64,000 nucleotides of DNA. It comes from Geomonas agri (lineage in GTDB: Bacteria > Desulfobacterota > Desulfuromonadia > Geobacterales > Geobacteraceae). The translations under genes and the position numbers were made by a program. Below are positions 1-64,000 of this stretch, piece by piece. How positions within the stretch are numbered: position 1 is the stretch's first letter; every line of letters starts with the position of its first letter. A model generated the notes under the pieces. That model worked only from the letters and a program-made list of their open reading frames with translations. It was not told where the DNA came from and ran no database searches. The DNA is taken from the NCBI RefSeq assembly GCF_020179605.1, contig NZ_JAINZO010000001.1, positions 1,310,396 to 1,374,395 of the forward strand, read 5' to 3'.

Positions 1-444
1 GCGCCTGAGCGCGGCAGGAAGCGCCTGCGCCAGTTCGTTGACCGAGAGGCCGCTGGTGTTGGTGGAGAGGATGGCGTCTTCACCGAGGTTGGGAACCACC
101 GTTTCCTGGAAGAGACGCTTCTTCACCTCGAGGTTTTCCAGCACCACCTCGATGACCCAGTCGCACTCCTTGAGGCGGTGACTGTCGTCGTCGAAGTTGC
201 CGGATTCGATCCACGCAGCGTACTCCGATGCATAGAACGCGGCGGGCTTACTCTTGGCCAGGGCTGCCAGCGCCCTATCAGCGATCTGGTTGCGCTGCGC
301 CTTGTCCTCTGCGGCCGCACCCTTGGCCGTTTCCGGCACCACGTCCAGCAGGAGGACTTCTATACCCGCGTTGGCTAGATGCGCCGCGATGGCCGCTCCC
401 ATGACGCCCGCACCCAGAACGCCAACCCTCTTTATCTGTTTCAT
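1..444 (-). CDS. 3-hydroxyacyl-CoA dehydrogenase, N-terminal part (runs off the window)
   Basis: The first 148 codons are visible, starting with ATG at 444 (MKQIKRVGVLGAG...). GAGGTTGTG lies just before the ATG as a ribosome binding site. A Rossmann NAD-binding motif (GAGVMG, residues about 11-16) and the HLANAG and LLLDVVP segments match the NAD-binding half of beta-oxidation 3-hydroxyacyl-CoA dehydrogenases. The closest remembered type is the long FadN/FadB-like form that also carries an enoyl-CoA hydratase part, but that part would lie outside the window. It oxidises 3-hydroxyacyl-CoA with NAD in the cytoplasm. The gene follows an acyl-CoA ligase on the same strand with a gap of about 26 nt, so the two probably form a fatty-acid degradation operon. 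Family call is firm; the exact subtype is inference. Confidence 0.85.
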   Translation of the reverse strand, partial: MKQIKRVGVLGAGVMGAAIAAHLANAGIEVLLLDVVPETAKGAAAEDKAQRNQIADRALAALAKSKPAAFYASEYAAWIESGNFDDDSHRLKECDWVIEVVLENLEVKKRLFQETVVPNLGEDAILSTNTSGLSVNELAQALPAALRR

Positions 445-470
445 CACAACCTCCGGCTCCGGACGCGGCC

Positions 471-2279
471 TCAGTTCTCCGCGACGGTATACATCCGCTC
501 TATCTTATCCTTATAACGTTCAGAAATCACCCGTCTTTTCACCTTCAAGGTCGGGGTGAGCTCCCCCGCCTCGATGGTGAAGTCGCGCGGCAGCAGCACG
601 AACTGCTTGATGGTCTCGTAGTGGGCCAGTTCGGCGTTGATTGCATCGACTCGCTGCCGGTACAACTCGAGGACAGGCTCGTGCACCACCAGTTCCTCGA
701 GGTCGTTGTACACGATCTTCTTCTCCTGGGTGAACTCCAGAAGTTTCTCAAGAGTCGGCACGAGCAGTGCAGTCAGGTAGGGGCGCTTGTCCCCGTAGAC
801 GTAGGCCTGGGAGATGTACTTGTCCCTTTTCAGCAGGTTCTCAATGGGCTGCGGCGCGATGTTCTTGCCGCCGGCGGTGACGATCAGGTCCTTCTTGCGG
901 TCCGTGATCACCACGAAGCCATCATCGAGGCGCCCGATGTCGCCGGTCTTGAGCCAGCCGTCGCTGAAAGCGTCACGGGTCGCGGTTTCGTCGTTGTAGT
1001 AGCCGAGCATAACCTGCGGCCCGCGCACCAGCAGTTCGCCGTCCTCGGCCACTCGAAACTCGGTTTCCTCGAGCGGCGTGCCCACGCTGCCGAAGCGCAA
1101 CTGCTCGAAGGTGTTGTTGCAAAGGACGGGGCTGGTTTCGGTGAGCCCGTATCCCTCTAGGATCGGAACCCCGATGCTCCAGAAGAACTCGTTGATCTCG
1201 CTATCGAGCGGAGCACCACCACTGGAGCAGAACTTGAGGTTGTTGCCGAAACGCTGGCGCAGCTTCCTGAACACCAACCGGTCCACGACTGCGTGCTGCA
1301 GCGCGAGCCACAGCGGTACCTTTTTCTCGATGTACCGAGCATGGACGTACCTGCGCCCGATGGCCAGCACCGTCCTGAACAGCTTCCTCTTGTACAGGGA
1401 CAGCTGGTGCACATGTTCGTAGATGCGCGAGTGGATCTTCTCGAACAGCCTGGGGACGCAGACCATGATGGTGGGCTGGATCTCCAGCATATTCTCTGCA
1501 ATCTTCTCGATGCTGTCGGCGTAGGCGATCATCCCCCCGGTGGCGATGGGGAGGTAGTAGCCGGTGCAGCGCTCCAGCACGTGGCTGAGCGGCAGAAAAC
1601 TCAGGAAGACTTCTCCCTCCTCGACTGACGCCTTGTCTATGGTGGCGAAGGCGTCAAAGAGAAGGTTGTAGTGCGAGAGCATCACCCCTTTGGGGATACC
1701 GGTGGTCCCCGAGGTGTAGATGATGGTCATCAGCGACTCCGGCTCGATGGAGTCGATGACCGCGAACAGCTCCTGACGCTCCTGGTCGGTAATCGGATCG
1801 TCGATCTCGGAGAGTTGGTAGAAAGTGGTGAGCGGCAGCGCGGGCTCCCCGAGAAAGCGCTCGAAGGAGACCACCAGCTGCACCATAGGGATGGCGTCCT
1901 TGATCTTTAAGAGTTTGCGGTACTGCCATTTGCCGGAGATGAAGACGATGCGGGCATCACTATGGTTCAGGGTGTATTCGACCTGCTCTGGCGAGTTGGT
2001 AGCGTACACCGGGACGGTAACCGCGCCGGCGCAGAGGATCCCCATGTCGGCAATGGCCCAGCCGACACGGTTCTCGGAGAGGATGGCCACCTTGTCACCC
2101 GGCTTGATGCCGAGCTTGCGCAGGCCGCGCGCCACCATGAGGGCGCGATTGAAGAACTGGGAGTAACTAAGAGTGACCCAGTTGCCCTGCTTTCTGTACT
2201 TCACCGCCGACTGCGTGTCCAGCCGGGTCGCTTGGTGCCGTAGCAGGTCTGGTATGGATCGAAATGGCACCTTTTCCAC
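471..2279 (-). CDS. Long-chain fatty acid--CoA ligase (AMP-forming)
   Basis: An ANL-superfamily enzyme of about 602 residues that activates fatty acids with ATP and CoA. The phosphate-binding motif YTSGTTGIPKG, the A5-type GYGLTETSP, TGDIG, and the C-terminal DRKKDLIVTAGGKN are all present and intact. The reading frame is open back to a TTG at 2291. The GTG at 2279 (MEKVPFRS...) is preferred because GGAG lies six bases upstream of it, while the TTG has no ribosome binding site. The gene heads a two-gene set with the downstream 3-hydroxyacyl-CoA dehydrogenase, which suggests beta-oxidation. Supplying acyl-CoA to the Pfa/Ole genes 20 kb away is possible but not shown by position. Confidence 0.9.
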   Translation of the reverse strand: MEKVPFRSIPDLLRHQATRLDTQSAVKYRKQGNWVTLSYSQFFNRALMVARGLRKLGIKPGDKVAILSENRVGWAIADMGILCAGAVTVPVYATNSPEQVEYTLNHSDARIVFISGKWQYRKLLKIKDAIPMVQLVVSFERFLGEPALPLTTFYQLSEIDDPITDQERQELFAVIDSIEPESLMTIIYTSGTTGIPKGVMLSHYNLLFDAFATIDKASVEEGEVFLSFLPLSHVLERCTGYYLPIATGGMIAYADSIEKIAENMLEIQPTIMVCVPRLFEKIHSRIYEHVHQLSLYKRKLFRTVLAIGRRYVHARYIEKKVPLWLALQHAVVDRLVFRKLRQRFGNNLKFCSSGGAPLDSEINEFFWSIGVPILEGYGLTETSPVLCNNTFEQLRFGSVGTPLEETEFRVAEDGELLVRGPQVMLGYYNDETATRDAFSDGWLKTGDIGRLDDGFVVITDRKKDLIVTAGGKNIAPQPIENLLKRDKYISQAYVYGDKRPYLTALLVPTLEKLLEFTQEKKIVYNDLEELVVHEPVLELYRQRVDAINAELAHYETIKQFVLLPRDFTIEAGELTPTLKVKRRVISERYKDKIERMYTVAEN

Positions 2280-2595
2280 GACAAGCTCCAATCAGGACAG
2301 AAGAAAATGTGTCTCTGTACTTAAAAGATAGTGCATGAGACAAATAATACAAGAGTGAGGCAGACTCATTGTCAAAATAGACTACCACTGAGGGAAACTT
2401 GGTAATTCAAAGACTGATGTAACCTGTTGCACAGGAATAGTTTGACACGCTACAAACCGATCAATATTATCGCGACGACTGAATAGCCAGGCCTGCTGGG
2501 AAAGAAATCGGGCTTTGAACCTGTGTCCTTAAACCTGATTCATCCTTCAGTAGGCGATAAACGGTAAAAATATACTGTCACGCAAGGAGTTAGCT
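2280..2595. other. Divergent intergenic region between acyl-CoA ligase and SCP2-like gene
   Basis: About 316 bp, AT-richer than its surroundings, with no credible gene. It must hold promoters for both divergent genes. TTGACA on the minus strand (2370-2375) and TATTAT (2344-2349) are 20 bp apart, too far for a standard sigma-70 promoter. On the plus strand TATACT near 2573 could be a -10 box, but no good -35 box accompanies it. The short inverted repeat TGAG-GCAGA-CTCA (about 2356-2368) might be an operator. None of these is strong. Confidence 0.3.
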
Positions 2596-2901
2596 GTGAT
2601 CGAATCGATGATGTCGGAAATGGAAGCTGCGTTCTGCAAAGGAGTCTTCGATAAGGAAACTGTCTTTCGGTTCTACCTGGAACAGGAAACCGTCACCATC
2701 GCGGTCGGTCCCGATGGGTATCGTGCGGTCAGGGGGGCGACGCCGGAGCCGGTCGACTGCGAGTGCAGCACCAGCGCCGAGATGTTCAGAAAGATCTGGT
2801 ACGACCGTTACCGCCCCGGGATCATGGATTTCCTGGGCGGCGCGATCCGGTGCGACAATCCCTTACTGCTGCCCGGCTTCCTGAAGGCCTTCGGCCGCTA
2901 G
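2596..2901 (+). CDS. SCP2 sterol-transfer-like lipid-binding protein
   Basis: A 101-residue protein that begins with GTG; AAGGAG lies seven bases upstream and fixes the start. The single-domain length, the pattern of alternating strands, and the C-terminal GGAIRCDNPLLLPGFLKAF segment fit the SCP2 fold, which binds acyl-CoA and other lipids. It has no signal peptide, so it should be cytoplasmic. It is divergent from the acyl-CoA ligase, which fits a lipid-handling role. It converges on the GGDEF/EAL gene with a 3-nt gap. The specific ligand cannot be read from the sequence. Confidence 0.65.
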   Translation: MIESMMSEMEAAFCKGVFDKETVFRFYLEQETVTIAVGPDGYRAVRGATPEPVDCECSTSAEMFRKIWYDRYRPGIMDFLGGAIRCDNPLLLPGFLKAFGR

Positions 2902-2904
2902 TTG

Positions 2905-5019
2905 TTACAGCAGCAATGCTCCCCCGGTCGCCGTCCGGGGCAGCATTCCCTCGAACTCCGCCGCAGGCACCGGCCGGCCGATCAGGTCCCCTTGCACCTC
3001 GTCGCAGCCGTAGTTCTGCATGAGCTCCAGTTGTTCCGGCCGTTCCACCCCTACCGCATTCACCCTGAGCTTAAGGCTGTGCGACATGCAGATCATTGCG
3101 GTCACCACGTCCAGGTTGTCCGGATTGTGGAGGTCCCTGATAAAACTGCGGTCGATCTTCAGCTTGGCGATGGGAAGCTGCCTGATCCGCTGCAGCGAGG
3201 ATGACCCGGCGCCGAAGTCGTCTACCGAGAAAGCCACTCCCGCCTCGGTGAGGCGCAGCATGTTCTGCCGCGAACCCCCCCCATTGTCCATGATGGCGCG
3301 CTCCGGGATGTCGATCTGCAAGGTACCCGCGCCAACGCCGGTGTCCGACAGGGCGGCGAGCGTCTGCTCGAGAAAATGGGGTTGGTGGAACTCGCGGGTG
3401 GAGAGGTTCACCGCCAGCGAGAGATCGTATCCCTTTTGTTGCCAGGTTTTCACCTGCGCCAGGGCCTGGTGGATGACCCACTCCCCGATGGGGACGATGA
3501 CGCCGCTTTCCTCGGCGACGGTGATGAACTGGTCCGGCAGCAGCAGCCCACGGTCGGGATGGTGCCAGCGCAAGAGCGCCTCCGCCGCGATGATGCGCCC
3601 GTTGCCCAGGTTCAAGAGCGGCTGGTAGAGCAGTTCCAGTTCGCCTCTGTCCACGGCCTGGCGCAGTTGCCGCTCCAGGTTCTGGCGGTTCACGGTGCGC
3701 GCGTTGATCTCGCTGTTGTAGAACAGGTAGCTGTTGCCCCGGTTCTGCTTCGCAGCGTACATGGCGCCGTCGGCCTTTTGCAGCAACTCCTCCGAACTGT
3801 CGCCGTCGGCGGGGAACATGCTGATGCCGACGCTGGTTCCCACCTTCACCTCGACCCCTTCCAGCCGAAACGGCGCCTGGAACACCCCCATGATCTTGGT
3901 CACCACGGTAGCGACGTCGTCGGCCTGCGCCAGGTCCGGCATGAGCACGTTGAACTCGTCGCCGCCGATGCGTGCCACGGTGTCCGACTCGCGCACGCAG
4001 GCTTTCAGCCTCTGCGCCACTGACTGCAGCAACAGGTCGCCTGCCGCGTGACCCAGCGTGTCGTTGATCTGCTTGAAATGGTCCAAGTCCATGAAGAGCA
4101 CTGCCAGGTGCTTGCGATTGCGCCGCGCCTGGGCGAGCTCCAGGGCGAGGAAGTCCATGAAGAGCTTGCGGTTAGGGAGGTCGGTCAGTGGGTCGTGCTG
4201 GGCCTGGTGCTTGATCACCTGTTCCAGCCGCTTGCGCTCGCTGATGTCCTTGAACAGGGTGAGCAGGAAGGGACTGCCGTCCATCTCGATGCTGTCGGCC
4301 GACACCAGCCCCTCCAGCTCCTGCCCCGACTTAGCCCTGATGCGCACCTCGAAATCGCGCACGGCCCCTTTCTGCGCTAACTCGACCAGCAGCGTCCCGG
4401 CCTGCGCCGGGTCGAGCCAGAGCCCGAGCTCGTCGCTGCTGCACCCGATCACCTCGTCCCTGTCGTAGCCCAGCACCTTGAGAAACGCCTCGTTCACTTC
4501 CACCAGCTTGCCGTTGGCAAGGTTCGCGATGCTCAACAGGTCAGGTGTGGCCTGGAAGATGGTGGAGAAACGCCGCTCCGACGCACGCAGCGCCGCAAGC
4601 TGCTGGGCCACCAGCCGCCGCAGCGTGATCTTTTCACCGACCCGGTCCAGTACCCGAAACAGTTCCGGGTAGTTGACCGGCTTCAGGATGTAGTGGTCCA
4701 TTCCGATTTCAATGGCGTTCATCAGGTAGGCGGTCTCGCTGTGGGCGGTGACTGCGACGATAGTGGCATCGGGGTTGAGCTGCTTGATCTCGCGGGCCAT
4801 GGCGATGCCGTTCATCTGGGGCATGTTGATGTCGGTCACCACTAGGTCCGGCTGGTACTGGCGGTACAGCTCCAGCCCCGCCCTGCCGTCGTCGGCCGAA
4901 TAGATCCTGATCCCGGGGTAATTGAGGGAAAGCATCCTGGCGAGCATCTCACGCGACTCGATCTCGTCCTCGACCAAAAGCAGGGAGACGTCGCTGAAAC
5001 GTAGTCGGGGTTGTTCCAT
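2905..5019 (-). CDS. Response regulator with REC, PAS, GGDEF and degenerate EAL domains
   Basis: A 704-residue cyclic-di-GMP signalling protein. Order: receiver (about 10-130, phospho-acceptor in VVTDINMP, conserved K in LKPVNY), PAS (about 145-270), GGDEF (about 280-440, intact RIGGDEF and DPLTDLPNR), EAL (about 450-690). The GGDEF motif predicts diguanylate cyclase activity controlled by phosphorylation. The EAL part keeps [21 protein letters not shown] and VQG. The usual AEGVE is AVGVE (Val656), and the usual E-x-T-E stretch reads DIPER. These changes hit residues known to be needed for phosphodiesterase activity, so this domain is probably a sensor or regulatory module. Three bases separate it from the upstream multi-PAS kinase, a likely partner. 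Confidence 0.92.
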
Positions 5020-5022
5020 CGG

Positions 5023-8000
5023 TCACACCTCAATGCAGAAGCGGGCACCCTGTTCCGTGTTGCTGACGGTAAGGGTCCCTTTCATGTTCTTTTCGACGAT
5101 GGTCTTGGACATGAACAGACCGATGCCGGTCCCCTTGTCGGGCCCCTTGGTGGTGAAATACGGATCGAAAACCTTCTCGATGATGTCGGCGGGTATGCCT
5201 CCAGCGTTATCCTCTACGCAGAGCACGGTCTTGCCGTGCTGCCGGCGCAGCCGCACCTCGATCTTCGGTTCTGCCACCTTGCGCTCCAGAAGCACGTCCT
5301 TGGCGTTCATCAAGATATTGACCAGCACCTGTGAGTATTCGTTGGGGGAGCCGAAAATCTCCGCCTCGGGGTCGGCTTCCACGTCGAAGGTGATCTTGGC
5401 GGCGGTGAAGGCTGCCTGTAGGATGGCGAGGGTCTGTTCCAGGATGGCTGCTGCCAGGAATCGCTGCTTTTCCTTCTCCGGTCCGAAGAAGTTGCGGAAA
5501 CCGTCAATGGTCTGCGACATGTAGTTGATGACCTGCATGGCACGGGAGACGCTGTTTTCCAGGTACTGCTTGGTTAACAGCCCTTGCTCGCAAAAGCTGG
5601 GCAGTTCCTGGACGATGAGCCCCAGGGTGTTCAGCGGCTGGCGCCACTGGTGGGCTATGTTGCCAATCATCTCACCCATGGCCGCCAGCCGCCCCTGGCG
5701 GATCAGCAACTGCTCCTGGCGTCGCAGCTCTTCCACGGCGCGTAACCGCTCGGTCATCTCCTCCCTGAGCGCCTCCTGGGCCAGCACGCTGTCGGTGATG
5801 TTAAGGCAGGCCCCCACCAGCCTGAGTGGCGTGCCGTGCTCGTCGTAGGAGACGCGGGCGCGCATGCTAAGCCAGTTGACCCTGCCGTCGGGCGGCGTGG
5901 TGCGGTACTCGGCGCTGTAGAGCCCGGTGCCGGTGGTGCTCCTGGCATCCTTCACAATCTGCTCCAGCCGTTCCCGGTCTTCGGGGTGCACCATCCGCAG
6001 CACGGTTTCGAGGTCTACATCGGTTTCTTGATTCAAGCCGTAGTGCTGTTTGGCTATGGGGGACCAGTCTCCCTTGCCGGTCTGCAGGCTGACATCGAAG
6101 ATGCCCAATCCGGTGGCCTCGACGGCGAGTTTCAACCTCGCTTCGCTCGCCTTGAGCGCCTGCTCGGCGCGTTTCAGGTCAGTCAGGTCCACCGCAAAAC
6201 CGATTCCCTCGGCGGTCGAGTCGGCCATCCTCGCCATGGCGGTGAGTGCTGCTACGGGTTCCTTGCTGTTGCGCCTGATGAACACCTTCTGGTAGGTCTT
6301 GCTGATGCCGCGGGTGATGGTTTCGTCCATGGCGGCCCGGTCTTTGGCGTGCTCCTCGGGAGGGGTGACGTCGGCCAAGCTCAAGGTCCCGCCTCGACAC
6401 TCCTGTCCGCTGTAACCGACCAACTCGCAGTAGGCGTCGTTGGCGTCGGTGATGAACCCGTCCCGGTTCCAGAAGAAGATGGCACTCAGGCTCGACTCGT
6501 AGAGCCAGCGGAACCTAGTCTCGCTGGCGCGCAGTTTTTCCTGGGTCTCGCGCAAGTCGTTGATGTCGGTCGCCGTGCCGTACCACTTGACCACCCTCCC
6601 CTCCTCGTCACGTTGGGGAACGGCGCGGGCCAGGTGCCAGCGGTAATCGTCACCGTGGTGCTTGATGCGCTGCTCTATCTGGTAGATCTCCCCGGTGGCC
6701 ACAGCATGGCTCCACGCCTGGGCGGTCCTCTCCCGGTCGCCGGGGTAGATGCAGTCGGTTATCAGGCTTGCAGGATTACCCTTGGTCTGCACCAGGATGC
6801 AGCGCTTGACGCCGGTGTAGTTCTCGAAGTGGGCATTGAGGTAGTCCAGGTTGCCGTCGGGGTTGGCGGTCCAGACGATCTGCGGCATGGAGTCGGCCAG
6901 GTTGCGGAAGCGCTGGGCGGAGCGGCGCAGCTCCTCCTCGTTGGACCTGCGCTTGGTGATGTCGAAGATGACGCCGATAAAGCGGCAGGACGTCTCCTCG
7001 CACCAGAACCGCCCCATCACACTCACCCATACCACTGCATGGTCGTCCGCCCTGAAGATGCGATGCTCCGAAGTGAACAGATCGTGCTCCGTGCAAGCGC
7101 GATCGAGCTCGGCCATGACCCGGTCCTTGTCCTCGGGATGGATCCGGCCCTGCCACATGGACAGTGTAGCCAGGGCACTTTGCCCTTCGGGTGCGGGGTA
7201 GCCGAGCACGACAAAGTGGTGCCTGGACCAGATGCCTTGCCCGCTGGCGGTGTCCATGTCGCAGGAACCCATTTGGGCCGCGTCCAGGGCCAGCTGGAGC
7301 CGCTCTTCGCTCTCCCGGAGGGCCTTGGCGGCGCTTCTGCTCTCAGTGATGTCGGTGAGGGCGGCCAGCCCCGAAATGATGTTGCCAGTGATGTCGCGCA
7401 GCGGCGTCGCGTTGACCTGCACGAAGCCGCGGGTGCCGTCGCCGCGCAGGATCTGGTATTCTTCGGCCAGAACGGTCTCGCCCTCCTTGATGGCCCGCAC
7501 CAGCGGGTACTTTTGCGCGGGAAGCGGTGCCCCGTCCGGCGTGTACATCCTCCAGCGGCAGTGATCCGCCGCGTTCTCCACCTCGTCCACGTCGTCGCGG
7601 AAGATCGCGCGGTTCAACTCGTTTTGGTACACCACCTTGCCGGACGGTGCCTCGGCGATGATGACCCCTACCGGAAGTTGTTCGACCACCGCCTCGAAGC
7701 GCGCCTGCTGAAAGGCAAGTTCCTTCATCATGACTTCACGCTCGGCGTCCGCCGCCTTGCGCTGGGAGACGTCGCGGGCGATGATCTGGACGGCGGGAAT
7801 GCCCTGGTACTCAATCCGGGTCGAGGAGCTTTCCATGAACAGCTCCTTGCCGTCCAGACGCAGCAACCTGAACTCCAGCGTCGAGGGGTCCTCACCCATC
7901 ATGACCGCGTCGATGCTCTGCTGCATCGCCTTGCGGTCTCCCGGGTAGATAAGTTCCAGCACGGTATGCTCCTGCAGTTGTGCGAGGTTCCACGCACCGT

Positions 8001-8538
8001 AGGTGCCAAGCGCCGCGCAGTTGGCGTAGAGGAAGGCGCCGTCGCGGTGCACCAGCACCGCGTCCGGGGCCATCTCGACCAAGGCGCGGTAGTAGCGCTC
8101 GCTCTCACGCAGCAGCCGTTCCTTCTGGACCCGTTCCGCGTTTTCGCGTGCGATGATGGATATGCCGGTGAGGATACCTGCGGCGTCGAAGATGGGGGAC
8201 AGGGTGAGGGAGACCTGGACTTCGCGTCCCCCCTTGGCGAGGCGCACCGTCTCCATGTTGCGGATTTGCCCCCCCGCCAGGACCTTGCGGGTGATCTGTT
8301 CCAGCTCATCGAGGCGGTCGGCGGGAACAAGTATGCGGATGTTTTCTCCGACGACCTCCTCAGCTTGGTAGCCGTAGAGATCTTGGGCGGCCTGGTTCCA
8401 ACTGGTGATGATGCCGTCGGGGGTTTTGCTGAGGATGGCGTCGTTGGAGGAATCAACGATGGCCGCCAGAAGCGCCATGGCGATTTCCTTGTCCTCAGCC
8501 TGAATTGCCCCGGGTCTTCCTGTCATGGCGCCTCGCAC
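5023..8538 (-). CDS. Hybrid-type sensor histidine kinase with about seven PAS domains
   Basis: An 1171-residue cytoplasmic histidine kinase with no membrane segment. About seven PAS/PAC units can be counted, starting near residues 18, 145, 278, 405, 535, 668 and 793. A HisKA domain follows, with phospho-acceptor in [11 protein letters not shown] near 955. The ATPase domain has N box [11 protein letters not shown]1 [16 protein letters not shown] and G2 GTGIGLFMS. Start choice is GTG at 8538 (GGAG nine bases upstream) or ATG at 8526. It starts 3 nt after the preceding kinase gene and ends 3 nt before the GGDEF/EAL regulator, so the three are almost certainly co-transcribed. The many PAS units suggest integration of several redox or ligand signals; none can be named from sequence. 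Confidence 0.93.
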
Positions 8539-8541
8539 GGG

Positions 8542-10128
8542 CTAGGTCTCCTTTAGGTAGCTGCCCGACTCCGGATTCGGCTCCAGGGTGAAGTAGAACG
8601 TGGCGCCCTGCCCCACCTCCCCTTCCGCCCACAGGCGTCCGCCGTGCCTGAGCACGATGCTATGGGCGGTGGCGAGCCCGATCCCGGTCCCGGCCCACCC
8701 GAATTCCTCGGGGGCGTGGATGGTCTGGAAGGGTTTAAAGAGCTTCTGGGCGTATTTCATGTTGAACCCTACCCCGTTGTCGCGCACGAAATAGGTACGC
8801 ACCCCCTCCCGGTCGGTCCAACCGAACTCGATGAGGCCTCGCTCGCTCTTCGAAGTGAATTTCCAGGCGTTGCCCAGCAGGTGTCCCAGTGCCTTTCCCA
8901 GCAGTTCCGGGTCGCCCTTGACCCGGGCTCCCTCGGCTATTACGAAGTCCACCTTGCGCTCCGGCGCGCTGGCGGCGAGGTCGCGGGCGATGTTGCGAGC
9001 CAAAAGGCTCAGGTCGGTGTCGCCTATGGTGAGGGCGCAGCGGGCCAGGTGGGTGAGGCTGTTGAAGGCATCCATGATCTGTTTGATCTGTTGCACCACG
9101 TTGGCGCTCCGCTCGGCGTACTGGCGGCAATTGGCGTGGCCGCAGGCGCCGCAGTCCTCCAAAAGCGCGGTGCAAAATCCTTCCATGCGCGCGACCGGCG
9201 CCCGGAGATCGTGTGAGACAAAGTAGCTGAAGTTCTCCAACTCGCTCACGGTGGCCTGCAGAAGTGACGTGCGCTGCAGCACGCGCCGCTCCAGTTCCTC
9301 GGTGAGAGAGCGGACCTGCTGTTCTGCCTCTTTCAACTCGGTCACGTCGTGGCAGGTGCCGATCACGCCGGCCGTGCTGCCGTTATTGCGCACCCCCTCC
9401 ACGTCGAGCCGCACCACCCGGTACGATCCGTCCGGCCGCACCACCCGGACGAACTTGTGTTCCGGCTGACGCTCCGGGTCCGCCGCCCCCTGCATCGAGG
9501 CGGCCACCTCCGCACGGTCGTCGGGGTGGAAGCGCTCCAAAAAGGAGTGACAGGTGGGCTGGATCCCACCTGGGGCCACCCCGCAGATGCGGTACATCTC
9601 GTCGGACCAGTCCATGCTCTCCGCGTCGGGCTCCCGCTGCCAGCTCCCCAGGTGGGCGATGCGCTGCGCCGCGGCGAGTTGACGCTGGCTTTGGGCAAGG
9701 CTGCGGTGCTGCGCAGCTACCAGTCGCTTCAGCTCGATCTGTTCCAGTACCTTGTCCAGCACGGTGAAGAGTTCCTGGTAGTTGAGAGGCTTGAGGACGT
9801 AGTGGTGCACGCCGATCTCTATGGCGCTCAAAAGGTAGGAGGTGTCGCTGTGGGCGGTGACCGCGATGATGCGGACTTCAGGGTTGAGCGCTTTTATCTC
9901 GCGGGACATCCGGATTCCGTCCATGACCGGCATGTTAATGTCGGTCATCACGATTTCCGGCATGCGCTGCCGGTACAACTCCAGGGCCTGCAAACCGTTG
10001 TCGGCAGCATAGACGGTGAGGTGCGGGTAGTTTATGGCCAGCATCCGGGTAACCATCTGGCGCGCGTCGGCCTCGTCCTCGACATAGAGCATGCTGACCC
10101 CTGCGCCCTCCCGAACCTCGTCTTTCAT
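8542..10128 (-). CDS. Receiver-PAS-histidine kinase with a cysteine cluster in the dimerisation helix
   Basis: About 528 residues from ATG 10128; this start overlaps the stop of the upstream response regulator (ATGA), and the open frame above it is only leader. Order: receiver (about 10-130; acceptor in VMTDINMP, K in LKPLNY), PAS/PAC (about 160-290), coiled coil, HisKA-type helix with VSHDLRAPV, and an ATPase domain with LGNAWKF, DNGVGFN and GTGIGLATA. The receiver is closely similar to that of the GGDEF/EAL regulator in the same operon. The second dimerisation helix contains DCGACGHANC, three cysteines and a histidine where related kinases are normally acidic or polar. This could be a metal or thiol redox site (inference). 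Confidence 0.9.
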   Translation of the reverse strand: MKDEVREGAGVSMLYVEDEADARQMVTRMLAINYPHLTVYAADNGLQALELYRQRMPEIVMTDINMPVMDGIRMSREIKALNPEVRIIAVTAHSDTSYLLSAIEIGVHHYVLKPLNYQELFTVLDKVLEQIELKRLVAAQHRSLAQSQRQLAAAQRIAHLGSWQREPDAESMDWSDEMYRICGVAPGGIQPTCHSFLERFHPDDRAEVAASMQGAADPERQPEHKFVRVVRPDGSYRVVRLDVEGVRNNGSTAGVIGTCHDVTELKEAEQQVRSLTEELERRVLQRTSLLQATVSELENFSYFVSHDLRAPVARMEGFCTALLEDCGACGHANCRQYAERSANVVQQIKQIMDAFNSLTHLARCALTIGDTDLSLLARNIARDLAASAPERKVDFVIAEGARVKGDPELLGKALGHLLGNAWKFTSKSERGLIEFGWTDREGVRTYFVRDNGVGFNMKYAQKLFKPFQTIHAPEEFGWAGTGIGLATAHSIVLRHGGRLWAEGEVGQGATFYFTLEPNPESGSYLKET

Positions 10129-10523
10129 TGGGCCCCCTGGTTGCGCGACAGGATCCCCTTGAGCCGGTCCACCGTCATAGGTTTGTACACGTAGTCGACC
10201 ACACCAAGCTCCCAGCACTGTTCCTGGTCCGTTTCGTTGTCTGACGAGGTGAGTATGGCCACCGTGAGCCCCTGCAGCTTGGCGCTGTCGCGGATGCCGC
10301 GCAGCAGGTCGAGCCCACTGATCTTGGGAAGTTTAAGGTCCAAAAGGACCAGCTTGATGTGGCGATAGCTATCATCCTGCTCCATGCGTTTGAGCAGGTC
10401 GTCCGCCTCTTCCCCGTCCCGGGCGGTAAGGATCTCGTGCTGGCAGGCCTTGCCAATGATGCGGCTGGCCAGGAACAGGTCGTCCGGGTTGTCTTCGACG
10501 AGCAGGATATATGATGGCGCCAT
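10125..10523 (-). CDS. Single-domain response regulator (Rcp1-like)
   Basis: A 132-residue stand-alone receiver protein. It has the acidic pair in LLVEDNPDD, the acceptor aspartate in VLLDLKLPKISG, the T/S switch in ILTSS and the lysine in VYKPM. There is no output domain, so it probably acts by protein contact or in a phosphorelay with the adjacent kinases. The NPDD sequence is typical of the Rcp1/CheY-like group that pairs with PAS or phytochrome-type kinases. It overlaps the next kinase gene by 4 nt. A promoter and a terminator-like hairpin lie in its leader. Confidence 0.92.
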   Translation of the reverse strand: MAPSYILLVEDNPDDLFLASRIIGKACQHEILTARDGEEADDLLKRMEQDDSYRHIKLVLLDLKLPKISGLDLLRGIRDSAKLQGLTVAILTSSDNETDQEQCWELGVVDYVYKPMTVDRLKGILSRNQGAQ

Positions 10524-10558
10524 GGGAACTCCGCGCTGCCGCAGTCGGTTCTCGGCCG

Positions 10559-10599
10559 AAAAAAAGCCGAGCGTGGTAACGTTGCCGCGTCTGCTCGGC
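10559..10599 (-). terminator. Rho-independent terminator or leader attenuator upstream of the receiver gene
   Basis: Read on the minus strand, GCCGAGC (10599-10593) pairs with GCTCGGC (10572-10566) and is followed at once by seven T (10565-10559). Parts of the 20-nt interior can pair further. It lies downstream of both the 10691-12943 kinase gene and a predicted promoter, but before the response regulator start at 10523. It can therefore end kinase transcripts and may also attenuate the regulator transcript. Confidence 0.7.
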
Positions 10600-10654
10600 C
10601 TGCTGCCGATGTGGCAGTGTTAGAACGTGCGTGTTTTAACATTAACAAACGCTT

Positions 10655-10682
10655 ATTCTAACCACCCCCACCACCTTGTCAA
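10655..10682 (-). promoter_or_regulatory. Sigma-70-type promoter for the response regulator operon
   Basis: Minus strand TTGACA (10682-10677), a 16-bp spacer and TAGAAT (10660-10655). The -35 box is a consensus match and the -10 box matches five of six. Transcription would start near 10648 and give a leader of about 125 nt that contains the hairpin at 10559-10599. It sits directly after the stop codon of the upstream kinase gene. Confidence 0.6.
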
Positions 10683-10690
10683 TTAAGCCG

Positions 10691-12943
10691 TCACCCGGAT
10701 CCTCCCCTCCCCGGCGCTTCGATGCGGAATTCCGCTCCGTTGCTGACGTTGCGCGCCGACAGCCTGCCGGGAATGTTCTTCTCGATGATCACCTTGGACA
10801 TGTACAGGCCGATGCCCGTGCCTCGCTCCGGTCCCCTAGTAGTGAAGTAGGGATCGAAAATTTTCTCCATGATCGCCTCTGGGATCCCGCCGGCGTTGTC
10901 CCGCACGGTAACCACCGAGTTCCCCTGCTCCTCGAAAACGGCCACCCAGATCGCGCGGTCTTCGATCTTGCGGTCCAAAAAGGCGTCGCGGGCGTTGAAC
11001 AGGATGTTGAGGATCGCCTGGGAGAACTCGTTGGGGTGGCCGGTGATGAAGGTGTCGCCGTTTACCTGCAGGTCCACCGAGATCTGCAAGGTCCGGAAGC
11101 TCTCCTGTACCAGGCACAGCGTCTTCTGCACCACTTCCGCGACCCGGAACGGGACCGACTCCTTGTCCGGCTTGAAGAAGTTCCTGAAATCGTCGATTGT
11201 CCGCGAGGTGTGGCCCAACACCTTCATGAACCTTGCTACGCTGTCGCGCAGGTACTCCCGGGTCAGGTCGCCCCGGTCGTACATGACCGGCAGTTCCTGG
11301 ACGATGAGCCCGAGTTCGTTGAGCGGTTGGCGCCACTGGTGCGCGATGTTGCTGATCATCTCGCCCAGGGCTGCCAGGCGGTTTTGCTGCAGCAGCATAC
11401 GTTCCTTCTCCCCCAGTTCCTCCAGCGCCTCCAGACGCTGCGCGGTCTCTTCCTCCAGTTCGAGGAGGGTCCGGGTCAGCTCTTCGTGTTGCAACTCGAC
11501 CTTGCGCCGGCTTTGCTCCAGGTCGGCGGTGCGCTCGGCCACGCGCTGCTCCAGGTCCTGCTTGGACTCCTCCAGGGCGCCGATCAGTTCGCAGTTGCGA
11601 TAGCTGATGCCGATGATGGAGGCCGTGCCCATCAACAGGCTCACGTCCCGTTCCACCAGGGGGCGCTTGGTCTTCACGTTCTCCGCGGTCAGCACCCCCA
11701 GGGAGACACCGTCAGAGACGATGGGACAGCAGATGAAGGCGCGGGTGCCGTTTTTGAGAGCGCAGGCAAGGGTGCGCTGGCCGAGCATCTCCTGTTCCTG
11801 CTCCAGGTTATTGATCAGGAATGGTCTTTGCTCCTTAAGGCAGGCGACATAGACGTCAGCGATGTGGTCCAGCGGCAGGTCTAGCCGGTTCAGACAGGCC
11901 AACTCGCTGGCGCCGTAGCCGTAGCTTGCGTGCAGTTGCAGTCTCCCCTCTTCTGCGTTGACCAGGAAGATAGCGCCGCGGTCGTACTCGAGCCGGCGCT
12001 GCATGATGTCGGCCACGTCCATGAGCATCTCTTCGAGCCGCTTGAGGTTGCCCAAGCGCTGCCCGATCTCGTGGGTCAGCATGGCGTTGTTGTAGTTGAG
12101 ATCAATCTGCTCCAGCAGGTTCTCGATGGAATGGTTGGTGCTGCTAAGCCCTTCTTTTATGGCCCGCTTCTCGCTCATTTCAGCGGACAGCCAGACCAGG
12201 AGGAACAGGCACAGCGAGCCAAGCAGGATCTCGACAGCGCCCCTTCCCTGCAGCGCCACCAGGAGTGCAAGGTTGATCGCGACCAGGATCGGCAGTATCA
12301 AGTTGCGCGCCTTCTTCATGTAGGTGTAGGCGCTCTTCTCCCAGGTGACGATATAACGGCATACCGGGTCGCCGCGGAACACGCACTCAGGCTGCTGGAT
12401 GGTGGGGAGACGGCGGATTTCAGGGAAGTACTGCAGGTCGGTGATCTTGTGGTTGAACATGAGCACGATGGCCTCGAAGAAGCCGATGCGGTTCTCGCAC
12501 TGGTACGGCTTCTCGAGCCCCGCCTCGACGGGGGTAACCGTGATCTCGACCATGTTGGAGGCAAGCGGACGCGAGTGGTACGTCGTGCTCCTGGTGAAGT
12601 TGGCGGTGGCCTTGCTGATGATGTCGAAGGTGCTGGAAGCGTCGACAAGCCCCAGGATGTACTGGCGCATGGCCCCCAGCACGTCGGGCGAAGCGGCGTA
12701 GCGTCCCGCTTCCCGCGCGATCTTCGGGTTGCCGGTCATCTGCAGCAGCCGCTCGTAGAATCGGTCCACCTGGTCCTGCCGGAACCAGTGCGCCTGGTCG
12801 GCGACCTCGTAATCCTTCATCCCGGCGTATTCCAACAGCTCGTTGATGTCGACGTGGCTGTACTTGTGCTTCACCAGCAGGATGAAGGAGTTGATGATCC
12901 TGCTGTTGTACAGCGGCATGTCGCGAAGGCGGGATGATTCCAT
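10691..12943 (-). CDS. Membrane-anchored GAF-domain sensor histidine kinase
   Basis: A 750-residue kinase. The N-terminal part (about 1-205) is a soluble sensory domain ending in ECVFRGDPVCRYIV, which resembles the cysteine-containing end of V4R/XylR-N-type small-molecule domains (moderate confidence). Two membrane segments (about 214-232 and 238-257) form a hairpin. A coiled coil, a GAF domain (about 310-450), a second coiled coil (about 460-525) and a kinase core follow ([36 protein letters not shown]). ATG 12943 has GGAG five bases upstream. The core is most like that of the seven-PAS kinase nearby, suggesting related partners. The PilZ-like gene lies 17 nt upstream, probably in the same operon. 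Confidence 0.9.
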   Translation of the reverse strand: MESSRLRDMPLYNSRIINSFILLVKHKYSHVDINELLEYAGMKDYEVADQAHWFRQDQVDRFYERLLQMTGNPKIAREAGRYAASPDVLGAMRQYILGLVDASSTFDIISKATANFTRSTTYHSRPLASNMVEITVTPVEAGLEKPYQCENRIGFFEAIVLMFNHKITDLQYFPEIRRLPTIQQPECVFRGDPVCRYIVTWEKSAYTYMKKARNLILPILVAINLALLVALQGRGAVEILLGSLCLFLLVWLSAEMSEKRAIKEGLSSTNHSIENLLEQIDLNYNNAMLTHEIGQRLGNLKRLEEMLMDVADIMQRRLEYDRGAIFLVNAEEGRLQLHASYGYGASELACLNRLDLPLDHIADVYVACLKEQRPFLINNLEQEQEMLGQRTLACALKNGTRAFICCPIVSDGVSLGVLTAENVKTKRPLVERDVSLLMGTASIIGISYRNCELIGALEESKQDLEQRVAERTADLEQSRRKVELQHEELTRTLLELEEETAQRLEALEELGEKERMLLQQNRLAALGEMISNIAHQWRQPLNELGLIVQELPVMYDRGDLTREYLRDSVARFMKVLGHTSRTIDDFRNFFKPDKESVPFRVAEVVQKTLCLVQESFRTLQISVDLQVNGDTFITGHPNEFSQAILNILFNARDAFLDRKIEDRAIWVAVFEEQGNSVVTVRDNAGGIPEAIMEKIFDPYFTTRGPERGTGIGLYMSKVIIEKNIPGRLSARNVSNGAEFRIEAPGRGGSG

Positions 12944-12960
12944 TCAGGCTCCGGTGGGCT

Positions 12961-15003
12961 TCACTGCCCTTTCGCGTGTCCCTTGAAAAGTCCGTCGCAA
13001 TACTGCAGAAAGTGGTCGCTGTAGTGCATGTCCAGGGTCCAGAGCAGGTAGTTCTTCTCGTAGGGGAGTCCCTTCTCTTCCACGTAGGCGTGCGGGAAGG
13101 TCAGTACCGGCATCCCCTCTCCCTGGTAGTGGCGGCTCACCTGCCTCAGGGAGAGTACGATCAGCTCCGGCGGCGTTTCCTGGTCGAGGACAACGACGGT
13201 GACGCAGTTGGTAAGCTCAGCCATGTTGAAGCCGGCGTCGGTGCAGTTGACCAGGAAGAAGGCCTTCAGGCCGCCCCCCTTGCGCAGTGAGTACAGGTAG
13301 AGCTCCTTGTGAAAGCCGAGGTTGCGGTAGTCGTCGTTGACCTCGCTGCTCTCTGCGGCGCCCGGGGAGAGGTCGAAGGCATCGATCATCAGCCCTCTGG
13401 AGACGTGGCGGTAGAAGCGCCCCAGTTCAGTGAGATCGAAGTCGCTGCTAGGTGCCAGCACCCACGGTTCCGGCCATGGGGGCTCCTCTCCCTCGGGACG
13501 GTAGTGGGAGTAGGCGAACAAGTCGAGAGAACAGCTTTTCTGGTCTCCGTGCCTGTCGGCGAAGCCACCGAAGACCCGCGCCGGGAACTTGTTGTCCGGG
13601 CGGTAGTAGCAAAAGACGTAGCGCAGGTGAGCAAAGGGGAAGCTTTCAAGCTCGTTCAGGTACTGCCCCACCTGCTCCAAAACGGCCAGGCCAGCCTTTA
13701 CCGACGCGGATTTGCGTGCGGCGTGGTGGTGGATGAGCCAGGAGTTCTGGTAGAAGCGGACCATGGCCAGGTGCCCCAGGATGCTGCCACGGTCCAGGTA
13801 GATGAAGTGTCGGGCGATGTGCGGGTTCTCGTTGTACAGCCGGGCGTAGGTCTCCTTGATGCGCTCTTTGTTGGCCTGGAAAAAAGCGTATTTGCCCGGG
13901 TAGATGAATCCGGTCTGGAAGAAGAAGTCCCACAGGTCGTCGAGGTCCACCTCGGTGCTGACGTAGGCGTGGCGGTCCGCTGCCTGGTGCAGAATGGAGA
14001 GGAGCTTGACGTGGTCGCGTATTTCCATCTCCAGGATGGCGCAACCGCAGCGGGCATTCCTTTCCTCCCCCTCCCCCCCGGTGACATTGCGTGACAGCAC
14101 CTGGGCCAGGCACTCCAGGGTCAGCCCCTGGGCGAAGGTGATCTTTACTGCCGGCATCATCATCCCCGGCATCAACACCGATTCCCCTTCGTTCTCCTCC
14201 ACCGAAAACCCTTTGCCGGAAAGGTCCCCCATCTTCAGGTTGACCCGCTTGCCGATGAGCGGATGGTCGAACACGATGTTCGGCGACGGCACCAGTTCCT
14301 TGCGTGCGTTGCGGTAGGCCTTGGGGCGAAAGCGGCGGAAGTTGTCCTGGTGCTGCTTCAAAACGAAGGAGCAGCGCCGGTGGTCGCTGGTAAGGTATAG
14401 GATGTCGAAGCTCCCTGAGAAGATAAGGTTGTCGCCGCACGTAAGGTTCAGGTGCACCGGCTCCTCAACGTTGATCCAGTTGAGCGCCTCGGGCCGCTGC
14501 CAGGTGCCGGTGACCCGCAGCGTGACGGGAGTGAAATCGACCAGTTCGCAGTCGAAGAGCACGCCGTGCTGCAGCAGCTGCGCCGAGACGTCGGTGGCGG
14601 GATGGCGCCTGATCTTCCGGGCCTGGAATTCGCGGCATGCCGCCGGGAGCAGCAGTGACAGCCCCGTGTCGTCGATGGAGAGCAGCTCGGAGTTCACCAC
14701 CAGGTACTTCCTGCCGTCGGCGATGAGGAGGTAGTCGAAACGGTAGGCCTTCAGAATCTGCTGGATGCTCCCCGGCTCGTCCCAACGGCATTCCAACTGC
14801 TCTCCGGCGCATGGCTTGGGACGGGCAGGGAGCATGATGGCGTCGTCGTAGGCCAGGTGTTTTAGGCAGACCAGCACGGTCTGGTCCTGGAAGTTGATGT
14901 AATTCAGGCGGTTCACCAGGTGGCTTCGGCTGACGCTCTTGCCGGTCACCGGGCTCTCGGCATCGGATGGGACTGCACGAAGTGTCGTTGCCGCGTCTGC
15001 CAT
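12961..15003 (-). CDS. Large protein with a PilZ-like domain and an acyltransferase-like C-terminal half
   Basis: A 680-residue soluble protein. Residues about 225-335 look like a PilZ cyclic-di-GMP-binding domain: basic RRFRPKAYRNARKE, then KMGDLSGKGFSVEE, corresponding to the RxxxR and D/NxSxxG motifs. An earlier stretch (about 120-210, with FQARKIRRHPATDVSAQLL) has a similar shape and may be the companion YcgR-like domain. The C-terminal half (about 345-670) is unrecognised in detail; FIYLDRGSILGHLAMVRFY and a nearby HHH pattern suggest a GNAT-like fold. It could be the c-di-GMP effector for the GGDEF regulator in this cluster (inference from context). It is followed by a kinase gene 17 nt away. 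Confidence 0.6.
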   Translation of the reverse strand: MADAATTLRAVPSDAESPVTGKSVSRSHLVNRLNYINFQDQTVLVCLKHLAYDDAIMLPARPKPCAGEQLECRWDEPGSIQQILKAYRFDYLLIADGRKYLVVNSELLSIDDTGLSLLLPAACREFQARKIRRHPATDVSAQLLQHGVLFDCELVDFTPVTLRVTGTWQRPEALNWINVEEPVHLNLTCGDNLIFSGSFDILYLTSDHRRCSFVLKQHQDNFRRFRPKAYRNARKELVPSPNIVFDHPLIGKRVNLKMGDLSGKGFSVEENEGESVLMPGMMMPAVKITFAQGLTLECLAQVLSRNVTGGEGEERNARCGCAILEMEIRDHVKLLSILHQAADRHAYVSTEVDLDDLWDFFFQTGFIYPGKYAFFQANKERIKETYARLYNENPHIARHFIYLDRGSILGHLAMVRFYQNSWLIHHHAARKSASVKAGLAVLEQVGQYLNELESFPFAHLRYVFCYYRPDNKFPARVFGGFADRHGDQKSCSLDLFAYSHYRPEGEEPPWPEPWVLAPSSDFDLTELGRFYRHVSRGLMIDAFDLSPGAAESSEVNDDYRNLGFHKELYLYSLRKGGGLKAFFLVNCTDAGFNMAELTNCVTVVVLDQETPPELIVLSLRQVSRHYQGEGMPVLTFPHAYVEEKGLPYEKNYLLWTLDMHYSDHFLQYCDGLFKGHAKGQ

Positions 15004-15066
15004 GTCTCCCTCTCGGGCGAATGCGGGAATGGTCGGTCGGCGCGTAGGCTGCGCGCACCAAAAGGG

Positions 15067-15552
15067 CTAGATGGAGGTCCCGCTGTGCTCCTGGGCCTGG
15101 TGGTGGGCCGCCAGCTCCGGGGCGACGTTGAGCCCCAGCCAGTACTGCACCAGGTTCTGCATCATCACCAGGAGCGCGTTGAATGAGTTGGGCTTGAACA
15201 GGAAGGAATTGCAGCCAAGCTCGTAGGCCCGGTTCAGGTCGACCGGCGGCACCTGCGTGGTCAGCACGACCACCGGAAGCCGTTTCAGGGCCGGCTGTTC
15301 CCTAAGCCATGACAGAAGTCCCACCCCCGAGATGTGCGGCAGCTTCAGGTCGAGCAGCATCAAGACCGGCATCGGGTAGCACTCGCGGTCCTGGAACGTC
15401 CCGCGGCCGCTCAGGTAGCCGATGGCTTCCTCTCCGTCCCTCGCACTCTGCACCGGGGTTATCACGCCCACCCGCTGCAGGGCGAGCTTGGTGAAGTGGG
15501 CCTGGTCCTGGTCGTTGTCGACCACCAGGATGGTGTGGTTCACATAGCTCAT
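15067..15552 (-). CDS. Single-domain response regulator
   Basis: A 161-residue receiver protein without output domain. It has acidic DNDQDQ at the N-terminus, the acceptor in LLDLKLPHISGVG, the VLTTQ switch and the lysine in FLFKPNSF. The approximately 20-residue tail (AAHHQAQEHSGTSI) is not part of the fold. It ends about 60 nt before the PilZ-like gene and starts 14 nt after the kinase gene at 15567, so the kinase is the obvious phosphodonor. Together they form a kinase, receiver, effector order. Confidence 0.9.
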   Translation of the reverse strand: MSYVNHTILVVDNDQDQAHFTKLALQRVGVITPVQSARDGEEAIGYLSGRGTFQDRECYPMPVLMLLDLKLPHISGVGLLSWLREQPALKRLPVVVLTTQVPPVDLNRAYELGCNSFLFKPNSFNALLVMMQNLVQYWLGLNVAPELAAHHQAQEHSGTSI

Positions 15553-15566
15553 GGTTCCCCCCGGCG

Positions 15567-16709
15567 CTATTCCGCTCTCCTGAGTTCAATCCAGAACCGG
15601 CTCCCCTCCCCTTCATTCGACACCAACCCAATGCGCCCCCCCAGGCGCTGCACAGCCTTGCGCACGATGGCGAGCCCCACCCCTGTGCCGGGGTAGCTCT
15701 CCATGCTGTGCAGCCGCTCGAAGATCTTGAAGATCCTCTCCTGGTGCTGCGGAGCGATGCCGATGCCGTTGTCCTCCACGTACAGGCGGCAGTACTCCTG
15801 CGACTCGTCGGTCCAGATGCGCAGCACGGGGACTGCCCCCTTCGGGACGAACTTTATGCCGTTGGTCATCAAGTTCAGCACCACCTGCACCAGTACCGCG
15901 TGGTGCCCGATCACGGTGGGCAGGTTGCTCGCGGTCTCCAGTCGATAGGAGGTGCCCCCTTCCGCCAGTTCCAGCTGCAGGGCCGCGTCGTGCACCACCT
16001 GGTCCAGGTGCACCGGTTCTAGGGTGATCTCCTGCCTGCTGACCCGGCTGTAGGCGAGCAGGTCCTGGATGAGCCGGTCCATCCCCTGAGCGGCGTTCTT
16101 GATGCGCACCAGGTAAGCGTTGCGCTCGGCTGGTGTCTGCAACTCGTCGTCCAAAAGGATCTCCGCGAAGGCCTGCATGGCGCGGATCGGGGCCCGCAGG
16201 TCGTGGGAAACGGAGAAGGCGAAGGTGTCCAGTTCCTCGTTGATTTCCTCGAGTTGGGCGGTGCGTTCGGCGACACGGCGGTCCATGGTGGAGGCCTCTT
16301 TTTCCAGCTTCGCGGTGAGGTCCGCTATTTCCGCCTCCTCCTCGCGGTAGCGCGTGCAGTCGCTGATCACCATGCCGATGTGGTTGTCGGTGAGGGCAAA
16401 GATGCGGACTCGGTAAAAGAGGTTGTCACGCGACACCTCCCCCAGTTCCAGCGAGCCTCCGAATGCGGCCAGGCGGTGGCAGTAGTCCTTGAACCGGTCA
16501 GGATCGAACCATTCGGGGAAGCAGTCCGTTACCACGCAGTTATTGAAGTTGAACGACTTGCAGCGGCACAGCTTGACCGCCGCAGGGTTCATCTCGATCA
16601 CCTGCGGAGGCACCTCCGGATTGCGCGCCTCCAGGCGCAGGACGGCGAGTGCCTCCCGCATGTTGGTGAACATCAATCGGTAGAGCTGCTCGGCCTGTTC
16701 CATGTCCAT
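15567..16709 (-). CDS. PAS-domain sensor histidine kinase
   Basis: A 380-residue soluble kinase. A PAS domain (about 8-125) is followed by a short coiled coil, HisKA (SVSHDLRAPIRAM, about 165-235) and an ATPase domain (LNLMTNGIKF, DNGIGIA, GTGVGLAIVRK). It is phytochrome-kinase-like, as is the 8542 kinase. The PAS domain is unusually rich in cysteine: CRCKSFNFNNC, VVTDC and DYCHR fall within about 40 residues. ATG 16709 has AGGAG eight bases upstream. It is the first gene of the minus-strand signalling run. No convincing -35/-10 pair was seen in the 127 bp upstream, although TATACT occurs there. Confidence 0.92.
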   Translation of the reverse strand: MDMEQAEQLYRLMFTNMREALAVLRLEARNPEVPPQVIEMNPAAVKLCRCKSFNFNNCVVTDCFPEWFDPDRFKDYCHRLAAFGGSLELGEVSRDNLFYRVRIFALTDNHIGMVISDCTRYREEEAEIADLTAKLEKEASTMDRRVAERTAQLEEINEELDTFAFSVSHDLRAPIRAMQAFAEILLDDELQTPAERNAYLVRIKNAAQGMDRLIQDLLAYSRVSRQEITLEPVHLDQVVHDAALQLELAEGGTSYRLETASNLPTVIGHHAVLVQVVLNLMTNGIKFVPKGAVPVLRIWTDESQEYCRLYVEDNGIGIAPQHQERIFKIFERLHSMESYPGTGVGLAIVRKAVQRLGGRIGLVSNEGEGSRFWIELRRAE

Positions 16710-16836
16710 GGCGGGCTCTCCTTGGCAAATGCAGAAGAGTATAGCGAAGGAGGATTTGTTTGCACTAATGTTTTGTCGGCCAAGCGACAGGGATCGTGTG
16801 GCGGAATTGCAGTGGCGGCGCGGATGGGAGATGGGG

Positions 16837-17397
16837 TTATTTCCGGGAGATGTAAGGATTTCCGTCCAAGTAGAAGCGCAGGGGCTCGGCGGCCCAGATG
16901 CCGGAGTAGTCGACGCCGACCCGTGGCCGTGCTACCACCTGGCGCGGCACGCCGGGGTCACGGGGAGCGATGAAGAAATCGGGGCTTTCCAGGTCGTGCC
17001 CGTTTTGCCGCAGGTCTATCGCCATGGCACGGCACAAAAGTCCCGGCCACTGGGTCCGGTCACGCAGGTTCGACACCGGTTCGAGGGCGCGCAGCAGCAC
17101 TGCGCAGGCGTTGCCCTGCCGTTCGGTCACCACGTTCATGCAGCAGTAGATCCCGTAGATGAGGTAGACATAGGCAAAGCCGGGGGGACCGAAGAGGATG
17201 CGGGTGCGCGGCGTCAGCCCTTTCGAGGAGTGCGCCGCCAGGTCGGTCTCGCCGAGATACGCCTCCACCTCGACGATCCTTCCCACCCTCACCTCTCCGG
17301 CCACGTCGTGGACCAGGAAGGCTCCCAGGAGATCATGCGCGACTGCAACGGTGTCGCGATCGTAGAAGGCACGGGGCACCGGGGCCAACGTAGTCAT
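16837..17397 (-). CDS. DNA-3-methyladenine glycosylase (AAG/MPG family)
   Basis: A 186-residue base-excision repair enzyme that removes alkylated purines. The family signature stretches are clear: DLLGAFLV, GRIVEVEAYLGETDLAAHS, TPRTRILFGPPGFAYVYLIYG and the CCMNVVTE segment. Length is normal for bacterial members of about 185-200 residues. AGGAGG lies directly before ATG 17397. It is 9 nt downstream of a lipoprotein gene on the same strand, so co-transcription is likely, though a functional link is not apparent. Confidence 0.95.
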   Translation of the reverse strand: MTTLAPVPRAFYDRDTVAVAHDLLGAFLVHDVAGEVRVGRIVEVEAYLGETDLAAHSSKGLTPRTRILFGPPGFAYVYLIYGIYCCMNVVTERQGNACAVLLRALEPVSNLRDRTQWPGLLCRAMAIDLRQNGHDLESPDFFIAPRDPGVPRQVVARPRVGVDYSGIWAAEPLRFYLDGNPYISRK

Positions 17398-17406
17398 CGG
17401 CGCCTC

Positions 17407-18036
17407 CTAAATCAACCCTTCCTTCTTGAGGGATTTCACCACCTTGTGCGCCAGGTCTTTGCCAACCTTGGTGACGTTCTCCGGTGCCATGGTCTGCATG
17501 GTCCCCGCCCACACGAGTCTGTCCGAGCTGAGGTCAAACAGGTTCACCTGCATGGTAGCCACATCATAGGTGCTCACGTAGGTTGGCCCGTAAAGGGCCA
17601 TGGAGCGGTAGTAACCGGGGAAGTCCCAATCGGGAAAGGCGGGAGGATACCAGTACCCCGGGTAGGGCGTGGCGACGGCGCCAGGTTGCACCGTTGTCTG
17701 TTTTTCCACCTTGATGGTCTGCACGGTGAGCACGCCGTTGGACCCGGTGGAGCGCACGGCCCGGTCCAGTGCGTGCCAGTCAGGCAGCGTCGCCTGCGAC
17801 AGGATGGTGTAGCTGGCGACTGCCTCCACCCCGTGCTTGTGCAGTTCGCTGACCAGCGTGTCCTCATACACGGCCCGACTCCCCTCTTTCCTGGCGAAGC
17901 TCACCACGAGTACCTTGTGCAGCCGGTTGCCGCTCAGCGACGGGTTGCGCCAGGTATCCACCACTGACACCGAAGCACAGGAACAAAGGAGGGTGGTCAA
18001 ACACAAGACTACGGCGATCCTGATCAGGTTGCGCAT
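17407..18036 (-). CDS. Putative lipoprotein (DUF4136-like)
   Basis: A 209-residue exported protein. The N-terminus MRNLIRIAVV...LLCSC is a lipoprotein signal with the lipidated cysteine at residue 20. After it, VDTWRNPSLSGNRLHKVLVVS and the C-terminal ATMQVNLFDLSSDRLVW segment resemble DUF4136-type lipoproteins. The centre contains an aromatic and proline-rich insert (PGYWYPPAFPDWDFPGYYR). Function is unknown. It starts opposite the universal stress protein gene, separated by a 250-bp divergent region. Confidence 0.7.
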   Translation of the reverse strand: MRNLIRIAVVLCLTTLLCSCASVSVVDTWRNPSLSGNRLHKVLVVSFARKEGSRAVYEDTLVSELHKHGVEAVASYTILSQATLPDWHALDRAVRSTGSNGVLTVQTIKVEKQTTVQPGAVATPYPGYWYPPAFPDWDFPGYYRSMALYGPTYVSTYDVATMQVNLFDLSSDRLVWAGTMQTMAPENVTKVGKDLAHKVVKSLKKEGLI

Positions 18037-18070
18037 GTGTCACCTCCGTTTACGGCTGGAATTTTGGTAC

Positions 18071-18100
18071 TGGCAGGGGTTGGCAGGGGTTGGCAGGGGG
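18071..18100. repeat. Three tandem copies of a 10-bp unit
   Basis: The unit TGGCAGGGGT occurs three times in direct tandem, the last copy ending GG instead of GT. The 10-bp period puts the copies on the same face of the helix. It lies in the divergent region, 35 bp upstream of the lipoprotein gene start. It may be a small unstable minisatellite or a multi-site operator. Confidence 0.75.
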
Positions 18101-18132
18101 CACGGGCGAAGATTGGAAATATTTATACCAAG

Positions 18133-18160
18133 TTGCTGCATGTTGGCAATCGTATATACT
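18133..18160 (+). promoter_or_regulatory. Possible sigma-70 promoter for the universal stress protein gene
   Basis: TTGCTG (18133-18138), a 16-bp spacer and TATACT (18155-18160). The -10 box matches five of six, the -35 box four of six. It would give a leader of about 120 nt before the ATG at 18290. Only moderately convincing. Confidence 0.35.
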
Positions 18161-18289
18161 GGGGTGGTCAATAATTAGCGCCTCCCCCTCGCCGGATTCG
18201 TTTACAATTTCATAAGAAGCGAAATTCAGGCGGATGCTTTTCAGGGAAACCGGGAACCACAAAGCGACGTTCACTCAGGAGGCAGGGTC

Positions 18290-18772
18290 ATGGAAAATTA
18301 CAAACGCATTCTCGTGGTTAACAGGATGAGCGAATACTGCAGGGATGCCGTTCAGGCAGGTGTCTCGATCGCCAGGAGATATGGCTCGGAACTGATGGTG
18401 CTCCACATCGCCACCAATCCGGAAGGGACCATGAGCATGGCGGGAGGCGCCCTCAACGCACCCAGCGCCATCCCTGACGATGTGAAGAATTACGCCAGTG
18501 TCAAAGAGCGGGCCAGGGACGAGCTGGATCAGATGATCGGGCACGAGATCAGGGCCGGGCTCCCCATCAGGGTCATCATCAAGGAAGGGAAGCCCGTGGA
18601 CGAGATCATGCAGGTGGTCAAGGACGAAAAGATCGACCTCATGGTGTTGCTGGCCCACGAAGAGGGGCGCGTCGAGCACATGCTCTTTGGTCGTGATAAC
18701 GACGCCATCCTGCGCCGCATGCCGTGCAGCATCCTGCTCATCAAGAGGGAGCCGGATTCCGTTAACTGGTAG
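18290..18772 (+). CDS. Universal stress protein (UspA superfamily)
   Basis: A 160-residue single-domain Usp protein. The N-terminal KRILVVNRMSEYCRDAV strand-helix, MVLHIAT, and C-terminal IDLMVLL...PCSILLIK strands give the Usp fold. The ATP-binding loop of ATP-type members (G-x2-G-x9-G-S/T) is not preserved: the corresponding AHEEGRVEHMLFGRDND has Ala for the first Gly, a shorter spacing and no Ser/Thr. It is therefore probably of the non-ATP-binding type. AGGAGG precedes the ATG. A rubredoxin gene follows 26 nt downstream and the pair ends at a strong terminator. Confidence 0.92.
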   Translation: MENYKRILVVNRMSEYCRDAVQAGVSIARRYGSELMVLHIATNPEGTMSMAGGALNAPSAIPDDVKNYASVKERARDELDQMIGHEIRAGLPIRVIIKEGKPVDEIMQVVKDEKIDLMVLLAHEEGRVEHMLFGRDNDAILRRMPCSILLIKREPDSVNW

Positions 18773-18798
18773 CTCGCGCCAGCGAGGGGAGATAGCCC

Positions 18799-18975
18799 AT
18801 GCAGCGATGGACCTGCACCATTTGCCGGTACGTTTATGATCCCGACGAGGGTGACCCCGTTAATGATGTCCCCCCCGATATATCCTTCGAGGAATTGCTG
18901 CCTGACTGGCACTGTCCGGTGTGCAAGGCCGCCAAAAGTTTCTTCGAACCGTATCCGGAAGAACCAGAGCGCTGA
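18799..18975 (+). CDS. Rubredoxin
   Basis: A 58-residue iron protein starting MQRWTCTICRYVYDP. The two iron-binding cysteine pairs are intact: CTIC (residues 6 and 9) and CPVC (residues 39 and 42), with the typical LLPDWHCPVC knuckle. A GAGGGGAGAT ribosome binding site precedes ATG 18799. It transfers single electrons in the cytoplasm, in anaerobes often to oxygen- or peroxide-reducing enzymes. Co-transcription with the universal stress protein gene is likely, consistent with a stress role, but the partner protein is not in the window. Confidence 0.95.
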   Translation: MQRWTCTICRYVYDPDEGDPVNDVPPDISFEELLPDWHCPVCKAAKSFFEPYPEEPER

Positions 18976-19006
18976 CCGATAAGTGATGACGGGATTGGCA
19001 CCTGCA

Positions 19007-19037
19007 GGGGCAGGTCACGGGACCTGCCCCTTTCTTT
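19007..19037 (+). terminator. Rho-independent terminator after rubredoxin
   Basis: A perfect 10-bp stem, GGGGCAGGTC (19007-19016) with GACCTGCCCC (19021-19030), a 4-nt ACGG loop, and TTTCTTT after it. It lies about 31 nt past the rubredoxin stop codon. Confidence 0.9.
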
Positions 19038-19059
19038 GTCCCGGACGGTAGGCGTGGAA

Positions 19060-19209
19060 TTAAAGGAATGGATGCCCGGTAGGTGTCTCTGCGGCGAACA
19101 ACTCACAGTCGGGATGCTTGCAGACTATGTCGTAACCAACCGGCAGTGCGTAGCTGCATTCGGCTTAACCCAGTGAGCAGTAGAACAAAAGCTTGCCGGT
19201 GCCGGCCAT
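19060..19209 (-). pseudogene. Possible remnant of a small cysteine-containing protein gene
   Basis: From ATG 19209 the frame gives MAGTGKLLFYCSLG, then an in-frame TAA, and then AECSYALPVGYDIVCKHPDC with a further 14 residues to a TAA at 19060. The part after the internal stop reads like a real protein with spaced cysteines (C..C and CKHPDC, zinc-ribbon-like). No start codon follows the internal stop before the cysteines. Without the internal stop it would code for 49 residues. A decayed gene is the simplest reading; chance is also possible. Nothing else is seen in 19038-19411 except an upstream region for the ABC genes. Confidence 0.25.
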
Positions 19210-19411
19210 GACGGCACTTACGCTGGTGGTTCTGCAGTCTAAGAAGCAATTTTCAGTCGACAACCGGACTTTCGCATGGCAACCTCTCCATGAATTAGGA
19301 CGGGGTAAGGGCGGAGAGTCACTCGCCCGAGTCGGAGAGCGTAATAAATATTTTCTAACTGTAAAACTACCGTTGTGGAATTTAGCCATTCAAGATCGGA
19401 AACCTGCCCTG

Positions 19412-20092
19412 ATGACCATCCTGCAAGCAGTCGACGTCACCAAGAACTACCGCATCGGCAACCGCGACATCACCGTACTCGACCGGGTCTCCCTGGAAGT
19501 GAATGAGGGCGAATTCCTTGTGGTAAAAGGAGAAAGCGGTAGCGGCAAATCAACCCTGCTCACCCTCCTCTCCGGCCTGGACCGCCCGAACCAGGGTCGC
19601 GTCTTCATCGAGGGGCGCGACATCACCGACCTCAGCGAAGACGCCCTGGCGCCGCTACGCAACAGCACCTTCGGCTTCGTGTTCCAGTCCTTCCACTTGG
19701 TTCCTTCCCTGACTGCCCTGGAGAACGTAACCTTTCCCGCCGAACTGCGGCAGGACCGCGCGGCACGGGCCAAAGCCGAAGCTCTGTTGGAGCGGGTCGG
19801 GCTGGCGCACCGGATGGCCAGTTTCCCGCACCAGCTCTCCGGCGGGGAAAAGCAGCGCTGCGCCATCTGCCGCGCCCTTATCAACGAACCGCGCATTATC
19901 TTCGCCGACGAACCGACCGGCAACCTCGATTCCGTCAATGGCTCCGCCATACTGCAGCTGCTTCTGGACCTACAGCGCGAACGCGGCACCACGCTGCTCA
20001 TGGTCACCCACAGTCCGGAGATCGCGCAGAGCGCGGACCGCGTGGTGACGCTCAAGGACGGGCGTGTGGTAACGGACACGGCGCATGGTTAA
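19412..20092 (+). CDS. ABC transporter ATP-binding protein (YbbA/LolD-like)
   Basis: A 226-residue ATPase from ATG 19412 (MTILQAVDVTKNYRIG). The open frame extends 73 codons upstream, but that part has no family similarity. All nucleotide-binding motifs are present: Walker A GESGSGKST, signature LSGGEKQR, Walker B RIIFADEP and the switch histidine in MVTHS. It belongs to the MacB/LolD/YbbA group that works with FtsX-type permeases on envelope substrates. The stop overlaps the permease start by 8 nt, so translation is coupled. The order ATPase, permease, TesA matches the E. coli ybbA-ybbP-tesA neighbourhood. Confidence 0.93.
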   Translation: MTILQAVDVTKNYRIGNRDITVLDRVSLEVNEGEFLVVKGESGSGKSTLLTLLSGLDRPNQGRVFIEGRDITDLSEDALAPLRNSTFGFVFQSFHLVPSLTALENVTFPAELRQDRAARAKAEALLERVGLAHRMASFPHQLSGGEKQRCAICRALINEPRIIFADEPTGNLDSVNGSAILQLLLDLQRERGTTLLMVTHSPEIAQSADRVVTLKDGRVVTDTAHG

Positions 20093-22583
20093 CCTCCGCT
20101 TCATCGCCCGACAGATGACGGGGGCAAAGCGGCAGTGTGCCGTGTTCATTCTTTGCGTCGCCCTCTCCATGGTCACGCTGGTGTCGCTGGGGAGCTTCCG
20201 GGAGAGCGTGGAAAGCTCGCTGTTGCGGGACGCCCAGTCGCTCCAAGCGGCGGACATCATCGTCAGGTCACACTCACCCCTCCCCTCTTCCATCGAGCAG
20301 GAAATCGCCGCGTTGGTGCGCAATGGCCAGGTTAAAAGTTCGAGATTTTGGGACTTTTATTCGGTAGTTCAGAAGGTAACAGGTGAAGGTTCCCTGCTCT
20401 GCGATCTGAAGGTGGTCGAGCCGGGCTACCCCTTTTATGGCCGTGTGCTGCTGCGCTCTGGGAAGCCGCTCGCCGAGGTGCTCCGGCCAGGGAGCCTAGT
20501 CGTGGAACAGCAGCTTCTCGACCGTTTGCAACTTACGCTCGGCGACTCGCTCAAGGTGGGCAACGCGACGCTGGTGGTGCGCGATGTGGTGCTGCAGGAG
20601 CCTGACCGGCCGGTGAATTTCTTCTCTCTCGGGCCGCGGGTTTTCGTAGCCGCAGCGGACAAGGACGCGCTGGGGCTGATCGGCTTGGGGAGCCGCGTCG
20701 AGCACGTTACCCTGCTGAAACTCACACACCAGGGCGATCTTGATGCCATCGCCGCGCGCCTCGCCTCCGTCAGCGACGAAACCCGCGTGCGCGTCGCCAC
20801 TTACAAGAATGCCGGCTCCCGTGTAAAGCGCTTCTTCGACAACCTCTTGTTTTTCCTTAATTTGAGCGGCATCTTCACGCTGCTCCTCTCCGGTTTCGGC
20901 ATCCAGAGCACGCTCTTCGCCCTGTTGAAGGAACAGGAACGAACCATCGCCGTGCTGAAAGCGCTGGGCGCCAAGAGCCGCTTTATCATCGGCCATTTCC
21001 TCACCGTCACCCTGGTTCTCGGTGCCATCGGCACATTGGTCGGCCTCACCGGGAGTTTCCTGCTGCAGCGTTTCCTACCCTCCCTGTTTAGCGGCCTGAT
21101 ACCGGCCCAGGTGACGCTGCAGATCTCCTTCAGTGCCATCTGGCAGGGGGGGCTGATCGGCCTGCTGGTGGTGCTCCTGTTCACCGCCCTCCCCTTGTAC
21201 CGCCTCAAGGAAGTGAAACCTCGCGCCATCTTCGGTAAGGACGAAGAGGCACGGATCTGGAACCGCTCCACCTGGGTCATCGCGGGATTGGGCGTGCTCT
21301 TTTTCCTCTCCATGGTGCTGATCAGGTTGCGCGACCTGAAGACCGGCCTGTACTTCGTGCTCGCGCTGGTGGGGCTGATCCTGGTTTCCTACCTCCTGGC
21401 CGCCTCGGTGCTCTGGCTGTTGAGAAAAAGCAGCCCCAGAAACCTCGCCTTCCGGCAAGCCCTCAAGGGGTTGTTTCGTCCGCACAATGCCTCACTCTCC
21501 ATCATCGTCACCCTTTCGGCCGCGCTGGGTGTCATCTTCTCCCTCACCCTGGTGGAAAAGAACCTCGACGCCAGCTTCATCGAATCGTTCCCTCCGGGCG
21601 CCCCCAACGTTTTCCTGATCGACATCCAGCCGGACCAGAAAGATGGCGTGGCGCGGCTCCTAGGGCCTGGCGCGAGCTATTACCCGATCGTCAAGGGCAC
21701 CGTCAGCGCTGTGAATGAGAAGCCGATCGACCCGGAGCAGGAGCGGAAATCGCGCGGCGACAACCTCGGTCGGGAGATGAACCTTACCTACCGCAATGAC
21801 CTTCTTTCGGACGAGCGCATTGTTTCCGGCGGCACGTTGTTCAGGAAGGACTGGGGTGATGCCCTGCAGGTATCGGTGCTCGACACGGTGCTCAAGATGC
21901 ATGACATGAAGGTGGGTGACAGCATCACCTTCAAGATCCAGGGGGTCCCGATGACCGCCCGTATTGCCAGCATACGCACCCGTAACAGCAGCGGCTTTAC
22001 ACCGTTCTTCTACTTTGTCTTCCCGCCGGATGCCCTCGCTGGCGCGCCCCACACCATCTTCGCGGCGGTACGGGTGGATAAAAACCGAATCAGCCCGCTG
22101 CAAAACCAGGTAGTCGCCAAGTTTCCAAACGTGAGCGTCATCGATCTCACCGAGACCGTGGTCATCTTCGGCCGTATCATGGGCAAGCTCTCCACCATCG
22201 TTCGTTTCTTCACCTCGTTCAGTATCGCTGCCGGGGTACTGATCGTGGTAAGCTCAGTGTTCGCGACGCGCTACGCCCGCATCCAGGAAGCCGTCTACTT
22301 CACCATCCTCGGTGCCAGACGCAGGTTCGTGCTTGCTGTTTTTGCCGCCGAAAACCTGCTGCTGGGGCTGGTCAGCGGCGCCATCGCCCTGCTCATGTCC
22401 CAGGTGGGGAGCCTGCTCATCTGCCGCAAGGGGCTCGACATGGAGTACCTCCCCTACCCCGTCGACAGCCTGATGTTGCTGGTGGCGACTACGCTCCTGG
22501 TGGTCCTGGTCGGTATGGCAGTCACCCTACCCCTGCTGCGCCAAAAGCCGGTGACATTTTTGCGCGAGCAGTCGGACGAGTGA
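20085..22583 (+). CDS. FtsX/MacB-type ABC transporter permease (YbbP-like)
   Basis: An 832-residue membrane protein. One membrane helix near residues 17-38 is followed by a large periplasmic domain. Two FtsX blocks follow: a first cluster of helices about 255-380, further helices about 395-450 and 460-490, then a second periplasmic domain and a last FtsX block about 700-820. This double-FtsX arrangement of about 800 residues is the YbbP type rather than the shorter LolC/E type. Substrate is not proven for the family; lipids or hydrophobic compounds at the inner membrane are the usual proposal. The esterase gene follows 58 nt downstream. Confidence 0.92.
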   Translation: MVNLRFIARQMTGAKRQCAVFILCVALSMVTLVSLGSFRESVESSLLRDAQSLQAADIIVRSHSPLPSSIEQEIAALVRNGQVKSSRFWDFYSVVQKVTGEGSLLCDLKVVEPGYPFYGRVLLRSGKPLAEVLRPGSLVVEQQLLDRLQLTLGDSLKVGNATLVVRDVVLQEPDRPVNFFSLGPRVFVAAADKDALGLIGLGSRVEHVTLLKLTHQGDLDAIAARLASVSDETRVRVATYKNAGSRVKRFFDNLLFFLNLSGIFTLLLSGFGIQSTLFALLKEQERTIAVLKALGAKSRFIIGHFLTVTLVLGAIGTLVGLTGSFLLQRFLPSLFSGLIPAQVTLQISFSAIWQGGLIGLLVVLLFTALPLYRLKEVKPRAIFGKDEEARIWNRSTWVIAGLGVLFFLSMVLIRLRDLKTGLYFVLALVGLILVSYLLAASVLWLLRKSSPRNLAFRQALKGLFRPHNASLSIIVTLSAALGVIFSLTLVEKNLDASFIESFPPGAPNVFLIDIQPDQKDGVARLLGPGASYYPIVKGTVSAVNEKPIDPEQERKSRGDNLGREMNLTYRNDLLSDERIVSGGTLFRKDWGDALQVSVLDTVLKMHDMKVGDSITFKIQGVPMTARIASIRTRNSSGFTPFFYFVFPPDALAGAPHTIFAAVRVDKNRISPLQNQVVAKFPNVSVIDLTETVVIFGRIMGKLSTIVRFFTSFSIAAGVLIVVSSVFATRYARIQEAVYFTILGARRRFVLAVFAAENLLLGLVSGAIALLMSQVGSLLICRKGLDMEYLPYPVDSLMLLVATTLLVVLVGMAVTLPLLRQKPVTFLREQSDE

Positions 22584-22641
22584 GGCAGGGGCTAGGGGGT
22601 AGCAAAATCGGGTCCACCGTGTCCAATCAAAGGAGAACAAC

Positions 22642-23295
22642 ATGCGCAACCTCTTCACCATATTCACCCTCGCCCTTTGCGCCATGACCGGGGCCGGTCC
22701 GGCGCTCGCGGCGGATGCAGCCAAGCCCGCCGCCCATGGTACCATCGTGGCCTTCGGCGACAGCCTCACTGCCGGTTTGGGCGTGCCTGAGTCGGAAGCG
22801 TACCCGGCACAGTTGCAACGCAAATTGCACCAGGGCGGCTATCGGTGGACCGTCATCAACGCAGGCATCAGCGGTGAAACCAGCACCGGCGCCCTGGCCC
22901 GCGTCGACTGGGTCATGAAACTCAAGCCCGATATCGTCATCCTTGAAACCGGCGCCAACGACGGCCTGCGCGGCCAGGACCCCGAACTCGCCCACCGCAA
23001 CATCGACAAGATCGTCTCCACTCTGCAGTCCAAGGGGGTGGTCGTGGTCCTCGCCGGAATGAAGATGTTGAAGAACCTCGGCCCCGCCTTCACGACCAAG
23101 TTCGCAGCAATCTACCCCCGCGTCGCCAAGGAGCGCAAAGTGATCCTGGTGCCGTTCTTCCTTGACAAGGTAGCCGGCAAGGAGGGGCTGAACCTCTCCG
23201 ATGGCGTCCATCCGACCGGCAAGGGGTACGCGATCGTCACCGAGACCGTATACCCATTCGTTGTTAAAGCGATCAAACAAAAGGGAGGAGTGTGA
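22642..23295 (+). CDS. Arylesterase/thioesterase-lysophospholipase TesA family (SGNH hydrolase)
   Basis: A 217-residue secreted hydrolase. A signal peptide (MRNLFTIFTLALCAM...ALAAD) precedes the SGNH blocks: FGDSLTAGLG (catalytic Ser), GETSTG, ETGANDGLRG (Asn) and DGVHPTGKGY (Asp and His). Length and motifs fit periplasmic TesA, which hydrolyses acyl-CoA, lysophospholipid and aryl esters. AAAGGAG lies before the ATG. It sits with a YbbAP-like transporter as in E. coli, and 250 bp upstream of the Pfa synthase genes. A role in releasing Pfa products is attractive but the signal peptide puts it in the periplasm. Confidence 0.92.
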   Translation: MRNLFTIFTLALCAMTGAGPALAADAAKPAAHGTIVAFGDSLTAGLGVPESEAYPAQLQRKLHQGGYRWTVINAGISGETSTGALARVDWVMKLKPDIVILETGANDGLRGQDPELAHRNIDKIVSTLQSKGVVVVLAGMKMLKNLGPAFTTKFAAIYPRVAKERKVILVPFFLDKVAGKEGLNLSDGVHPTGKGYAIVTETVYPFVVKAIKQKGGV

Positions 23296-23546
23296 CTCAC
23301 ACTGCAGTTTCAGATCTGTAAAGTTGCCTGAACCCGCGTCTTGTCTTGCTTTTTTGCTCGATTTAATGTACAGGTACTCTGTTAAACTGGGCGCCAATAC
23401 TTACAGCCGAATCCGGCTTTTCGTAGCAGCAATCGACATGATGCGTGGACCTGCCTTCTCCATGACCGAGCCTTGTCTTTCTGCCGATCCAGTTCCATTA
23501 CGCCACCACAACTCCGCTGCAAATCGTGGCAACAGGAGAATCCCGT

Positions 23547-25160
23547 TTGGATCTTTTTTCACTTCAGGGTGAGTCAGGTACTCGCTCTACCCAATCCGAG
23601 AGTCCCAAACCTGCCGCTATGAGTCTGAGAGACGCGCTCCGCGCCGTGCGCCACCCCCTATACCTGGTGCAACGCGACGGTGCACTGGTCCCCGAGCTAG
23701 GCGGCTCCGGAAGTGTCAATTCCTGCGTGGGCTACGCCCCTGCCTGCCTCCCCGAAAACCTGGGCGACCCCTCTTTCTGCCGCGAGATCGGCATCCGTTT
23801 CCCGTACCTGGGAGGCTCCATGGCCAAGGGGATTAGTTCCGCTGCCATGGCCGAGGAACTGGGGCGCGCCGGAATGCTCGGTTTCTTCGGTGCCGCCGGC
23901 CTGCCCATCTCCACGGTGTCCGATACCGCCGACCGCCTCAAGCAGTCCCTGGGTGACATCCCCTACGGCTTCAACCTGATCCACTCCCCGCACGAGCCGG
24001 AATTGGAAAAGGAACTGGCCGAGCTTTATATCCGCAAGGACGTCCGCATCATTGAGGCGTCTGCGTTCCTGGCCCTCACCCTCCCCCTGGTGCGCTACCG
24101 CCTGCACGGCATCAAGCGCGCGGCTGACGGCAGCATCGTCACGCCCAACCGGATTATCGCCAAGGTTTCCCGCGAAGAACTGGCCGCTAAATTCTTTGCG
24201 CCCGCACCGGAGAAGCTCCTGCGCGCCCTGGTGGAGAACGGCTCCATCACCGCCGAACAGGCTGAACTGGCCGCGCACGTGCCCTTGGCGCAGGACGTCA
24301 CCGCCGAGGCTGATTCCGGCGGTCACACCGACAACCGCCCGGCCATGGCCCTCTTCCCGACTATTAATTCCCTCGCGGCACGGCTGGAGCGCCAGTACGA
24401 CTATGACTGCAAGCTTCGCGTCGGCCTCGGCGGCGGCGTTTCCACCCCCGCCTCGGCTGCAGCCGCCTTCGCCATGGGCGCCGCCTACATCATGACCGGG
24501 TCGGTGAACCAGGCCTGTGTCGAGTCCGGCACCTCCGACACCGTGCGCAGCATGCTGGCCGGCACCCGCCAGGCCGACGTTACCATGGCTCCCGCCGCCG
24601 ACATGTTCGAGATGGGCGTCACCGTGCAGGTCTTGAAGCGCGGCACCATGTTCCCGATGCGCGCCGCCAAGCTGTACGAGCTCTACCGCGCCTACGGCAG
24701 CATGGACGAGATCCCCGCCCCGGAGCGTGAGAAGCTGGAGAAAACCATGTTCCTCGCGCCCCTGGAAGAGATCTGGCGCGGGACCCGTGAGTACTTCCTC
24801 AAGCGCGACCCGTCCCAGGTGGAGCGCAGTGAGCGCGACCCGAAACACAAGATGGCGCTGGTCTTCCGGTGGTACCTCGGCATGGGGGCACACTGGGCCA
24901 AGGACGGCATCGAAAACCGGAAAATGGACTACCAGGTATGGTGCGGCCCCGCCATGGGCGCCTTCAACGAATGGGCCGCCGGCTCCTTCCTCGAGGCAGC
25001 CGCCGAGCGCAAGATCGTCACTGTCGCGCTCAACATCCTGCAGGGTGCGGCACACCTGACCCGCGCCAACTTCCTGCGCAGCCAGGGCATTGAGCTGCGC
25101 CTGGAAGAGATCGCACCGCAACCCCTCGAAATCGCTCAAATCAAGGAGTACCTTTGTTGA
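23547..25160 (+). CDS. pfaD: PfaD-like enoyl reductase of a polyunsaturated fatty acid synthase
   Basis: A flavin-dependent enoyl reductase of about 537 residues. The frame opens at GTG 23526, but TTG 23547 has AGGAG eight bases upstream and is the likelier start. PfaD features are clear: the VNSCVGYAPACLPENLGDP opening, the AMAEELGRAGMLGFFGAAG segment, the glycine-rich VGLGGGVSTPASAAAAF phosphate-binding loop of an FMN TIM barrel, and the characteristic AMGAFNEWAAGSF end. It reduces enoyl-ACP intermediates selectively, so some double bases of the chain are kept as cis double bonds. Its stop codon overlaps the pfaA start, so PfaD, PfaA and PfaC are translationally coupled. The 250 bp upstream holds no gene and no clear promoter. 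Confidence 0.93.
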   Translation: MDLFSLQGESGTRSTQSESPKPAAMSLRDALRAVRHPLYLVQRDGALVPELGGSGSVNSCVGYAPACLPENLGDPSFCREIGIRFPYLGGSMAKGISSAAMAEELGRAGMLGFFGAAGLPISTVSDTADRLKQSLGDIPYGFNLIHSPHEPELEKELAELYIRKDVRIIEASAFLALTLPLVRYRLHGIKRAADGSIVTPNRIIAKVSREELAAKFFAPAPEKLLRALVENGSITAEQAELAAHVPLAQDVTAEADSGGHTDNRPAMALFPTINSLAARLERQYDYDCKLRVGLGGGVSTPASAAAAFAMGAAYIMTGSVNQACVESGTSDTVRSMLAGTRQADVTMAPAADMFEMGVTVQVLKRGTMFPMRAAKLYELYRAYGSMDEIPAPEREKLEKTMFLAPLEEIWRGTREYFLKRDPSQVERSERDPKHKMALVFRWYLGMGAHWAKDGIENRKMDYQVWCGPAMGAFNEWAAGSFLEAAAERKIVTVALNILQGAAHLTRANFLRSQGIELRLEEIAPQPLEIAQIKEYLC

Positions 25161-28100
25161 AAACTGATGATCTGAAACCTGCCGTCTCCAGCAACGGAAC
25201 TCAGCTTGCCATCATCGGCATCGGTTGCCTCTTTCCGCAAGCAGCGGATAAAAACGCCTATTGGGCCAACATCAAGGACGGGGTCGACGCCATCACGGAA
25301 GTCCCCTCGACCCACTGGCCGCTGGACGCCTACTACGACGAGGATCAGAAGAGCCCGGACCGTACCTACGGTCGCCGCGGCGGCTTCCTCTCCCCCGTCG
25401 ATTTCAACCCGATGGAATTCAACATCCCGCCCAACGTGCTGGAGGCGATCGACACCTCGCAGCTCTTGGGGCTGGTCGCTGCCGGTCAAGCGCTCAAGGA
25501 TGCCGGTTACGGCCCGGATCGCGCCTTCGACAAGAGCAACGTCTCGGTTATCCTGGGCGTCACCGGTACGCTGGAGCTCGTGATTCCGCTCGGCGCCCGT
25601 CTCGGCCACCCGGTGTGGCGCTCCGCGCTCAAGGATGCCGGCGTCGACGAGGCCACCGCCAAGGACGTGGTCGAGCGCATTTCCGACTCCTACGTTCCCT
25701 GGCAGGAGAACTCCTTCCCCGGCCTTCTGGGCAACGTGGTCGCGGGCAGGATCAGCAAACAGTACGACCTCGGCGGCACCAACTGCGTTGTTGACGCCGC
25801 CTGCGCCAGCTCCTTCAGCGCGCTGCACCTGGCCTCCATGGAACTCATGTCCGGAAAATCGGACATCGTCGTGAGCGGTGGCATCGACACCTTCAACGAC
25901 ATCTTCATGTACATGTGCTTCAGCAAGACCCCCGCCCTCTCCCCCACCGGCAACGCCAAGCCGTTCGACGTCACGGCCGATGGCACCATTCTGGGCGAAG
26001 GCCTCGGCATCGTTGTGCTGAAGCGCCTGGCAGACGCGGAGCGCGACGGCGACAAGATCTACGCGGTGATCCGCGGCATCGGTTCTTCCAGTGACGGCAA
26101 AGGGGACGCCATCTACGCGCCCAGTTCGGCCGGGCAGAAAAAGGCGCTCGTGAACGCCTACAAAAATGCGGATGTCACCCCGGAATCGATCGGGATGCTC
26201 GAAGCGCATGGCACCGGCACCAAGGTTGGCGACGCCGTCGAAGTGAGCGCGCTGCGCGAGGTGTACGGCAAGGCCGAGAACCCGTGGTGCGCCCTCGGAT
26301 CGGTGAAGTCCCAGATCGGTCACACCAAGGCCGCTGCAGGTTCCGCAGGCCTGATCAAGGCGGCGCTCGCACTGCACCACAAGGTGATCCCGCCGACCAT
26401 CAAGGTGCAGACACCGCAGCAAACGGTGATTGGAGACAACTCCCCCTTCTACCTCCCTGCCGGCAAACGTCCCTGGTTCCCCCGTCCCGATGCGCCGCGC
26501 CGCGCGGCGGTCAGCGCCTTCGGTTTCGGCGGCTCCAACTTCCACGTGGTCCTCGAGGAATACTCGCCCAAGAAACAGTGCGTGGACTGGGACGGCAACA
26601 CCCAGATCCTGACCTTCTCCGGCGCTGACGGCGCCGCCTTGGCCGGCAAGCTTGATTCCGTTCCCGCTGATGCCACCTGGGGCGCCCTGCGCGACCTGGC
26701 GCTTGCTTCCCGCACCTCCTTTGACGCCAAGGCCCCCTGCCGTCTCGCGCTTGTCGTTGAGCGTGGCAAGACCAACCTTGCTTCGCTGGTGAAGAACGCG
26801 CGCGCCATGCTGGACAAGAACTCCAAATCCGCCTGGCAGACCCCGGACGGCGCCTACTTCGCCTGCGGCGGTGCGCCCGGCAAACTCGGCATGCTGTTCC
26901 CCGGCCAGGGGTCCCAGTACACCGGGATGCTTAACGATCTCGCCTGCGGTTTCCCGCAGGTGCTGGACGCCGTTGCCGCCGCCAACGAAGGATTTATCAG
27001 CGCCGACGGTAAGTTGCTTTCCGACCTGATCTACCCCCCCTCCGCCTACGATGACGCGACCCGCGCCAGGCAGGAGGAGGAACTGCGCGCCACCCAAGCC
27101 GCCCAGCCCGCCATCGGCGCCACCAGTCTCGGAGTGCTGCGCGTGCTGCGTGACTTCGGCGTGGACGCTGACGCCGTCGCCGGTCACAGCTACGGCGAGC
27201 TCACCGCCCTGTGCGCTGCCGGCAGGCTTGATGAGAACGCGCTGCACGAGCTGTCCCGCCTGCGCGGCGAGCTGATGGGCGCCGGCGCTGGTGACAAGGG
27301 GAGCATGCTGGCAGTGTCCGCACCCCTGGAGAAAATCGCCGAAGCCGTCGCCGCTGAGAAGCTTGATCTGGTTATCGCCAATAAGAACGCCCCTACCCAG
27401 GCCGTCCTTTCCGGAGCTACCGCCGAGATCAAGCGCGCAGTCACTGTCTTCAAGGGGCTCGGCCTCACCTGCAAGGAACTGCCGGTTGCCGCCGCTTTCC
27501 ATAGCGCGCTGGTCGCCGACGCCGCCAAGCCATTCCTGGCCGCGCTGGAAAAGATCGACATGCCGCAGGCGAAGATCCCGGTCTACGCCAACACTACCGC
27601 TGCCGTCTACCCGGCCGACGCGACCGCTGCCAAGGCACAGCTCGCCGCACAGCTCGCCAAGCCGGTCGAGTTTGTCGCCGAGATCGAGGCGATGTACGCC
27701 GCCGGGGTTACCAACTTCGTCGAAGTAGGCCCGGGTAACCGCCTGACCGGCCTCGTCCAGGCTACCCTCGGTAATCGTCCTCACCTCGCTTTCGCCCTCG
27801 ATGCCTCCTCCGGCAAGCGTGGCGGCGTCGCCGACTTGGCCCGCACCGTGGCGCAGCTTGCCGTGCTCGGCTACGACGTCAACCTTGCTCTTTGGGATGA
27901 GGGCCATACGGCCGCCCCGGCACCGACCGGCAAGAAGCCTGCGCTGACCATCCCGTTGTGCGGCGCGAACTACGTGAAGGCCAAGCCTAAGAAGCCGCCG
28001 GTCCAGCCGAAACCTGCTATGGTGGCGGCGCCGCAGGCTCCCGCCGCTCCCGCTGCAGCTCCTGCTGCAGCTCCTGCTGCTTCGGTCCAGGCCGCAGCCG

Positions 28101-31100
28101 TGGCACCGCAAGCTGCCTATCAAAATGCCGTACCCGCAGCGCCTGCCTATCAGCCACAGACTGTCGCTCAGCCGGCTGCTCATGCGACTCTCAACGAGTC
28201 CCTGCGCCTGGCCCGCGAAGGCATGGCCGTCCTGCAGAAGATGCAGGAGGACACCGCGCTGCTGCACCGCCGCTTCCTCGAAGGACAGGAAGCCGCGGCT
28301 AAGACCTTCCAAACACTTCTCGAGCAGCAGCAACGGCTTATCCTGGGCGCACCCATGGCTCCCGCCACCTACGCGGCTCCGACCGCCGTTGCACCGGCCG
28401 CACCCGTTGCCGCCCCGCAGGCTCCCGCTTACGTTGCTCCGGCCGTAGCTGTTGCGGCTCCGGTTGCCGCTCCTGTTGCAGCACCGGCGGTTGCCAAAGC
28501 GGCTCCGTCGCCTGTCGTGGTCGCGCCCGCAGCGCCTGCTGCTCCGAAAGGCGCTGACGCCGGTCACATCACCCAGACCCTGTTGACCGTCATCTCCGAA
28601 AAGACCGGATATCCCATTGAAATGCTTGAGCTGGACATGGGGATGGATTCGGACCTCGGCATCGACTCCATCAAGCGCGTCGAGATTCTCTCCACCTTGC
28701 AGGAGCGCCTCCCCGGCTCCCCCGTGATCGGGCCTGAGCACCTGGGCACCCTGCGCACTCTCGGAGACATCGCCGGACACCTCGCCGCCGGTGCCGTTGC
28801 AACCGCTGACGCTGCGCCTGCCGCTGTCAGCGCTGCCGCGCCTGTTGCCGCTCCGCAAGCCGGTGTCGCCGCTAGCCAGGTAACAGAAACTCTCCTCGCC
28901 GTTGTCAGCGAGAAGACCGGCTACCCGGTGGAAATGCTTGAGCTTGAGATGGGCATGGATTCCGACCTCGGCATCGACTCCATCAAGCGCGTCGAGATCC
29001 TGTCCACGCTGCAGGAGCGCCTCCCCGGCTCCCCCGCTATCGGGCCCGAACATCTCGGTACCCTGCGCACTCTGGGCGATATCGCTGGCCATCTTGCTGC
29101 AGGTGCGGTCTCTGTAACCGCTGCGGCGACCGCTGCTATTGCCGTTGCCGCCCCCGTCGCTGGTATTGGCGCCGCACAGGTGACCGAGACTTTGCTGGCG
29201 GTTGTAAGCGAGAAGACCGGCTACCCGGTTGAAATGCTCGAACTGGAAATGGGCATGGACTCTGACCTCGGCATCGACTCCATCAAACGGGTCGAGATCT
29301 TGTCCACGCTGCAGGAACGCCTTCCCGGTTCTCCCGCCATCGGTCCCGAGCACCTAGGCACCTTGCGTACCCTGGGTGACATCGCCGGGCACCTCGCGGC
29401 GGGCGCGGTTTCGGTAGCGTCCGCAGCTCCGGTAGCAGCGCCACAAGCTGCGGTCGTGGCTCCTGCCGGCGCAGACGTCGCCGCCGTCCTGCTGGAGGTA
29501 GTCAGCGAGAAGACCGGTTATCCCACCGAAATGCTTGAGCTAACCATGGGCATGGACTCCGACCTCGGCATCGACTCGATCAAGCGCGTCGAGATCCTTT
29601 CCACGCTGCAGGAGCGCCTACCGGGCTCGCCGACCATCGGCCCGGAACACTTGGGCACCCTGCGCACCTTGGGTGACATTGCCGGCTTCCTCGGCTCCGG
29701 TTCTGCCGCTGCCCCGGTTGCGGCCGTAGCAGCCCCGGCTGCAACCGCTACGCCGGTTGTTTCCCCTGCTGCCGGCGTCGATCACGCCGCCGTCTGCCAG
29801 GCTCTCCTCGACGTCGTCAGCGACAAGACCGGCTACCCGGCCGAGATGCTGGAACTGACCATGGGCATGGACTCCGATCTCGGCATCGACTCCATCAAGC
29901 GGGTCGAGATCCTTTCCGCCCTGCAGGAGCGCCTCCCGGCCTGCCCGGCCATTGGCCCGGAGCACCTGGGAACCCTGCGTACTTTAGGCGATATCGCCAA
30001 CTTCCTCGCTGGGCCGGCACAGCCTGCTGCTGCAGCTCAGGCCACCCCGGCCGCCCCCGCTGTCGCCGAGATCGCTGCACCTGTCGCTACCGAGGCAGCC
30101 CCTGCCATTGCAGCTGCCGCTCCGGTGGAAAGCCCCGCCCACCCTATCCAGCGCAGTTCAATGATCCCGGTGCTGCTCGGCGACAGCGATGACGATGCCA
30201 TCACCCTCGCCAATGACGGCGAGATCTGGGTTACCGACGACGGTTCCGCATTTGCCGCAGAACTGTGCGGCATCCTGCTTGAACACGGCTGCTCGGTCCG
30301 CAAGGTGAACGCGGCACAGGCACAGCAGATCGCTCCGGCTGGGAAGCTCTCCGGCCTGGTCATCTGCGCGCCGGTGGCCGGTACCGATGACCTCTTCCTG
30401 GAGAACGCTTTCCGGCTGCTTAAGAACGCCGCTGCGGCCTTGGGCGAGTCCGGGCGCGCCGACGGCGCTGTCTGCGTCACCGTTTCCCGCCTGGACGGGG
30501 CCTTCGGCTTCGGTTCCGGCAAGACCTTGAAGGATCCCCTTTCCGGCGCACTGGCCGGTCTCACCAAGACCGCCGCTTTCGAGTGGCCGGAGGTTTCCTG
30601 CAAAGCTATCGACCTGGGCGAGTTCGCCCATCCCGCAGCCGCGGCTGGCGCTGTTGCCATCGAGATGCTGCGTCGCGGCCCGGTCGAGGTCGGCTTAACC
30701 CCGGAAGGTCGCTTTGGCCTGCAGACCGCCGTTCTTCCTGACGCCCCCGCTCCGGTCGATCCAGCCCTGGAGAAGGGTGACGTTGTGGTCATCACCGGAG
30801 GCGGTCGCGGTGTTACCGCCGTTTCGGCGCTGGCACTCGCCAAGGAATACCATCCGTTCCTGGTGCTCCTGGGACGCAGCCCCGAGCCGCAGGAAGAGCC
30901 CGTTTGGCTCACCGGCATCACTGATGAGGCCGAAATCAAGCGCGCCATCATGCAGAACGCCACCGGCAAGCTCCATCCTCGTGAAATCGAGGAGCGTTAC
31001 CGCTCCGTGGTGGCCGGACGCGAACTGCGTGAGACGCTGACCGCCATCGCCGCCACCGGCGCCGAGGCCATCTACCGTTCCGTCGATATCCGTGACCAGA

Positions 31101-32518
31101 GCGCGATGGAACTCCTGCTCGGTGAGGTGCGTCGCGCCCACGGCCCGATCCGCGGCGTCGTACACGGCGCCGGCGTCCTGGCTGATCGCCTCATCGTGGA
31201 CAAGACCCCGGAGCAGTTCGAACAGGTCTACAGCACCAAGGTCCATGGTCTGCGCGCCCTGCTGCACGCGACCCGCAACGACGACCTGAAGTTCGTCGCC
31301 CTCTTCTCCTCCTCCACCGGCCGTTTCGGTCGCGTGGGCCAGGTGGATTACGCGGTGGCCAACGAGGTGCTCAACAAGACGGCCCAGGCCGAGGCGCGCC
31401 GCCGCACCGGCTGCCGCTGCGTCAGCATCAACTGGGGGCCGTGGGACGGTGGCATGGTCACACCGGCGCTGAAAAAGGTGTTCGCTGCTGAAGGGATCGG
31501 TGTCATCGGCCTTGTCGATGGTGGCGAGTTCCTGGCCCGCGAAATCTCCGCTGCCGATGCGCCGGTGGAGATCGTCGCCATCGCCCAGCTCCCCGAGCAG
31601 GTAAGCGCCGCCGCGCCCGCAGCCGGTAAGCCGCAGAGCCTATCCGAAGCCTTCTCGCTTACCCTCACCGTGCCGGAATACCCCTTCCTGCGCTCCCACG
31701 TCCTGGACGGTAAGGCCGTACTCCCGATGGCGATCATCGTCGAGTGGCTCGCCCACGGCGCGCTGCACGGCAACCCCGGTTTCCGCTTCCACGGCTTCAA
31801 CGACCTGCGCATCTGCAAGGGCGTGGTCTTCGAGGATAACACCCCGTTCACCCTGAACGTAATGGCGGGCCGTGCGGAAAAACGCGAATCGTTCTGGCTG
31901 GTTCCGGTTGAACTGAGCAGCCCGGGCGTCAACGGCAAAACCATCCTGCACGCCCGTGCCGAGATCGTGCTGGCGACCAAGCATCCCGAAGGGATCCGTT
32001 CCATCAAGGAAATCCCGAGCACCCCGTACGCCCCGCACGACGGCGTGATCTACAACAACGAGCGCCTGTTCCACGGGCCGGACCTGCACGGCATTGAGCA
32101 GGTGGACGGCTGCTCCGCCAAGGGGATCGCCGCGTCCGTCAAGGGTGCACCGGCGCCCGCCAAATGGATCAGGCGCCCCTTGAGGAGCTCCTGGCTCACC
32201 GACCCGCTAGTCCTCGACAGTGCTTTCCAGATGATGATCCTCTGGAGCTTCGAGCGCTTCGGCGCCGGTTCGCTCCCCTGCTTCGCCGGCCGCTACCGCC
32301 AGTTCCAGGAGTCCTTCCCGCGCGAAGGCGTCCAGGTGGTCATCCGCGTCACCTCCGAGAGCCAGCACGGCGCCAGCGCAGACATGGAGTTCCTCGACCG
32401 CAGCAGCGGCAAACTGGTGGCGCGCCTCGAAGGATACGAGTGCGTCATCGACCCGTCCCTGAAACAGGCCTTCCAGCGCAACAAGCTTAGGACCGTAACT
32501 GTTGTGGGGGCGGCATAG
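25154..32518 (+). CDS. pfaA: PfaA-like omega-3/polyunsaturated fatty acid synthase: KS-AT-5xACP-KR-DH
   Basis: A 2454-residue iterative type I synthase. Order: ketosynthase (about 14-450; Cys217 in DAACASS, His352 in EAHGTGT, His390 in IGHTKAA); malonyl-type acyltransferase (about 575-880; Ser679 in GHSYGE); an Ala/Pro-rich linker; a helical stretch (about 1012-1064); five acyl carrier domains with phosphopantetheine serines 1172, 1276, 1376, 1475 and 1580, each in GIDSIKRVE; ketoreductase (about 1870-2140; [14 protein letters not shown]); and a PKS-type dehydratase (about 2165-2450; His2182 in [11 protein letters not shown], Asp2355 in DSAFQ). The C-terminal dehydratase on PfaA is as remembered for myxobacterial Pfa2, not for Shewanella PfaA. 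Start TTG 25154, or TTG 25157 with better spacing from AAGGAG. Confidence 0.95.
28560..30010 (+). repeat. Five tandem acyl-carrier-domain coding repeats inside pfaA
   Basis: Five units of about 100 codons each, with active serines at codon starts 28667, 28979, 29279, 29576 and 29891 (spacings 104, 100, 99 and 105 residues). Each encodes the core [29 protein letters not shown], with very little change. Units 2 and 3 are almost identical in protein over the carrier domain. The linkers between units are Ala/Val/Pro-rich and vary more. The pattern implies expansion by unequal recombination, and the number of units may vary between strains. Confidence 0.95.
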
Positions 32519-32520
32519 GC

Positions 32521-35500
32521 ATGAAGCAGCAGTCGCCTTCCGTGGCAATCGTCGGCCTGGGCGGGATCTTTCCCGACGCGCCGGAACTGACAACATTCTG
32601 GGAAAACATCCGTAACGCCAAGAGCGCGGCGCGCGAGGTCCCGGCAGGACGCTGGGCCCTCGCGGCTGACGCCGCTTTCCATCCCGAGGCCGGCAAGCCG
32701 GACCACGTCTACTCCAAGCGTGGCTGCTTCATCGACAGCCTCCCTCCCCTGTCCTCGCTTTCGGGGCTGCACATCGACTCGAAGCTCGCCGACGGGCTGG
32801 ATCCCGCTTTCCAGCTGCTGCTGCACGCCGGCAAGCGCGCATTCGACAGCGCGGTAACCGCCAAGCTAGACCGCTCCCGTATCGGCGTCATCATCGGCAA
32901 CCTAGCCCTCCCCAGCGAAAAATCCGCTGAGCTCTCCCGCGCCCTGCTGGGCCGCACCTTCGAGGAAAAACTCCTGGGGCACGCCGGTAATGATCCGATC
33001 CCCAACCCGCTCAATCGCTACGTGGCCGGGCTCCCGGCCGGGCTTCTGGCCGCCGCACTCGGGTTGGGTGGCGGGTGCAGCACGCTGGACGCAGCCTGCG
33101 CCTCCTCGCTCTACGCCATCAAGCTCGCCTGCGACGAACTTCTTTCCGGCCGTGCCGATGCCATGCTGACCGGCGGCCTGTCCCGTCCCGATCCGCTCTA
33201 CACCCAGATGGGTTTCGCCCAACTGCGCGCCCTGTCGCGGCGCGGCATCTGCTCCCCCTTCGACGCCTCCGGCGACGGCTTGGTAGTGGGCGAAGGAGCC
33301 GGCATCTTCGTGCTGAAGCGCCTGGATGACGCCATCGCTCAGGGCGACCGGATCTACGGCGTTATCAAGGGAATCGGCCTCTCCAACGACGTGGGCGGCA
33401 GCCTCTTGGCACCCATGGCAGACGGGCAGCTGCGCGCCATGCGCTCCGCCTACGAGAAGGCCGGCTGGCAGCCGCAGGACGTGGACCTGATCGAGTGCCA
33501 CGCCACCGGTACCCCGGTCGGCGACGCCACCGAGGTCGGCAGCCTCAGGGAACTGTGGGGCGACGTCTCCGGCAAGGGATGCGTGATTGGCTCGGTAAAG
33601 TCCAACATCGGCCACCTGCTGACCGCCGCCGGCTCCGCTGCTTTGACCAAGGTGCTCCTGGCCATGGCCGAGGAAACCTTGCCGCCTACCGCGAACTTCA
33701 AGCAGGCGCCGGAGAATTTCCGGCTGGAAGAGAGTCCGTTTAAGGTACTGCAGGGCGCAACCCCGTGGCAGCGTCGCGCAGACGGCGTGCCCCGCCGTGC
33801 TGCCGTTTCCGCGTTCGGTTTTGGCGGCATCAACGCGCACCTGCTGGTCGAGGAATGGCTCCCGTCTGGTGCGAGTGCCGTTGCCGCAGAGCCCCCGAAA
33901 AAGGGTGGCCCGGTGGCCGTGGTCGGGCTCGATGCCCGCTTCGGGAAATGGCAGGATTTGAAATCGTTCCAGTCCCGCGCCTTGGGCGGTGACACCGGTG
34001 CCAAGACCTCGCAGCCTAAAGACTGGTGGGGTGCTGAACAAAGCGCCTGGTTTGCCACCGAAAAACTGAAGGACACACCCTTCTCCGGCTATTACCTGGA
34101 CGAGTTTGCCCAACCGACCGACCAGTTCCGTATCCCGCCCAAAGAGTTGGAGGAGATGCTGCCGCAGCAGCTCCTTATGCTGCAGTCCGCCGCAGCCGCC
34201 ATCAAGGATGCGGGGATGGACCGTGCAGACAACCTGTGCGCCGGGGTCTTTGTCGGCATCGCGCTCGATCTGAACAGCACCAATTTCGCCTTCCGCTGGA
34301 CTATCGCGGACAAGGCGAAGGCATGGGCGCGGCAGCTTGGCCTGAAACTCTCCCCGGAGCAACTGGAGCAGTGGGTCGAGCAACTGCGCGACCAGGCGGG
34401 GCCGGCACTCACCGCGAACCGCACCATGGGTGCTCTTGGTAGCGTGGTCGCCAGCCGCGTGGCACGTGAATTCCGCTGCGGTGGCCCCAGCTTCACCATG
34501 TCCAGCGAGGAAAGCTCCGGCCTGCGCGCACTGGAAACCGCGGTGCGCCAGTTGCAGTCCAACGAAATAGACCGCGCCATCGTGGGAGCCGTGGACTTGG
34601 CTGGTGACTTCAGGGCCGTGATCGGCCAGCACCTGAACCGCCCCTACTCCGGCTTCGGCAGCGCCACCCCCTTCGACCAGTCCGCCGACGGCACCGTGGT
34701 CGGTGAGGGCGCGGCCACCGTGATCCTGAAGCGCCTGGAAGATGCGGAGCGCGATGGCGATCGGATCTACGCCGTCATCGGCGGCGTTGGCAGTGCGAGC
34801 GGCGAAGTCATGCTTCCCGGCGTCCCCGCCTATCGTCACGCCCTGGAGCGTGCCTATGGCGAGGCGGAGGTCGCGCCCGCCAGCATCGGGCTCATCGAGG
34901 CCCACGGCAGCGGCAACGCGGCTGAAGACCGGATGGAAGCTGCCGCCCTCACCGAGTTCTTCGACGAGCCCGGCCCTGCCGCGCAGTCGAGACGGCTCCC
35001 CGTGGCCAGCGTCAAGGCCGACATCGGCCATACCGGCGCTGCATCTGGATTAGCCTCGCTGGTGCGTGGCTGCCTGGCGCTGTACCAGGAGATCATCCCG
35101 GGAACCCGTTCCGGCGAACGTCCCGTCAGCCAACTCTCTGGCAACGGCGCCCTCTTCCTCCCCAACGGGTCGCGTTACTGGCTGAGAAACCGCAGCGAAG
35201 GCGCGCGCCATGCCGGCGTCAGCGTCTTCGGCGTGGACGGCAGCGTAAGCCATGTCGTGCTACAGGGTTACGAAAACGTGCCGGAGCGCACTGCCGTCGA
35301 ACGCGTGGCGCCGCTGGCGGGCTGGGACGAGTTCCTGTTCAGCGTCACCGGTGCGGATCGCCAGGAGCTCGCGGACGGTGTGCGGCAGTTGCGGGAAACA
35401 GCAGAGAAAAGGCCGGCGCCGGATATGGCCGTTCTTTCCCGGCGCGTTTGCAAGGAAAGCAGCGCTTCCGGCGCACCGCTGGCCGTGTCTATGGTGGCCC

Positions 35501-38500
35501 GCAGCGCCGATGAGCTTGCTTCCCTCTGCCAACAGGGAGAGCGGATTCTACGCTCCGACGCGGCCTACGCGGAGTCGGTGCTGCACCCGTCCCAGCGCGA
35601 TCGCCTCTTCTTCACCGCCAACCCGATTGGCAAAAACGGCAAGATTGGCTTTGTCTACCCCGGTTCCGGCAATCATTTCGCCGGCATGGGAATGGAGCTC
35701 TCCGCCCGCTGGCCGGAGGTATATCGCCGCCAGGACGCTGAGAACCTCTACCTGCGGGAGCAGTTCCAGCCGGAGCAGTTCTGGAACGGCGCGTCCATCG
35801 ACAGCGTGCACGAGAACCATCTCGCCGTGATCTTCGGGCAGGTGGCCACCGGATGCGCCGTGACCGACGTGGTGCAGCGCTTCGGGATCAAGCCCAATGC
35901 GGTAATCAGTTACAGCTTGGGCGAATCCGCCGGGCTCTTCGCCACCCGCACCTGGACCGAACGCGACCTGATGCTCACCCGCATGAAGGCCTCCACCCTG
36001 TTCACCCGAGATCTGGCAGGTGAATGCCGCGCCGCCCGCGAGGCCTGGGGCGAGCCGGACGGGAAGGAGATCAACTGGAGCATCGGCGTCGTGGACGCGC
36101 CCGCGCGCGAAGTGCGCCGCGCCCTCAAGAAAACCAGCCGTGTCTACCTTCTCATCGTCAACACGCCGGACGAATGCGTCATTGGCGGCGACGTGAAGTG
36201 GGTGAAGCATCTGGTGGCCATGCTCGACTGCCGCTTCTTCCCGCTGCAAGGGGTGACCACCGTGCATTGCGAGGTTGCGCGCCAGGTGTCGACCGCCTAC
36301 CGCGACCTGCACGTCTTCAATACCAACCCGCCTGCCGGTGTGACCTTCTACAGCGGCGCAGCCGGGAGTGCCTACCAGGTGAATCGCCGCAGTGCGGCCG
36401 AGTCGATCCTCGCCCAGGCTGTCGAAGGGATTGATTACCCCAAGGTGATCGAAGCCGCCTACGGCGAAGGGATCCGCTACTTCATCGAGATGGGCCCCGG
36501 CGCTTCCTGCAGCCGGATGATCGGGCGCATCCTCAATAACCGTCCCCACGTGGCCCGCTCGGTCTGTCAGCCCGGCACCGACGCCAACTCCGGCTTGTTG
36601 CGGCTTCTGGCACAACTCACCTCAGAGCGCGTTCCGGTCGACCTGGATCCGCTCTTCGTTACCACGCCGGATCTTCCGGTGCAGGCATCGGTACTGGCAT
36701 CCGAGCTTAAAGGGATTCGCTTCTCTACCGGAGGCGCACCCTTCGCGCCGAGCTTGCCGCAGGCCGGACAGGCTGCCCAGGTTACGGTAGTTGCAGCGAC
36801 GTCTGCAGGGGTCAAAGCTCCTGCGGGACCGCATGTAGCGCAGCAGCCTTCAGGGATTCCTGCTCCGGCTACCACCGGTGCGACGGTAATGCCCGGCGTA
36901 AATAATCCGGTAAGTACGACTCAGGAGACAGCGGCTAATGCTGGCTTTACACCCGCTTCTCCGGCTATTGCGACGACAGTTAGCGCTGTTTCTCAATCGG
37001 TCTCCCAGCCGACGCAAAGTGCTGCGCAGTTCAAGGCCGCTCCTGCACCGGTCGCACAGGCTCCCGCTGTAGAACCGGTCGTCGATCCGCTGCTGAGCGA
37101 CTTTGCCCGTGCCCGGGACGCGCACCAGCAGGCCCACGATACTTACCTCCGGGTTGCCAACGACCTGAGCCGGTCCATCGCCGACGCATTGTCGCTGCAG
37201 ATCTCCATCCAGGAGCAGATGCTGGCTGCGGGGATACCGGTTGATCAGGATCTCTTGAACCAGACTGCTTATACTGGGGCAATGGCCGCGGCTGGGGCCA
37301 GCGAAAGGCAAATCCCCTCTGTCTCCCCTTCGCAAAGGGGAGGACGCGAGGCGCGTGCAGCATTTGACGGCGGCAGCGCGGTGGTTCCGACTTCTACTAC
37401 GGCGTCCGCTCCTGCTACGGCTTTGGTGTCTGCTACTGCTCCGGTGCCCGCCCCCTACCCTGGCGCGCTGCCGGCACTGTACGACTACGACATGTGCCTG
37501 GAGTTCGCCATCGGGTCGGTGGCAAAGATGCTCGGACCGGAGTTCGCCGAGGCGGACAGCTACCCGACCAGGGTGAGGCTGCCGGACGTGCCGCTGCAGT
37601 TGGTGCACCGCATCGTGGCGCTCGAGGGCGAGCCAAAATCGATGACCAGCGGCCGCGTGGTCACCCAGCACGATGTTCATCCCGGCGCCTGGTATCTGGA
37701 CGGAAACCGCATCCCGACCTGCATCGCGGTCGAGGCGGGCCAAGCCGACCTGTTCCTGTCCGGCTACCTCGGCATTGACTTCATCACCAAGGGACTCGCC
37801 GTGTACCGGCTCCTGGACGCCGTGGTGACCTTCCATCGCGAGCTTCCCGCGCCGGGAGAGACCATCAATTACGACATCCGCATCGAGCGCTTCTTCCGGC
37901 AGGGCGAGACCTGCCTGTTCCGCTTCCACTTCGAAGCGACCGTGAACGGGCAACCGCTTCTCTCCATGCGCAACGGCTGCGCCGGCTTCTTCTCCCAAGA
38001 GGAACTGGATGCCGGCAAGGGCATCGTCCGCGGCGCCATTGACCTGCGGCCCAAGACAGGTAAGTTGCCGGCTGACTGGCAGTACCTGGTCCCTATGCAA
38101 CCCGCCTCCTACGATGCGCGGCAGTTGGATGCCCTGCGCTGCGGTGACCTCGCCGGATGCTTCGGCCCCCTCTTCTCGGGACTGCCGATCCAGCGCCCGC
38201 TCACAATCCCGGGCGGCAGGATGGAGCTGGTGCATCGCGTCATGGAACTGGTGCCCGACGGCGGCCGCTGCGGACTTGGTTTCATCCGAGCCGAAGCTGA
38301 CATTCACCCGGACGACTGGTTCATCACCTGTCACTTCGTCGATGACCGCGTCATGCCCGGCACGCTCATGTACGAGTGCTGCATGCACACGCTACGCATC
38401 TTCCTGCTGCGTCTGGGCTGGGTCGCCGAGGCCGACGGTGCCGCTTGGCAGCCGGTCCCCGGTGTCGCCAGCCAACTCTGCTGCCGCGGCCAGGTACTGG

Positions 38501-39825
38501 AGACCACCAAGGTGGTGACCTACGAGGTTACGGTGCGCGAATTGGGCTATCGCCCCGAGCCGTACGCCATCGTCGACGCGCTGATGTACGCCGACGGCAA
38601 GCCGATCGTCGAAATCACCAACATGTCCGCGCGCCTGACCGGCACCAACCGTGAAGCATTGCTTCAACTGTGGCAGCGTAACAGGACGCAATCGCACAAC
38701 GTTACTCCTGCTGTCGTGCAGGTACCCGCCTATGACCAAAAGCCGGCCATCTACACCAAACAGCAGATCCTGGCCTACAGCAACGGCAATCCTTCTGAAG
38801 GGTTCGGCGACCGTTACAAGGTCTTCGACAACGAGAGGAAGATCGCCCGCCTCCCCGGACCGCCGTTCCAGTTCATGGACCGCGTCACCGGCATCAAAGG
38901 CGAGCCGTGGCAGATGGTGCCGGGCGCCATGGCCGAGGCGCAGTACGACATCCCGGTGGACGAGTGGTATTTTGCCGCCGACCGTCAGCCGCGCATGCCC
39001 TTCGCCGTGCTCCTGGAAGCCGCTTTGCAGCCCTGCGGTTGGCTGGCAGCCTACGTCGGTTCTGCGCTTACCAGCCCGACCGACATCTCCTTCCGCAACC
39101 TCGGTGGGACCGCGGTCCAGCATCGCCCGGTGACGCCGGACAGCGGCACGCTGACTGCCACGGCTACCCTCACCAAGGCGGCCACCAGCGGCGGCATGAT
39201 CATCCAGGAGTTCGACTTCTCGGTGGCCGACCGCCACGGTGTGTTGTACGAAGGCGACACCATGTTCGGTTTCTTCGCCAAGGAGGCGCTGGCCAACCAG
39301 GTGGGGATCCGTGAAGCGGTTCCGTACATCCCGAGCGCAGAGGAAGCCGGCCGTGGCCGGTCGATCCCCTACCCCGAGCAGCGTCCTTTCCCTGACAAGA
39401 TGCTGCGCATGATCGACAGGATCGACCTGTATGTTGCTGATGGCGGCCCGGCCGGCCTTGGCTATATCAGGGGAACAAAGACGGTCGTCACTGAGGATTG
39501 GTATTTCAAGGCCCATTTCTATGAAGATCCTGTCACGCCGGGGTCGTTGGGGCTCGAATCGTTCCTGCAGTTGATGAAGTTTGCGGCCGTTGAGCGCTGG
39601 GGCTGGAACGAAGGTGATACTGTCGCTGCCGTGGCCCTGGAGCGCAAGCACCGCTGGCTCTACCGCGGCCAGGTGGTGCCGACCGACAAGGAAGTCACGG
39701 TCATGGCCTGGATCACCGCCGTCGATGACGCCAACCGCGTCCTTACCGCCGCAGGCTTCCTGTACGTTGACGGGCGGGCCATTTACCAGATGAACGACTT
39801 CACCGTGCAACTCGGACGAGGCTAA
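32521..39825 (+). CDS. pfaC: PfaC-like synthase with a built-in PfaB-type acyltransferase: KS-CLF-AT-four hotdog domains
   Basis: A 2434-residue subunit. Ketosynthase (about 6-455; Cys193, His327, His365). A second KS fold (about 460-920) lacks the nucleophile: the site reads MSSEESSG, with Glu664 near the cysteine position, so it is a chain length factor. An acyltransferase (about 1041-1365; Ser1132 in SYSLGES) is of PfaB type. A low-complexity linker (about 1400-1640) precedes four FabA-like hotdog folds (about 1655-1835, 1895-2060, 2110-2260, 2285-2434). Folds 2 and 4 carry the catalytic pattern (HFVDDRVMPGTLMYE and HFYEDPVTPGSLGLE); folds 1 and 3 do not. The terminal AGPAT domain remembered from myxobacterial Pfa3 is absent. 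ATG starts 2 nt after pfaA. Confidence 0.94.
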   Translation: MKQQSPSVAIVGLGGIFPDAPELTTFWENIRNAKSAAREVPAGRWALAADAAFHPEAGKPDHVYSKRGCFIDSLPPLSSLSGLHIDSKLADGLDPAFQLLLHAGKRAFDSAVTAKLDRSRIGVIIGNLALPSEKSAELSRALLGRTFEEKLLGHAGNDPIPNPLNRYVAGLPAGLLAAALGLGGGCSTLDAACASSLYAIKLACDELLSGRADAMLTGGLSRPDPLYTQMGFAQLRALSRRGICSPFDASGDGLVVGEGAGIFVLKRLDDAIAQGDRIYGVIKGIGLSNDVGGSLLAPMADGQLRAMRSAYEKAGWQPQDVDLIECHATGTPVGDATEVGSLRELWGDVSGKGCVIGSVKSNIGHLLTAAGSAALTKVLLAMAEETLPPTANFKQAPENFRLEESPFKVLQGATPWQRRADGVPRRAAVSAFGFGGINAHLLVEEWLPSGASAVAAEPPKKGGPVAVVGLDARFGKWQDLKSFQSRALGGDTGAKTSQPKDWWGAEQSAWFATEKLKDTPFSGYYLDEFAQPTDQFRIPPKELEEMLPQQLLMLQSAAAAIKDAGMDRADNLCAGVFVGIALDLNSTNFAFRWTIADKAKAWARQLGLKLSPEQLEQWVEQLRDQAGPALTANRTMGALGSVVASRVAREFRCGGPSFTMSSEESSGLRALETAVRQLQSNEIDRAIVGAVDLAGDFRAVIGQHLNRPYSGFGSATPFDQSADGTVVGEGAATVILKRLEDAERDGDRIYAVIGGVGSASGEVMLPGVPAYRHALERAYGEAEVAPASIGLIEAHGSGNAAEDRMEAAALTEFFDEPGPAAQSRRLPVASVKADIGHTGAASGLASLVRGCLALYQEIIPGTRSGERPVSQLSGNGALFLPNGSRYWLRNRSEGARHAGVSVFGVDGSVSHVVLQGYENVPERTAVERVAPLAGWDEFLFSVTGADRQELADGVRQLRETAEKRPAPDMAVLSRRVCKESSASGAPLAVSMVARSADELASLCQQGERILRSDAAYAESVLHPSQRDRLFFTANPIGKNGKIGFVYPGSGNHFAGMGMELSARWPEVYRRQDAENLYLREQFQPEQFWNGASIDSVHENHLAVIFGQVATGCAVTDVVQRFGIKPNAVISYSLGESAGLFATRTWTERDLMLTRMKASTLFTRDLAGECRAAREAWGEPDGKEINWSIGVVDAPAREVRRALKKTSRVYLLIVNTPDECVIGGDVKWVKHLVAMLDCRFFPLQGVTTVHCEVARQVSTAYRDLHVFNTNPPAGVTFYSGAAGSAYQVNRRSAAESILAQAVEGIDYPKVIEAAYGEGIRYFIEMGPGASCSRMIGRILNNRPHVARSVCQPGTDANSGLLRLLAQLTSERVPVDLDPLFVTTPDLPVQASVLASELKGIRFSTGGAPFAPSLPQAGQAAQVTVVAATSAGVKAPAGPHVAQQPSGIPAPATTGATVMPGVNNPVSTTQETAANAGFTPASPAIATTVSAVSQSVSQPTQSAAQFKAAPAPVAQAPAVEPVVDPLLSDFARARDAHQQAHDTYLRVANDLSRSIADALSLQISIQEQMLAAGIPVDQDLLNQTAYTGAMAAAGASERQIPSVSPSQRGGREARAAFDGGSAVVPTSTTASAPATALVSATAPVPAPYPGALPALYDYDMCLEFAIGSVAKMLGPEFAEADSYPTRVRLPDVPLQLVHRIVALEGEPKSMTSGRVVTQHDVHPGAWYLDGNRIPTCIAVEAGQADLFLSGYLGIDFITKGLAVYRLLDAVVTFHRELPAPGETINYDIRIERFFRQGETCLFRFHFEATVNGQPLLSMRNGCAGFFSQEELDAGKGIVRGAIDLRPKTGKLPADWQYLVPMQPASYDARQLDALRCGDLAGCFGPLFSGLPIQRPLTIPGGRMELVHRVMELVPDGGRCGLGFIRAEADIHPDDWFITCHFVDDRVMPGTLMYECCMHTLRIFLLRLGWVAEADGAAWQPVPGVASQLCCRGQVLETTKVVTYEVTVRELGYRPEPYAIVDALMYADGKPIVEITNMSARLTGTNREALLQLWQRNRTQSHNVTPAVVQVPAYDQKPAIYTKQQILAYSNGNPSEGFGDRYKVFDNERKIARLPGPPFQFMDRVTGIKGEPWQMVPGAMAEAQYDIPVDEWYFAADRQPRMPFAVLLEAALQPCGWLAAYVGSALTSPTDISFRNLGGTAVQHRPVTPDSGTLTATATLTKAATSGGMIIQEFDFSVADRHGVLYEGDTMFGFFAKEALANQVGIREAVPYIPSAEEAGRGRSIPYPEQRPFPDKMLRMIDRIDLYVADGGPAGLGYIRGTKTVVTEDWYFKAHFYEDPVTPGSLGLESFLQLMKFAAVERWGWNEGDTVAAVALERKHRWLYRGQVVPTDKEVTVMAWITAVDDANRVLTAAGFLYVDGRAIYQMNDFTVQLGRG

Positions 39826-39840
39826 CCCATCGTCCGCACT

Positions 39841-40117
39841 CCCTCTCCCCCCGGGAGAGGGCTGGGGTGAGGGTGCTGCAACCAGCAACCACCTCACTTC
39901 GTAGCATCGCCCTCACCCGCCCTCCGGGCACCCTCTCCCAATGGGCGAGGGGATGGGCAATGCAGGTTGAATGGTGGCAGATCATGGCAGCTCTCATGTC
40001 CAAACTCCCTCTCCCCCCGGGAGAGGGCTGGGGTGAGGGCGCTGCAAGTAGCAGCCACCTCACTTCGTGGCGTCGCCCTCACCCGCCCTTCGGGCACCCT
40101 CTCCCAATGGGCGAGGG
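39841..40117. repeat. Duplicated 111-bp intergenic repeat between pfaC and oleA
   Basis: Two direct copies, 39841-39951 and 40007-40117, differ at seven of 111 positions by eye. Each begins with the self-complementary CCCTCTCCCCCCGGGAGAGG and contains GGTGAGGG paired with CGCCCTCACC further on, so each copy can fold into a branched hairpin. A shorter relative occurs at 63281-63303. This looks like a REP/BIME-type dispersed element. The rest of the 398-bp gap (39826-40223) holds two CCTCTGTGG motifs near 40160-40185 and no gene. Confidence 0.85.
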
Positions 40118-40223
40118 AATGGTCAAGGCGTCTAACAATTTTATTCTCTGTGCCCTCTGTGGACCTCAGTGTCCTCTGTGGTCATGCTTTCAGGTTTTAC
40201 GCATTCAATTCTTAAGGTGCTAG

Positions 40224-41267
40224 ATGAAGTATTCCAAGGTATATATCGAATCTTTCGGTTACGAACTCGCTCCGGTGGTGGTCACCTCGGACGAGCTCGA
40301 GGCGCGGCTGGAGCCGCTTTACAAGACGCTGCACTTCACCCCGGGACAACTGCAAGCCCTGACCGGGATCCGCGAGCGCCGCTGGTGGGAGCCGGGCTTC
40401 CAGCTCTCCAAGGGCGCCATCGCCGCCGGGAAAAAGGCTCTGGCAACAGCCGGTATCTCCCCCAACGAGATCGGTGCCCTGCTCTACACCGGCGTCTGCC
40501 GTGAGCGCTTCGAACCTGCCACCGCCTGCCGCGTCGCCGCCGGCCTTGGCGTCTCGGGCAACGCCGCCGTGTATGATCTTTCCAACGCCTGCCTGGGCGT
40601 CCTGAACGGTATCCTCGAAGTCGCCAACCGCATCGAGCTGGGCCAGATCCGCGCCGGCCTTGTGGTCTCCTGTGAGAGCGCACGCGACATCAACGACGTC
40701 ATGATCGCCAAGATGCTGGAAGACCGCAGCATGGAGAACTTCGCCAGCTCGCTCGCTACCCTCACCGGCGGCTCGGGCGCGGTGGCGGTGCTTCTTACCG
40801 ACGGCTCCTTCTCCAAGTCCGGCCGCAGGCGGCTGCGCGGCGGCATCGCCCAAGCGGCGCCGGAACACCACGGCCTCTGCCTCTGGGGCATGACTCCGGA
40901 CGGCAAGGGTGGCTATGAGCAATCGATGAGTACCGACGCGGTGAGCGTCATGAACTACGGCGTGGAACTGGGACGCCGCACCTGGGATGAGTTTCTCCCC
41001 GAGGTGGGCTGGCGGGAGACCGATGTTGACCGCGTCATCTGCCACCAGGTGGGGAGCGCGCACCAGAGCGCCATCCTGAAAACTCTCGGCATCTCGCTGC
41101 ACAAGGACTTCACCAGCTACGAATTTCTGGGCAACATGGGGACCGTCTCCCTGCCCCTTACCGCAGCGCTGGCCGACGAGCGCGAGGTCCTTTCCGCCGG
41201 CGACAGGGTGGCCCTTTTGGGTATCGGAAGCGGCCTTAACTGCCTGATGCTTGGAGTGGACTGGTGA
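40224..41267 (+). CDS. oleA: OleA: thiolase-fold enzyme for head-to-head acyl-CoA condensation
   Basis: A 347-residue thiolase-superfamily protein. The catalytic triad is readable: Cys123 (SNACLGVLNG), His274 (ICHQVGSAH) and Asn304 (FLGNMGTVS). The FEPATAC stretch just before carries the glutamate expected to act as base in OleA. OleA joins two activated fatty acids by a non-decarboxylative Claisen reaction to a 2-alkyl-3-ketoacid. Its place right after a Pfa synthase indicates that at least one substrate is a polyunsaturated acyl chain, as established for Shewanella. The start ATG 40224 has a weak AAGG site. It overlaps oleB by 4 nt. Confidence 0.96.
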   Translation: MKYSKVYIESFGYELAPVVVTSDELEARLEPLYKTLHFTPGQLQALTGIRERRWWEPGFQLSKGAIAAGKKALATAGISPNEIGALLYTGVCRERFEPATACRVAAGLGVSGNAAVYDLSNACLGVLNGILEVANRIELGQIRAGLVVSCESARDINDVMIAKMLEDRSMENFASSLATLTGGSGAVAVLLTDGSFSKSGRRRLRGGIAQAAPEHHGLCLWGMTPDGKGGYEQSMSTDAVSVMNYGVELGRRTWDEFLPEVGWRETDVDRVICHQVGSAHQSAILKTLGISLHKDFTSYEFLGNMGTVSLPLTAALADEREVLSAGDRVALLGIGSGLNCLMLGVDW

Positions 41268-42166
41268 GAGACGCAGTGAAAAAATATTACCCCTTCACCG
41301 GCCGCACCCTCAACCTCGACGGCCTCGCCTACCACTACCTCGACGAGGGGACCGGCGCGCCGGTGGTCATGGTGCACGGCAACCCGTCCTGGTCCTTCTA
41401 CTACCGGAACCTGGTGCTGGCGCTGCGCGACAACTACCGCTGCATCGTGCCCGATCACATCGGCTGCGGCTTCTCGGACAAGCCGGGCGACGACCGCTAT
41501 GACTACACCCTTTCGCGCCGCATCGACGACCTGGAGCGCCTGATCGACTCGCTCGACCTGCAGGGGAAGATCACCCTCGTGGTGCACGACTGGGGCGGAA
41601 TGATCGGCATGGGGTACGCGAGCCGCCACCCGGAGCGCATCGGCCGTATCGTGGTGCTCAACACCGCAGCCTTCCATCTCCCCAAGGAGAAGACCTTTCC
41701 GCTGGGACTGAAAATCTGCCGTGACACCATGCTCGGCACCCTGCTGGTGCGCGGCTTCAACGCCTTCAGCGTCGGCGCCTCCATAGTCGGCTGCAAGAAG
41801 AACCCGATGTCGCAGGAGCTGATGCAGGCGTACCGCGCTCCCTACGACTCTTGGCAGAACCGGATCGCGACGCTGCGCTTCGTGCAGGATATCCCGCTTG
41901 CTCCCGGCGACCGCGGCTACGACGTGGTGAGCGAGATCGCTGACGGACTCGATCGCTTCCGCGACCTTCCCATGGCCATCTTCTGGGGCGAGCTCGACTT
42001 CGTGTTCGACACCACCTTCCTGGCCGAGTGGCTGCGCCGCTTCCCCAAGGCACAGGTGAAGAGCTACCCTGACGCCGGGCATTACATCCTCGAAGACATG
42101 AAAGATGAAGTTGTGCCGATGATCGTCCAGTTCCTGCATCAGACCGAGCCCCAGGAGACTGCCTGA
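41264..42166 (+). CDS. oleB: OleB: alpha/beta hydrolase, beta-lactone decarboxylase
   Basis: A 300-residue alpha/beta hydrolase of the haloalkane-dehalogenase-like subgroup. The oxyanion region is HGNPSWSFYYRN, and the nucleophile is Asp109 in VHDWGG rather than serine. The catalytic histidine lies in DAGHYILED near residue 273. In Ole pathways this enzyme converts the beta-lactone made by OleC to a cis-olefin and CO2. GTG start overlaps the oleA stop (GTGA), and oleC begins 3 nt after oleB. Confidence 0.94.
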   Translation: MRDAVKKYYPFTGRTLNLDGLAYHYLDEGTGAPVVMVHGNPSWSFYYRNLVLALRDNYRCIVPDHIGCGFSDKPGDDRYDYTLSRRIDDLERLIDSLDLQGKITLVVHDWGGMIGMGYASRHPERIGRIVVLNTAAFHLPKEKTFPLGLKICRDTMLGTLLVRGFNAFSVGASIVGCKKNPMSQELMQAYRAPYDSWQNRIATLRFVQDIPLAPGDRGYDVVSEIADGLDRFRDLPMAIFWGELDFVFDTTFLAEWLRRFPKAQVKSYPDAGHYILEDMKDEVVPMIVQFLHQTEPQETA

Positions 42167-42169
42167 CCG

Positions 42170-43819
42170 ATGGCCGAGACCGAATTCGTCAACATTGCCG
42201 CGCACCTGCCGGAGATGGCCCGGCGTCAGCCGGACACCAGGGCGATCATCTTCCCCAAGGGGAAGCGGAGCCTCACCTTCGGCGAGTTGAACAGCCTGAG
42301 CGACAAGATCGCGCGCGGGCTGATCGCCAACGGCATCCGCAGCGGCGTGCGCACCGTGCTCATGGTGACGCCGAGTCCGGAATTCTTCGCCCTCACCTTC
42401 GCTCTCTTTAAGGTGGGCGCGGTGCCGGTGCTGATCGACCCGGGCTTGGGGATCAAGAACCTGAAACAGTGCTTCTCCGAGGCGGAGCCGCACGCCTTCA
42501 TCGGCATTCCCAAGGCGCATATCGCCCGGAAACTCTTCGGCTGGGGCAAGGAGAGCATCCGCACCTGCGTTACCGTGGGCCCGCGCCTGTTCTGGGAAGG
42601 GACCACGCTGGCCAGGATCATCGCGGAGCAGCAGGACGACACCCCGTTCACCCTCGCCCCGACCCAAAAGGATGACGTCGCTGCCATACTCTTTACCAGC
42701 GGCAGCACCGGCATCCCCAAGGGGGCCATCTACAGCCACGGCAACTTCTCCGCACAGGTGCAGGCGCTCAAAGAGGTCTACGGCATTGAACCGGGTGAGA
42801 TCGATCTCCCGACCTTCCCGCTGTTCGCCCTGTTCGCTCCCGCGCTGGGCATGACCGCGGTGATCCCGGAGATGGACTTTACCCGTCCCGGTTCGGTCGA
42901 TCCGCGCAAGATCGTAGGGCCCATCAACGAGTACGGCGTGACCACCATGTTCGGCTCCCCCGCGCTCATCAATCGGGTGGGACGCTACGGCGTGGAGCAC
43001 GGCGTGAAACTGCCGACCCTGCGCCGCGCCATCTCGGCCGGTGCGCCGGTGCCGGCCTCAGTCCTGGAACGCTTCACCAGCCTCCTCAATCCCGGCGTCC
43101 AGGTTTTCACCCCCTACGGCGCCACCGAGGCGCTCCCAGTCTGCTCCATCGGCAGCACCGAAATCCTGCAGGAAACCCGCAAAATCACCGATGCCGGCGG
43201 CGGAGTCTGCGTCGGCCGTCCCGTGGAAGGGATCCGCCTGGAGATCATCCAGATCACCGACAACCCCATCTATGGCTGGGACGATCTGCTGCGCGTTCCC
43301 ACCGGTAAGATCGGCGAGATCGTGGTGCAGGGTGAACAGGTGACCCGCGGCTACTACAACCGCCCTGAATCCGACCACCTCTCCAAGATCATCGATCCGG
43401 CCACCGGCTCCTTCTTTCACCGCATGGGCGACCTGGGCGGCAGGGACGAGGATGGACGCGTCTGGTTCTGCGGGCGCAAGTCGCACCGCGTCGAGACCGA
43501 GGGAGGTCCCCTCTATACCATTCCCTGCGAGGCCGTCTTCAACACCCACCCCGCCGTGTTCCGTAGCGCCCTCGTGGGCGTCGGCGAGCCGGGTGCCCTC
43601 ACGCCGGTGATCTGCATCGAACTGGAGAAGAACGTCAAGGTCGACCAGGAACAGATCCGCAAGGAGCTTAAAGCACTGGCGGAGGAGCATATCCACACCC
43701 GCTCCATCGAGACCATCCTGTTCCATCCGGCCTTCCCGGTGGACATCCGGCACAACGCCAAGATCTTCCGGGAGAAGCTGGCGGTCTGGGCCGCGGAGAG
43801 CCTGAAATGCGCGCGCTAG
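42170..43819 (+). CDS. oleC: OleC: ATP-dependent beta-lactone synthetase
   Basis: A 549-residue ANL-superfamily enzyme. Motifs: FTSGSTGIPKG phosphate loop, FTPYGATEALP, and a C-terminal hinge at MGDLGGRDEDGRVWFCGR. It lacks the usual CoA-ligase wording around the hinge, as OleC proteins do. In the Ole pathway it adenylates the 2-alkyl-3-hydroxyacid from OleD and closes it to a beta-lactone. The assignment rests on the family and on its place between oleB and oleD. It overlaps oleD by 13 nt. Confidence 0.94.
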   Translation: MAETEFVNIAAHLPEMARRQPDTRAIIFPKGKRSLTFGELNSLSDKIARGLIANGIRSGVRTVLMVTPSPEFFALTFALFKVGAVPVLIDPGLGIKNLKQCFSEAEPHAFIGIPKAHIARKLFGWGKESIRTCVTVGPRLFWEGTTLARIIAEQQDDTPFTLAPTQKDDVAAILFTSGSTGIPKGAIYSHGNFSAQVQALKEVYGIEPGEIDLPTFPLFALFAPALGMTAVIPEMDFTRPGSVDPRKIVGPINEYGVTTMFGSPALINRVGRYGVEHGVKLPTLRRAISAGAPVPASVLERFTSLLNPGVQVFTPYGATEALPVCSIGSTEILQETRKITDAGGGVCVGRPVEGIRLEIIQITDNPIYGWDDLLRVPTGKIGEIVVQGEQVTRGYYNRPESDHLSKIIDPATGSFFHRMGDLGGRDEDGRVWFCGRKSHRVETEGGPLYTIPCEAVFNTHPAVFRSALVGVGEPGALTPVICIELEKNVKVDQEQIRKELKALAEEHIHTRSIETILFHPAFPVDIRHNAKIFREKLAVWAAESLKCAR

Positions 43820-44799
43820 TCACCGGGGGAGGAGGCTTTCTCGGCTCCGCTATCGTAAGGCAGTTGCGCGCCCGCGGCGACGAGGTCGTCAGTTTCTCGC
43901 GTGGTGACTATCCCGAACTTGCCGCGCTTGGTGTCGAGCAGCGTCGCGGTGACCTCTCCGACCTGAACGCCGTGGTCGAGGCGGCACAAGGGTGCGACAT
44001 TGTCTTTCACATGGCCGCCAAGGCCGGGATTTGGGGCGACTTCCAGGAATATTACTTGGCCAACGTCGTCGGCACCGAGAACGTGATCGCCGGCTGCCGC
44101 ATCCTCGGCATCAGGCGCCTGGTCTACACCAGTTCACCGAGCGTTGTTTTCGACGGCTCCGACGTCGAGGGCAGCGACGAGTCGCTCCCCTACCCCGCCC
44201 ACTTCGAGGCGCCCTACCCGCACACCAAGGCGCTCGCCGAAAAGGCGGTGCTCTCCGCCAACTCGCGCACCCTGTCTACCGTGTCTCTGCGGCCTCACCT
44301 GATCTGGGGGCCCAATGACAACCACCTGGTGCCGCGCATCGTCGCCAAGGGACGTGCCGGCGCTTTGAAACGCATTGGCACCCGATCCTGCCTGGTGGAC
44401 ACGGTCTACGTGGAGAATGCCGCCGAAGCGCACCTGAACGCGGCCGACCGCCTCAGCGCCGATGCCCCGCTCGCCGGAAAGGCCTACTTCATCTCCAACG
44501 GTGAGCCGATAGCCCTGTGGGACATGGTTAACGCCATCCTCGCTGCCGCCGGTGTCCCACCGGTCACCCGCACCATCCCTGCGGGGGTGGCGTACGCCGC
44601 CGGGGTCGCCTGTGAAATGGCATGGAAAACGTTGCGGCTGTCCGGCGAACCTCCCATGACCCGTTTCGTTGCCAAGGAGCTCGCCACCTCCCACTGGTTC
44701 GACATCTCTGCGGCCCGCAAGGATCTCGGCTACTCACCGCGGATCTCGACACAGGAAGGGCTGCGGCTGCTGCGCGCTTCGTTCGAGGCCGGGGCTTGA
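43807..44799 (+). CDS. oleD: OleD: NAD(P)H-dependent 2-alkyl-3-ketoacid reductase
   Basis: A 330-residue extended short-chain dehydrogenase. The nucleotide-binding VTGGGGFLGSAI starts at residue 4, and the catalytic Tyr-Lys pair is in YPHTKALAEKA, with Ser-containing YTSSPSVVFDG before it. It reduces the OleA product before lactone formation. The relatives include 3-beta-hydroxysteroid dehydrogenase/isomerase-like proteins, but the complete oleABCD context makes the OleD call firm. Its stop TGA overlaps the following TTG start. Confidence 0.94.
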   Translation: MRALVTGGGGFLGSAIVRQLRARGDEVVSFSRGDYPELAALGVEQRRGDLSDLNAVVEAAQGCDIVFHMAAKAGIWGDFQEYYLANVVGTENVIAGCRILGIRRLVYTSSPSVVFDGSDVEGSDESLPYPAHFEAPYPHTKALAEKAVLSANSRTLSTVSLRPHLIWGPNDNHLVPRIVAKGRAGALKRIGTRSCLVDTVYVENAAEAHLNAADRLSADAPLAGKAYFISNGEPIALWDMVNAILAAAGVPPVTRTIPAGVAYAAGVACEMAWKTLRLSGEPPMTRFVAKELATSHWFDISAARKDLGYSPRISTQEGLRLLRASFEAGA

Positions 44800-45494
44800 A
44801 CCCGATCCCCGGATTGGAGGCGGTGCGAGCTCACTACCGGCTCGAACCGCTGCAGCGCCCGGAGCACGAGAAGAAGCGCCTTGTCGGATTTTTAAGCGAA
44901 AGCGAACTACAACGCGGTGCGAGGCTGCTTGATAGCATCAAGCGCGAAGAGTTCCTGGTTGGACGGGGGCTGCTGCGGGAAATCCTGGCTGGCCTCACCG
45001 GCGAGGAACCGGGACGCCTCCAGTTTGCGGAGGGAGAGTTCGGGAAGCCGTATCTAAAGGGCTGCCAAGGCTACGAAAGCTTGCGCTTCAATGTTTCCCA
45101 TGCTGGCGGGCAGCTGCTGGTAGCGGTGTGTTACGGCGTCGAGATAGGGGTAGACCTGGAAGAAGTGCGGCAGGATCTGGCGTTTCGTCCCATGGCGGAG
45201 CGCTATTTTTCTGTGCGTGAGCGTGAAGAGCTGTTCGGGTTGGAGCCGCGGCAGCAACTGGAAGCGTTCTATCGGTGCTGGACTAGGAAGGAAGCCTACA
45301 TGAAGGCCATCGGGAGCGGCTTCTCCCAACCCTCCACCGGCTTCGACGTGTCGCTGCGGCCGGGCCAACCGGCGATCTTCCTTGGCCATGCCTCCGTCCC
45401 CACCGAGGCCAATCGCTGGCGCATTCAGGACCTGGCGGTCCCAGCCGGGTATTGCGCCGCGCTGGCGGTTTTCACCCCTTACCCTTCCCCCTAA
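44796..45494 (+). CDS. pfaE: Sfp-type 4'-phosphopantetheinyl transferase (PfaE role)
   Basis: A 232-residue enzyme that loads phosphopantetheine on carrier domains. Core motifs: FNVSHAGG, EIGVDLEE and WTRKEAYMKAIGSG. TTG 44796 is chosen as start because GAGG lies seven bases upstream and it overlaps the oleD stop; the frame itself is open back to 44622. Its obvious targets are the five carrier domains of PfaA. Being last in the pfa-ole series, it completes the enzyme set. Its 3' end overlaps the convergent toxin-like gene by 23 nt. Confidence 0.93.
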   Translation: MNPIPGLEAVRAHYRLEPLQRPEHEKKRLVGFLSESELQRGARLLDSIKREEFLVGRGLLREILAGLTGEEPGRLQFAEGEFGKPYLKGCQGYESLRFNVSHAGGQLLVAVCYGVEIGVDLEEVRQDLAFRPMAERYFSVREREELFGLEPRQQLEAFYRCWTRKEAYMKAIGSGFSQPSTGFDVSLRPGQPAIFLGHASVPTEANRWRIQDLAVPAGYCAALAVFTPYPSP

Positions 45495-45864
45495 ACGCCC
45501 GGTATGCCTCCATGTGACTTCTATACTTCACCAGGCTCACCTCGCTGTTCAGCCAGGCGTAGATGATGGCATTGGTCTCCTTGTCCCACTTGAAAAAGAG
45601 CCGGTGTTCCTTGGTCGGTTTGGCCCGGCGCCATTGCCGGTACGCATGCCCTTCGGCCTCCCCCTGGTAGTAGGCGGCGTGCTGCGGGTCAGCCGGTATC
45701 TCGTCCTTGATGGCCCGGTACACGCGCGCCAACAGCTTTGCCTGGGGCGATTCCTTGTACGTCTGCGGATTCCTCTCCTTCTCCTTGGCCACCACGACGA
45801 TTAGTTCGTCCAGCACTTGTTCGAACGCGGCATGGAAGCGGATACGCGACTCGTTGCTGACCAA
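45472..45864 (-). CDS. YhaV-family toxin (RelE-type ribonuclease) homolog
   Basis: A 130-residue protein. The pattern AKLLARVYRAIKDEIPADP, HAYRQWRRAK, HRLFFKWD, IIYAWLNSE and a final EAYRAF matches YhaV, the mRNA-cleaving toxin of the YhaV/PrlF pair. E. coli YhaV is somewhat longer; the C-terminal tail is absent here. TTG 45864 has GGAGG six bases upstream, inside the end of the preceding gene, so the two are coupled. Normally PrlF (an AbrB-like antitoxin of about 110 residues) sits upstream; here a 288-residue protein does. It could be a toxin with a different antitoxin or an isolated one. Confidence 0.75.
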   Translation of the reverse strand: MVSNESRIRFHAAFEQVLDELIVVVAKEKERNPQTYKESPQAKLLARVYRAIKDEIPADPQHAAYYQGEAEGHAYRQWRRAKPTKEHRLFFKWDKETNAIIYAWLNSEVSLVKYRSHMEAYRAFRGKGKG

Positions 45865-45865
45865 G

Positions 45866-46732
45866 CTAGACCTCCACGCCGCTGATCAGTTCCTCGATCA
45901 GCTTCATCTTGTCGGGATCGGGGACCTTGATGGTGTCCGCACTGGAAGCAAGTTCCCGCTCCATGCTGTCGTAAAGTTCATACAATGTGCCGTTCTCGAC
46001 CGAAAAGGAGAACGCGTCGAAGATGCGGGGATGGCAGGGCATGGTGGCGAGCCGCTCCGAGACACGGTCCTCATAGTAGGTCGCCACCAGGTTGTCCGGG
46101 AGTACGAAACGGTAATGGATAAAGGATGAGTCCTTGCCACGCACCAACTCATAGCTGTAGTGCTGCAGCATGGCGTCGGTTTCACTGAAGGCCGTCCCAA
46201 TGGCGGCGAGTACCGTCTTCAGGTCCTGCTCCGCCAGCCCGTGCCGAGTCAGCGCTTCGGTCACCGCCTCGTAATCGCCCTGGCGCGGGTGACGCACCCC
46301 CTCGTGATCCTCCTGCCACTGCGACAGCAATTTCTTCAGTAGCGAAAACCTCCCTGTCAACGGCGCAATGCCGATGGCGGCATTGAGCAGTTTCGGCTCC
46401 TGGGGCGCGCGGTCCAGTGCGAGCAGGGCGTACTTGGCAGCATCGTTCCAAAGGCAGGATTTTTCCAGGGCGGAGGCGTAGTACATCAGGGAGAGGTAGG
46501 AGTCGGAGTGCTCGATGCCTTGGAGGTACTGGGCGTGCATCGTGGCAATATCGTGTTCAAGGCAGGCGACCAGCCCAAGCAGCACGTGCGCAGAGGCAGG
46601 GTCCTTTTTAAGGAGCGTGTGCGCTGTTTTCTTGTATTTGGCCAGCTTCAGCCCCTGGGTAACGTCGCGCCGGGTGAAACTCCCCAGTTCACGTAGGAGT
46701 TGGCCGAAATCAGGTTGCTTACGGAAGAACAT
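45866..46732 (-). CDS. Helical-repeat protein of unknown function upstream of the YhaV-like gene
   Basis: A 288-residue soluble protein not recognised as a named family. Residues about 25-170 look like TPR-type helical repeats: KKDPASAHVLLGLVACLEHD, YLSLMYYASALEKS and AAKYALLALDRAPQEPKLLNAA. The C-terminal part (about 190-288) is more strand-like, with HYRFVLPDNLVATYYEDR and ENGTLYELYDSME. It is separated by one base from the YhaV-like toxin gene. Position suggests it could act as its antitoxin or partner, but no DNA-binding AbrB motif is visible. Start at ATG 46732; no strong ribosome binding site. Confidence 0.6.
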   Translation of the reverse strand: MFFRKQPDFGQLLRELGSFTRRDVTQGLKLAKYKKTAHTLLKKDPASAHVLLGLVACLEHDIATMHAQYLQGIEHSDSYLSLMYYASALEKSCLWNDAAKYALLALDRAPQEPKLLNAAIGIAPLTGRFSLLKKLLSQWQEDHEGVRHPRQGDYEAVTEALTRHGLAEQDLKTVLAAIGTAFSETDAMLQHYSYELVRGKDSSFIHYRFVLPDNLVATYYEDRVSERLATMPCHPRIFDAFSFSVENGTLYELYDSMERELASSADTIKVPDPDKMKLIEELISGVEV

Positions 46733-46740
46733 CGTGTGGC

Positions 46741-47007
46741 TCAGCTAAGAGCGGTGCCGCAGAACCTGCACGAGGTCTCGCGCCATTTGCTGAATTCGCT
46801 GCATTTGGGACATTGCCGGTAGTGGCCCATTACCGGGCGCAGCGGGCGCTGAAAGAGAGTGATCATCACCGTAGGAGCGAAGAGGCCGTTGATCACCAAC
46901 CACAGCAGCGGGTTGCGTCCCTTGGTGTAGGCGACATAGGCGCCGATGGTTCCCGGCAGGAGGAAAAATACGACGACGAATCCCCATTCCATCATGTTGC
47001 TAGGCAT
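46741..47007 (-). CDS. Small membrane protein with C-terminal zinc ribbon
   Basis: An 88-residue protein starting at ATG 47007 (MPSNMMEWG), where GGAG lies five bases upstream; the longer open frame overlaps the upstream gene. Two membrane helices (about 6-25 and 33-52) are followed by CPKCSEF...SCRFCG, a four-cysteine zinc ribbon on the cytoplasmic or periplasmic side. Function is unknown. It lies 8 nt before the helical-repeat gene and 32 nt after the coiled-coil gene, in the same likely transcript. Confidence 0.65.
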   Translation of the reverse strand: MPSNMMEWGFVVVFFLLPGTIGAYVAYTKGRNPLLWLVINGLFAPTVMITLFQRPLRPVMGHYRQCPKCSEFSKWRETSCRFCGTALS

Positions 47008-47039
47008 GTACGCTCCACAGTTCGGTGTTAAGGGTGGGG

Positions 47040-47330
47040 TCAGGTTCTCGGTTCGGTCCTGGTGATGGTGCTGCGCACCTCGAGCCCAAGCAGCCCGGCG
47101 GCTTCGTGCACCGCGTTCAGGTACCGCTCCTTGAAGTGCGGCAGGGCTTCGGTGGGGTTGCCCTCCTCGTCCCAAGGCAGCGTGGTACGCGACAAAACGA
47201 TCATGATTTCTTCCAGCGCGTCCCTTTGTTTTCGCAGCTCGCAAATCTCTTGCACAGCTTCGCGCAAAAGCTCAGCAGTGGCCTGGTTATCGGTCGTGGC
47301 TGCCTGCAGTTTGTGTAGTATATCGGTCAT
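47040..47330 (-). CDS. Small coiled-coil protein of unknown function
   Basis: A 96-residue soluble protein. Residues about 3-48 are a heptad-like helix (DILHKLQAATTDNQATAELL... EICELRKQRDALEEIM). The second half contains LPWDEEGNPTEALPHFKERYLNAVHEAAGLL. GGAG lies seven bases upstream of ATG 47330. Not recognised as a named family. It is the first gene of the minus-strand set that ends in the YhaV-like toxin. Confidence 0.6.
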   Translation of the reverse strand: MTDILHKLQAATTDNQATAELLREAVQEICELRKQRDALEEIMIVLSRTTLPWDEEGNPTEALPHFKERYLNAVHEAAGLLGLEVRSTITRTEPRT

Positions 47331-47533
47331 CGGACGCTCCTCTTGAGTGTTGGCATGGTAGCAGTGAGGCGTATACGAGTCAACAGCCTTTATGGGCTCG
47401 ATTAGCCGGTACTTTCCATCCCCGTGGTGCCACTGCAGTGCGTTATCGCGGATTTCTTTTAATTGCCAAAGCGCAACAAAGGCTTTATGCTCTCCCCGTT
47501 GCAGTCACCATTATTTACACAAAGGATAATCAT

Positions 47534-48178
47534 ATGATCAGGTTCGTGACACTGCTTATCGGCTCCGCCCTTACCTCCCTCATTGCTGCCAATGGTTTTG
47601 CCGCTGAAACTGCGCCCGCCGCAGTTCCTGCAACGGCACCTGTTGCGGTAGCTGCACCTGTTGCGGCAGCGGTGCCTGTTGCGGTCGCTCCGGTCGCTCC
47701 TGCCAAAGACGCTGACGCGTCGGTGGTGAAAATCGCCTACATCGACATGGCCAAGGTCGCGGTAGAATCCCCGGAAGGCAAGGCGGCAGGCGAATCTCTT
47801 AAGAAAAAGTCCGAGCATCTGCGCAGCAAGCTGGACGCCAAGACCAAGCAGCTCGAAAAACAGAAGGCCGCCATCGAGGCCAAGCTGCCCACTATGACCC
47901 AGAAGGAGCGCGCCGCAAAGGCAGCCGAATTCCAAAAGAAGGTCGAGGAGTACCAGAAACAGGCGCGGGCGAGTGAAATCGAGGTGTCGAAACTGCAGGA
48001 GAAGCTGACCAACGAGGTTGGCGGGGTGATCAAGAAGGCGGCCAGCGACTACGCCAAGGCCCACGGGTACCTGTTGGTGGTCGAGGAAAAAGGTGTACTC
48101 TTTGCCGACGAAAAAGTGAAGCCCAAGGACATCAGCGAAGAGGTTGCCGCCGAACTCTCCAAGAAAGGCAAGAAGTAG
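47534..48178 (+). CDS. OmpH/Skp-family periplasmic protein
   Basis: A 214-residue exported protein from ATG 47534, with AAAGGA seven bases upstream; the open frame above has no signal sequence logic. A signal peptide (MIRFVTLLIGSALTSL...GFAAE) is followed by an Ala/Pro/Val-rich linker (about 24-60). The OmpH/Skp domain follows: VKIAYIDMAKVAVESPEGKA, a long coiled-coil pair (about 90-165), and KAHGYLLVVEEKGVLFAD at the end. Skp-like proteins hold unfolded outer-membrane proteins. The low-complexity linker between signal and domain is unusual for Skp. A terminator follows at 48218. Confidence 0.85.
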   Translation: MIRFVTLLIGSALTSLIAANGFAAETAPAAVPATAPVAVAAPVAAAVPVAVAPVAPAKDADASVVKIAYIDMAKVAVESPEGKAAGESLKKKSEHLRSKLDAKTKQLEKQKAAIEAKLPTMTQKERAAKAAEFQKKVEEYQKQARASEIEVSKLQEKLTNEVGGVIKKAASDYAKAHGYLLVVEEKGVLFADEKVKPKDISEEVAAELSKKGKK

Positions 48179-48217
48179 CTATTACTCTTCAGGCCCTGCC
48201 ACCCTGCCTCTTTACCA

Positions 48218-48257
48218 TTTCGCCGCCTCGGGATTCCCCATGGCGGCGAAACTTTTT
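48218..48257 (+). terminator. Rho-independent terminator after the OmpH-like gene
   Basis: TTTCGCCGCC (48218-48227) pairs perfectly with GGCGGCGAAA (48242-48251) around a 14-nt loop and is followed by CTTTTT. It lies 40 nt past the stop codon. Confidence 0.85.
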
Positions 48258-48384
48258 CCCGCCTTCCTCCCCGCTTAATCGACGTCAAAAAAATTAACAC
48301 ATTTTAAGACAAATTTACAAATGTTGGTAGACTGTCTCCTTGTTTCTGGGAAGGACCAAATTCCAAGCGGCACAGGGGACAACG

Positions 48385-48855
48385 ATGATGCTACGACTTT
48401 GGCATATTTCGCTCAGTCTGGCGCTGGTCATCGCCTGCCGGTACGGGGTTGCGGAAGCGACTCTGGGGGAACCGGCAGACACCATCGCCAGAGACACACG
48501 GAAATTTTCCGGCGTACTCCAGAAGTCGACCGCCCGAGCCAAGTATCGGGTCCAATCCATCGCATCGGGAACCACGGCCACCACAGTGCGTGAATACGTC
48601 GCGCCTTCCGGCGTTGTCTTCGCGGTAGCATGGAACGGCCTTGTACATCCTGACCTGCATGTGCTGCTGGGGAATTACCACCAGGACTACCGCAAGGCTC
48701 TTTCCCGCGCCGTTCGTCAACACGGGCGCCGCGGCGCGAAGGTGACGACGGATAAGTTGGTGGTGGAAACCTGGGGCCACATGCGGAACCTGCAAGGGCG
48801 GGCCTATCTTCCCGAACTCCTGCCCGAAGGAGTGAGCGTCGATGAGATACGTTAA
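48385..48855 (+). CDS. DUF2844-family exported protein
   Basis: A 156-residue protein from ATG 48385, with AGGGG six bases upstream. A signal peptide (MMLRLWHISLSLALVIACR...AEA) is followed by a small domain containing VREYVAPSGVVFAVAWNG, HPDLHVLLG and a C-terminal NLQGRAYLPELLPEGVS. This matches the DUF2844 pattern, a family of unknown function usually found next to DUF3443 genes, as here. It overlaps the next gene by 14 nt, indicating coupled translation. Confidence 0.75.
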   Translation: MMLRLWHISLSLALVIACRYGVAEATLGEPADTIARDTRKFSGVLQKSTARAKYRVQSIASGTTATTVREYVAPSGVVFAVAWNGLVHPDLHVLLGNYHQDYRKALSRAVRQHGRRGAKVTTDKLVVETWGHMRNLQGRAYLPELLPEGVSVDEIR

Positions 48856-50296
48856 GCTATCGGCAGTCCTTACCATGGTGGCAGTGCTCGTTGGGTTGGT
48901 GGGGTGCGGCGGCGGAGGGAGCAAGGGACCTGCACTCACCTCGATAACGGTGACCCCTGCCAACACCACGCTCTCCGTCGGTACCACCGAGCGGTTTACC
49001 GCCACTGGCACCTATTCCGACAACAGTACGCGGGACATCACCGACCAGGTTACCTGGAACTCCTCCACTGCCGGGATCGCGACGATAAGCAACACAGCCG
49101 GGACCAAGGGGACGGTTACCGTTGTGTCAGTAGGTACGACGACGGTAACGGCTACCCTAGGCACTCTGACTGCCAGCACCGCCCTCACCACCACGTCGGA
49201 ATCGATCACCGCCGCCAATGTCATGCCCGTCACCGTTGATGGGGCGCTCTGCTCGCCGGGAAGCTATCTCAACAAGGCCTGCGTCAGCGTCACCGTCTGC
49301 AACCCCGATCTCTCCGTCTGCCAGACCGTGAACGACATCCTGCTCGATACCGGCAGCTATGGTTTGCGCGTGTTCCAGTAGGCGATCCCCAACCTGACCC
49401 TGCCGCCAGTAGCCAGCGGCGCCGGCTCACTTACCGGTTGCGTCCAGTTTGCCGACGGAAGTTCGTTATGGGGACCCATCCGTACCGCCAAGGTCAAACT
49501 GGGCAACGAACCGTACGTCTCGGTGCCTATCCAGGTCATAAATTCTACCTTCGGCTCGCTCCCCACTTCCTGCGCCAACGCCGATCCTACTCCCGTCTCT
49601 TCCGGCTTCGCCGGGATCCTGGGTGTGGGCGTGTCCAAGGAGGATTGCGGACCTGCCTGCACCTTCACCTTGGCCAACGGCGTGTATTTCAGCTGCAGCG
49701 GCAGCACCTGCGTTGATACCACTGTCCCGCTTACCGACCAGGTGCAGAACCCGGTTGCGGCGCTCCCAGTGGACAACAACGGTCTCATCGTCAGCCTGCC
49801 CCCGGTACCCGTCGGCGGGGTGCCGTCGATCGCAGGATCCGTGATCCTGGGGATCGGCACCAGCACCAACAACACACTGTCGAATCCGGTGGTACTAAAG
49901 ACTGATGCCGACGGTGACTTCACCACCGTCTTCAACGGCATCTCTGCCAACGGTTTTGCAGACACCGGGTCCAACGGCCTGTTCTTCCCCAACGCCGACC
50001 CCAGCATCCTTCCGGCATGCGCCTCACCCAATGCGGAGTGGTACTGCCCTCCGGTGACCAGGACATTGCTGGCGACCAACGTGGGCTCCGGTGGGTCGCC
50101 TTCCTCCACGGTGAGCTTCCAGATCTCCAACTTCAACACCCTGGTCAACAGTTCCAACAGCGTTTTCAGCGATGTCGGAGGACAGTCCGGCTTCGGGTTC
50201 GACTGGGGGCTCACGTTCTTCATGGGGCGCAGCGTCGCCTTCGGCATCGAAACCGCAACTTCCCCCCTCGGGACTGGTCCCTACGTCGCCTATTGA
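48842..50296 (+). pseudogene. DUF3443-family lipoprotein gene interrupted by an in-frame amber codon
   Basis: A single frame of 485 codons reads through from ATG 48842 to the TGA at 50294 with one internal TAG at 49379 (codon 180). A lipoprotein signal (LVGLVGCGGGG) and a bacterial Ig-like (BIG2) domain (about 30-115) come first. The DUF3443 domain follows, with two DTGS motifs: LLDTGSYGLRVFQ, immediately before the TAG, and GFADTGSNGLFF near codon 380. Both halves keep good coding character, so the stop is recent, a sequencing error, or read through. The preceding codon is CAG, so a CAG-to-TAG change within a QQ pair is the simplest origin. Listed as a pseudogene provisionally. Confidence 0.8.
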
Positions 50297-50324
50297 GCCC
50301 ACTAGCAGGATTTCGGCATAAAAA

Positions 50325-50357
50325 AGCACCTTGCTGAATGGCAGGGTGCTTTTTTTT
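50325..50357 (+). terminator. Rho-independent terminator after the DUF3443 gene
   Basis: AGCACCTTGC pairs with GCAGGGTGCT (one G-T wobble) around a TGAATG loop, followed by a run of eight T in all. Five A before the stem can extend it, so it may also work on the minus strand. Confidence 0.9.
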
Positions 50358-50411
50358 GTGACATAGTATCGACTGTGTTGATTGGAATCAGCATCAACGG
50401 GAGGGAGATAC

Positions 50412-51944
50412 TTGTTCAGATCACTACTGCTAGTTGCAACTTTGCTCTTTGCCTCGGCACACGTGCCGTCTTATGCCGCTGCCGCGGCCCACGAGAGTAA
50501 GCAGCAAAACGTCGAACATCAGGAAACGCAGAACAAGCTGGCGCCAAGCAGCGGAGCCATGGTAACCAGCCACAAGGCGCGCATCGGCGGCAAGGAACTG
50601 TCGTACCAGGCCTGCGCCGGAACGCTGCCGGTGCAAAACGATGCGGGAGAGACCGAAGCAGACATCTTTTACGTCTCCTATGCCGTGCCGCAACCTGCCG
50701 CGGCGAAGCCCCGCCCCCTGCTCTTCGTATTCAACGGCGGCCCCGGCGCTGCCTCGGTCTGGCTGCACCTGGGTGCGCTGGGCCCAAGGCGTGTACAGAT
50801 GATGCCTGACGGGAGCATGCCGCCGCCCCCCTTCCACCTGGTCGATAATGCCTCCAGTTGGCTCGACATGGCAGATCTCGTCTTCGTCGATCCTGTCGGT
50901 ACCGGCTTCAGCCGCGCCGCGAAGCCTGACCTCGCTAAGAAATTCGCCGCCGTTCAACCCGACATCGATTCGCTAGGGCGTTTCGTCAGGCTCTACCTTA
51001 CCCGCAACGGGCGCTGGGACGCCCCTGTCTTCCTGGTCGGCGAGAGTTACGGCACCTTCCGCTGCGCCGGCCTCGCTGAGCACCTGGTGGAACACGGCGT
51101 GGCACTGAACGGCCTGGTCTTGATCTCCAGCGTTCTCAACATGCAGACCATAACCTTCGATATCGGTAACGACCTCCCCTTCCAGCTTTTCCTGCCCAGT
51201 TACACTGCGACGGCCTGGTACCATAAAAAACTCGCACCCGACTTGCAGGCGAATCTCGACCGGACCTTGGCACAGGCGGAACAATGGGCGGCAACGGAAT
51301 ACCTCTGGGCACTCAACCAGGGCGATCGACTGACTGCAGAGCAGCGCAAGAACATAGCTGCAAAAATGGCTGCGTTCACCGGGCTCAGCGCCGAACTGAT
51401 CGAAAACCGAAACCTCAGGGTGGATAACCGTGATTTCGCAAGGGAGTTGTTGCGCCGCGAAGGGCGCATAGTCGGTTTGATGGACAGCAGGTTCAACGCG
51501 GAAAATCCGGAACCGGGCAAACATCTCGGCTTCGATGCGACGGTGACCAACATTCGTCCACCTTTCACCAGCACCGTCAACGCCTACCTGAGAGAGGAAC
51601 TCGGTTACCAATCCGACCAGGAATATTTCGTGCTCGGAGGCGGTATCGGCCGCTGGGACTGGGAGGCCAAGAACAGTTATGCTGACACCAGCGAGAACCT
51701 GCGTGACGCGATGGTCAAGAATCCGTACCTGAAGGTGATGGTTGCCTCGGGCCTCTTCGACCTGGCCACTCCGCATTTCGCTTCGGATCACACTTTGGCG
51801 CACCTGGGGCTGGGACCGCAGTTGCGGAGCAACATCTCCTCGAAACGGTACCGTTCCGGGCACATGATGTACTTGGAGGCTGACTCGCTGACCCAGTTAA
51901 AGGAAGATGCTGCTGCGTTTATAGGGCAAAGCCTGAAGCATTAG
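50412..51944 (+). CDS. Secreted serine carboxypeptidase (peptidase S10)
   Basis: A 510-residue exported peptidase. TTG 50412 is preferred because GAGG lies seven bases upstream and the signal peptide (MFRSLLLVATLLFASAHVPSYA) then starts properly; an in-frame TTG at 50382 has no ribosome binding site. S10 motifs: FNGGPGAAS (oxyanion hole), VDPVGTGFS, GESYGTFR with the nucleophile serine, the aspartate in SGLFDLATP, and the histidine in RSGHMMY. It should trim peptides from the carboxyl end outside the inner membrane. Two independent terminators separate it from earlier genes, so it is probably a single unit; it converges on the nuclease gene 6 nt away. Confidence 0.9.
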   Translation: MFRSLLLVATLLFASAHVPSYAAAAAHESKQQNVEHQETQNKLAPSSGAMVTSHKARIGGKELSYQACAGTLPVQNDAGETEADIFYVSYAVPQPAAAKPRPLLFVFNGGPGAASVWLHLGALGPRRVQMMPDGSMPPPPFHLVDNASSWLDMADLVFVDPVGTGFSRAAKPDLAKKFAAVQPDIDSLGRFVRLYLTRNGRWDAPVFLVGESYGTFRCAGLAEHLVEHGVALNGLVLISSVLNMQTITFDIGNDLPFQLFLPSYTATAWYHKKLAPDLQANLDRTLAQAEQWAATEYLWALNQGDRLTAEQRKNIAAKMAAFTGLSAELIENRNLRVDNRDFARELLRREGRIVGLMDSRFNAENPEPGKHLGFDATVTNIRPPFTSTVNAYLREELGYQSDQEYFVLGGGIGRWDWEAKNSYADTSENLRDAMVKNPYLKVMVASGLFDLATPHFASDHTLAHLGLGPQLRSNISSKRYRSGHMMYLEADSLTQLKEDAAAFIGQSLKH

Positions 51945-51950
51945 TTTAAC

Positions 51951-52718
51951 TTACTGCCACAGCGCAGTTGCCGCCGGCATCTCGATCCGGTCCTGCTCAT
52001 CTTTGGGGAGAGTGGCAAAGAAATCAAGCCCTGTCTGCCTTTCCACCTCGCGGACCGGCACCAGGTACTTCGGCATGTCCTCGCTCTCAAGCGCCTGGTT
52101 GGGCATGATAAGCGCCAGCGCCTCGTGTCGTACCGGGTCGAGGATGACCTTGTACAGGGCCGACGGCACCGCTACATGGTTGTTGCCGATGGTCTTCAGC
52201 GAGCCTTTCGCGTAGATCGGTCCGCTGTAGATGAAAAGTTCCCCGCGCTGCTCCACCCACCTGCGCACCTTCCCTTCCAGTTCCGACCAGATGCCACGGT
52301 TCATCCCTTGGCCAGCCTGCGGCACCATGTTGGAAAGGTAGAAACTCTCCGACATTGCCTGTTCGTTCCACGCCATGTCAGCGGCCGGGGCCATGTGTCC
52401 CCGGTCATAACCGGATCCACGGTAGTCGGAAAGCTCGGCGCGCTGTCCCTTGGGAAGGTCGAGATCCGGTCGGAAATTGTCCGAGCGCTTCAACTTTGCC
52501 TGCAGCCGCTCCCTGGTCAGCCTCTCGACGACCCAAACCGGGGTCTTTTTTTGGGCATCGTGGCTCAGCAGGAATCCCTTGCGGCAGAGCAGGTCACCGG
52601 CTTGCCCTGGGACCCCATAGGTGGTGAATTCCTGACACTCTTCGAGAGCGCCGCCAAAGGCGGAGGTCGACGATATGAGGATAAGAAATACGAACTGGAG
52701 GAAGTAGCTACGAGGCAT
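51951..52718 (-). CDS. Secreted DNA/RNA non-specific endonuclease (NucA/EndA family)
   Basis: A 255-residue nuclease of the beta-beta-alpha-metal type. A signal peptide (MPRSYFLQFVFLILISSTSAFGG) is followed by a domain with YDRGHMAPAAD, which contains the catalytic histidine, and MNRGIWSELEG with the metal-binding asparagine. SNMVPQ between them is also typical. It probably degrades extracellular nucleic acid for nutrient or biofilm turnover. Start ATG 52718; no operon partner is evident. Confidence 0.92.
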   Translation of the reverse strand: MPRSYFLQFVFLILISSTSAFGGALEECQEFTTYGVPGQAGDLLCRKGFLLSHDAQKKTPVWVVERLTRERLQAKLKRSDNFRPDLDLPKGQRAELSDYRGSGYDRGHMAPAADMAWNEQAMSESFYLSNMVPQAGQGMNRGIWSELEGKVRRWVEQRGELFIYSGPIYAKGSLKTIGNNHVAVPSALYKVILDPVRHEALALIMPNQALESEDMPKYLVPVREVERQTGLDFFATLPKDEQDRIEMPAATALWQ

Positions 52719-52807
52719 GGCACCGCCGCAATGTCCCCGCTTGGGGGAAGGTTGATTTGGCGGCAGTTTAGCAGGAGCACGCGGCCCGGTGCAACGGTCT
52801 TCATTAC

Positions 52808-53002
52808 TTAAAGCAGGTCCCGCTCCGTCTCAACGTTGTTAAGGTCCAACTTGGTGTTCAGTTCGCGCACATACTGCGGCTCATCCTGTACCGTGCTGTC
52901 GTCCTTGAATTCCAGCAGAAGTTTCAAGAGATAGCAGAATAGCCCAAGTCCCAGGCAAGGAAGCACCCCTCCCAGCACCAGCATAAACCCTGAATATTCC
53001 AC
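52808..53002 (-). CDS. Small single-pass membrane protein
   Basis: A 64-residue protein: MEYSGFML then one membrane helix (about 7-30, LVLGGVLPCLGLGLFCYLLKLL), then a charged tail of about 33 residues. GGAGG lies upstream of ATG 53002 and a good promoter ends 36 nt before it, which supports a real gene. It resembles no family I recognise. Confidence 0.6.
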   Translation of the reverse strand: MEYSGFMLVLGGVLPCLGLGLFCYLLKLLLEFKDDSTVQDEPQYVRELNTKLDLNNVETERDLL

Positions 53003-53044
53003 GCTGACCTCCTTCGCCAGGATCTTCAGATTTCAGCGGGAACA

Positions 53045-53072
53045 AATATATATTAGTGTAAATTAATGTCAA
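53045..53072 (-). promoter_or_regulatory. Sigma-70 promoter for the small membrane protein gene
   Basis: Minus strand TTGACA (53072-53067), a 16-bp spacer and TATATT (53050-53045). The -35 box is perfect and the -10 box matches five of six. Predicted start of transcription is near 53038, giving a 36-nt leader. Confidence 0.65.
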
Positions 53073-53163
53073 GCGAGTGAATCATTAATGTACTGCATAT
53101 ACGGTGGCATGAGTTGCAGGTGGGGAGAATTGCGCAATGTGTGAAAAAAAAGTAAGCGTGCTG

Positions 53164-53191
53164 TTTACAGGATGCAATTGTCGTTTATTAT
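53164..53191 (+). promoter_or_regulatory. Sigma-70 promoter for the three-repeat protein gene
   Basis: TTTACA (53164-53169), a 16-bp spacer and TATTAT (53186-53191), each five of six. Transcription would start near 53198, about 40 nt before ATG 53239. Confidence 0.55.
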
Positions 53192-53238
53192 AGACATGAT
53201 GAAGACGTTCTAATGCCTTGGACGAGGTACGACTGACA

Positions 53239-54141
53239 ATGCACGAGGGATTCCACTCAGAACACAGCCTACGAGCTGCAGCAGAGACTTTCCATCGGAC
53301 CGGCATGATCGAGCAAATTGCAGAGGTTAAGGCAAAGCTGATTCACAATGTCAGGCGCAATTCCAAGAGATATGGCGCACTGACATCCTCCCGCATCCTT
53401 ACTGTACTGGCCCAAGGGCTGCCAGGCGAACTGCAACATGGAGTGCTGGAAGCAATCTCAACAGGTGCGCTGGCCAGTGACATACGGACTTTGGTGATCC
53501 CGTCCGGCCAGTTGTTTCTCTATTCCCAGGACTACATGAGCAGTGAAGACGCCGCCGCTAAGGGCAAACTCGAAGAAGTGAAGCACGCCATGGCGGAAAA
53601 GATTCGCAGAGATTCCAGGGTGCTGACCGCCCTCACCCCGCTCAACAGCATGTTCGCACTGCTCCCCGAGATCAAGCCGGTCAAGATCTGCTCCCTGCTC
53701 AACGAGATGCAGACCCAGGTCCAATACCGGGACATCAAGACTGTCTCCGCCTTCAGCGGTGAACTGTATCTCTATTGTGACGCCCACATCACCGAGAAAT
53801 ACGCCGGGCTGCTGGTCCGCTCAGCCGTTACCGATGCCTGCAGCACCATCGTGGACACGGTACGGGAAGAATCACGCATCTATCCGAGGCCGACCAGGGT
53901 GAGCCTTTTCACCAGCCATGTTTACGGCATCCCTGCCGCAACCCTGCACCCCTGCATTGTCAGGGTGCTCAACTCGCCGCAATACGCGGACATCCGCAAG
54001 CTGGTCCACCCGGAAACCGAGGCCGAATACCTCTATTCGACGCTGCACATGAACGAGGAACACGCCTATTCGCTTATGAAGTGGATAGAGGAAGAAAGGC
54101 CGGTTGGAGGGAGAGCGCTACCACTTCCGCAATGTCCCTGA
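53239..54141 (+). CDS. Unrecognised protein made of three internal repeats
   Basis: A 300-residue soluble protein from ATG 53239, with GAGG 11 bases upstream; a TTG at 53218 in frame lacks any site. It consists of three units of about 85-90 residues, starting near residues 27, 115 and 206. Each has the pattern of a helix with V(R)R-x-SR, a loop with an LT/RV-type strand, a second helix, then Y-DI(R/K)-L-V, a glycine or acidic turn, LYLYS or YLYC, and a final short helix with E-A/Y-A. No catalytic motif stands out. I do not recognise the family. Its last 68 nt overlap the end of the convergent Fe-S oxidoreductase gene. Confidence 0.7.
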   Translation: MHEGFHSEHSLRAAAETFHRTGMIEQIAEVKAKLIHNVRRNSKRYGALTSSRILTVLAQGLPGELQHGVLEAISTGALASDIRTLVIPSGQLFLYSQDYMSSEDAAAKGKLEEVKHAMAEKIRRDSRVLTALTPLNSMFALLPEIKPVKICSLLNEMQTQVQYRDIKTVSAFSGELYLYCDAHITEKYAGLLVRSAVTDACSTIVDTVREESRIYPRPTRVSLFTSHVYGIPAATLHPCIVRVLNSPQYADIRKLVHPETEAEYLYSTLHMNEEHAYSLMKWIEEERPVGGRALPLPQCP

Positions 54142-56077
54142 CCTGGGTGGTACTCCCGGGTACCTCCTTTATGCCGTCCTCAAACATGGTCATGCAGAAG
54201 GGGCAGCTGACGCAGACCGTCTCAGGTTGTTGCGCCAGCGCCTCCTGTACCCGGTTACAGTTGATTGGTGTCCCTTCGTGCTCCTCGAGCCACATGCGCC
54301 CTCCTCCGGCCCCGCAGCAGAATGCGTTTTCCCTGGTGCGCCCCATCTCCAGAACCTCCCGGCCGGTAGCCGCCCTCAAAACATCGCGCGGGGCCTCATA
54401 GACCTCGTTATGCCGGCCCAGGTAGCAGGAATCGTGAAAGACTACCCGCCCAAACTTGGCGCTTGCGGCTGGTTGAAGCTTGCCTGCCTTGATGAGATCA
54501 TTGATCAGTTCGCTGTGGTGTGTCACCTCCAGTTCCAGCCCGTACTGTCGGTAGTCGTTCTTCAGCGTCGTGAAGCAGTGCGGACACTGGGTAATCACCT
54601 TGGTGACCCCTTTGGACAGGAACTGCTGCACGGTCTCCTTGGCCATCTTGTCAAAGAGGTACTCATTCCCCAGGCGCCGCACGCTATCTCCACAGCACTT
54701 TTCCTCCTTGCCCAGCACCCCATAGGAGACCCCCGCGGCGTCCAGCACGCGGGTCAGCGCCACTGAAACCTGTTTGTTACGCGCATCGAAGGCACCGGAA
54801 CAGCCCACGAAGAGCAGGTATTCGGTGCTCCCGACCTCAAAAAGGCGCAGGTCCAGCTGAGAACTCCACTTGCTCCGTTCCGACGGCGCCATGCCCCAGG
54901 GATTGGAGCGTTGCTCCATGTTCTCGAAGAGGTTCAGGAGCTCGTCCGGGAACCGGGCGTCCATCTGCACCAAGTGCCGTCGCATCTTGACGATCTTGGG
55001 GAGGTGCTCGATGAATACTGGGCAGACTTCCATGCAGGCGCCGCACGAGGTGCAGCTCCACAGGGCGGCTTCCTTCATCTTTCCCCTGTTCCCGCTGCCG
55101 ATCAGGGAGGTATGGCCCTCCGCCTCGATGTCCCCGGAAAGCTTTTTCATCACCGCGCCATTTTCGAGCAGGTTTTCCTTGATGGCATGGATCATTTCGC
55201 GCGGGTTAAGCAGCTTTCCGGTGCTGGCAGCGGGACAAGACTGCTGACAGCGACCACACTCGGTGCAGGAAAAGGAATCGAGCAGGTCTTTCCATGAAAG
55301 ACGCTCTACCGTGGCGACCCCAAAGCTGTTACCTTCCAGGAAGGTCTCGCGCTCCTGCGTATTGCACTTGTCCATGTTGCGCAAGAAGACGTTAGGTGTA
55401 GCGGTAAGTATGTGCATATGCTTGCTGTAGGGGAGGAAGTTCATGAATCCCAGCAGCACCACGGCGTGAGCCCACCAGAAGACGCTGCCCGCCGTCTCCA
55501 GTTTCGCTGTTGGGAGTATGGTTTTGATGAAAGCAGCGACAAGGTTAGACAGTGGTGTGGCTGATGTCGCCGGCAACATCCCCTGCGCGATACGCACTCC
55601 GTTCAACCCGAAGTACGCCAACATCAGGGTCGCGATCACAGCGAGGATACAATAAGCCTCAAAGGAGCGGGCCCCATTGAAAGGCGGGTTCACCGTGCGA
55701 CGCAATGCTGCGATTGCTACCGCCATAAGAGTTGCCAGGGAGCAGATGTCGAACAGAAAGAGCAGCGCGTCGTGCAAGGGGGCCGGGAGCAGCGTGAAAG
55801 AAACCGCCGGAAAGATCCCGGAGACCAGGAACTCCAGGTTGGCCAGGGACAGCACGAGGAAGGCCCAGAAGATGATGCCGTGGTTCAGGCCAAAAGGACG
55901 GCTTACCACCCTCTTCTGCCCGACGGCGTAGATGAGCATCTCCTTGAGCCGGTCCAGTGGGCGGTCGAAGCGGTACTCGCCTCTGCCTACGCTGACCAGT
56001 GACAGCCTGCGGTAGCAGCTGAAGGCAAATCCAGCAAGGGAGATGGTCAGTATGGCAATGAAAAATGTCTGTTCCAT
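54074..56077 (-). CDS. Membrane-bound Fe-S oxidoreductase (HdrD/GlpC-like), ETF partner
   Basis: A 667-residue protein. The N-terminal membrane part (about 1-235) has five to six helices; the order then is two [4Fe-4S] motifs (CTECGRCQQSCP near 275 and CTSCGACMEVCP near 345) and two CCG domains (EKCCGD with QCPHCF, and FCCGAGGG with SCPFCM). This is the HdrD-like layout of proteins that sit next to etfBA in Geobacter and pass electrons between ETF and the quinone pool. It is downstream of etfB and etfA on the same strand. It could serve acyl-CoA oxidation or, by context, reductant flow linked to nitrogen fixation. Confidence 0.9.
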   Translation of the reverse strand: MEQTFFIAILTISLAGFAFSCYRRLSLVSVGRGEYRFDRPLDRLKEMLIYAVGQKRVVSRPFGLNHGIIFWAFLVLSLANLEFLVSGIFPAVSFTLLPAPLHDALLFLFDICSLATLMAVAIAALRRTVNPPFNGARSFEAYCILAVIATLMLAYFGLNGVRIAQGMLPATSATPLSNLVAAFIKTILPTAKLETAGSVFWWAHAVVLLGFMNFLPYSKHMHILTATPNVFLRNMDKCNTQERETFLEGNSFGVATVERLSWKDLLDSFSCTECGRCQQSCPAASTGKLLNPREMIHAIKENLLENGAVMKKLSGDIEAEGHTSLIGSGNRGKMKEAALWSCTSCGACMEVCPVFIEHLPKIVKMRRHLVQMDARFPDELLNLFENMEQRSNPWGMAPSERSKWSSQLDLRLFEVGSTEYLLFVGCSGAFDARNKQVSVALTRVLDAAGVSYGVLGKEEKCCGDSVRRLGNEYLFDKMAKETVQQFLSKGVTKVITQCPHCFTTLKNDYRQYGLELEVTHHSELINDLIKAGKLQPAASAKFGRVVFHDSCYLGRHNEVYEAPRDVLRAATGREVLEMGRTRENAFCCGAGGGRMWLEEHEGTPINCNRVQEALAQQPETVCVSCPFCMTMFEDGIKEVPGSTTQVRDIAEVVALSLQPAFLPLSTS

Positions 56078-56125
56078 GTAAGCTCCATTAACGCGGCGAG
56101 GCGGACAGAGTCCCTGGCTTTGAAG

Positions 56126-56145
56126 TCCCCCTTTGCAAAGGGGGA
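56126..56145. repeat. Perfect 20-bp palindrome in the etfA to Fe-S oxidoreductase gap
   Basis: TCCCCCTTTGCAAAGGGGGA reads the same on both strands. It lies in the 149-bp gap inside the presumed operon, 48 nt before the oxidoreductase start. No T-tract follows, so it is probably a dispersed intergenic repeat or an RNA-processing site rather than a terminator. Confidence 0.7.
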
Positions 56146-56226
56146 AACTCTGGTTCGCGAATAGCGCTTCGTTGGCGGTATACGTCGTGGCGCGTAACTT
56201 GTTTGAAGATCGGAGAAGGTCTTTCT

Positions 56227-57540
56227 TTAGGTAGTTCCGCGGGCCTTCATCTCACGCACCTGCGCGGTGAGTGCCGGTACGACCTGGAACAGGTCACCGA
56301 CGATGCCGAAGGTCGCTACCTCGAAGATGGGTGCCTCGGGGTCGCGGTTGATGGCAATGATGACGTCGGAGTCCTGCATTCCCACCAAATGCTGGATCGC
56401 GCCGGATATGCCGCAGGCGATGTAGATCTTGGGACGCACCGTCTTTCCGGTCTGCCCGACTTGCCGGTCCTGTGGCAGCCACCCCGCGTCAACCGCGCTG
56501 CGCGACCCGCCCACTACAGCTCCCAACTCCTCGGCCAGCTCCTCCAGCATGGCAAAGTTTTCCTTTGCCAGTAGCCCGCGCCCACCAGAGACGATGAACT
56601 CGGCACCGGCGACGTCCACCTTGTCCTTGGCGCTCTTGTCGGTGATCACCTCGAGCACGCGCGTGAAGATGGATGCTTCGGGAATGGGACAGCTTTCGTG
56701 GATGACGGTGCCGGTCCTGCCACTTTTCTGCTGCGGCATGGGCATCACGTGCGGGCGCACCGTCGCCATCTGTGGACGGAACCGGTCGCACATGATGGTG
56801 GCCATGATGTTGCCGCCAAATGCGGGTCGCGTCTGCATGAGGTTCCCCTTGGCGTCAATACCCAGACCGGTGCAGTCCGCAGTGAGGCCCGTCTTGACCC
56901 GGGTCGCGACGGCGCCGGCCAAGTCGCGACCCATGCCCGACGCGCCCATCAGCACCACCTCCGGCTTGTGCTGGTTGATCAGTTGGCACATCGCTTCGAG
57001 GAAAGGCTCGGTTCGATACTGGCGGAATACCGGGTCGTTGACCAGGTACGCCTGGTCGGCGCCGTAGCTGAACGCAAGGTCGGCGAGGTGTTCAACACCA
57101 CTACCGATGATCACCGCCGACAGAGGCACCCCGAGCTGGTCGGCAAGTTCGCGGCCCGCACCGGTCAGTTCCCAGGAAACCTTGGCTGCATCGCCGTCAT
57201 TCTGTTCAATGAATACCCAGACGCCTTTATATGCAGCTATCTTGCGGCGGCGTTCGAGATCTTCCTCGTCCACCTCTTCGCAGCCGTGTTTCTCAAAACT
57301 CGCAATGATGGTTAGTTTCTCAGGGGTGTAGAACATCTCAAGAGCGCCAGCCGGACAGGCTTTGACGCACTTATCGCAGCCAATGCATTTTTCCGCCTCG
57401 ATGATCGGTTCGCCCTGCTCGCTCATCTCCACGCCGTTAACCGGGCAGACGCTTTGGCAGCGCGCTCCGCAGGCGATGCATTTGCCTGCTATGATCCGCG
57501 CCTTGCCGCGGGGTTTCTTTTGCTTCACTGGTTCAGTCAC
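56227..57540 (-). CDS. etfA: Electron transfer flavoprotein alpha subunit with N-terminal 2[4Fe-4S] ferredoxin domain
   Basis: A 437-residue subunit. Residues about 14-70 form a ferredoxin domain (CIACGARCQSVCP and CIGCDKCVKACP). The ETF alpha part follows (about 80-437), with the FAD-binding C-terminal GGRGLLAKENF, GASRSAVDAGW-like GGSRSAVDAGW, QVGQTGKTV and ACGISGAIQH. A ferredoxin-extended EtfA is typical of Geobacter and other anaerobes. GTG 57540 is the start, 40 nt after etfB. The spacer contains a C9-A7 tract on this strand and no clear ribosome binding site, so translation may depend on coupling. Confidence 0.94.
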   Translation of the reverse strand: MTEPVKQKKPRGKARIIAGKCIACGARCQSVCPVNGVEMSEQGEPIIEAEKCIGCDKCVKACPAGALEMFYTPEKLTIIASFEKHGCEEVDEEDLERRRKIAAYKGVWVFIEQNDGDAAKVSWELTGAGRELADQLGVPLSAVIIGSGVEHLADLAFSYGADQAYLVNDPVFRQYRTEPFLEAMCQLINQHKPEVVLMGASGMGRDLAGAVATRVKTGLTADCTGLGIDAKGNLMQTRPAFGGNIMATIMCDRFRPQMATVRPHVMPMPQQKSGRTGTVIHESCPIPEASIFTRVLEVITDKSAKDKVDVAGAEFIVSGGRGLLAKENFAMLEELAEELGAVVGGSRSAVDAGWLPQDRQVGQTGKTVRPKIYIACGISGAIQHLVGMQDSDVIIAINRDPEAPIFEVATFGIVGDLFQVVPALTAQVREMKARGTT

Positions 57541-57551
57541 GAAGGCACCTG

Positions 57552-57567
57552 TTTTTTTGGGGGGGGG
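57552..57567. repeat. T7-G9 homopolymer tract between etfB and etfA
   Basis: Seven T followed by nine G (C9-A7 on the coding strand), 12 nt upstream of the etfA start. Such tracts slip during replication and are also prone to sequencing error. It lies where the ribosome binding site of etfA should be. Confidence 0.85.
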
Positions 57568-57580
57568 AAGAGTTGATTGG

Positions 57581-58393
57581 CTAAACTGCCAGCATGTCGC
57601 CGTCGATCAACCGGTCGAGCAATTGCCGCGCAGCACCCAGCGGGTCAGTGATGCCGTCGCCGATGATTTCGCCTTCCTTGCGTTCCGGGGAGAATATCCG
57701 GCTCACCCATGTCGGTGACCCTTTCAACCCGATGCTGTTCACATCCAACTGCAAGTGCTCATTGCTCCAGCATTCCACCTGTGCCTTGGCAGAGGATAGC
57801 CGCATGGGCACCGTCGGGTACCGAGGGCGGTTCAACTCGCGCACCACGGTGATCATCGCCGGCAGCCGCGCCTCGACAATCTCGTAGCGTCCCTCCAGCT
57901 TGCGGCGCACTATGATGGTCTTTTGCGCAATGTCGATCTTTTCGATCCGGTCTACCAGCGTTAACTGGGAAAACCCCAGGCGAACAGCGATTCCTGGTCC
58001 CACCTGGGCGGTGTCGCCGTCTATGGTCTGCTTGCCGCAGAAAACGATGCCTACCTGCTCCTGCTCGCCAAGTTTTTGGATAGCTGCTGCAAGCACATTA
58101 CTGGTGGACAGCGTGTCGGCACCGCCGAAAACACGATCGGAAAGGAGGATGCTGCGGTCCACCCCCAAGGCCAGCGCCTTCCTCAACGTCGCCTCCGCAT
58201 TAGGTGGGCCCATGGAGAGGGCAACCGCCGTGAAGCCATGACTGTCCTTAAGGCGCAGGCTTTCCTCCAGTGCGTGGCTGTCATAGGGATTTATGATGAA
58301 CGGTATGCCATCCCTGATGAGAGTATTTGTGACGGGATCTATTTGCACCTGGGTGGTGTCCGGAACCTGCTTTATGCAGGCGACGACTAACAT
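57581..58393 (-). CDS. etfB: Electron transfer flavoprotein beta subunit
   Basis: A 270-residue subunit from ATG 58393 (MLVVACIKQVPDT), where AAGGAGG lies four bases upstream; a longer in-frame start adds seven residues without support. ETF beta signatures: INPYDSHALEE, GGADTLSTSNVLAAAI, and GKQTIDGDTAQVGPGIA. The last two segments are closer to those of ETFs that can bifurcate electrons than to the AMP-binding mitochondrial type. This is suggestive only. It is 75 nt downstream of the GNAT gene and upstream of etfA. Confidence 0.93.
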   Translation of the reverse strand: MLVVACIKQVPDTTQVQIDPVTNTLIRDGIPFIINPYDSHALEESLRLKDSHGFTAVALSMGPPNAEATLRKALALGVDRSILLSDRVFGGADTLSTSNVLAAAIQKLGEQEQVGIVFCGKQTIDGDTAQVGPGIAVRLGFSQLTLVDRIEKIDIAQKTIIVRRKLEGRYEIVEARLPAMITVVRELNRPRYPTVPMRLSSAKAQVECWSNEHLQLDVNSIGLKGSPTWVSRIFSPERKEGEIIGDGITDPLGAARQLLDRLIDGDMLAV

Positions 58394-58468
58394 GCGCCCT
58401 CCTTGTAGGGACAACCAGAAGCTACTTACCGGCGTATCGCTTTACTGTTTTACCTGCTGACGGTTGCG

Positions 58469-59272
58469 TCATCCCATGCTGCCCATGCTTGCCAGTGCAA
58501 ATACCTTCTGCGGCACATATTTTGGCTTGGCGCCAAGGTACATGAGGGTGTTACCCCCCCTTATCGAAAATCCATTGCGGGTGAGTAAAGCTGCTGCTGT
58601 CACGTTGCCAGCAGGAACATCGAGGAACACCGATTTGCCAGCTGCAGCCAAGGCAAGACCGAGAAGCGGTGCAGCCTGTCCTTCCAAGAGAGCCCCCCAC
58701 GGTCCGAGTTGCGTCCCCTGTGGCCAATGTTGAATGCAGACGAACGAGTAATTGCCGCAGATGACGTGCCCGCGGCCGCTGGTGATGGTCAAAAGGGAGT
58801 CTCTGCTGTCGCCCCACCCGGCGCTGTCCACGTGACGTAACATTTCCGGGTCCCACCTTGGAGAAGTACGCCAGCCAGACCTGCCACCCCCCTCCCCTAC
58901 CCAACGGTTGATGTTGTCGATAGCGATGAAGCCGAGCTTCTTGTACAATTCCACTCCTTTTTCCGAAGCCGTCAGCCAGACAGTCTTGACACCGCCATCG
59001 AGCAGCGCATGCAAGGCACCTTGCATCAACTCGGTGCCGATGCCACCTCTACGCGCCTGTGGCGCGACAAGCAGGTTGCCGACCCAGCCGCTTTTGTCAT
59101 GGCGTAGCGAGGTGATGTAGCCCACGGTCTCATTGCCGTCGCGCTTTACCAGGCAGCCTTGTGGGAAGGTCTGCAGCAGGAATTCCAGTTCCCATTTCCC
59201 GCACACCCACCCTTCAGCCTTGGCCAACCGGAGGAACGGCTCAATATCTGAGCGGAGGAACCAGCTGGCCAT
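58469..59272 (-). CDS. GNAT-family N-acetyltransferase, two-domain
   Basis: A 267-residue protein from ATG 59272 (MASWFLRSDIEP), one base after the nifB stop codon. The N-terminal GNAT domain (about 1-130) has the acetyl-CoA-binding LLVAPQARRGGIGTELM, and then WLTASEKGVELYKKLGFI. A second, degenerate GNAT half follows (about 150-260; ACIQHWPQG-like FVCIQHWPQG, FLDVPAGNVTAAALLTRNGF). This is the two-domain form. The target is unknown. Its close linkage to nifB suggests co-expression under nitrogen-fixing conditions; whether it modifies a nif protein is open. Confidence 0.85.
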   Translation of the reverse strand: MASWFLRSDIEPFLRLAKAEGWVCGKWELEFLLQTFPQGCLVKRDGNETVGYITSLRHDKSGWVGNLLVAPQARRGGIGTELMQGALHALLDGGVKTVWLTASEKGVELYKKLGFIAIDNINRWVGEGGGRSGWRTSPRWDPEMLRHVDSAGWGDSRDSLLTITSGRGHVICGNYSFVCIQHWPQGTQLGPWGALLEGQAAPLLGLALAAAGKSVFLDVPAGNVTAAALLTRNGFSIRGGNTLMYLGAKPKYVPQKVFALASMGSMG

Positions 59273-59273
59273 G

Positions 59274-60131
59274 TCAGTCTTTCGTTGCCACGGCCAGCTG
59301 CAAGTTCTCACCGATCAAGCCAACCGCGTCAGCGCGGCACTGCTTGCAATGCTTGAACTGCCCTATCGTCTTCTCGTTGTCGCGACGCAAGGCATCCAGT
59401 CGCTCCGTGGAAGGCGGCGCGATGTGGGCGAAGTCCGCCTGCGGGATGAGCGGCATTATGTTCATCACGAAAGCGCCTAGCTCCTTCACCTGCTTAGAGA
59501 TAAGCGGAATCTGTGCATCGTTGACTCCGGGGATCAGCACCGTGTTGATCTTGATGGTCATGCCCAGCTCCGCTGCCTGGCGGATCCCCTCGAGCTGGTT
59601 GCGCACCAGGATCTCGCCTGCTTCGCTGCCGCTGTACGTCGTGCCATGGTAGTGCACGTACGAGTAGATCTTGCCACCGATGACCGGGTCCAACGTGTTC
59701 AAGGTGACCGTGAGGCTGTGCAGCCCCAGCGCCTTGAGGATCGGCATCTTGTCCGGCAGCAGGAGGCCGTTGGTGCTCATGCACTTGATCAGTTCCGGAA
59801 ACTCACGGTCAACCAGATGGAAGGTCTCGAAGGTCTCGTCGTTGAAAAGAGGATCACCTGGGCCGGCAATGCCGATGACCTTGATAATGGGGCCGGTGAC
59901 GGGGCTCACCATCACCTCCCGCACCCTGACGATCGCCTCCTCGGGCGAGAGCAGGCGGCTGGTAACGCCGGGCCGTGATTCGTTGGCGCAATCGTGGCGC
60001 CTGGTGCAGTAGCCGCACTTGATGTTGCACTTCGGTGCCACGGCAAGATGCATCCTGCCGTTTTTGTGGTGATTGCCACCGAAGCAGGGATGCCCCTGGA
60101 TCTTCTTCATCTTTTCGCACGAGGTTGCCAT
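59274..60131 (-). CDS. nifB: NifB: radical SAM enzyme for nitrogenase FeMo-cofactor precursor
   Basis: A 285-residue radical SAM protein. The SAM cluster cysteines are 35, 39 and 42 (CNIKCGYC), followed by TRRHDCANESRPGV, a NifB hallmark. HPCFGG near residue 14 and the C-terminal CKQCRADAVG supply ligands for the two other clusters. It makes NifB-co, the iron-sulfur-carbide core of FeMo-co. The C-terminal NifX-like domain of longer NifB proteins is missing, so this is the short form; separate NifX-type proteins are encoded nearby. AAGGAGG precedes ATG 60131. A sigma-54 promoter and a leader terminator lie upstream. Confidence 0.97.
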   Translation of the reverse strand: MATSCEKMKKIQGHPCFGGNHHKNGRMHLAVAPKCNIKCGYCTRRHDCANESRPGVTSRLLSPEEAIVRVREVMVSPVTGPIIKVIGIAGPGDPLFNDETFETFHLVDREFPELIKCMSTNGLLLPDKMPILKALGLHSLTVTLNTLDPVIGGKIYSYVHYHGTTYSGSEAGEILVRNQLEGIRQAAELGMTIKINTVLIPGVNDAQIPLISKQVKELGAFVMNIMPLIPQADFAHIAPPSTERLDALRRDNEKTIGQFKHCKQCRADAVGLIGENLQLAVATKD

Positions 60132-60164
60132 GGTATCCTCCTTGACCCGTTCAGGCCTGGCCTG

Positions 60165-60204
60165 AAAAAGGAAATGCCCGGTCGGAGTTCTATCCGCCGG
60201 GCAT
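60165..60204 (-). terminator. Predicted terminator/attenuator in the nifB leader
   Basis: On the minus strand ATGCCCGG (60204-60197) and CGGA hairpin parts form a 12-bp stem with one bulged base, closed by a six-base loop TAGAAC (60192-60187), then TTCCTTTTT. It lies between the sigma-54 promoter and nifB. In Geobacter sulfurreducens nif genes are known to be controlled by an RNA-binding ANTAR regulator through antitermination, so this hairpin is the expected kind of target. A second small hairpin (TTCAGG/CCTGAA, 60152-60168) follows just before the ribosome binding site. Confidence 0.75.
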
Positions 60205-60621
60205 CGTTGCCGTCATTGTCAGATACATCATTGTACCTTTGCCTCCTATCAGCATTTAGCGTGCCACAGACAAGGTACAGAGCTGTTTACGATGTTGTGG
60301 GGAGGGGGCGGGCTGGTACTGGCAGGTGTGACGATCCGAAGCGTAACGTTTATAAATAGGGAGTTTAGCTCATCTGTTGTATCCGTCCTGTGCACAGCAG
60401 CGGCAACGCCAGGTGCGTTGCCGATCCCCCTTTTACTTTTCAGGATCTCTCTACCTCGAACTACCCGCGCTCGTCTAATTTTTGGGCATTGCCTAAGGTC
60501 GCGGCAGCAACCCCCACCCTCTCGCACTTCGCCCGCAGCAGGAAAATAGGCGAATCACGAGGCTCTGCAAGGCCTTCGAGTATTTCTGTGACTACGGAGT
60601 GGATATTGCAGCATTACGCTT
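60205..60621. other. Divergent region between nifB and draG
   Basis: Holds the nifB leader and sigma-54 promoter at its left end; the rest, up to draG, has no convincing gene. A minus-strand frame of 92 codons (60249-60527) is overlain by the promoter and has no family likeness or coding bias. I found no TGT-N10-ACA NifA-type upstream site by eye. A weak sigma-54-like pattern precedes draG at 60596-60610. Confidence 0.5.
60251..60266 (-). promoter_or_regulatory. Sigma-54 promoter of nifB
   Basis: Minus strand TGGCACGCTAAATGCT: GG at -24 (60265-60264), a 10-bp spacing and GC at -12 (60253-60252). The -24 box TGGCAC is perfect. Predicted transcription start is near 60240, giving a leader of about 110 nt. 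The following genes GNAT, etfB, etfA and the Fe-S oxidoreductase could all be served by it. Confidence 0.85.
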
Positions 60622-61608
60622 ATGACCGCTTCCTCCGCACATAGCGAAGTTATCAGCCGGGCGCGCGGTGCGTTCCTTGGCCTTGCGGTTGGTGATGCGC
60701 TGGGAGCCCCGGTTGAGTTCATGACTCGCGGTGAGATACAACAGAAGTACGGGGTTCTGAAGGAAATGGTAGGTGGTGGCTGGCTCCGGTTGAAACCCGG
60801 GCAAGTTACCGATGACACCGAAATGTCTCTTTGCCTGGCCCGGGCAACCGTCAAAGCTGGAGAGTGGAACTTGCAGGCGGCGGCTGAGCACCTCGCGGGC
60901 TGGCTAAAATCCAAACCAATCGACGTCGGTGATACCTGCCGGCGCGGCATCAGGAATTACATGCTGCGCGGGATGCTGGAGACCCAGCCCAACGAATGGG
61001 ACGGCGGCAACGGCGCGGCCATGCGTACGCTCCCTGTGGCCCTTTGCACCGTCGGCAGCGATCTCTTGCTTGAGCGTCTGACCCTCGAGCAGGCCCATCT
61101 AACCCACAACCATCCCTACTCCGATGCTGCCTCCATATACCTTGGACGGTTGCTGCACCTGGCACTTACCGGGCGCTCCATGCTGCAACTGCGCCGGGAG
61201 GCGGACCAACTCATCTCCACGCACCCTTCCTTCACTTTTGATCCTTACAAAGGGTTGGCTACCGGCTACGTGGTCGACACCATGCAAACGGTCTTCCACT
61301 GTTTCTTCCGGTCGCGCTCGTTCGAAGGATGCGTCATCGAGACCGTCAACCAGGGCGGCGACGCGGACACGACCGGTGCCATAGCCGGTGCCCTTGCAGG
61401 TGCTTATTATGGAGAAGAGGGAGTTCCTGCGCGGTGGAGGAAGAGGCTTGGCAGGGAAATGATAGGCGAGATCTCAGCTCTGGCCGAACAGCTAGTTCGC
61501 TTGTCACCTCTGTTGCGAGAAGGCGGAGACCACAGAAAGCCGGCGATTCCGCTCGATGACTGGTGCATTGCGATTGATGACTCATCTATCGCGAATGATG
61601 AGTCGTGA
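60622..61608 (+). CDS. draG: DraG: ADP-ribosyl-[dinitrogen reductase] hydrolase
   Basis: A 328-residue ADP-ribosylglycohydrolase. The dimanganese site residues are seen in TDDTEMSL (near residue 67) and GGDADTTGAIAG (near 250); GAFLGLAVGDALGAP at the N-terminus is the family opening. It removes ADP-ribose from nitrogenase reductase (NifH) and so restores activity. Next to draT and nif genes, the DraG role is firm. The final residues (about 310-328) are repetitive (IAIDDSSIANDES) because the stop lies inside a hairpin. No ribosome binding site precedes ATG 60622. Confidence 0.92.
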   Translation: MTASSAHSEVISRARGAFLGLAVGDALGAPVEFMTRGEIQQKYGVLKEMVGGGWLRLKPGQVTDDTEMSLCLARATVKAGEWNLQAAAEHLAGWLKSKPIDVGDTCRRGIRNYMLRGMLETQPNEWDGGNGAAMRTLPVALCTVGSDLLLERLTLEQAHLTHNHPYSDAASIYLGRLLHLALTGRSMLQLRREADQLISTHPSFTFDPYKGLATGYVVDTMQTVFHCFFRSRSFEGCVIETVNQGGDADTTGAIAGALAGAYYGEEGVPARWRKRLGREMIGEISALAEQLVRLSPLLREGGDHRKPAIPLDDWCIAIDDSSIANDES

Positions 61609-61613
61609 ATCGC
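61570..61613. terminator. Hairpin across the draG stop codon, between convergent draG and draT
   Basis: GCGATTGATGACTCATC (61570-61586) pairs with GATGAGTC-GT-GAATCGC (61597-61613). GATGACTCAT recurs once more at 61617-61626. There is no T-tract, so it is not a standard terminator, but it sits where transcripts from both sides should end. Confidence 0.45.
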
Positions 61614-61665
61614 TGTCGATGACTCATTTACCGAAACAGACGAGATGTCTGCCGATTTCAGGGAG

Positions 61666-62457
61666 CTAGACCGTGCACATGAGTCGCCTGACGCGGTATT
61701 CTCCGCCGATTACCAGGCATTCTCCTTCGCCCTTAAGGATCGAGGTGGGTAACAGTTCGCTGTAGAAGAATACCTTCGCCAGCGGGACCTGCACCTGCCA
61801 CACGACAAAACCAAATTCCCAGGCGCGCTCCTCGTCGGTGGTGAAGGAATTGAGGTTGTTAAGGCGGACGATCTCTTCCCGCTTTGATATGGTCTCCAGG
61901 GTATCATATTCAGACCGGTCGAAGGTACCGCGGTACAGGATAAGGTGCTTGCTGGCTGGGTGTCTCTTGGCAAGCTCGTACTGGGAGTATTCGTAAAGGA
62001 GGTCGAGTTGTGAGTTGATTGCGGAAGTGCGCGCGCTTCCCTTGGTGCGGTCTACTGCGTACTGCAGGTAATTCTCGTCGTGAATTCCGGATATGCGCAC
62101 GTTATGGAAGGTTGGCGCAAGTCCCATTCGGCTCTCCACCCACCCCTTCAGCACCGCCCCCTCCACCGAGTTGGAGTCCATCATCCATCCCCGTAGAAAG
62201 CGAAGGTAGCTATTTTTGAGGCTCTTGCGGGCGGTTGCTGTCTCCTGCTGCCACTGGTGCAACTGGAACTTCACCGACATGTAGTCGTTGAAGACCAAGG
62301 CGCGCTCTTCATGCGACGCGATGCTGTCCAGTTTGTCGAACAGAAAGCGGTTGACGGCACGCACTCCCTGGATTTCCAAAGGCTGCGGATTGTCGTTGAA
62401 ATGGCGGGAAGCAATGACCCAGGGCGGGAGGTTGCAGTGGTTGAATGAATTCTCCAT
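61666..62457 (-). CDS. draT: DraT: NAD+--dinitrogen-reductase ADP-ribosyltransferase
   Basis: A 263-residue enzyme. The R-S-E type ADP-ribosyltransferase elements can be seen as LILYRGTFD (Arg), LNSFTTDEERAWEFG (Ser-Thr segment) and VPLAKVFFYSELL. The DraT opening FNHCNLPPWVIASRHFNDNP is distinctive. It attaches ADP-ribose to an arginine of NifH and turns nitrogenase off in response to ammonium or energy loss. It converges on draG. Both halves of the switch are therefore present. It is the last gene of the minus-strand nif series seen here. Confidence 0.95.
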   Translation of the reverse strand: MENSFNHCNLPPWVIASRHFNDNPQPLEIQGVRAVNRFLFDKLDSIASHEERALVFNDYMSVKFQLHQWQQETATARKSLKNSYLRFLRGWMMDSNSVEGAVLKGWVESRMGLAPTFHNVRISGIHDENYLQYAVDRTKGSARTSAINSQLDLLYEYSQYELAKRHPASKHLILYRGTFDRSEYDTLETISKREEIVRLNNLNSFTTDEERAWEFGFVVWQVQVPLAKVFFYSELLPTSILKGEGECLVIGGEYRVRRLMCTV

Positions 62458-62474
62458 TGAATCACCACTAAAAG

Positions 62475-62500
62475 ACAGATTGAGATTAAGACTAAGATTG
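62475..62500. repeat. Single arm of the AAGATT-type nif intergenic repeat
   Basis: ACAGATTGAGATTAAGACTA and the following AGATTG carry the same hexamer series as the two complete palindromic elements at 62876 and 63720, but only one arm is present. It lies just upstream of draT. Confidence 0.6.
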
Positions 62501-62530
62501 AGGTGGTAACCTATTCTATACGAGCAGCAT

Positions 62531-62860
62531 CTACAGCACCTTGGCGAGATCCTTAAGGATCGGTTCTATGTCTCCTTCGACGACGTAGGGCTCTACGCCC
62601 AGGCGTTCGAGTTCTTCCTTCGGGGCCTCACCTATCATGGAGCAGACCACTGCCCGGCAGCCCTTTAGCGCATCGGCGGTGTCTTTGAGTGTGTGGGCGC
62701 GCAACGGATGCTCGGGGTCGAAGCGGCAGTATTTTTCGACGGGCCGCTCCTCGAGAAACGTGATCGAATCGTCTTCCACCTGGTAGATAAGGAAGCGCTC
62801 GATATGCCCAAAGTGCTGATTGATCTCCTTGCCATCTTTGGATGCAACAGCGAAAAGCAT
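62531..62860 (-). CDS. NifX/NafY-type FeMo-cofactor-binding protein
   Basis: A 109-residue single-domain protein of the dinitrogenase iron-molybdenum cofactor family. The family opening AVASKDGKEINQHFGHIERF, with the conserved HFG, is clear; VVCSMIGEAPKEELERLG and VEPYVVEG complete the ribonuclease-H-like fold. AGGAGG precedes ATG 62860. Such proteins carry FeMo-co or its NifB-co precursor. It is the smaller of two NifX-type proteins here, separated by a ferredoxin gene. Confidence 0.88.
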   Translation of the reverse strand: MLFAVASKDGKEINQHFGHIERFLIYQVEDDSITFLEERPVEKYCRFDPEHPLRAHTLKDTADALKGCRAVVCSMIGEAPKEELERLGVEPYVVEGDIEPILKDLAKVL

Positions 62861-62875
62861 AAATCCTCCTAGGGG

Positions 62876-62943
62876 CAGATTAAGACTAAGACTAAGGAGG
62901 GAGGGGTTAGCTCAACCTTAATCTTAATCTTAACCTTTATCTG
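62876..62943. repeat. Palindromic hexamer-rich repeat, copy 1
   Basis: CAGATTAAGACTAAGACTAA on the left matches the inverted CTTAATCTTAATCTTAACC...ATCTG on the right, with a 15-20 nt centre (GGAGGGAGGGGTTAGCT). The arms are themselves tandem AAGACT/AAGATT hexamers. The element fills most of the gap between the ferredoxin and NifX-like genes. Confidence 0.8.
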
Positions 62944-62948
62944 TTTTA

Positions 62949-63212
62949 CTACGCCTCTACCGGGGCGAAGGTGAAGCACTTCTTGGAGCAGGTCCGGCCG
63001 CAGGCACCGCAGCCAATGCAGTTGCCGGGATTCTCGACTTTCATGAACATCTTTGCCGAATCGTCCTCGTCCAACTCTTCAAAGGTTAGTACGTCGTGTG
63101 CACACACCTTGTAACAGCGGCCACAGCCGATGCAGGTCTCGTCGTCGATCGATACGATGAATTCGGGTGTCCACTCTTTCTTGCTCTTGGTCAAACCGGT
63201 GATGTACGCCAT
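62949..63212 (-). CDS. Nif-associated 2[4Fe-4S] ferredoxin (ferredoxin III, FdxB-like)
   Basis: An 87-residue ferredoxin. The opening YITGLTKSKKEWTPEFI is characteristic of nif-specific ferredoxin III. Cluster motifs are CIGCGRCYKVCA and CIGCGACGRTCSKKC, separated by a longer loop than in clostridial ferredoxins. AAAAGGAG lies upstream of ATG 63212. It likely supplies electrons to nitrogenase or to NifB and cofactor assembly. It is between two NifX-type genes. Confidence 0.93.
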   Translation of the reverse strand: MAYITGLTKSKKEWTPEFIVSIDDETCIGCGRCYKVCAHDVLTFEELDEDDSAKMFMKVENPGNCIGCGACGRTCSKKCFTFAPVEA

Positions 63213-63309
63213 GGTTATTCTCCTTTTCTGGTTGATTACGGTTTATGTTTAAAGCGTTGCCTAAACTATTGATCATGTTTACCCTCGCCCTCCGGGAGAG
63301 GGTATTGAA

Positions 63310-63699
63310 TTAGTCCTCGTCGAGGAACGATGCCGCCTGGTCCTTATTCATCGCCTTACGCAGCCAGGGGGGCGGGTTTCCCCTTAACACCTCTTGCATT
63401 TTCTCGATCGATTCCTTGAGCCCCACCTCGACGTTGGTCTTCATAGGGTGGATACGTTTGGCCACTAGTTTCGCCGCCGCCGGGCCACCGATCTGCATGG
63501 TATAAACGATGGCGCAATCGGATAGCAGGTTGGCGCGGGCGGCGATGCGATCTTCTTCATCGCTGCCGTGCTCGCTTACGGTGACAGTCTGGACGAAATG
63601 TGCTTCATCCGGGCCGACCTCCCAAATGTGGAAGGATTCAGCCTGGCCGAAGTGCATGTCGATGGTCTCACCGGTCCTTGTCGTAAAAGCGATCTTCAT
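63310..63699 (-). CDS. nifX: NifX: FeMo-cofactor biosynthesis carrier protein
   Basis: A 129-residue protein from ATG 63699, with AGGAG six bases upstream; the ATG five codons earlier overlaps the ribosome binding site. It has the family opening KIAFTTRTGETIDMHFGQAESF and, at the C-terminus, the NifX features VYTMQIGGPAAAKLVAKRIHPM and GNPPPWLRKAM. It lies immediately after nifN, the usual nifX position, and binds FeMo-co precursors between NifB and NifEN. Confidence 0.92.
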   Translation of the reverse strand: MKIAFTTRTGETIDMHFGQAESFHIWEVGPDEAHFVQTVTVSEHGSDEEDRIAARANLLSDCAIVYTMQIGGPAAAKLVAKRIHPMKTNVEVGLKESIEKMQEVLRGNPPPWLRKAMNKDQAASFLDED

Positions 63700-63719
63700 A
63701 GCAATCTCCTTCATAAATG

Positions 63720-63787
63720 CAGATTAAGATCGAGATTAAGAGAAAGTAGAAGCAGCTCCCCTTAGTCTTAATCTTAGTCTTAATCTG
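63720..63787. repeat. Palindromic hexamer-rich repeat, copy 2
   Basis: CAGATTAAGATCGAGATTAA on the left and CTTAGTCTTAATCTTAGTCT with TAATCTG on the right form an imperfect inverted repeat around a centre of about 25 nt. It fills the gap between nifN and nifX. The same kind of hexamers as in copy 1 are used, in a different order. Confidence 0.8.
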
Positions 63788-63791
63788 TCAC

Positions 63792-64000
63792 TCAGTTGTG
63801 CGCCAGTTTCTGCGCTTCCTTGGCGTTGGCCTGGAAGATGTTGGCCAGTTCAAAAACCAGGTTCAGGGTTCCCTGGTAGCCCACCCACATCTTGTGATGC
63901 GCCCCGAGCCGGTCGAAGACCGGCATCCCCGTCCGCAGATGGGCGCCAATCCCAAGCTTCTTCGCGGCTTGCCGTCCGTTGGAATTGGCCACCAGCAGGT
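63792..64000 (-). CDS. nifN: NifN (or NifEN fusion), C-terminal end only
   Basis: The last 69 codons of a nitrogenase-like cofactor scaffold protein; the gene continues past the window edge. LGIGAHLRTGMPVFDRLGAHHKMWVGYQGTLNL... ends the protein, and the WVGYQG stretch is NifN-like (NifK ends differently). In Geobacter nifE and nifN may be fused, which cannot be judged here. It is followed by nifX on the same strand, the normal order. Confidence 0.88.
   Translation of the reverse strand, partial: LLVANSNGRQAAKKLGIGAHLRTGMPVFDRLGAHHKMWVGYQGTLNLVFELANIFQANAKEAQKLAHN

What the first reader, a model, noticed from the sequence alone, without database searches (positions are those of the whole stretch)
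23547..45494. A coupled omega-3 synthase and OleABCD locus: a near self-contained polyene-hydrocarbon factory
Nine consecutive plus-strand genes (pfaD, pfaA, pfaC, oleA, oleB, oleC, oleD, PPTase, with TesA/ABC genes just before) have overlapping or near-zero spacing except at the pfaC-oleA gap. Seen: intact active sites in every enzyme. Known: Shewanella uses Pfa products in OleABCD to make a C31 polyene, and pfa-ole linkage has been reported in other lineages. Inferred: here the polyunsaturated chain goes chiefly to a hydrocarbon, because no AGPAT domain or other lipid-loading domain is attached to the synthase. This is the most system-like region in the window.
Basis: partly seen in the sequence, partly recalled or inferred. 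Interest (0 to 1): 0.75.

Follow-up and report, generated by a model that had tools for sequence, protein, structure and literature searches.

The report
Known Geobacter polyene-hydrocarbon gene cluster
This is a complete gene cluster that very probably builds an unsaturated fatty chain and joins two of them into a long hydrocarbon; the same gene order and its product are already published for a close relative, so it is ordinary for this group of iron-reducing soil bacteria.

Summary
Eight plus-strand genes, pfaD-pfaA-pfaC-oleA-oleB-oleC-oleD-PPTase (23547-45494), lie 3 bp apart or less or overlap, except for a 398-bp gap before oleA. The genome is Geomonas-like. This matches the "Type I" pfa-like cluster that Shulse & Allen (2011) described in Geobacter and already proposed to feed OleABCD. 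The same gene order and its product, hentriacontanonaene (C31:9), are reported for Geobacter (Geomonas) bemidjiensis. It is therefore not new.

What I add: in 141 genomes of the order, PfaD and OleA are both found in 90, PfaD alone in 5, OleA alone in 1. In all 66 genomes with both on one contig they share a strand and lie 14.0-16.6 kb apart. In 21 of 71 relatives pfaC and oleA overlap by 4 bp; here the gap holds two copies of a dispersed repeat. TesA and the ABC genes are probably neighbours, not parts.

Its conclusion gets better support from published Geomonas fatty-acid tables, which list no polyunsaturated acid apart from one ambiguous C18:2 DMA alternative.

The parts
23547..25160 (+). 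pfaD: enoyl reductase of the Pfa synthase (TTG start at 23547 with GGAG upstream; the reading frame opens with GTG 23526)
   Evidence: TIGR02814 623.9 bits, cut-off 449; sequence at the start
25154..32518 (+). pfaA: KS-MAT-5xACP-KR-PKS_DH
   Evidence: TIGR02813 1869 bits, cut-off 1010; Pfam domains (PKS_DH_N there is below its cut-off); five LGIDSIK motifs
32521..39825 (+). pfaC (pfaB-C fusion): KS-CLF-AT-four FabA-like units (b and d with His/Glu, a and c without the motif His)
   Evidence: Pfam; PfaB_fam match at residues 1028-1379, below its cut-off; residues in relatives
39826..40223 (.). pfaC-oleA gap: two 132-bp copies (91% alike) of a dispersed genomic repeat, then a second tract and the oleA ribosome-binding site
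   Evidence: 51 core matches in the genome with up to 2 mismatches, 0 in the control
40224..41267 (+). oleA: thiolase that condenses two acyl chains head to head
   Evidence: NF006720 500 bits, cut-off 285; aligned over nearly full length to 3fk5 with the NACL cysteine kept
41264..42166 (+). oleB: beta-lactone decarboxylase (haloalkane-dehalogenase-like fold)
   Evidence: dehalogenase models below their cut-offs; motif VHDWGG; place between oleA and oleC
42170..43819 (+). oleC: beta-lactone synthetase
   Evidence: NF006754 793 bits, cut-off 478; NF045785/NF045786 about 689 bits, below their cut-offs of 850 and 900
43807..44799 (+). oleD: 2-alkyl-3-oxoalkanoate reductase
   Evidence: NF042422 465 bits, below its cut-off of 580; YPHTKA motif
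44796..45494 (+). Sfp/HetI-type PPTase (PfaE role); the only PF01648 match of this genome besides one in a 142-aa frame (AcpS-like by size)
   Evidence: PF01648 and NF042922, the latter below its cut-off; own-genome search; FNVSH, GVDLE, WxxKEA motifs

Best explanation
[quoted passage not shown] PfaA, PfaC and PfaD, activated by the cluster's own PPTase, build a polyunsaturated acyl chain on the ACPs of PfaA (inferred to be 16:4n-3, as predicted for Shewanella). OleA takes two such chains from the ACPs and condenses them head to head. OleD reduces the keto acid, OleC closes a beta-lactone and OleB decarboxylates it, giving a C31 nonaene as the main product. Shown here: the genes, domains, conserved residues, spacing and joint conservation. 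Published for the close relative G. bemidjiensis: the same gene order and C31:9. Inferred: the identity of the chain and of the product in this strain, and transfer from ACP to OleA (supported in E. coli with Shewanella genes).
For: All families identified. PfaD and OleA (OleA at E <= 1e-60) both found in 90 of 141 genomes of the order, PfaD alone 5, OleA alone 1, neither 45; all 66 pairs on one contig share a strand, 13,964-16,575 bp apart (from; two weak PfaD rows dropped: G021's only hit and G075's second). pfaC and oleA overlap by 4 bp in 21 of 71 relatives and are at most 12 bp apart in 41 of 71. 34 of 80 loci hold oleA, B, C, D and the PPTase in this order. PfaC and OleA distances agree (Mantel r 0.92 over 69 rows, 0 of 500 permutations as high). 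G. bemidjiensis: same order and C31:9. OleA mediates the link in vivo in Shewanella-derived systems. Geomonas fatty-acid tables.
Against: No chemistry from this strain. The AT domain fused to PfaC keeps its Ser and His in 70 of 70 sequences and could release free PUFA. The fatty-acid tables report only acids at or above 0.5% or 1%, contain unidentified peaks and, in one table, a summed feature that may be C18:2 DMA. Photobacterium profundum SS9 has pfa and ole operons side by side yet makes no detectable hydrocarbon, so linkage does not prove production. OleC and OleD score below the strict NCBIfam equivalog cut-offs, and no OleB-specific model was hit. 24 of 90 genomes have PfaD and OleA on different contigs.
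Confidence: 0.88

Rival explanations
1. Dual-use synthase: the chain goes in substantial part, or mainly, into phospholipids or free acids through the AT domain and ordinary acyltransferases, with hydrocarbon as a side product, as EPA and C31:9 coexist in Shewanella pealeana.
For: AT with Ser1132 and His1249 in 70 of 70 sequences; AT domains of eukaryotic PUFA synthases release free fatty acid (PMC9702510); six PlsC-family places in the genome; S. pealeana makes both EPA and C31:9.
Against: No polyunsaturated acid, apart from an ambiguous C18:2 DMA alternative in one summed feature, in the published tables of three Geomonas strains and of four Geomonas strains plus G. bemidjiensis (one strain is in both); near-constant joint presence with OleA.
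Confidence: 0.2
2. Two independent pathways that merely sit side by side: OleABCD uses ordinary type II fatty acids, and the Pfa synthase makes a separate lipid.
For: In Xanthomonas and Stenotrophomonas Ole uses type II chains; 24 of 90 genomes have PfaD and OleA on different contigs, though each of these assemblies has 40 or more contigs.
Against: Constant order, strand and distance in 66 of 66; 4-bp gene overlaps; C31:9, not a type II olefin, reported from G. bemidjiensis.
Confidence: 0.05
3. TesA (22642-23295) and the ABC pair are working parts of the factory (chain release or export).
For: TesA adjoins pfaD in 7 of 7 same-genus loci, and part of the FtsX gene is seen in 5 of these 7, within about 1.5 kb upstream.
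Against: TesA is not found in the 1.5 kb upstream of pfaD in L005 and L006 of another family of the order; TesA begins with a signal-peptide-like segment (by eye), so it is probably periplasmic; TesA next to a YbbA/YbbP-like ABC pair is a common housekeeping arrangement (recalled).
Confidence: 0.07

Closest known systems
[quoted passage not shown] review PMC4882568)
   Same: Gene order pfaD, A, B, C, oleA, B, C, D, pfaE in tandem; pfaBC fusion in Type I; same family (the species was placed in Geomonas in PMC6773877, and is Citrifermentans in NCBI)
   Different: Only details found: a repeat-filled pfaC-oleA gap, and SYSLG for GYSLG in the AT motif. The G. bemidjiensis sequence itself was not compared; the nearest named stand-in was C. 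bremense L016
Shewanella pfaABCDE plus oleABCD, making hentriacontanonaene (PMC6463001)
   Same: Same enzymes and pathway logic; OleA is thought to take chains from the Pfa ACPs
   Different: There pfaB is a separate gene (recalled), EPA also enters phospholipids and a pfaT thioesterase is needed for full yield; here the AT is fused in PfaC and no PF03061 or PF13279 thioesterase match lies in the window
Myxobacterial PUFA synthases with fused AGPAT
   Same: pfaD first and fused PfaC with an AT (arrangement recalled; AGPAT mentioned in PMC9702510)
   Different: No AGPAT domain here; not tested by tree

Membership tests
Type I pfa-like cluster (Shulse & Allen 2011) | fused pfaBC gene | tested here: met
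   KS, CLF, AT and FabA-like units in one gene; the AT scores 33.5 against a Pfam cut-off of 32.7 when its segment is scanned alone, below it in the whole protein
Type I pfa-like cluster (Shulse & Allen 2011) | KS phylogeny groups with the Geobacter, Pelobacter and Desulfuromonas members | tested here: inconclusive
   No KS tree with the paper's own sequences. A PfaC C-terminus + OleA tree places the window among Geomonas and next to Citrifermentans
Type I pfa-like cluster (Shulse & Allen 2011) | PPTase nearby with PUFA-type motifs P0 hRxhLS, P1a x(G/D)xP, P1b (F/S)NxSH (reported feature, not stated as defining) | tested here: inconclusive
   P1a and P1b found, P0 not found by strict pattern; P0 also not found in 30 of 34 relatives' PPTases, so the strict pattern may be narrower than the paper's alignment
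PfaA/PfaD families (TIGR02813, TIGR02814) | score over the curated cut-off | tested here: met
   1869 against 1010 and 624 against 449 bits
OleABCD olefin pathway | all four genes present with catalytic motifs | tested here: met
   motif roles recalled; oleB by fold family, motif and position only
NCBIfam equivalog models of OleC and OleD | score over the curated cut-offs | tested here: not met
   OleC 689 against 850/900, OleD 465 and 435 against 580 bits; these models carry Shewanella and Xanthomonas names or labels, and the broader NF006754 is passed (793 against 478)
OleABCD olefin pathway | olefin produced by the strain | not testable with these tools
   no chemistry; reported for G. bemidjiensis
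AGPAT-bearing myxobacterial PUFA synthase | AGPAT domain on PfaC | tested here: not met
   no PF01553 hit on PfaC at E 0.001

The most novel reading that the evidence does not exclude
In the Geobacterales the Pfa synthase has become a dedicated hydrocarbon synthase: OleA, whose gene overlaps pfaC in many relatives, is its normal off-loading enzyme, essentially no PUFA reaches the membrane lipids, and the fused AT domain serves another role (for example proof-reading), its first GxSxG glycine having changed in Geomonas.
Probability: 0.35. Interest if true: 0.4.

Novelty: already known. Interest (0 to 1): 0.15.

Why it matters
It settles that the "factory" is a published, widespread trait of this order and not a new system. 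Because pfa and ole are so tightly joined here, and the fatty-acid tables read show no clear PUFA, this group would be a clean place to test what C31:9 does for a strict anaerobe, a question for which the PMC4882568 review says there is no direct evidence.

Tried and rejected
A new kind of linkage: rejected, as gene order and product are published for a close relative. The absent AGPAT as proof of hydrocarbon fate: rejected as reasoning. A linked pfaT-like thioesterase: none of the 10 PF03061 or 3 PF13279 places in the genome lies in the window. Separate promoter or terminator in the pfaC-oleA gap: the simple scan found none, which says little for this organism. Loss of OleC where the locus does not show it: 20 of 20 genomes searched still hold OleC; 11 of these 20 are genomes whose locus showed no oleC, 9 had it in the locus, and other loci without oleC were not searched. 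A common inserted gene between oleB and oleC in relatives: the reading frames there look different from locus to locus (12 loci, by eye). Papers: none found with both Geomonas and hydrocarbon biosynthesis; Geobacter with hentriacontanonaene only in PMC3098273 and PMC4882568; the primary report of C31:9 in G. bemidjiensis (Sukovich 2010) is not held, so that claim rests on these two later papers.

Full report
What is there. The window lies in a 4.68-Mb genome. Its nearest named relatives in genome contigs are Geomonas species: the best PfaC segment is 92% and OleA about 100% identical to G. azotofigens Red51 by tblastn (records of the window's own genome may be left out there). Eight plus-strand genes run from 23547 to 45494: pfaD, pfaA (KS-MAT-5 ACP-KR-DH), pfaC (KS-CLF-AT-FabA-like units), oleA, oleB, oleC, oleD and a PPTase. 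Gaps are -7, 2, 398, -4, 3, -13 and -4 bp.

Domain details. PfaC has four FabA-like units when its C-terminal part is scanned in pieces. Units b and d keep the His and Glu (70 of 70 full-length sequences). Units a and c lack the motif His in the window; the commonest strings of the relatives look the same. The first KS keeps its cysteine in 67 of 70, with gaps in the other three; at the motif site of the CLF there is S in 65 and N in 5. The AT keeps Ser1132 and His1249 in 70 of 70. The first Gly of GxSxG is G in 61, S in 8 and T in 1; the nine exceptions are the window and eight Geomonas loci. These 70 are the window and 69 of 80 loci; 11 loci with shorter frames were left out. OleA aligns over nearly its whole length to 3fk5 with the cysteine kept. 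The roles of most motifs are recalled; PfaD was not examined by motif.

PPTase. The genome has two PF01648 matches: one in a 142-aa frame, AcpS-like by size, and this one. The cluster's PPTase is thus the likely activator of the five ACPs (inference).

Conservation. In 141 genomes of the order (the window's own included), PfaD is found in 96 at E 0.001 and OleA in 91 at E 1e-60. After dropping two weak PfaD rows (the only hit of G021, and a second hit of G075), PfaD stands in 95: both genes in 90, PfaD alone in 5 (G012, G085, G100, G112, G126, each with 170 or more contigs), OleA alone in 1 (G087), neither in 45. Of the 90, 66 have both on one contig, always on the same strand, 13,964-16,575 bp apart; 24 have them on different contigs, which I did not resolve into assembly breaks or true separation. 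Of 80 loci found by the PfaC C-terminus (the best 80 of 240), 71 show OleA; of the other nine, seven end within about 0.4 kb of pfaC, L046 has about 1.3 kb left and L087 about 4 kb without OleA. In 34 of 80, oleA, B, C, D and the PPTase follow in this order; many of the others are cut by a contig end. Two of 71 have a larger pfaC-oleA gap (L083 7.2 kb, L089 2.2 kb).

The gap. In 21 of 71 relatives pfaC and oleA overlap by 4 bp, and in 41 of 71 they are at most 12 bp apart (starts taken as homologous to the window's oleA start). In the window the 398-bp gap holds two 132-bp copies, 91% alike, of a repeat whose core occurs 51 times in the genome, against 0 for the reversed control pattern. Of eight related loci compared (L011-L017, L073), L013, L014 and L015 hold a copy and L012 a part. 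L011, L016 and L017 have gaps of 183-314 bp without it, and L073 has about 50 bp. More distant Desulfuromonadales such as L071, L072, L075 and L080 also have gaps of 159-290 bp, so the tight overlap may be a later state. The repeat explains much of the window's gap, not all long gaps, and whether it splits the transcript is unknown.

What is known. Shulse & Allen 2011 (PMC3098273; outline, sections 7, 8 and 10 and passages seen) class Geobacter clusters as Type I with a pfaBC fusion, state that G. bemidjiensis makes hentriacontanonaene, and propose that Type I feeds the ole pathway. The review PMC4882568 (passages) gives the tandem order pfaD, A, B, C, oleA, B, C, D, pfaE in G. bemidjiensis with C31:9. 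Allemann 2019 (PMC6463001; parts 1-4 of 5 read) shows with Shewanella genes in E. coli that OleA links the pathways. G. bemidjiensis was placed in Geomonas (PMC6773877, passages). The window is therefore a plain relative of a described system.

Fate of the chain. It is missing, but PMC9702510 (passages) describes the fused AGPAT as special to myxobacteria and the AT domain as the releasing thioesterase in eukaryotic synthases, with a promiscuous AT in P. profundum. The AT is present and its Ser and His are kept here, and six PlsC-family places exist elsewhere in the genome. The stronger hint is chemical: fatty-acid tables of three strains (PMC8516083, passages) and of five strains including G. 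bemidjiensis (PMC6773877, passages; one strain in both) list chains of C13 to C18 and no polyunsaturated acid, apart from a summed feature that may be C18:2 DMA. Minor or unidentified peaks are not excluded. Against a simple rule, P. profundum SS9 has adjacent pfa and ole operons but no detectable hydrocarbon.

Neighbours. TesA precedes pfaD in 7 of 7 same-genus loci among the ten best PfaD loci; it is not found within the 1.5 kb seen upstream in L005 and L006 of another family, nor by the distant PfaD copy L001. It starts like a secreted protein (by eye). I count it as a neighbour. Downstream of the PPTase lie two minus-strand frames without Pfam match and an OmpH-like gene.

Side result. OleC does not follow the rest of the cluster: PfaC against OleA, OleB and OleD distances give r 0.92, 0.85 and 0.86 (69, 64 and 46 rows), against OleC only 0.62 (51 rows). 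In an OleC tree 19 of 51 rows form a clade with support 100/100 on a long branch, but on a PfaC+OleA tree these 19 fall in several places (4 changes, at least 3 forced by well-supported branches; quick method, a long branch present). OleC seems to have been replaced more than once in the order. The window's OleC lies outside that clade.

Noticed in passing
L021, L022, L026, L028, L033, L037, L038, L042, L045, L051, L052, L054, L057, L062, L063, L066, L068, L076, L078: A second OleC type (61-66% to the window's OleC, while OleA is 76-80%) forms one clade but sits in several places on the PfaC+OleA tree, suggesting repeated replacement of oleC inside a conserved operon.
   Followed up: partly
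39826-40223: Dispersed repeat of about 132 bp, core found 51 times in the genome with up to 2 mismatches; two copies fill much of the pfaC-oleA gap.
   Followed up: partly
L001 (G050:C1:3671000-3672313): One same-family genome has a second, distant PfaD (42% to the window's) about 1.3 Mb from its pfa-ole cluster; its neighbourhood was not read.
   Followed up: no
L091 (G000:C2:763600-783500): A second cluster with six ketosynthase hits, a PlsC-type and a 4HBT hit lies elsewhere in the genome, perhaps aryl-polyene-like (guess); it may share the only Sfp-type PPTase.
   Followed up: no
48842-50296: DUF3443 similarity stops after model position 57 of 367 at the end of one reading frame; the gene may be truncated or frameshifted.
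   Followed up: no
L042, L053, L054, L069, L070, L032, L061: In several relatives other reading frames separate oleB from oleC, or oleC and oleD are not seen in the locus, yet OleC is found in 20 of 20 genomes searched.
   Followed up: partly
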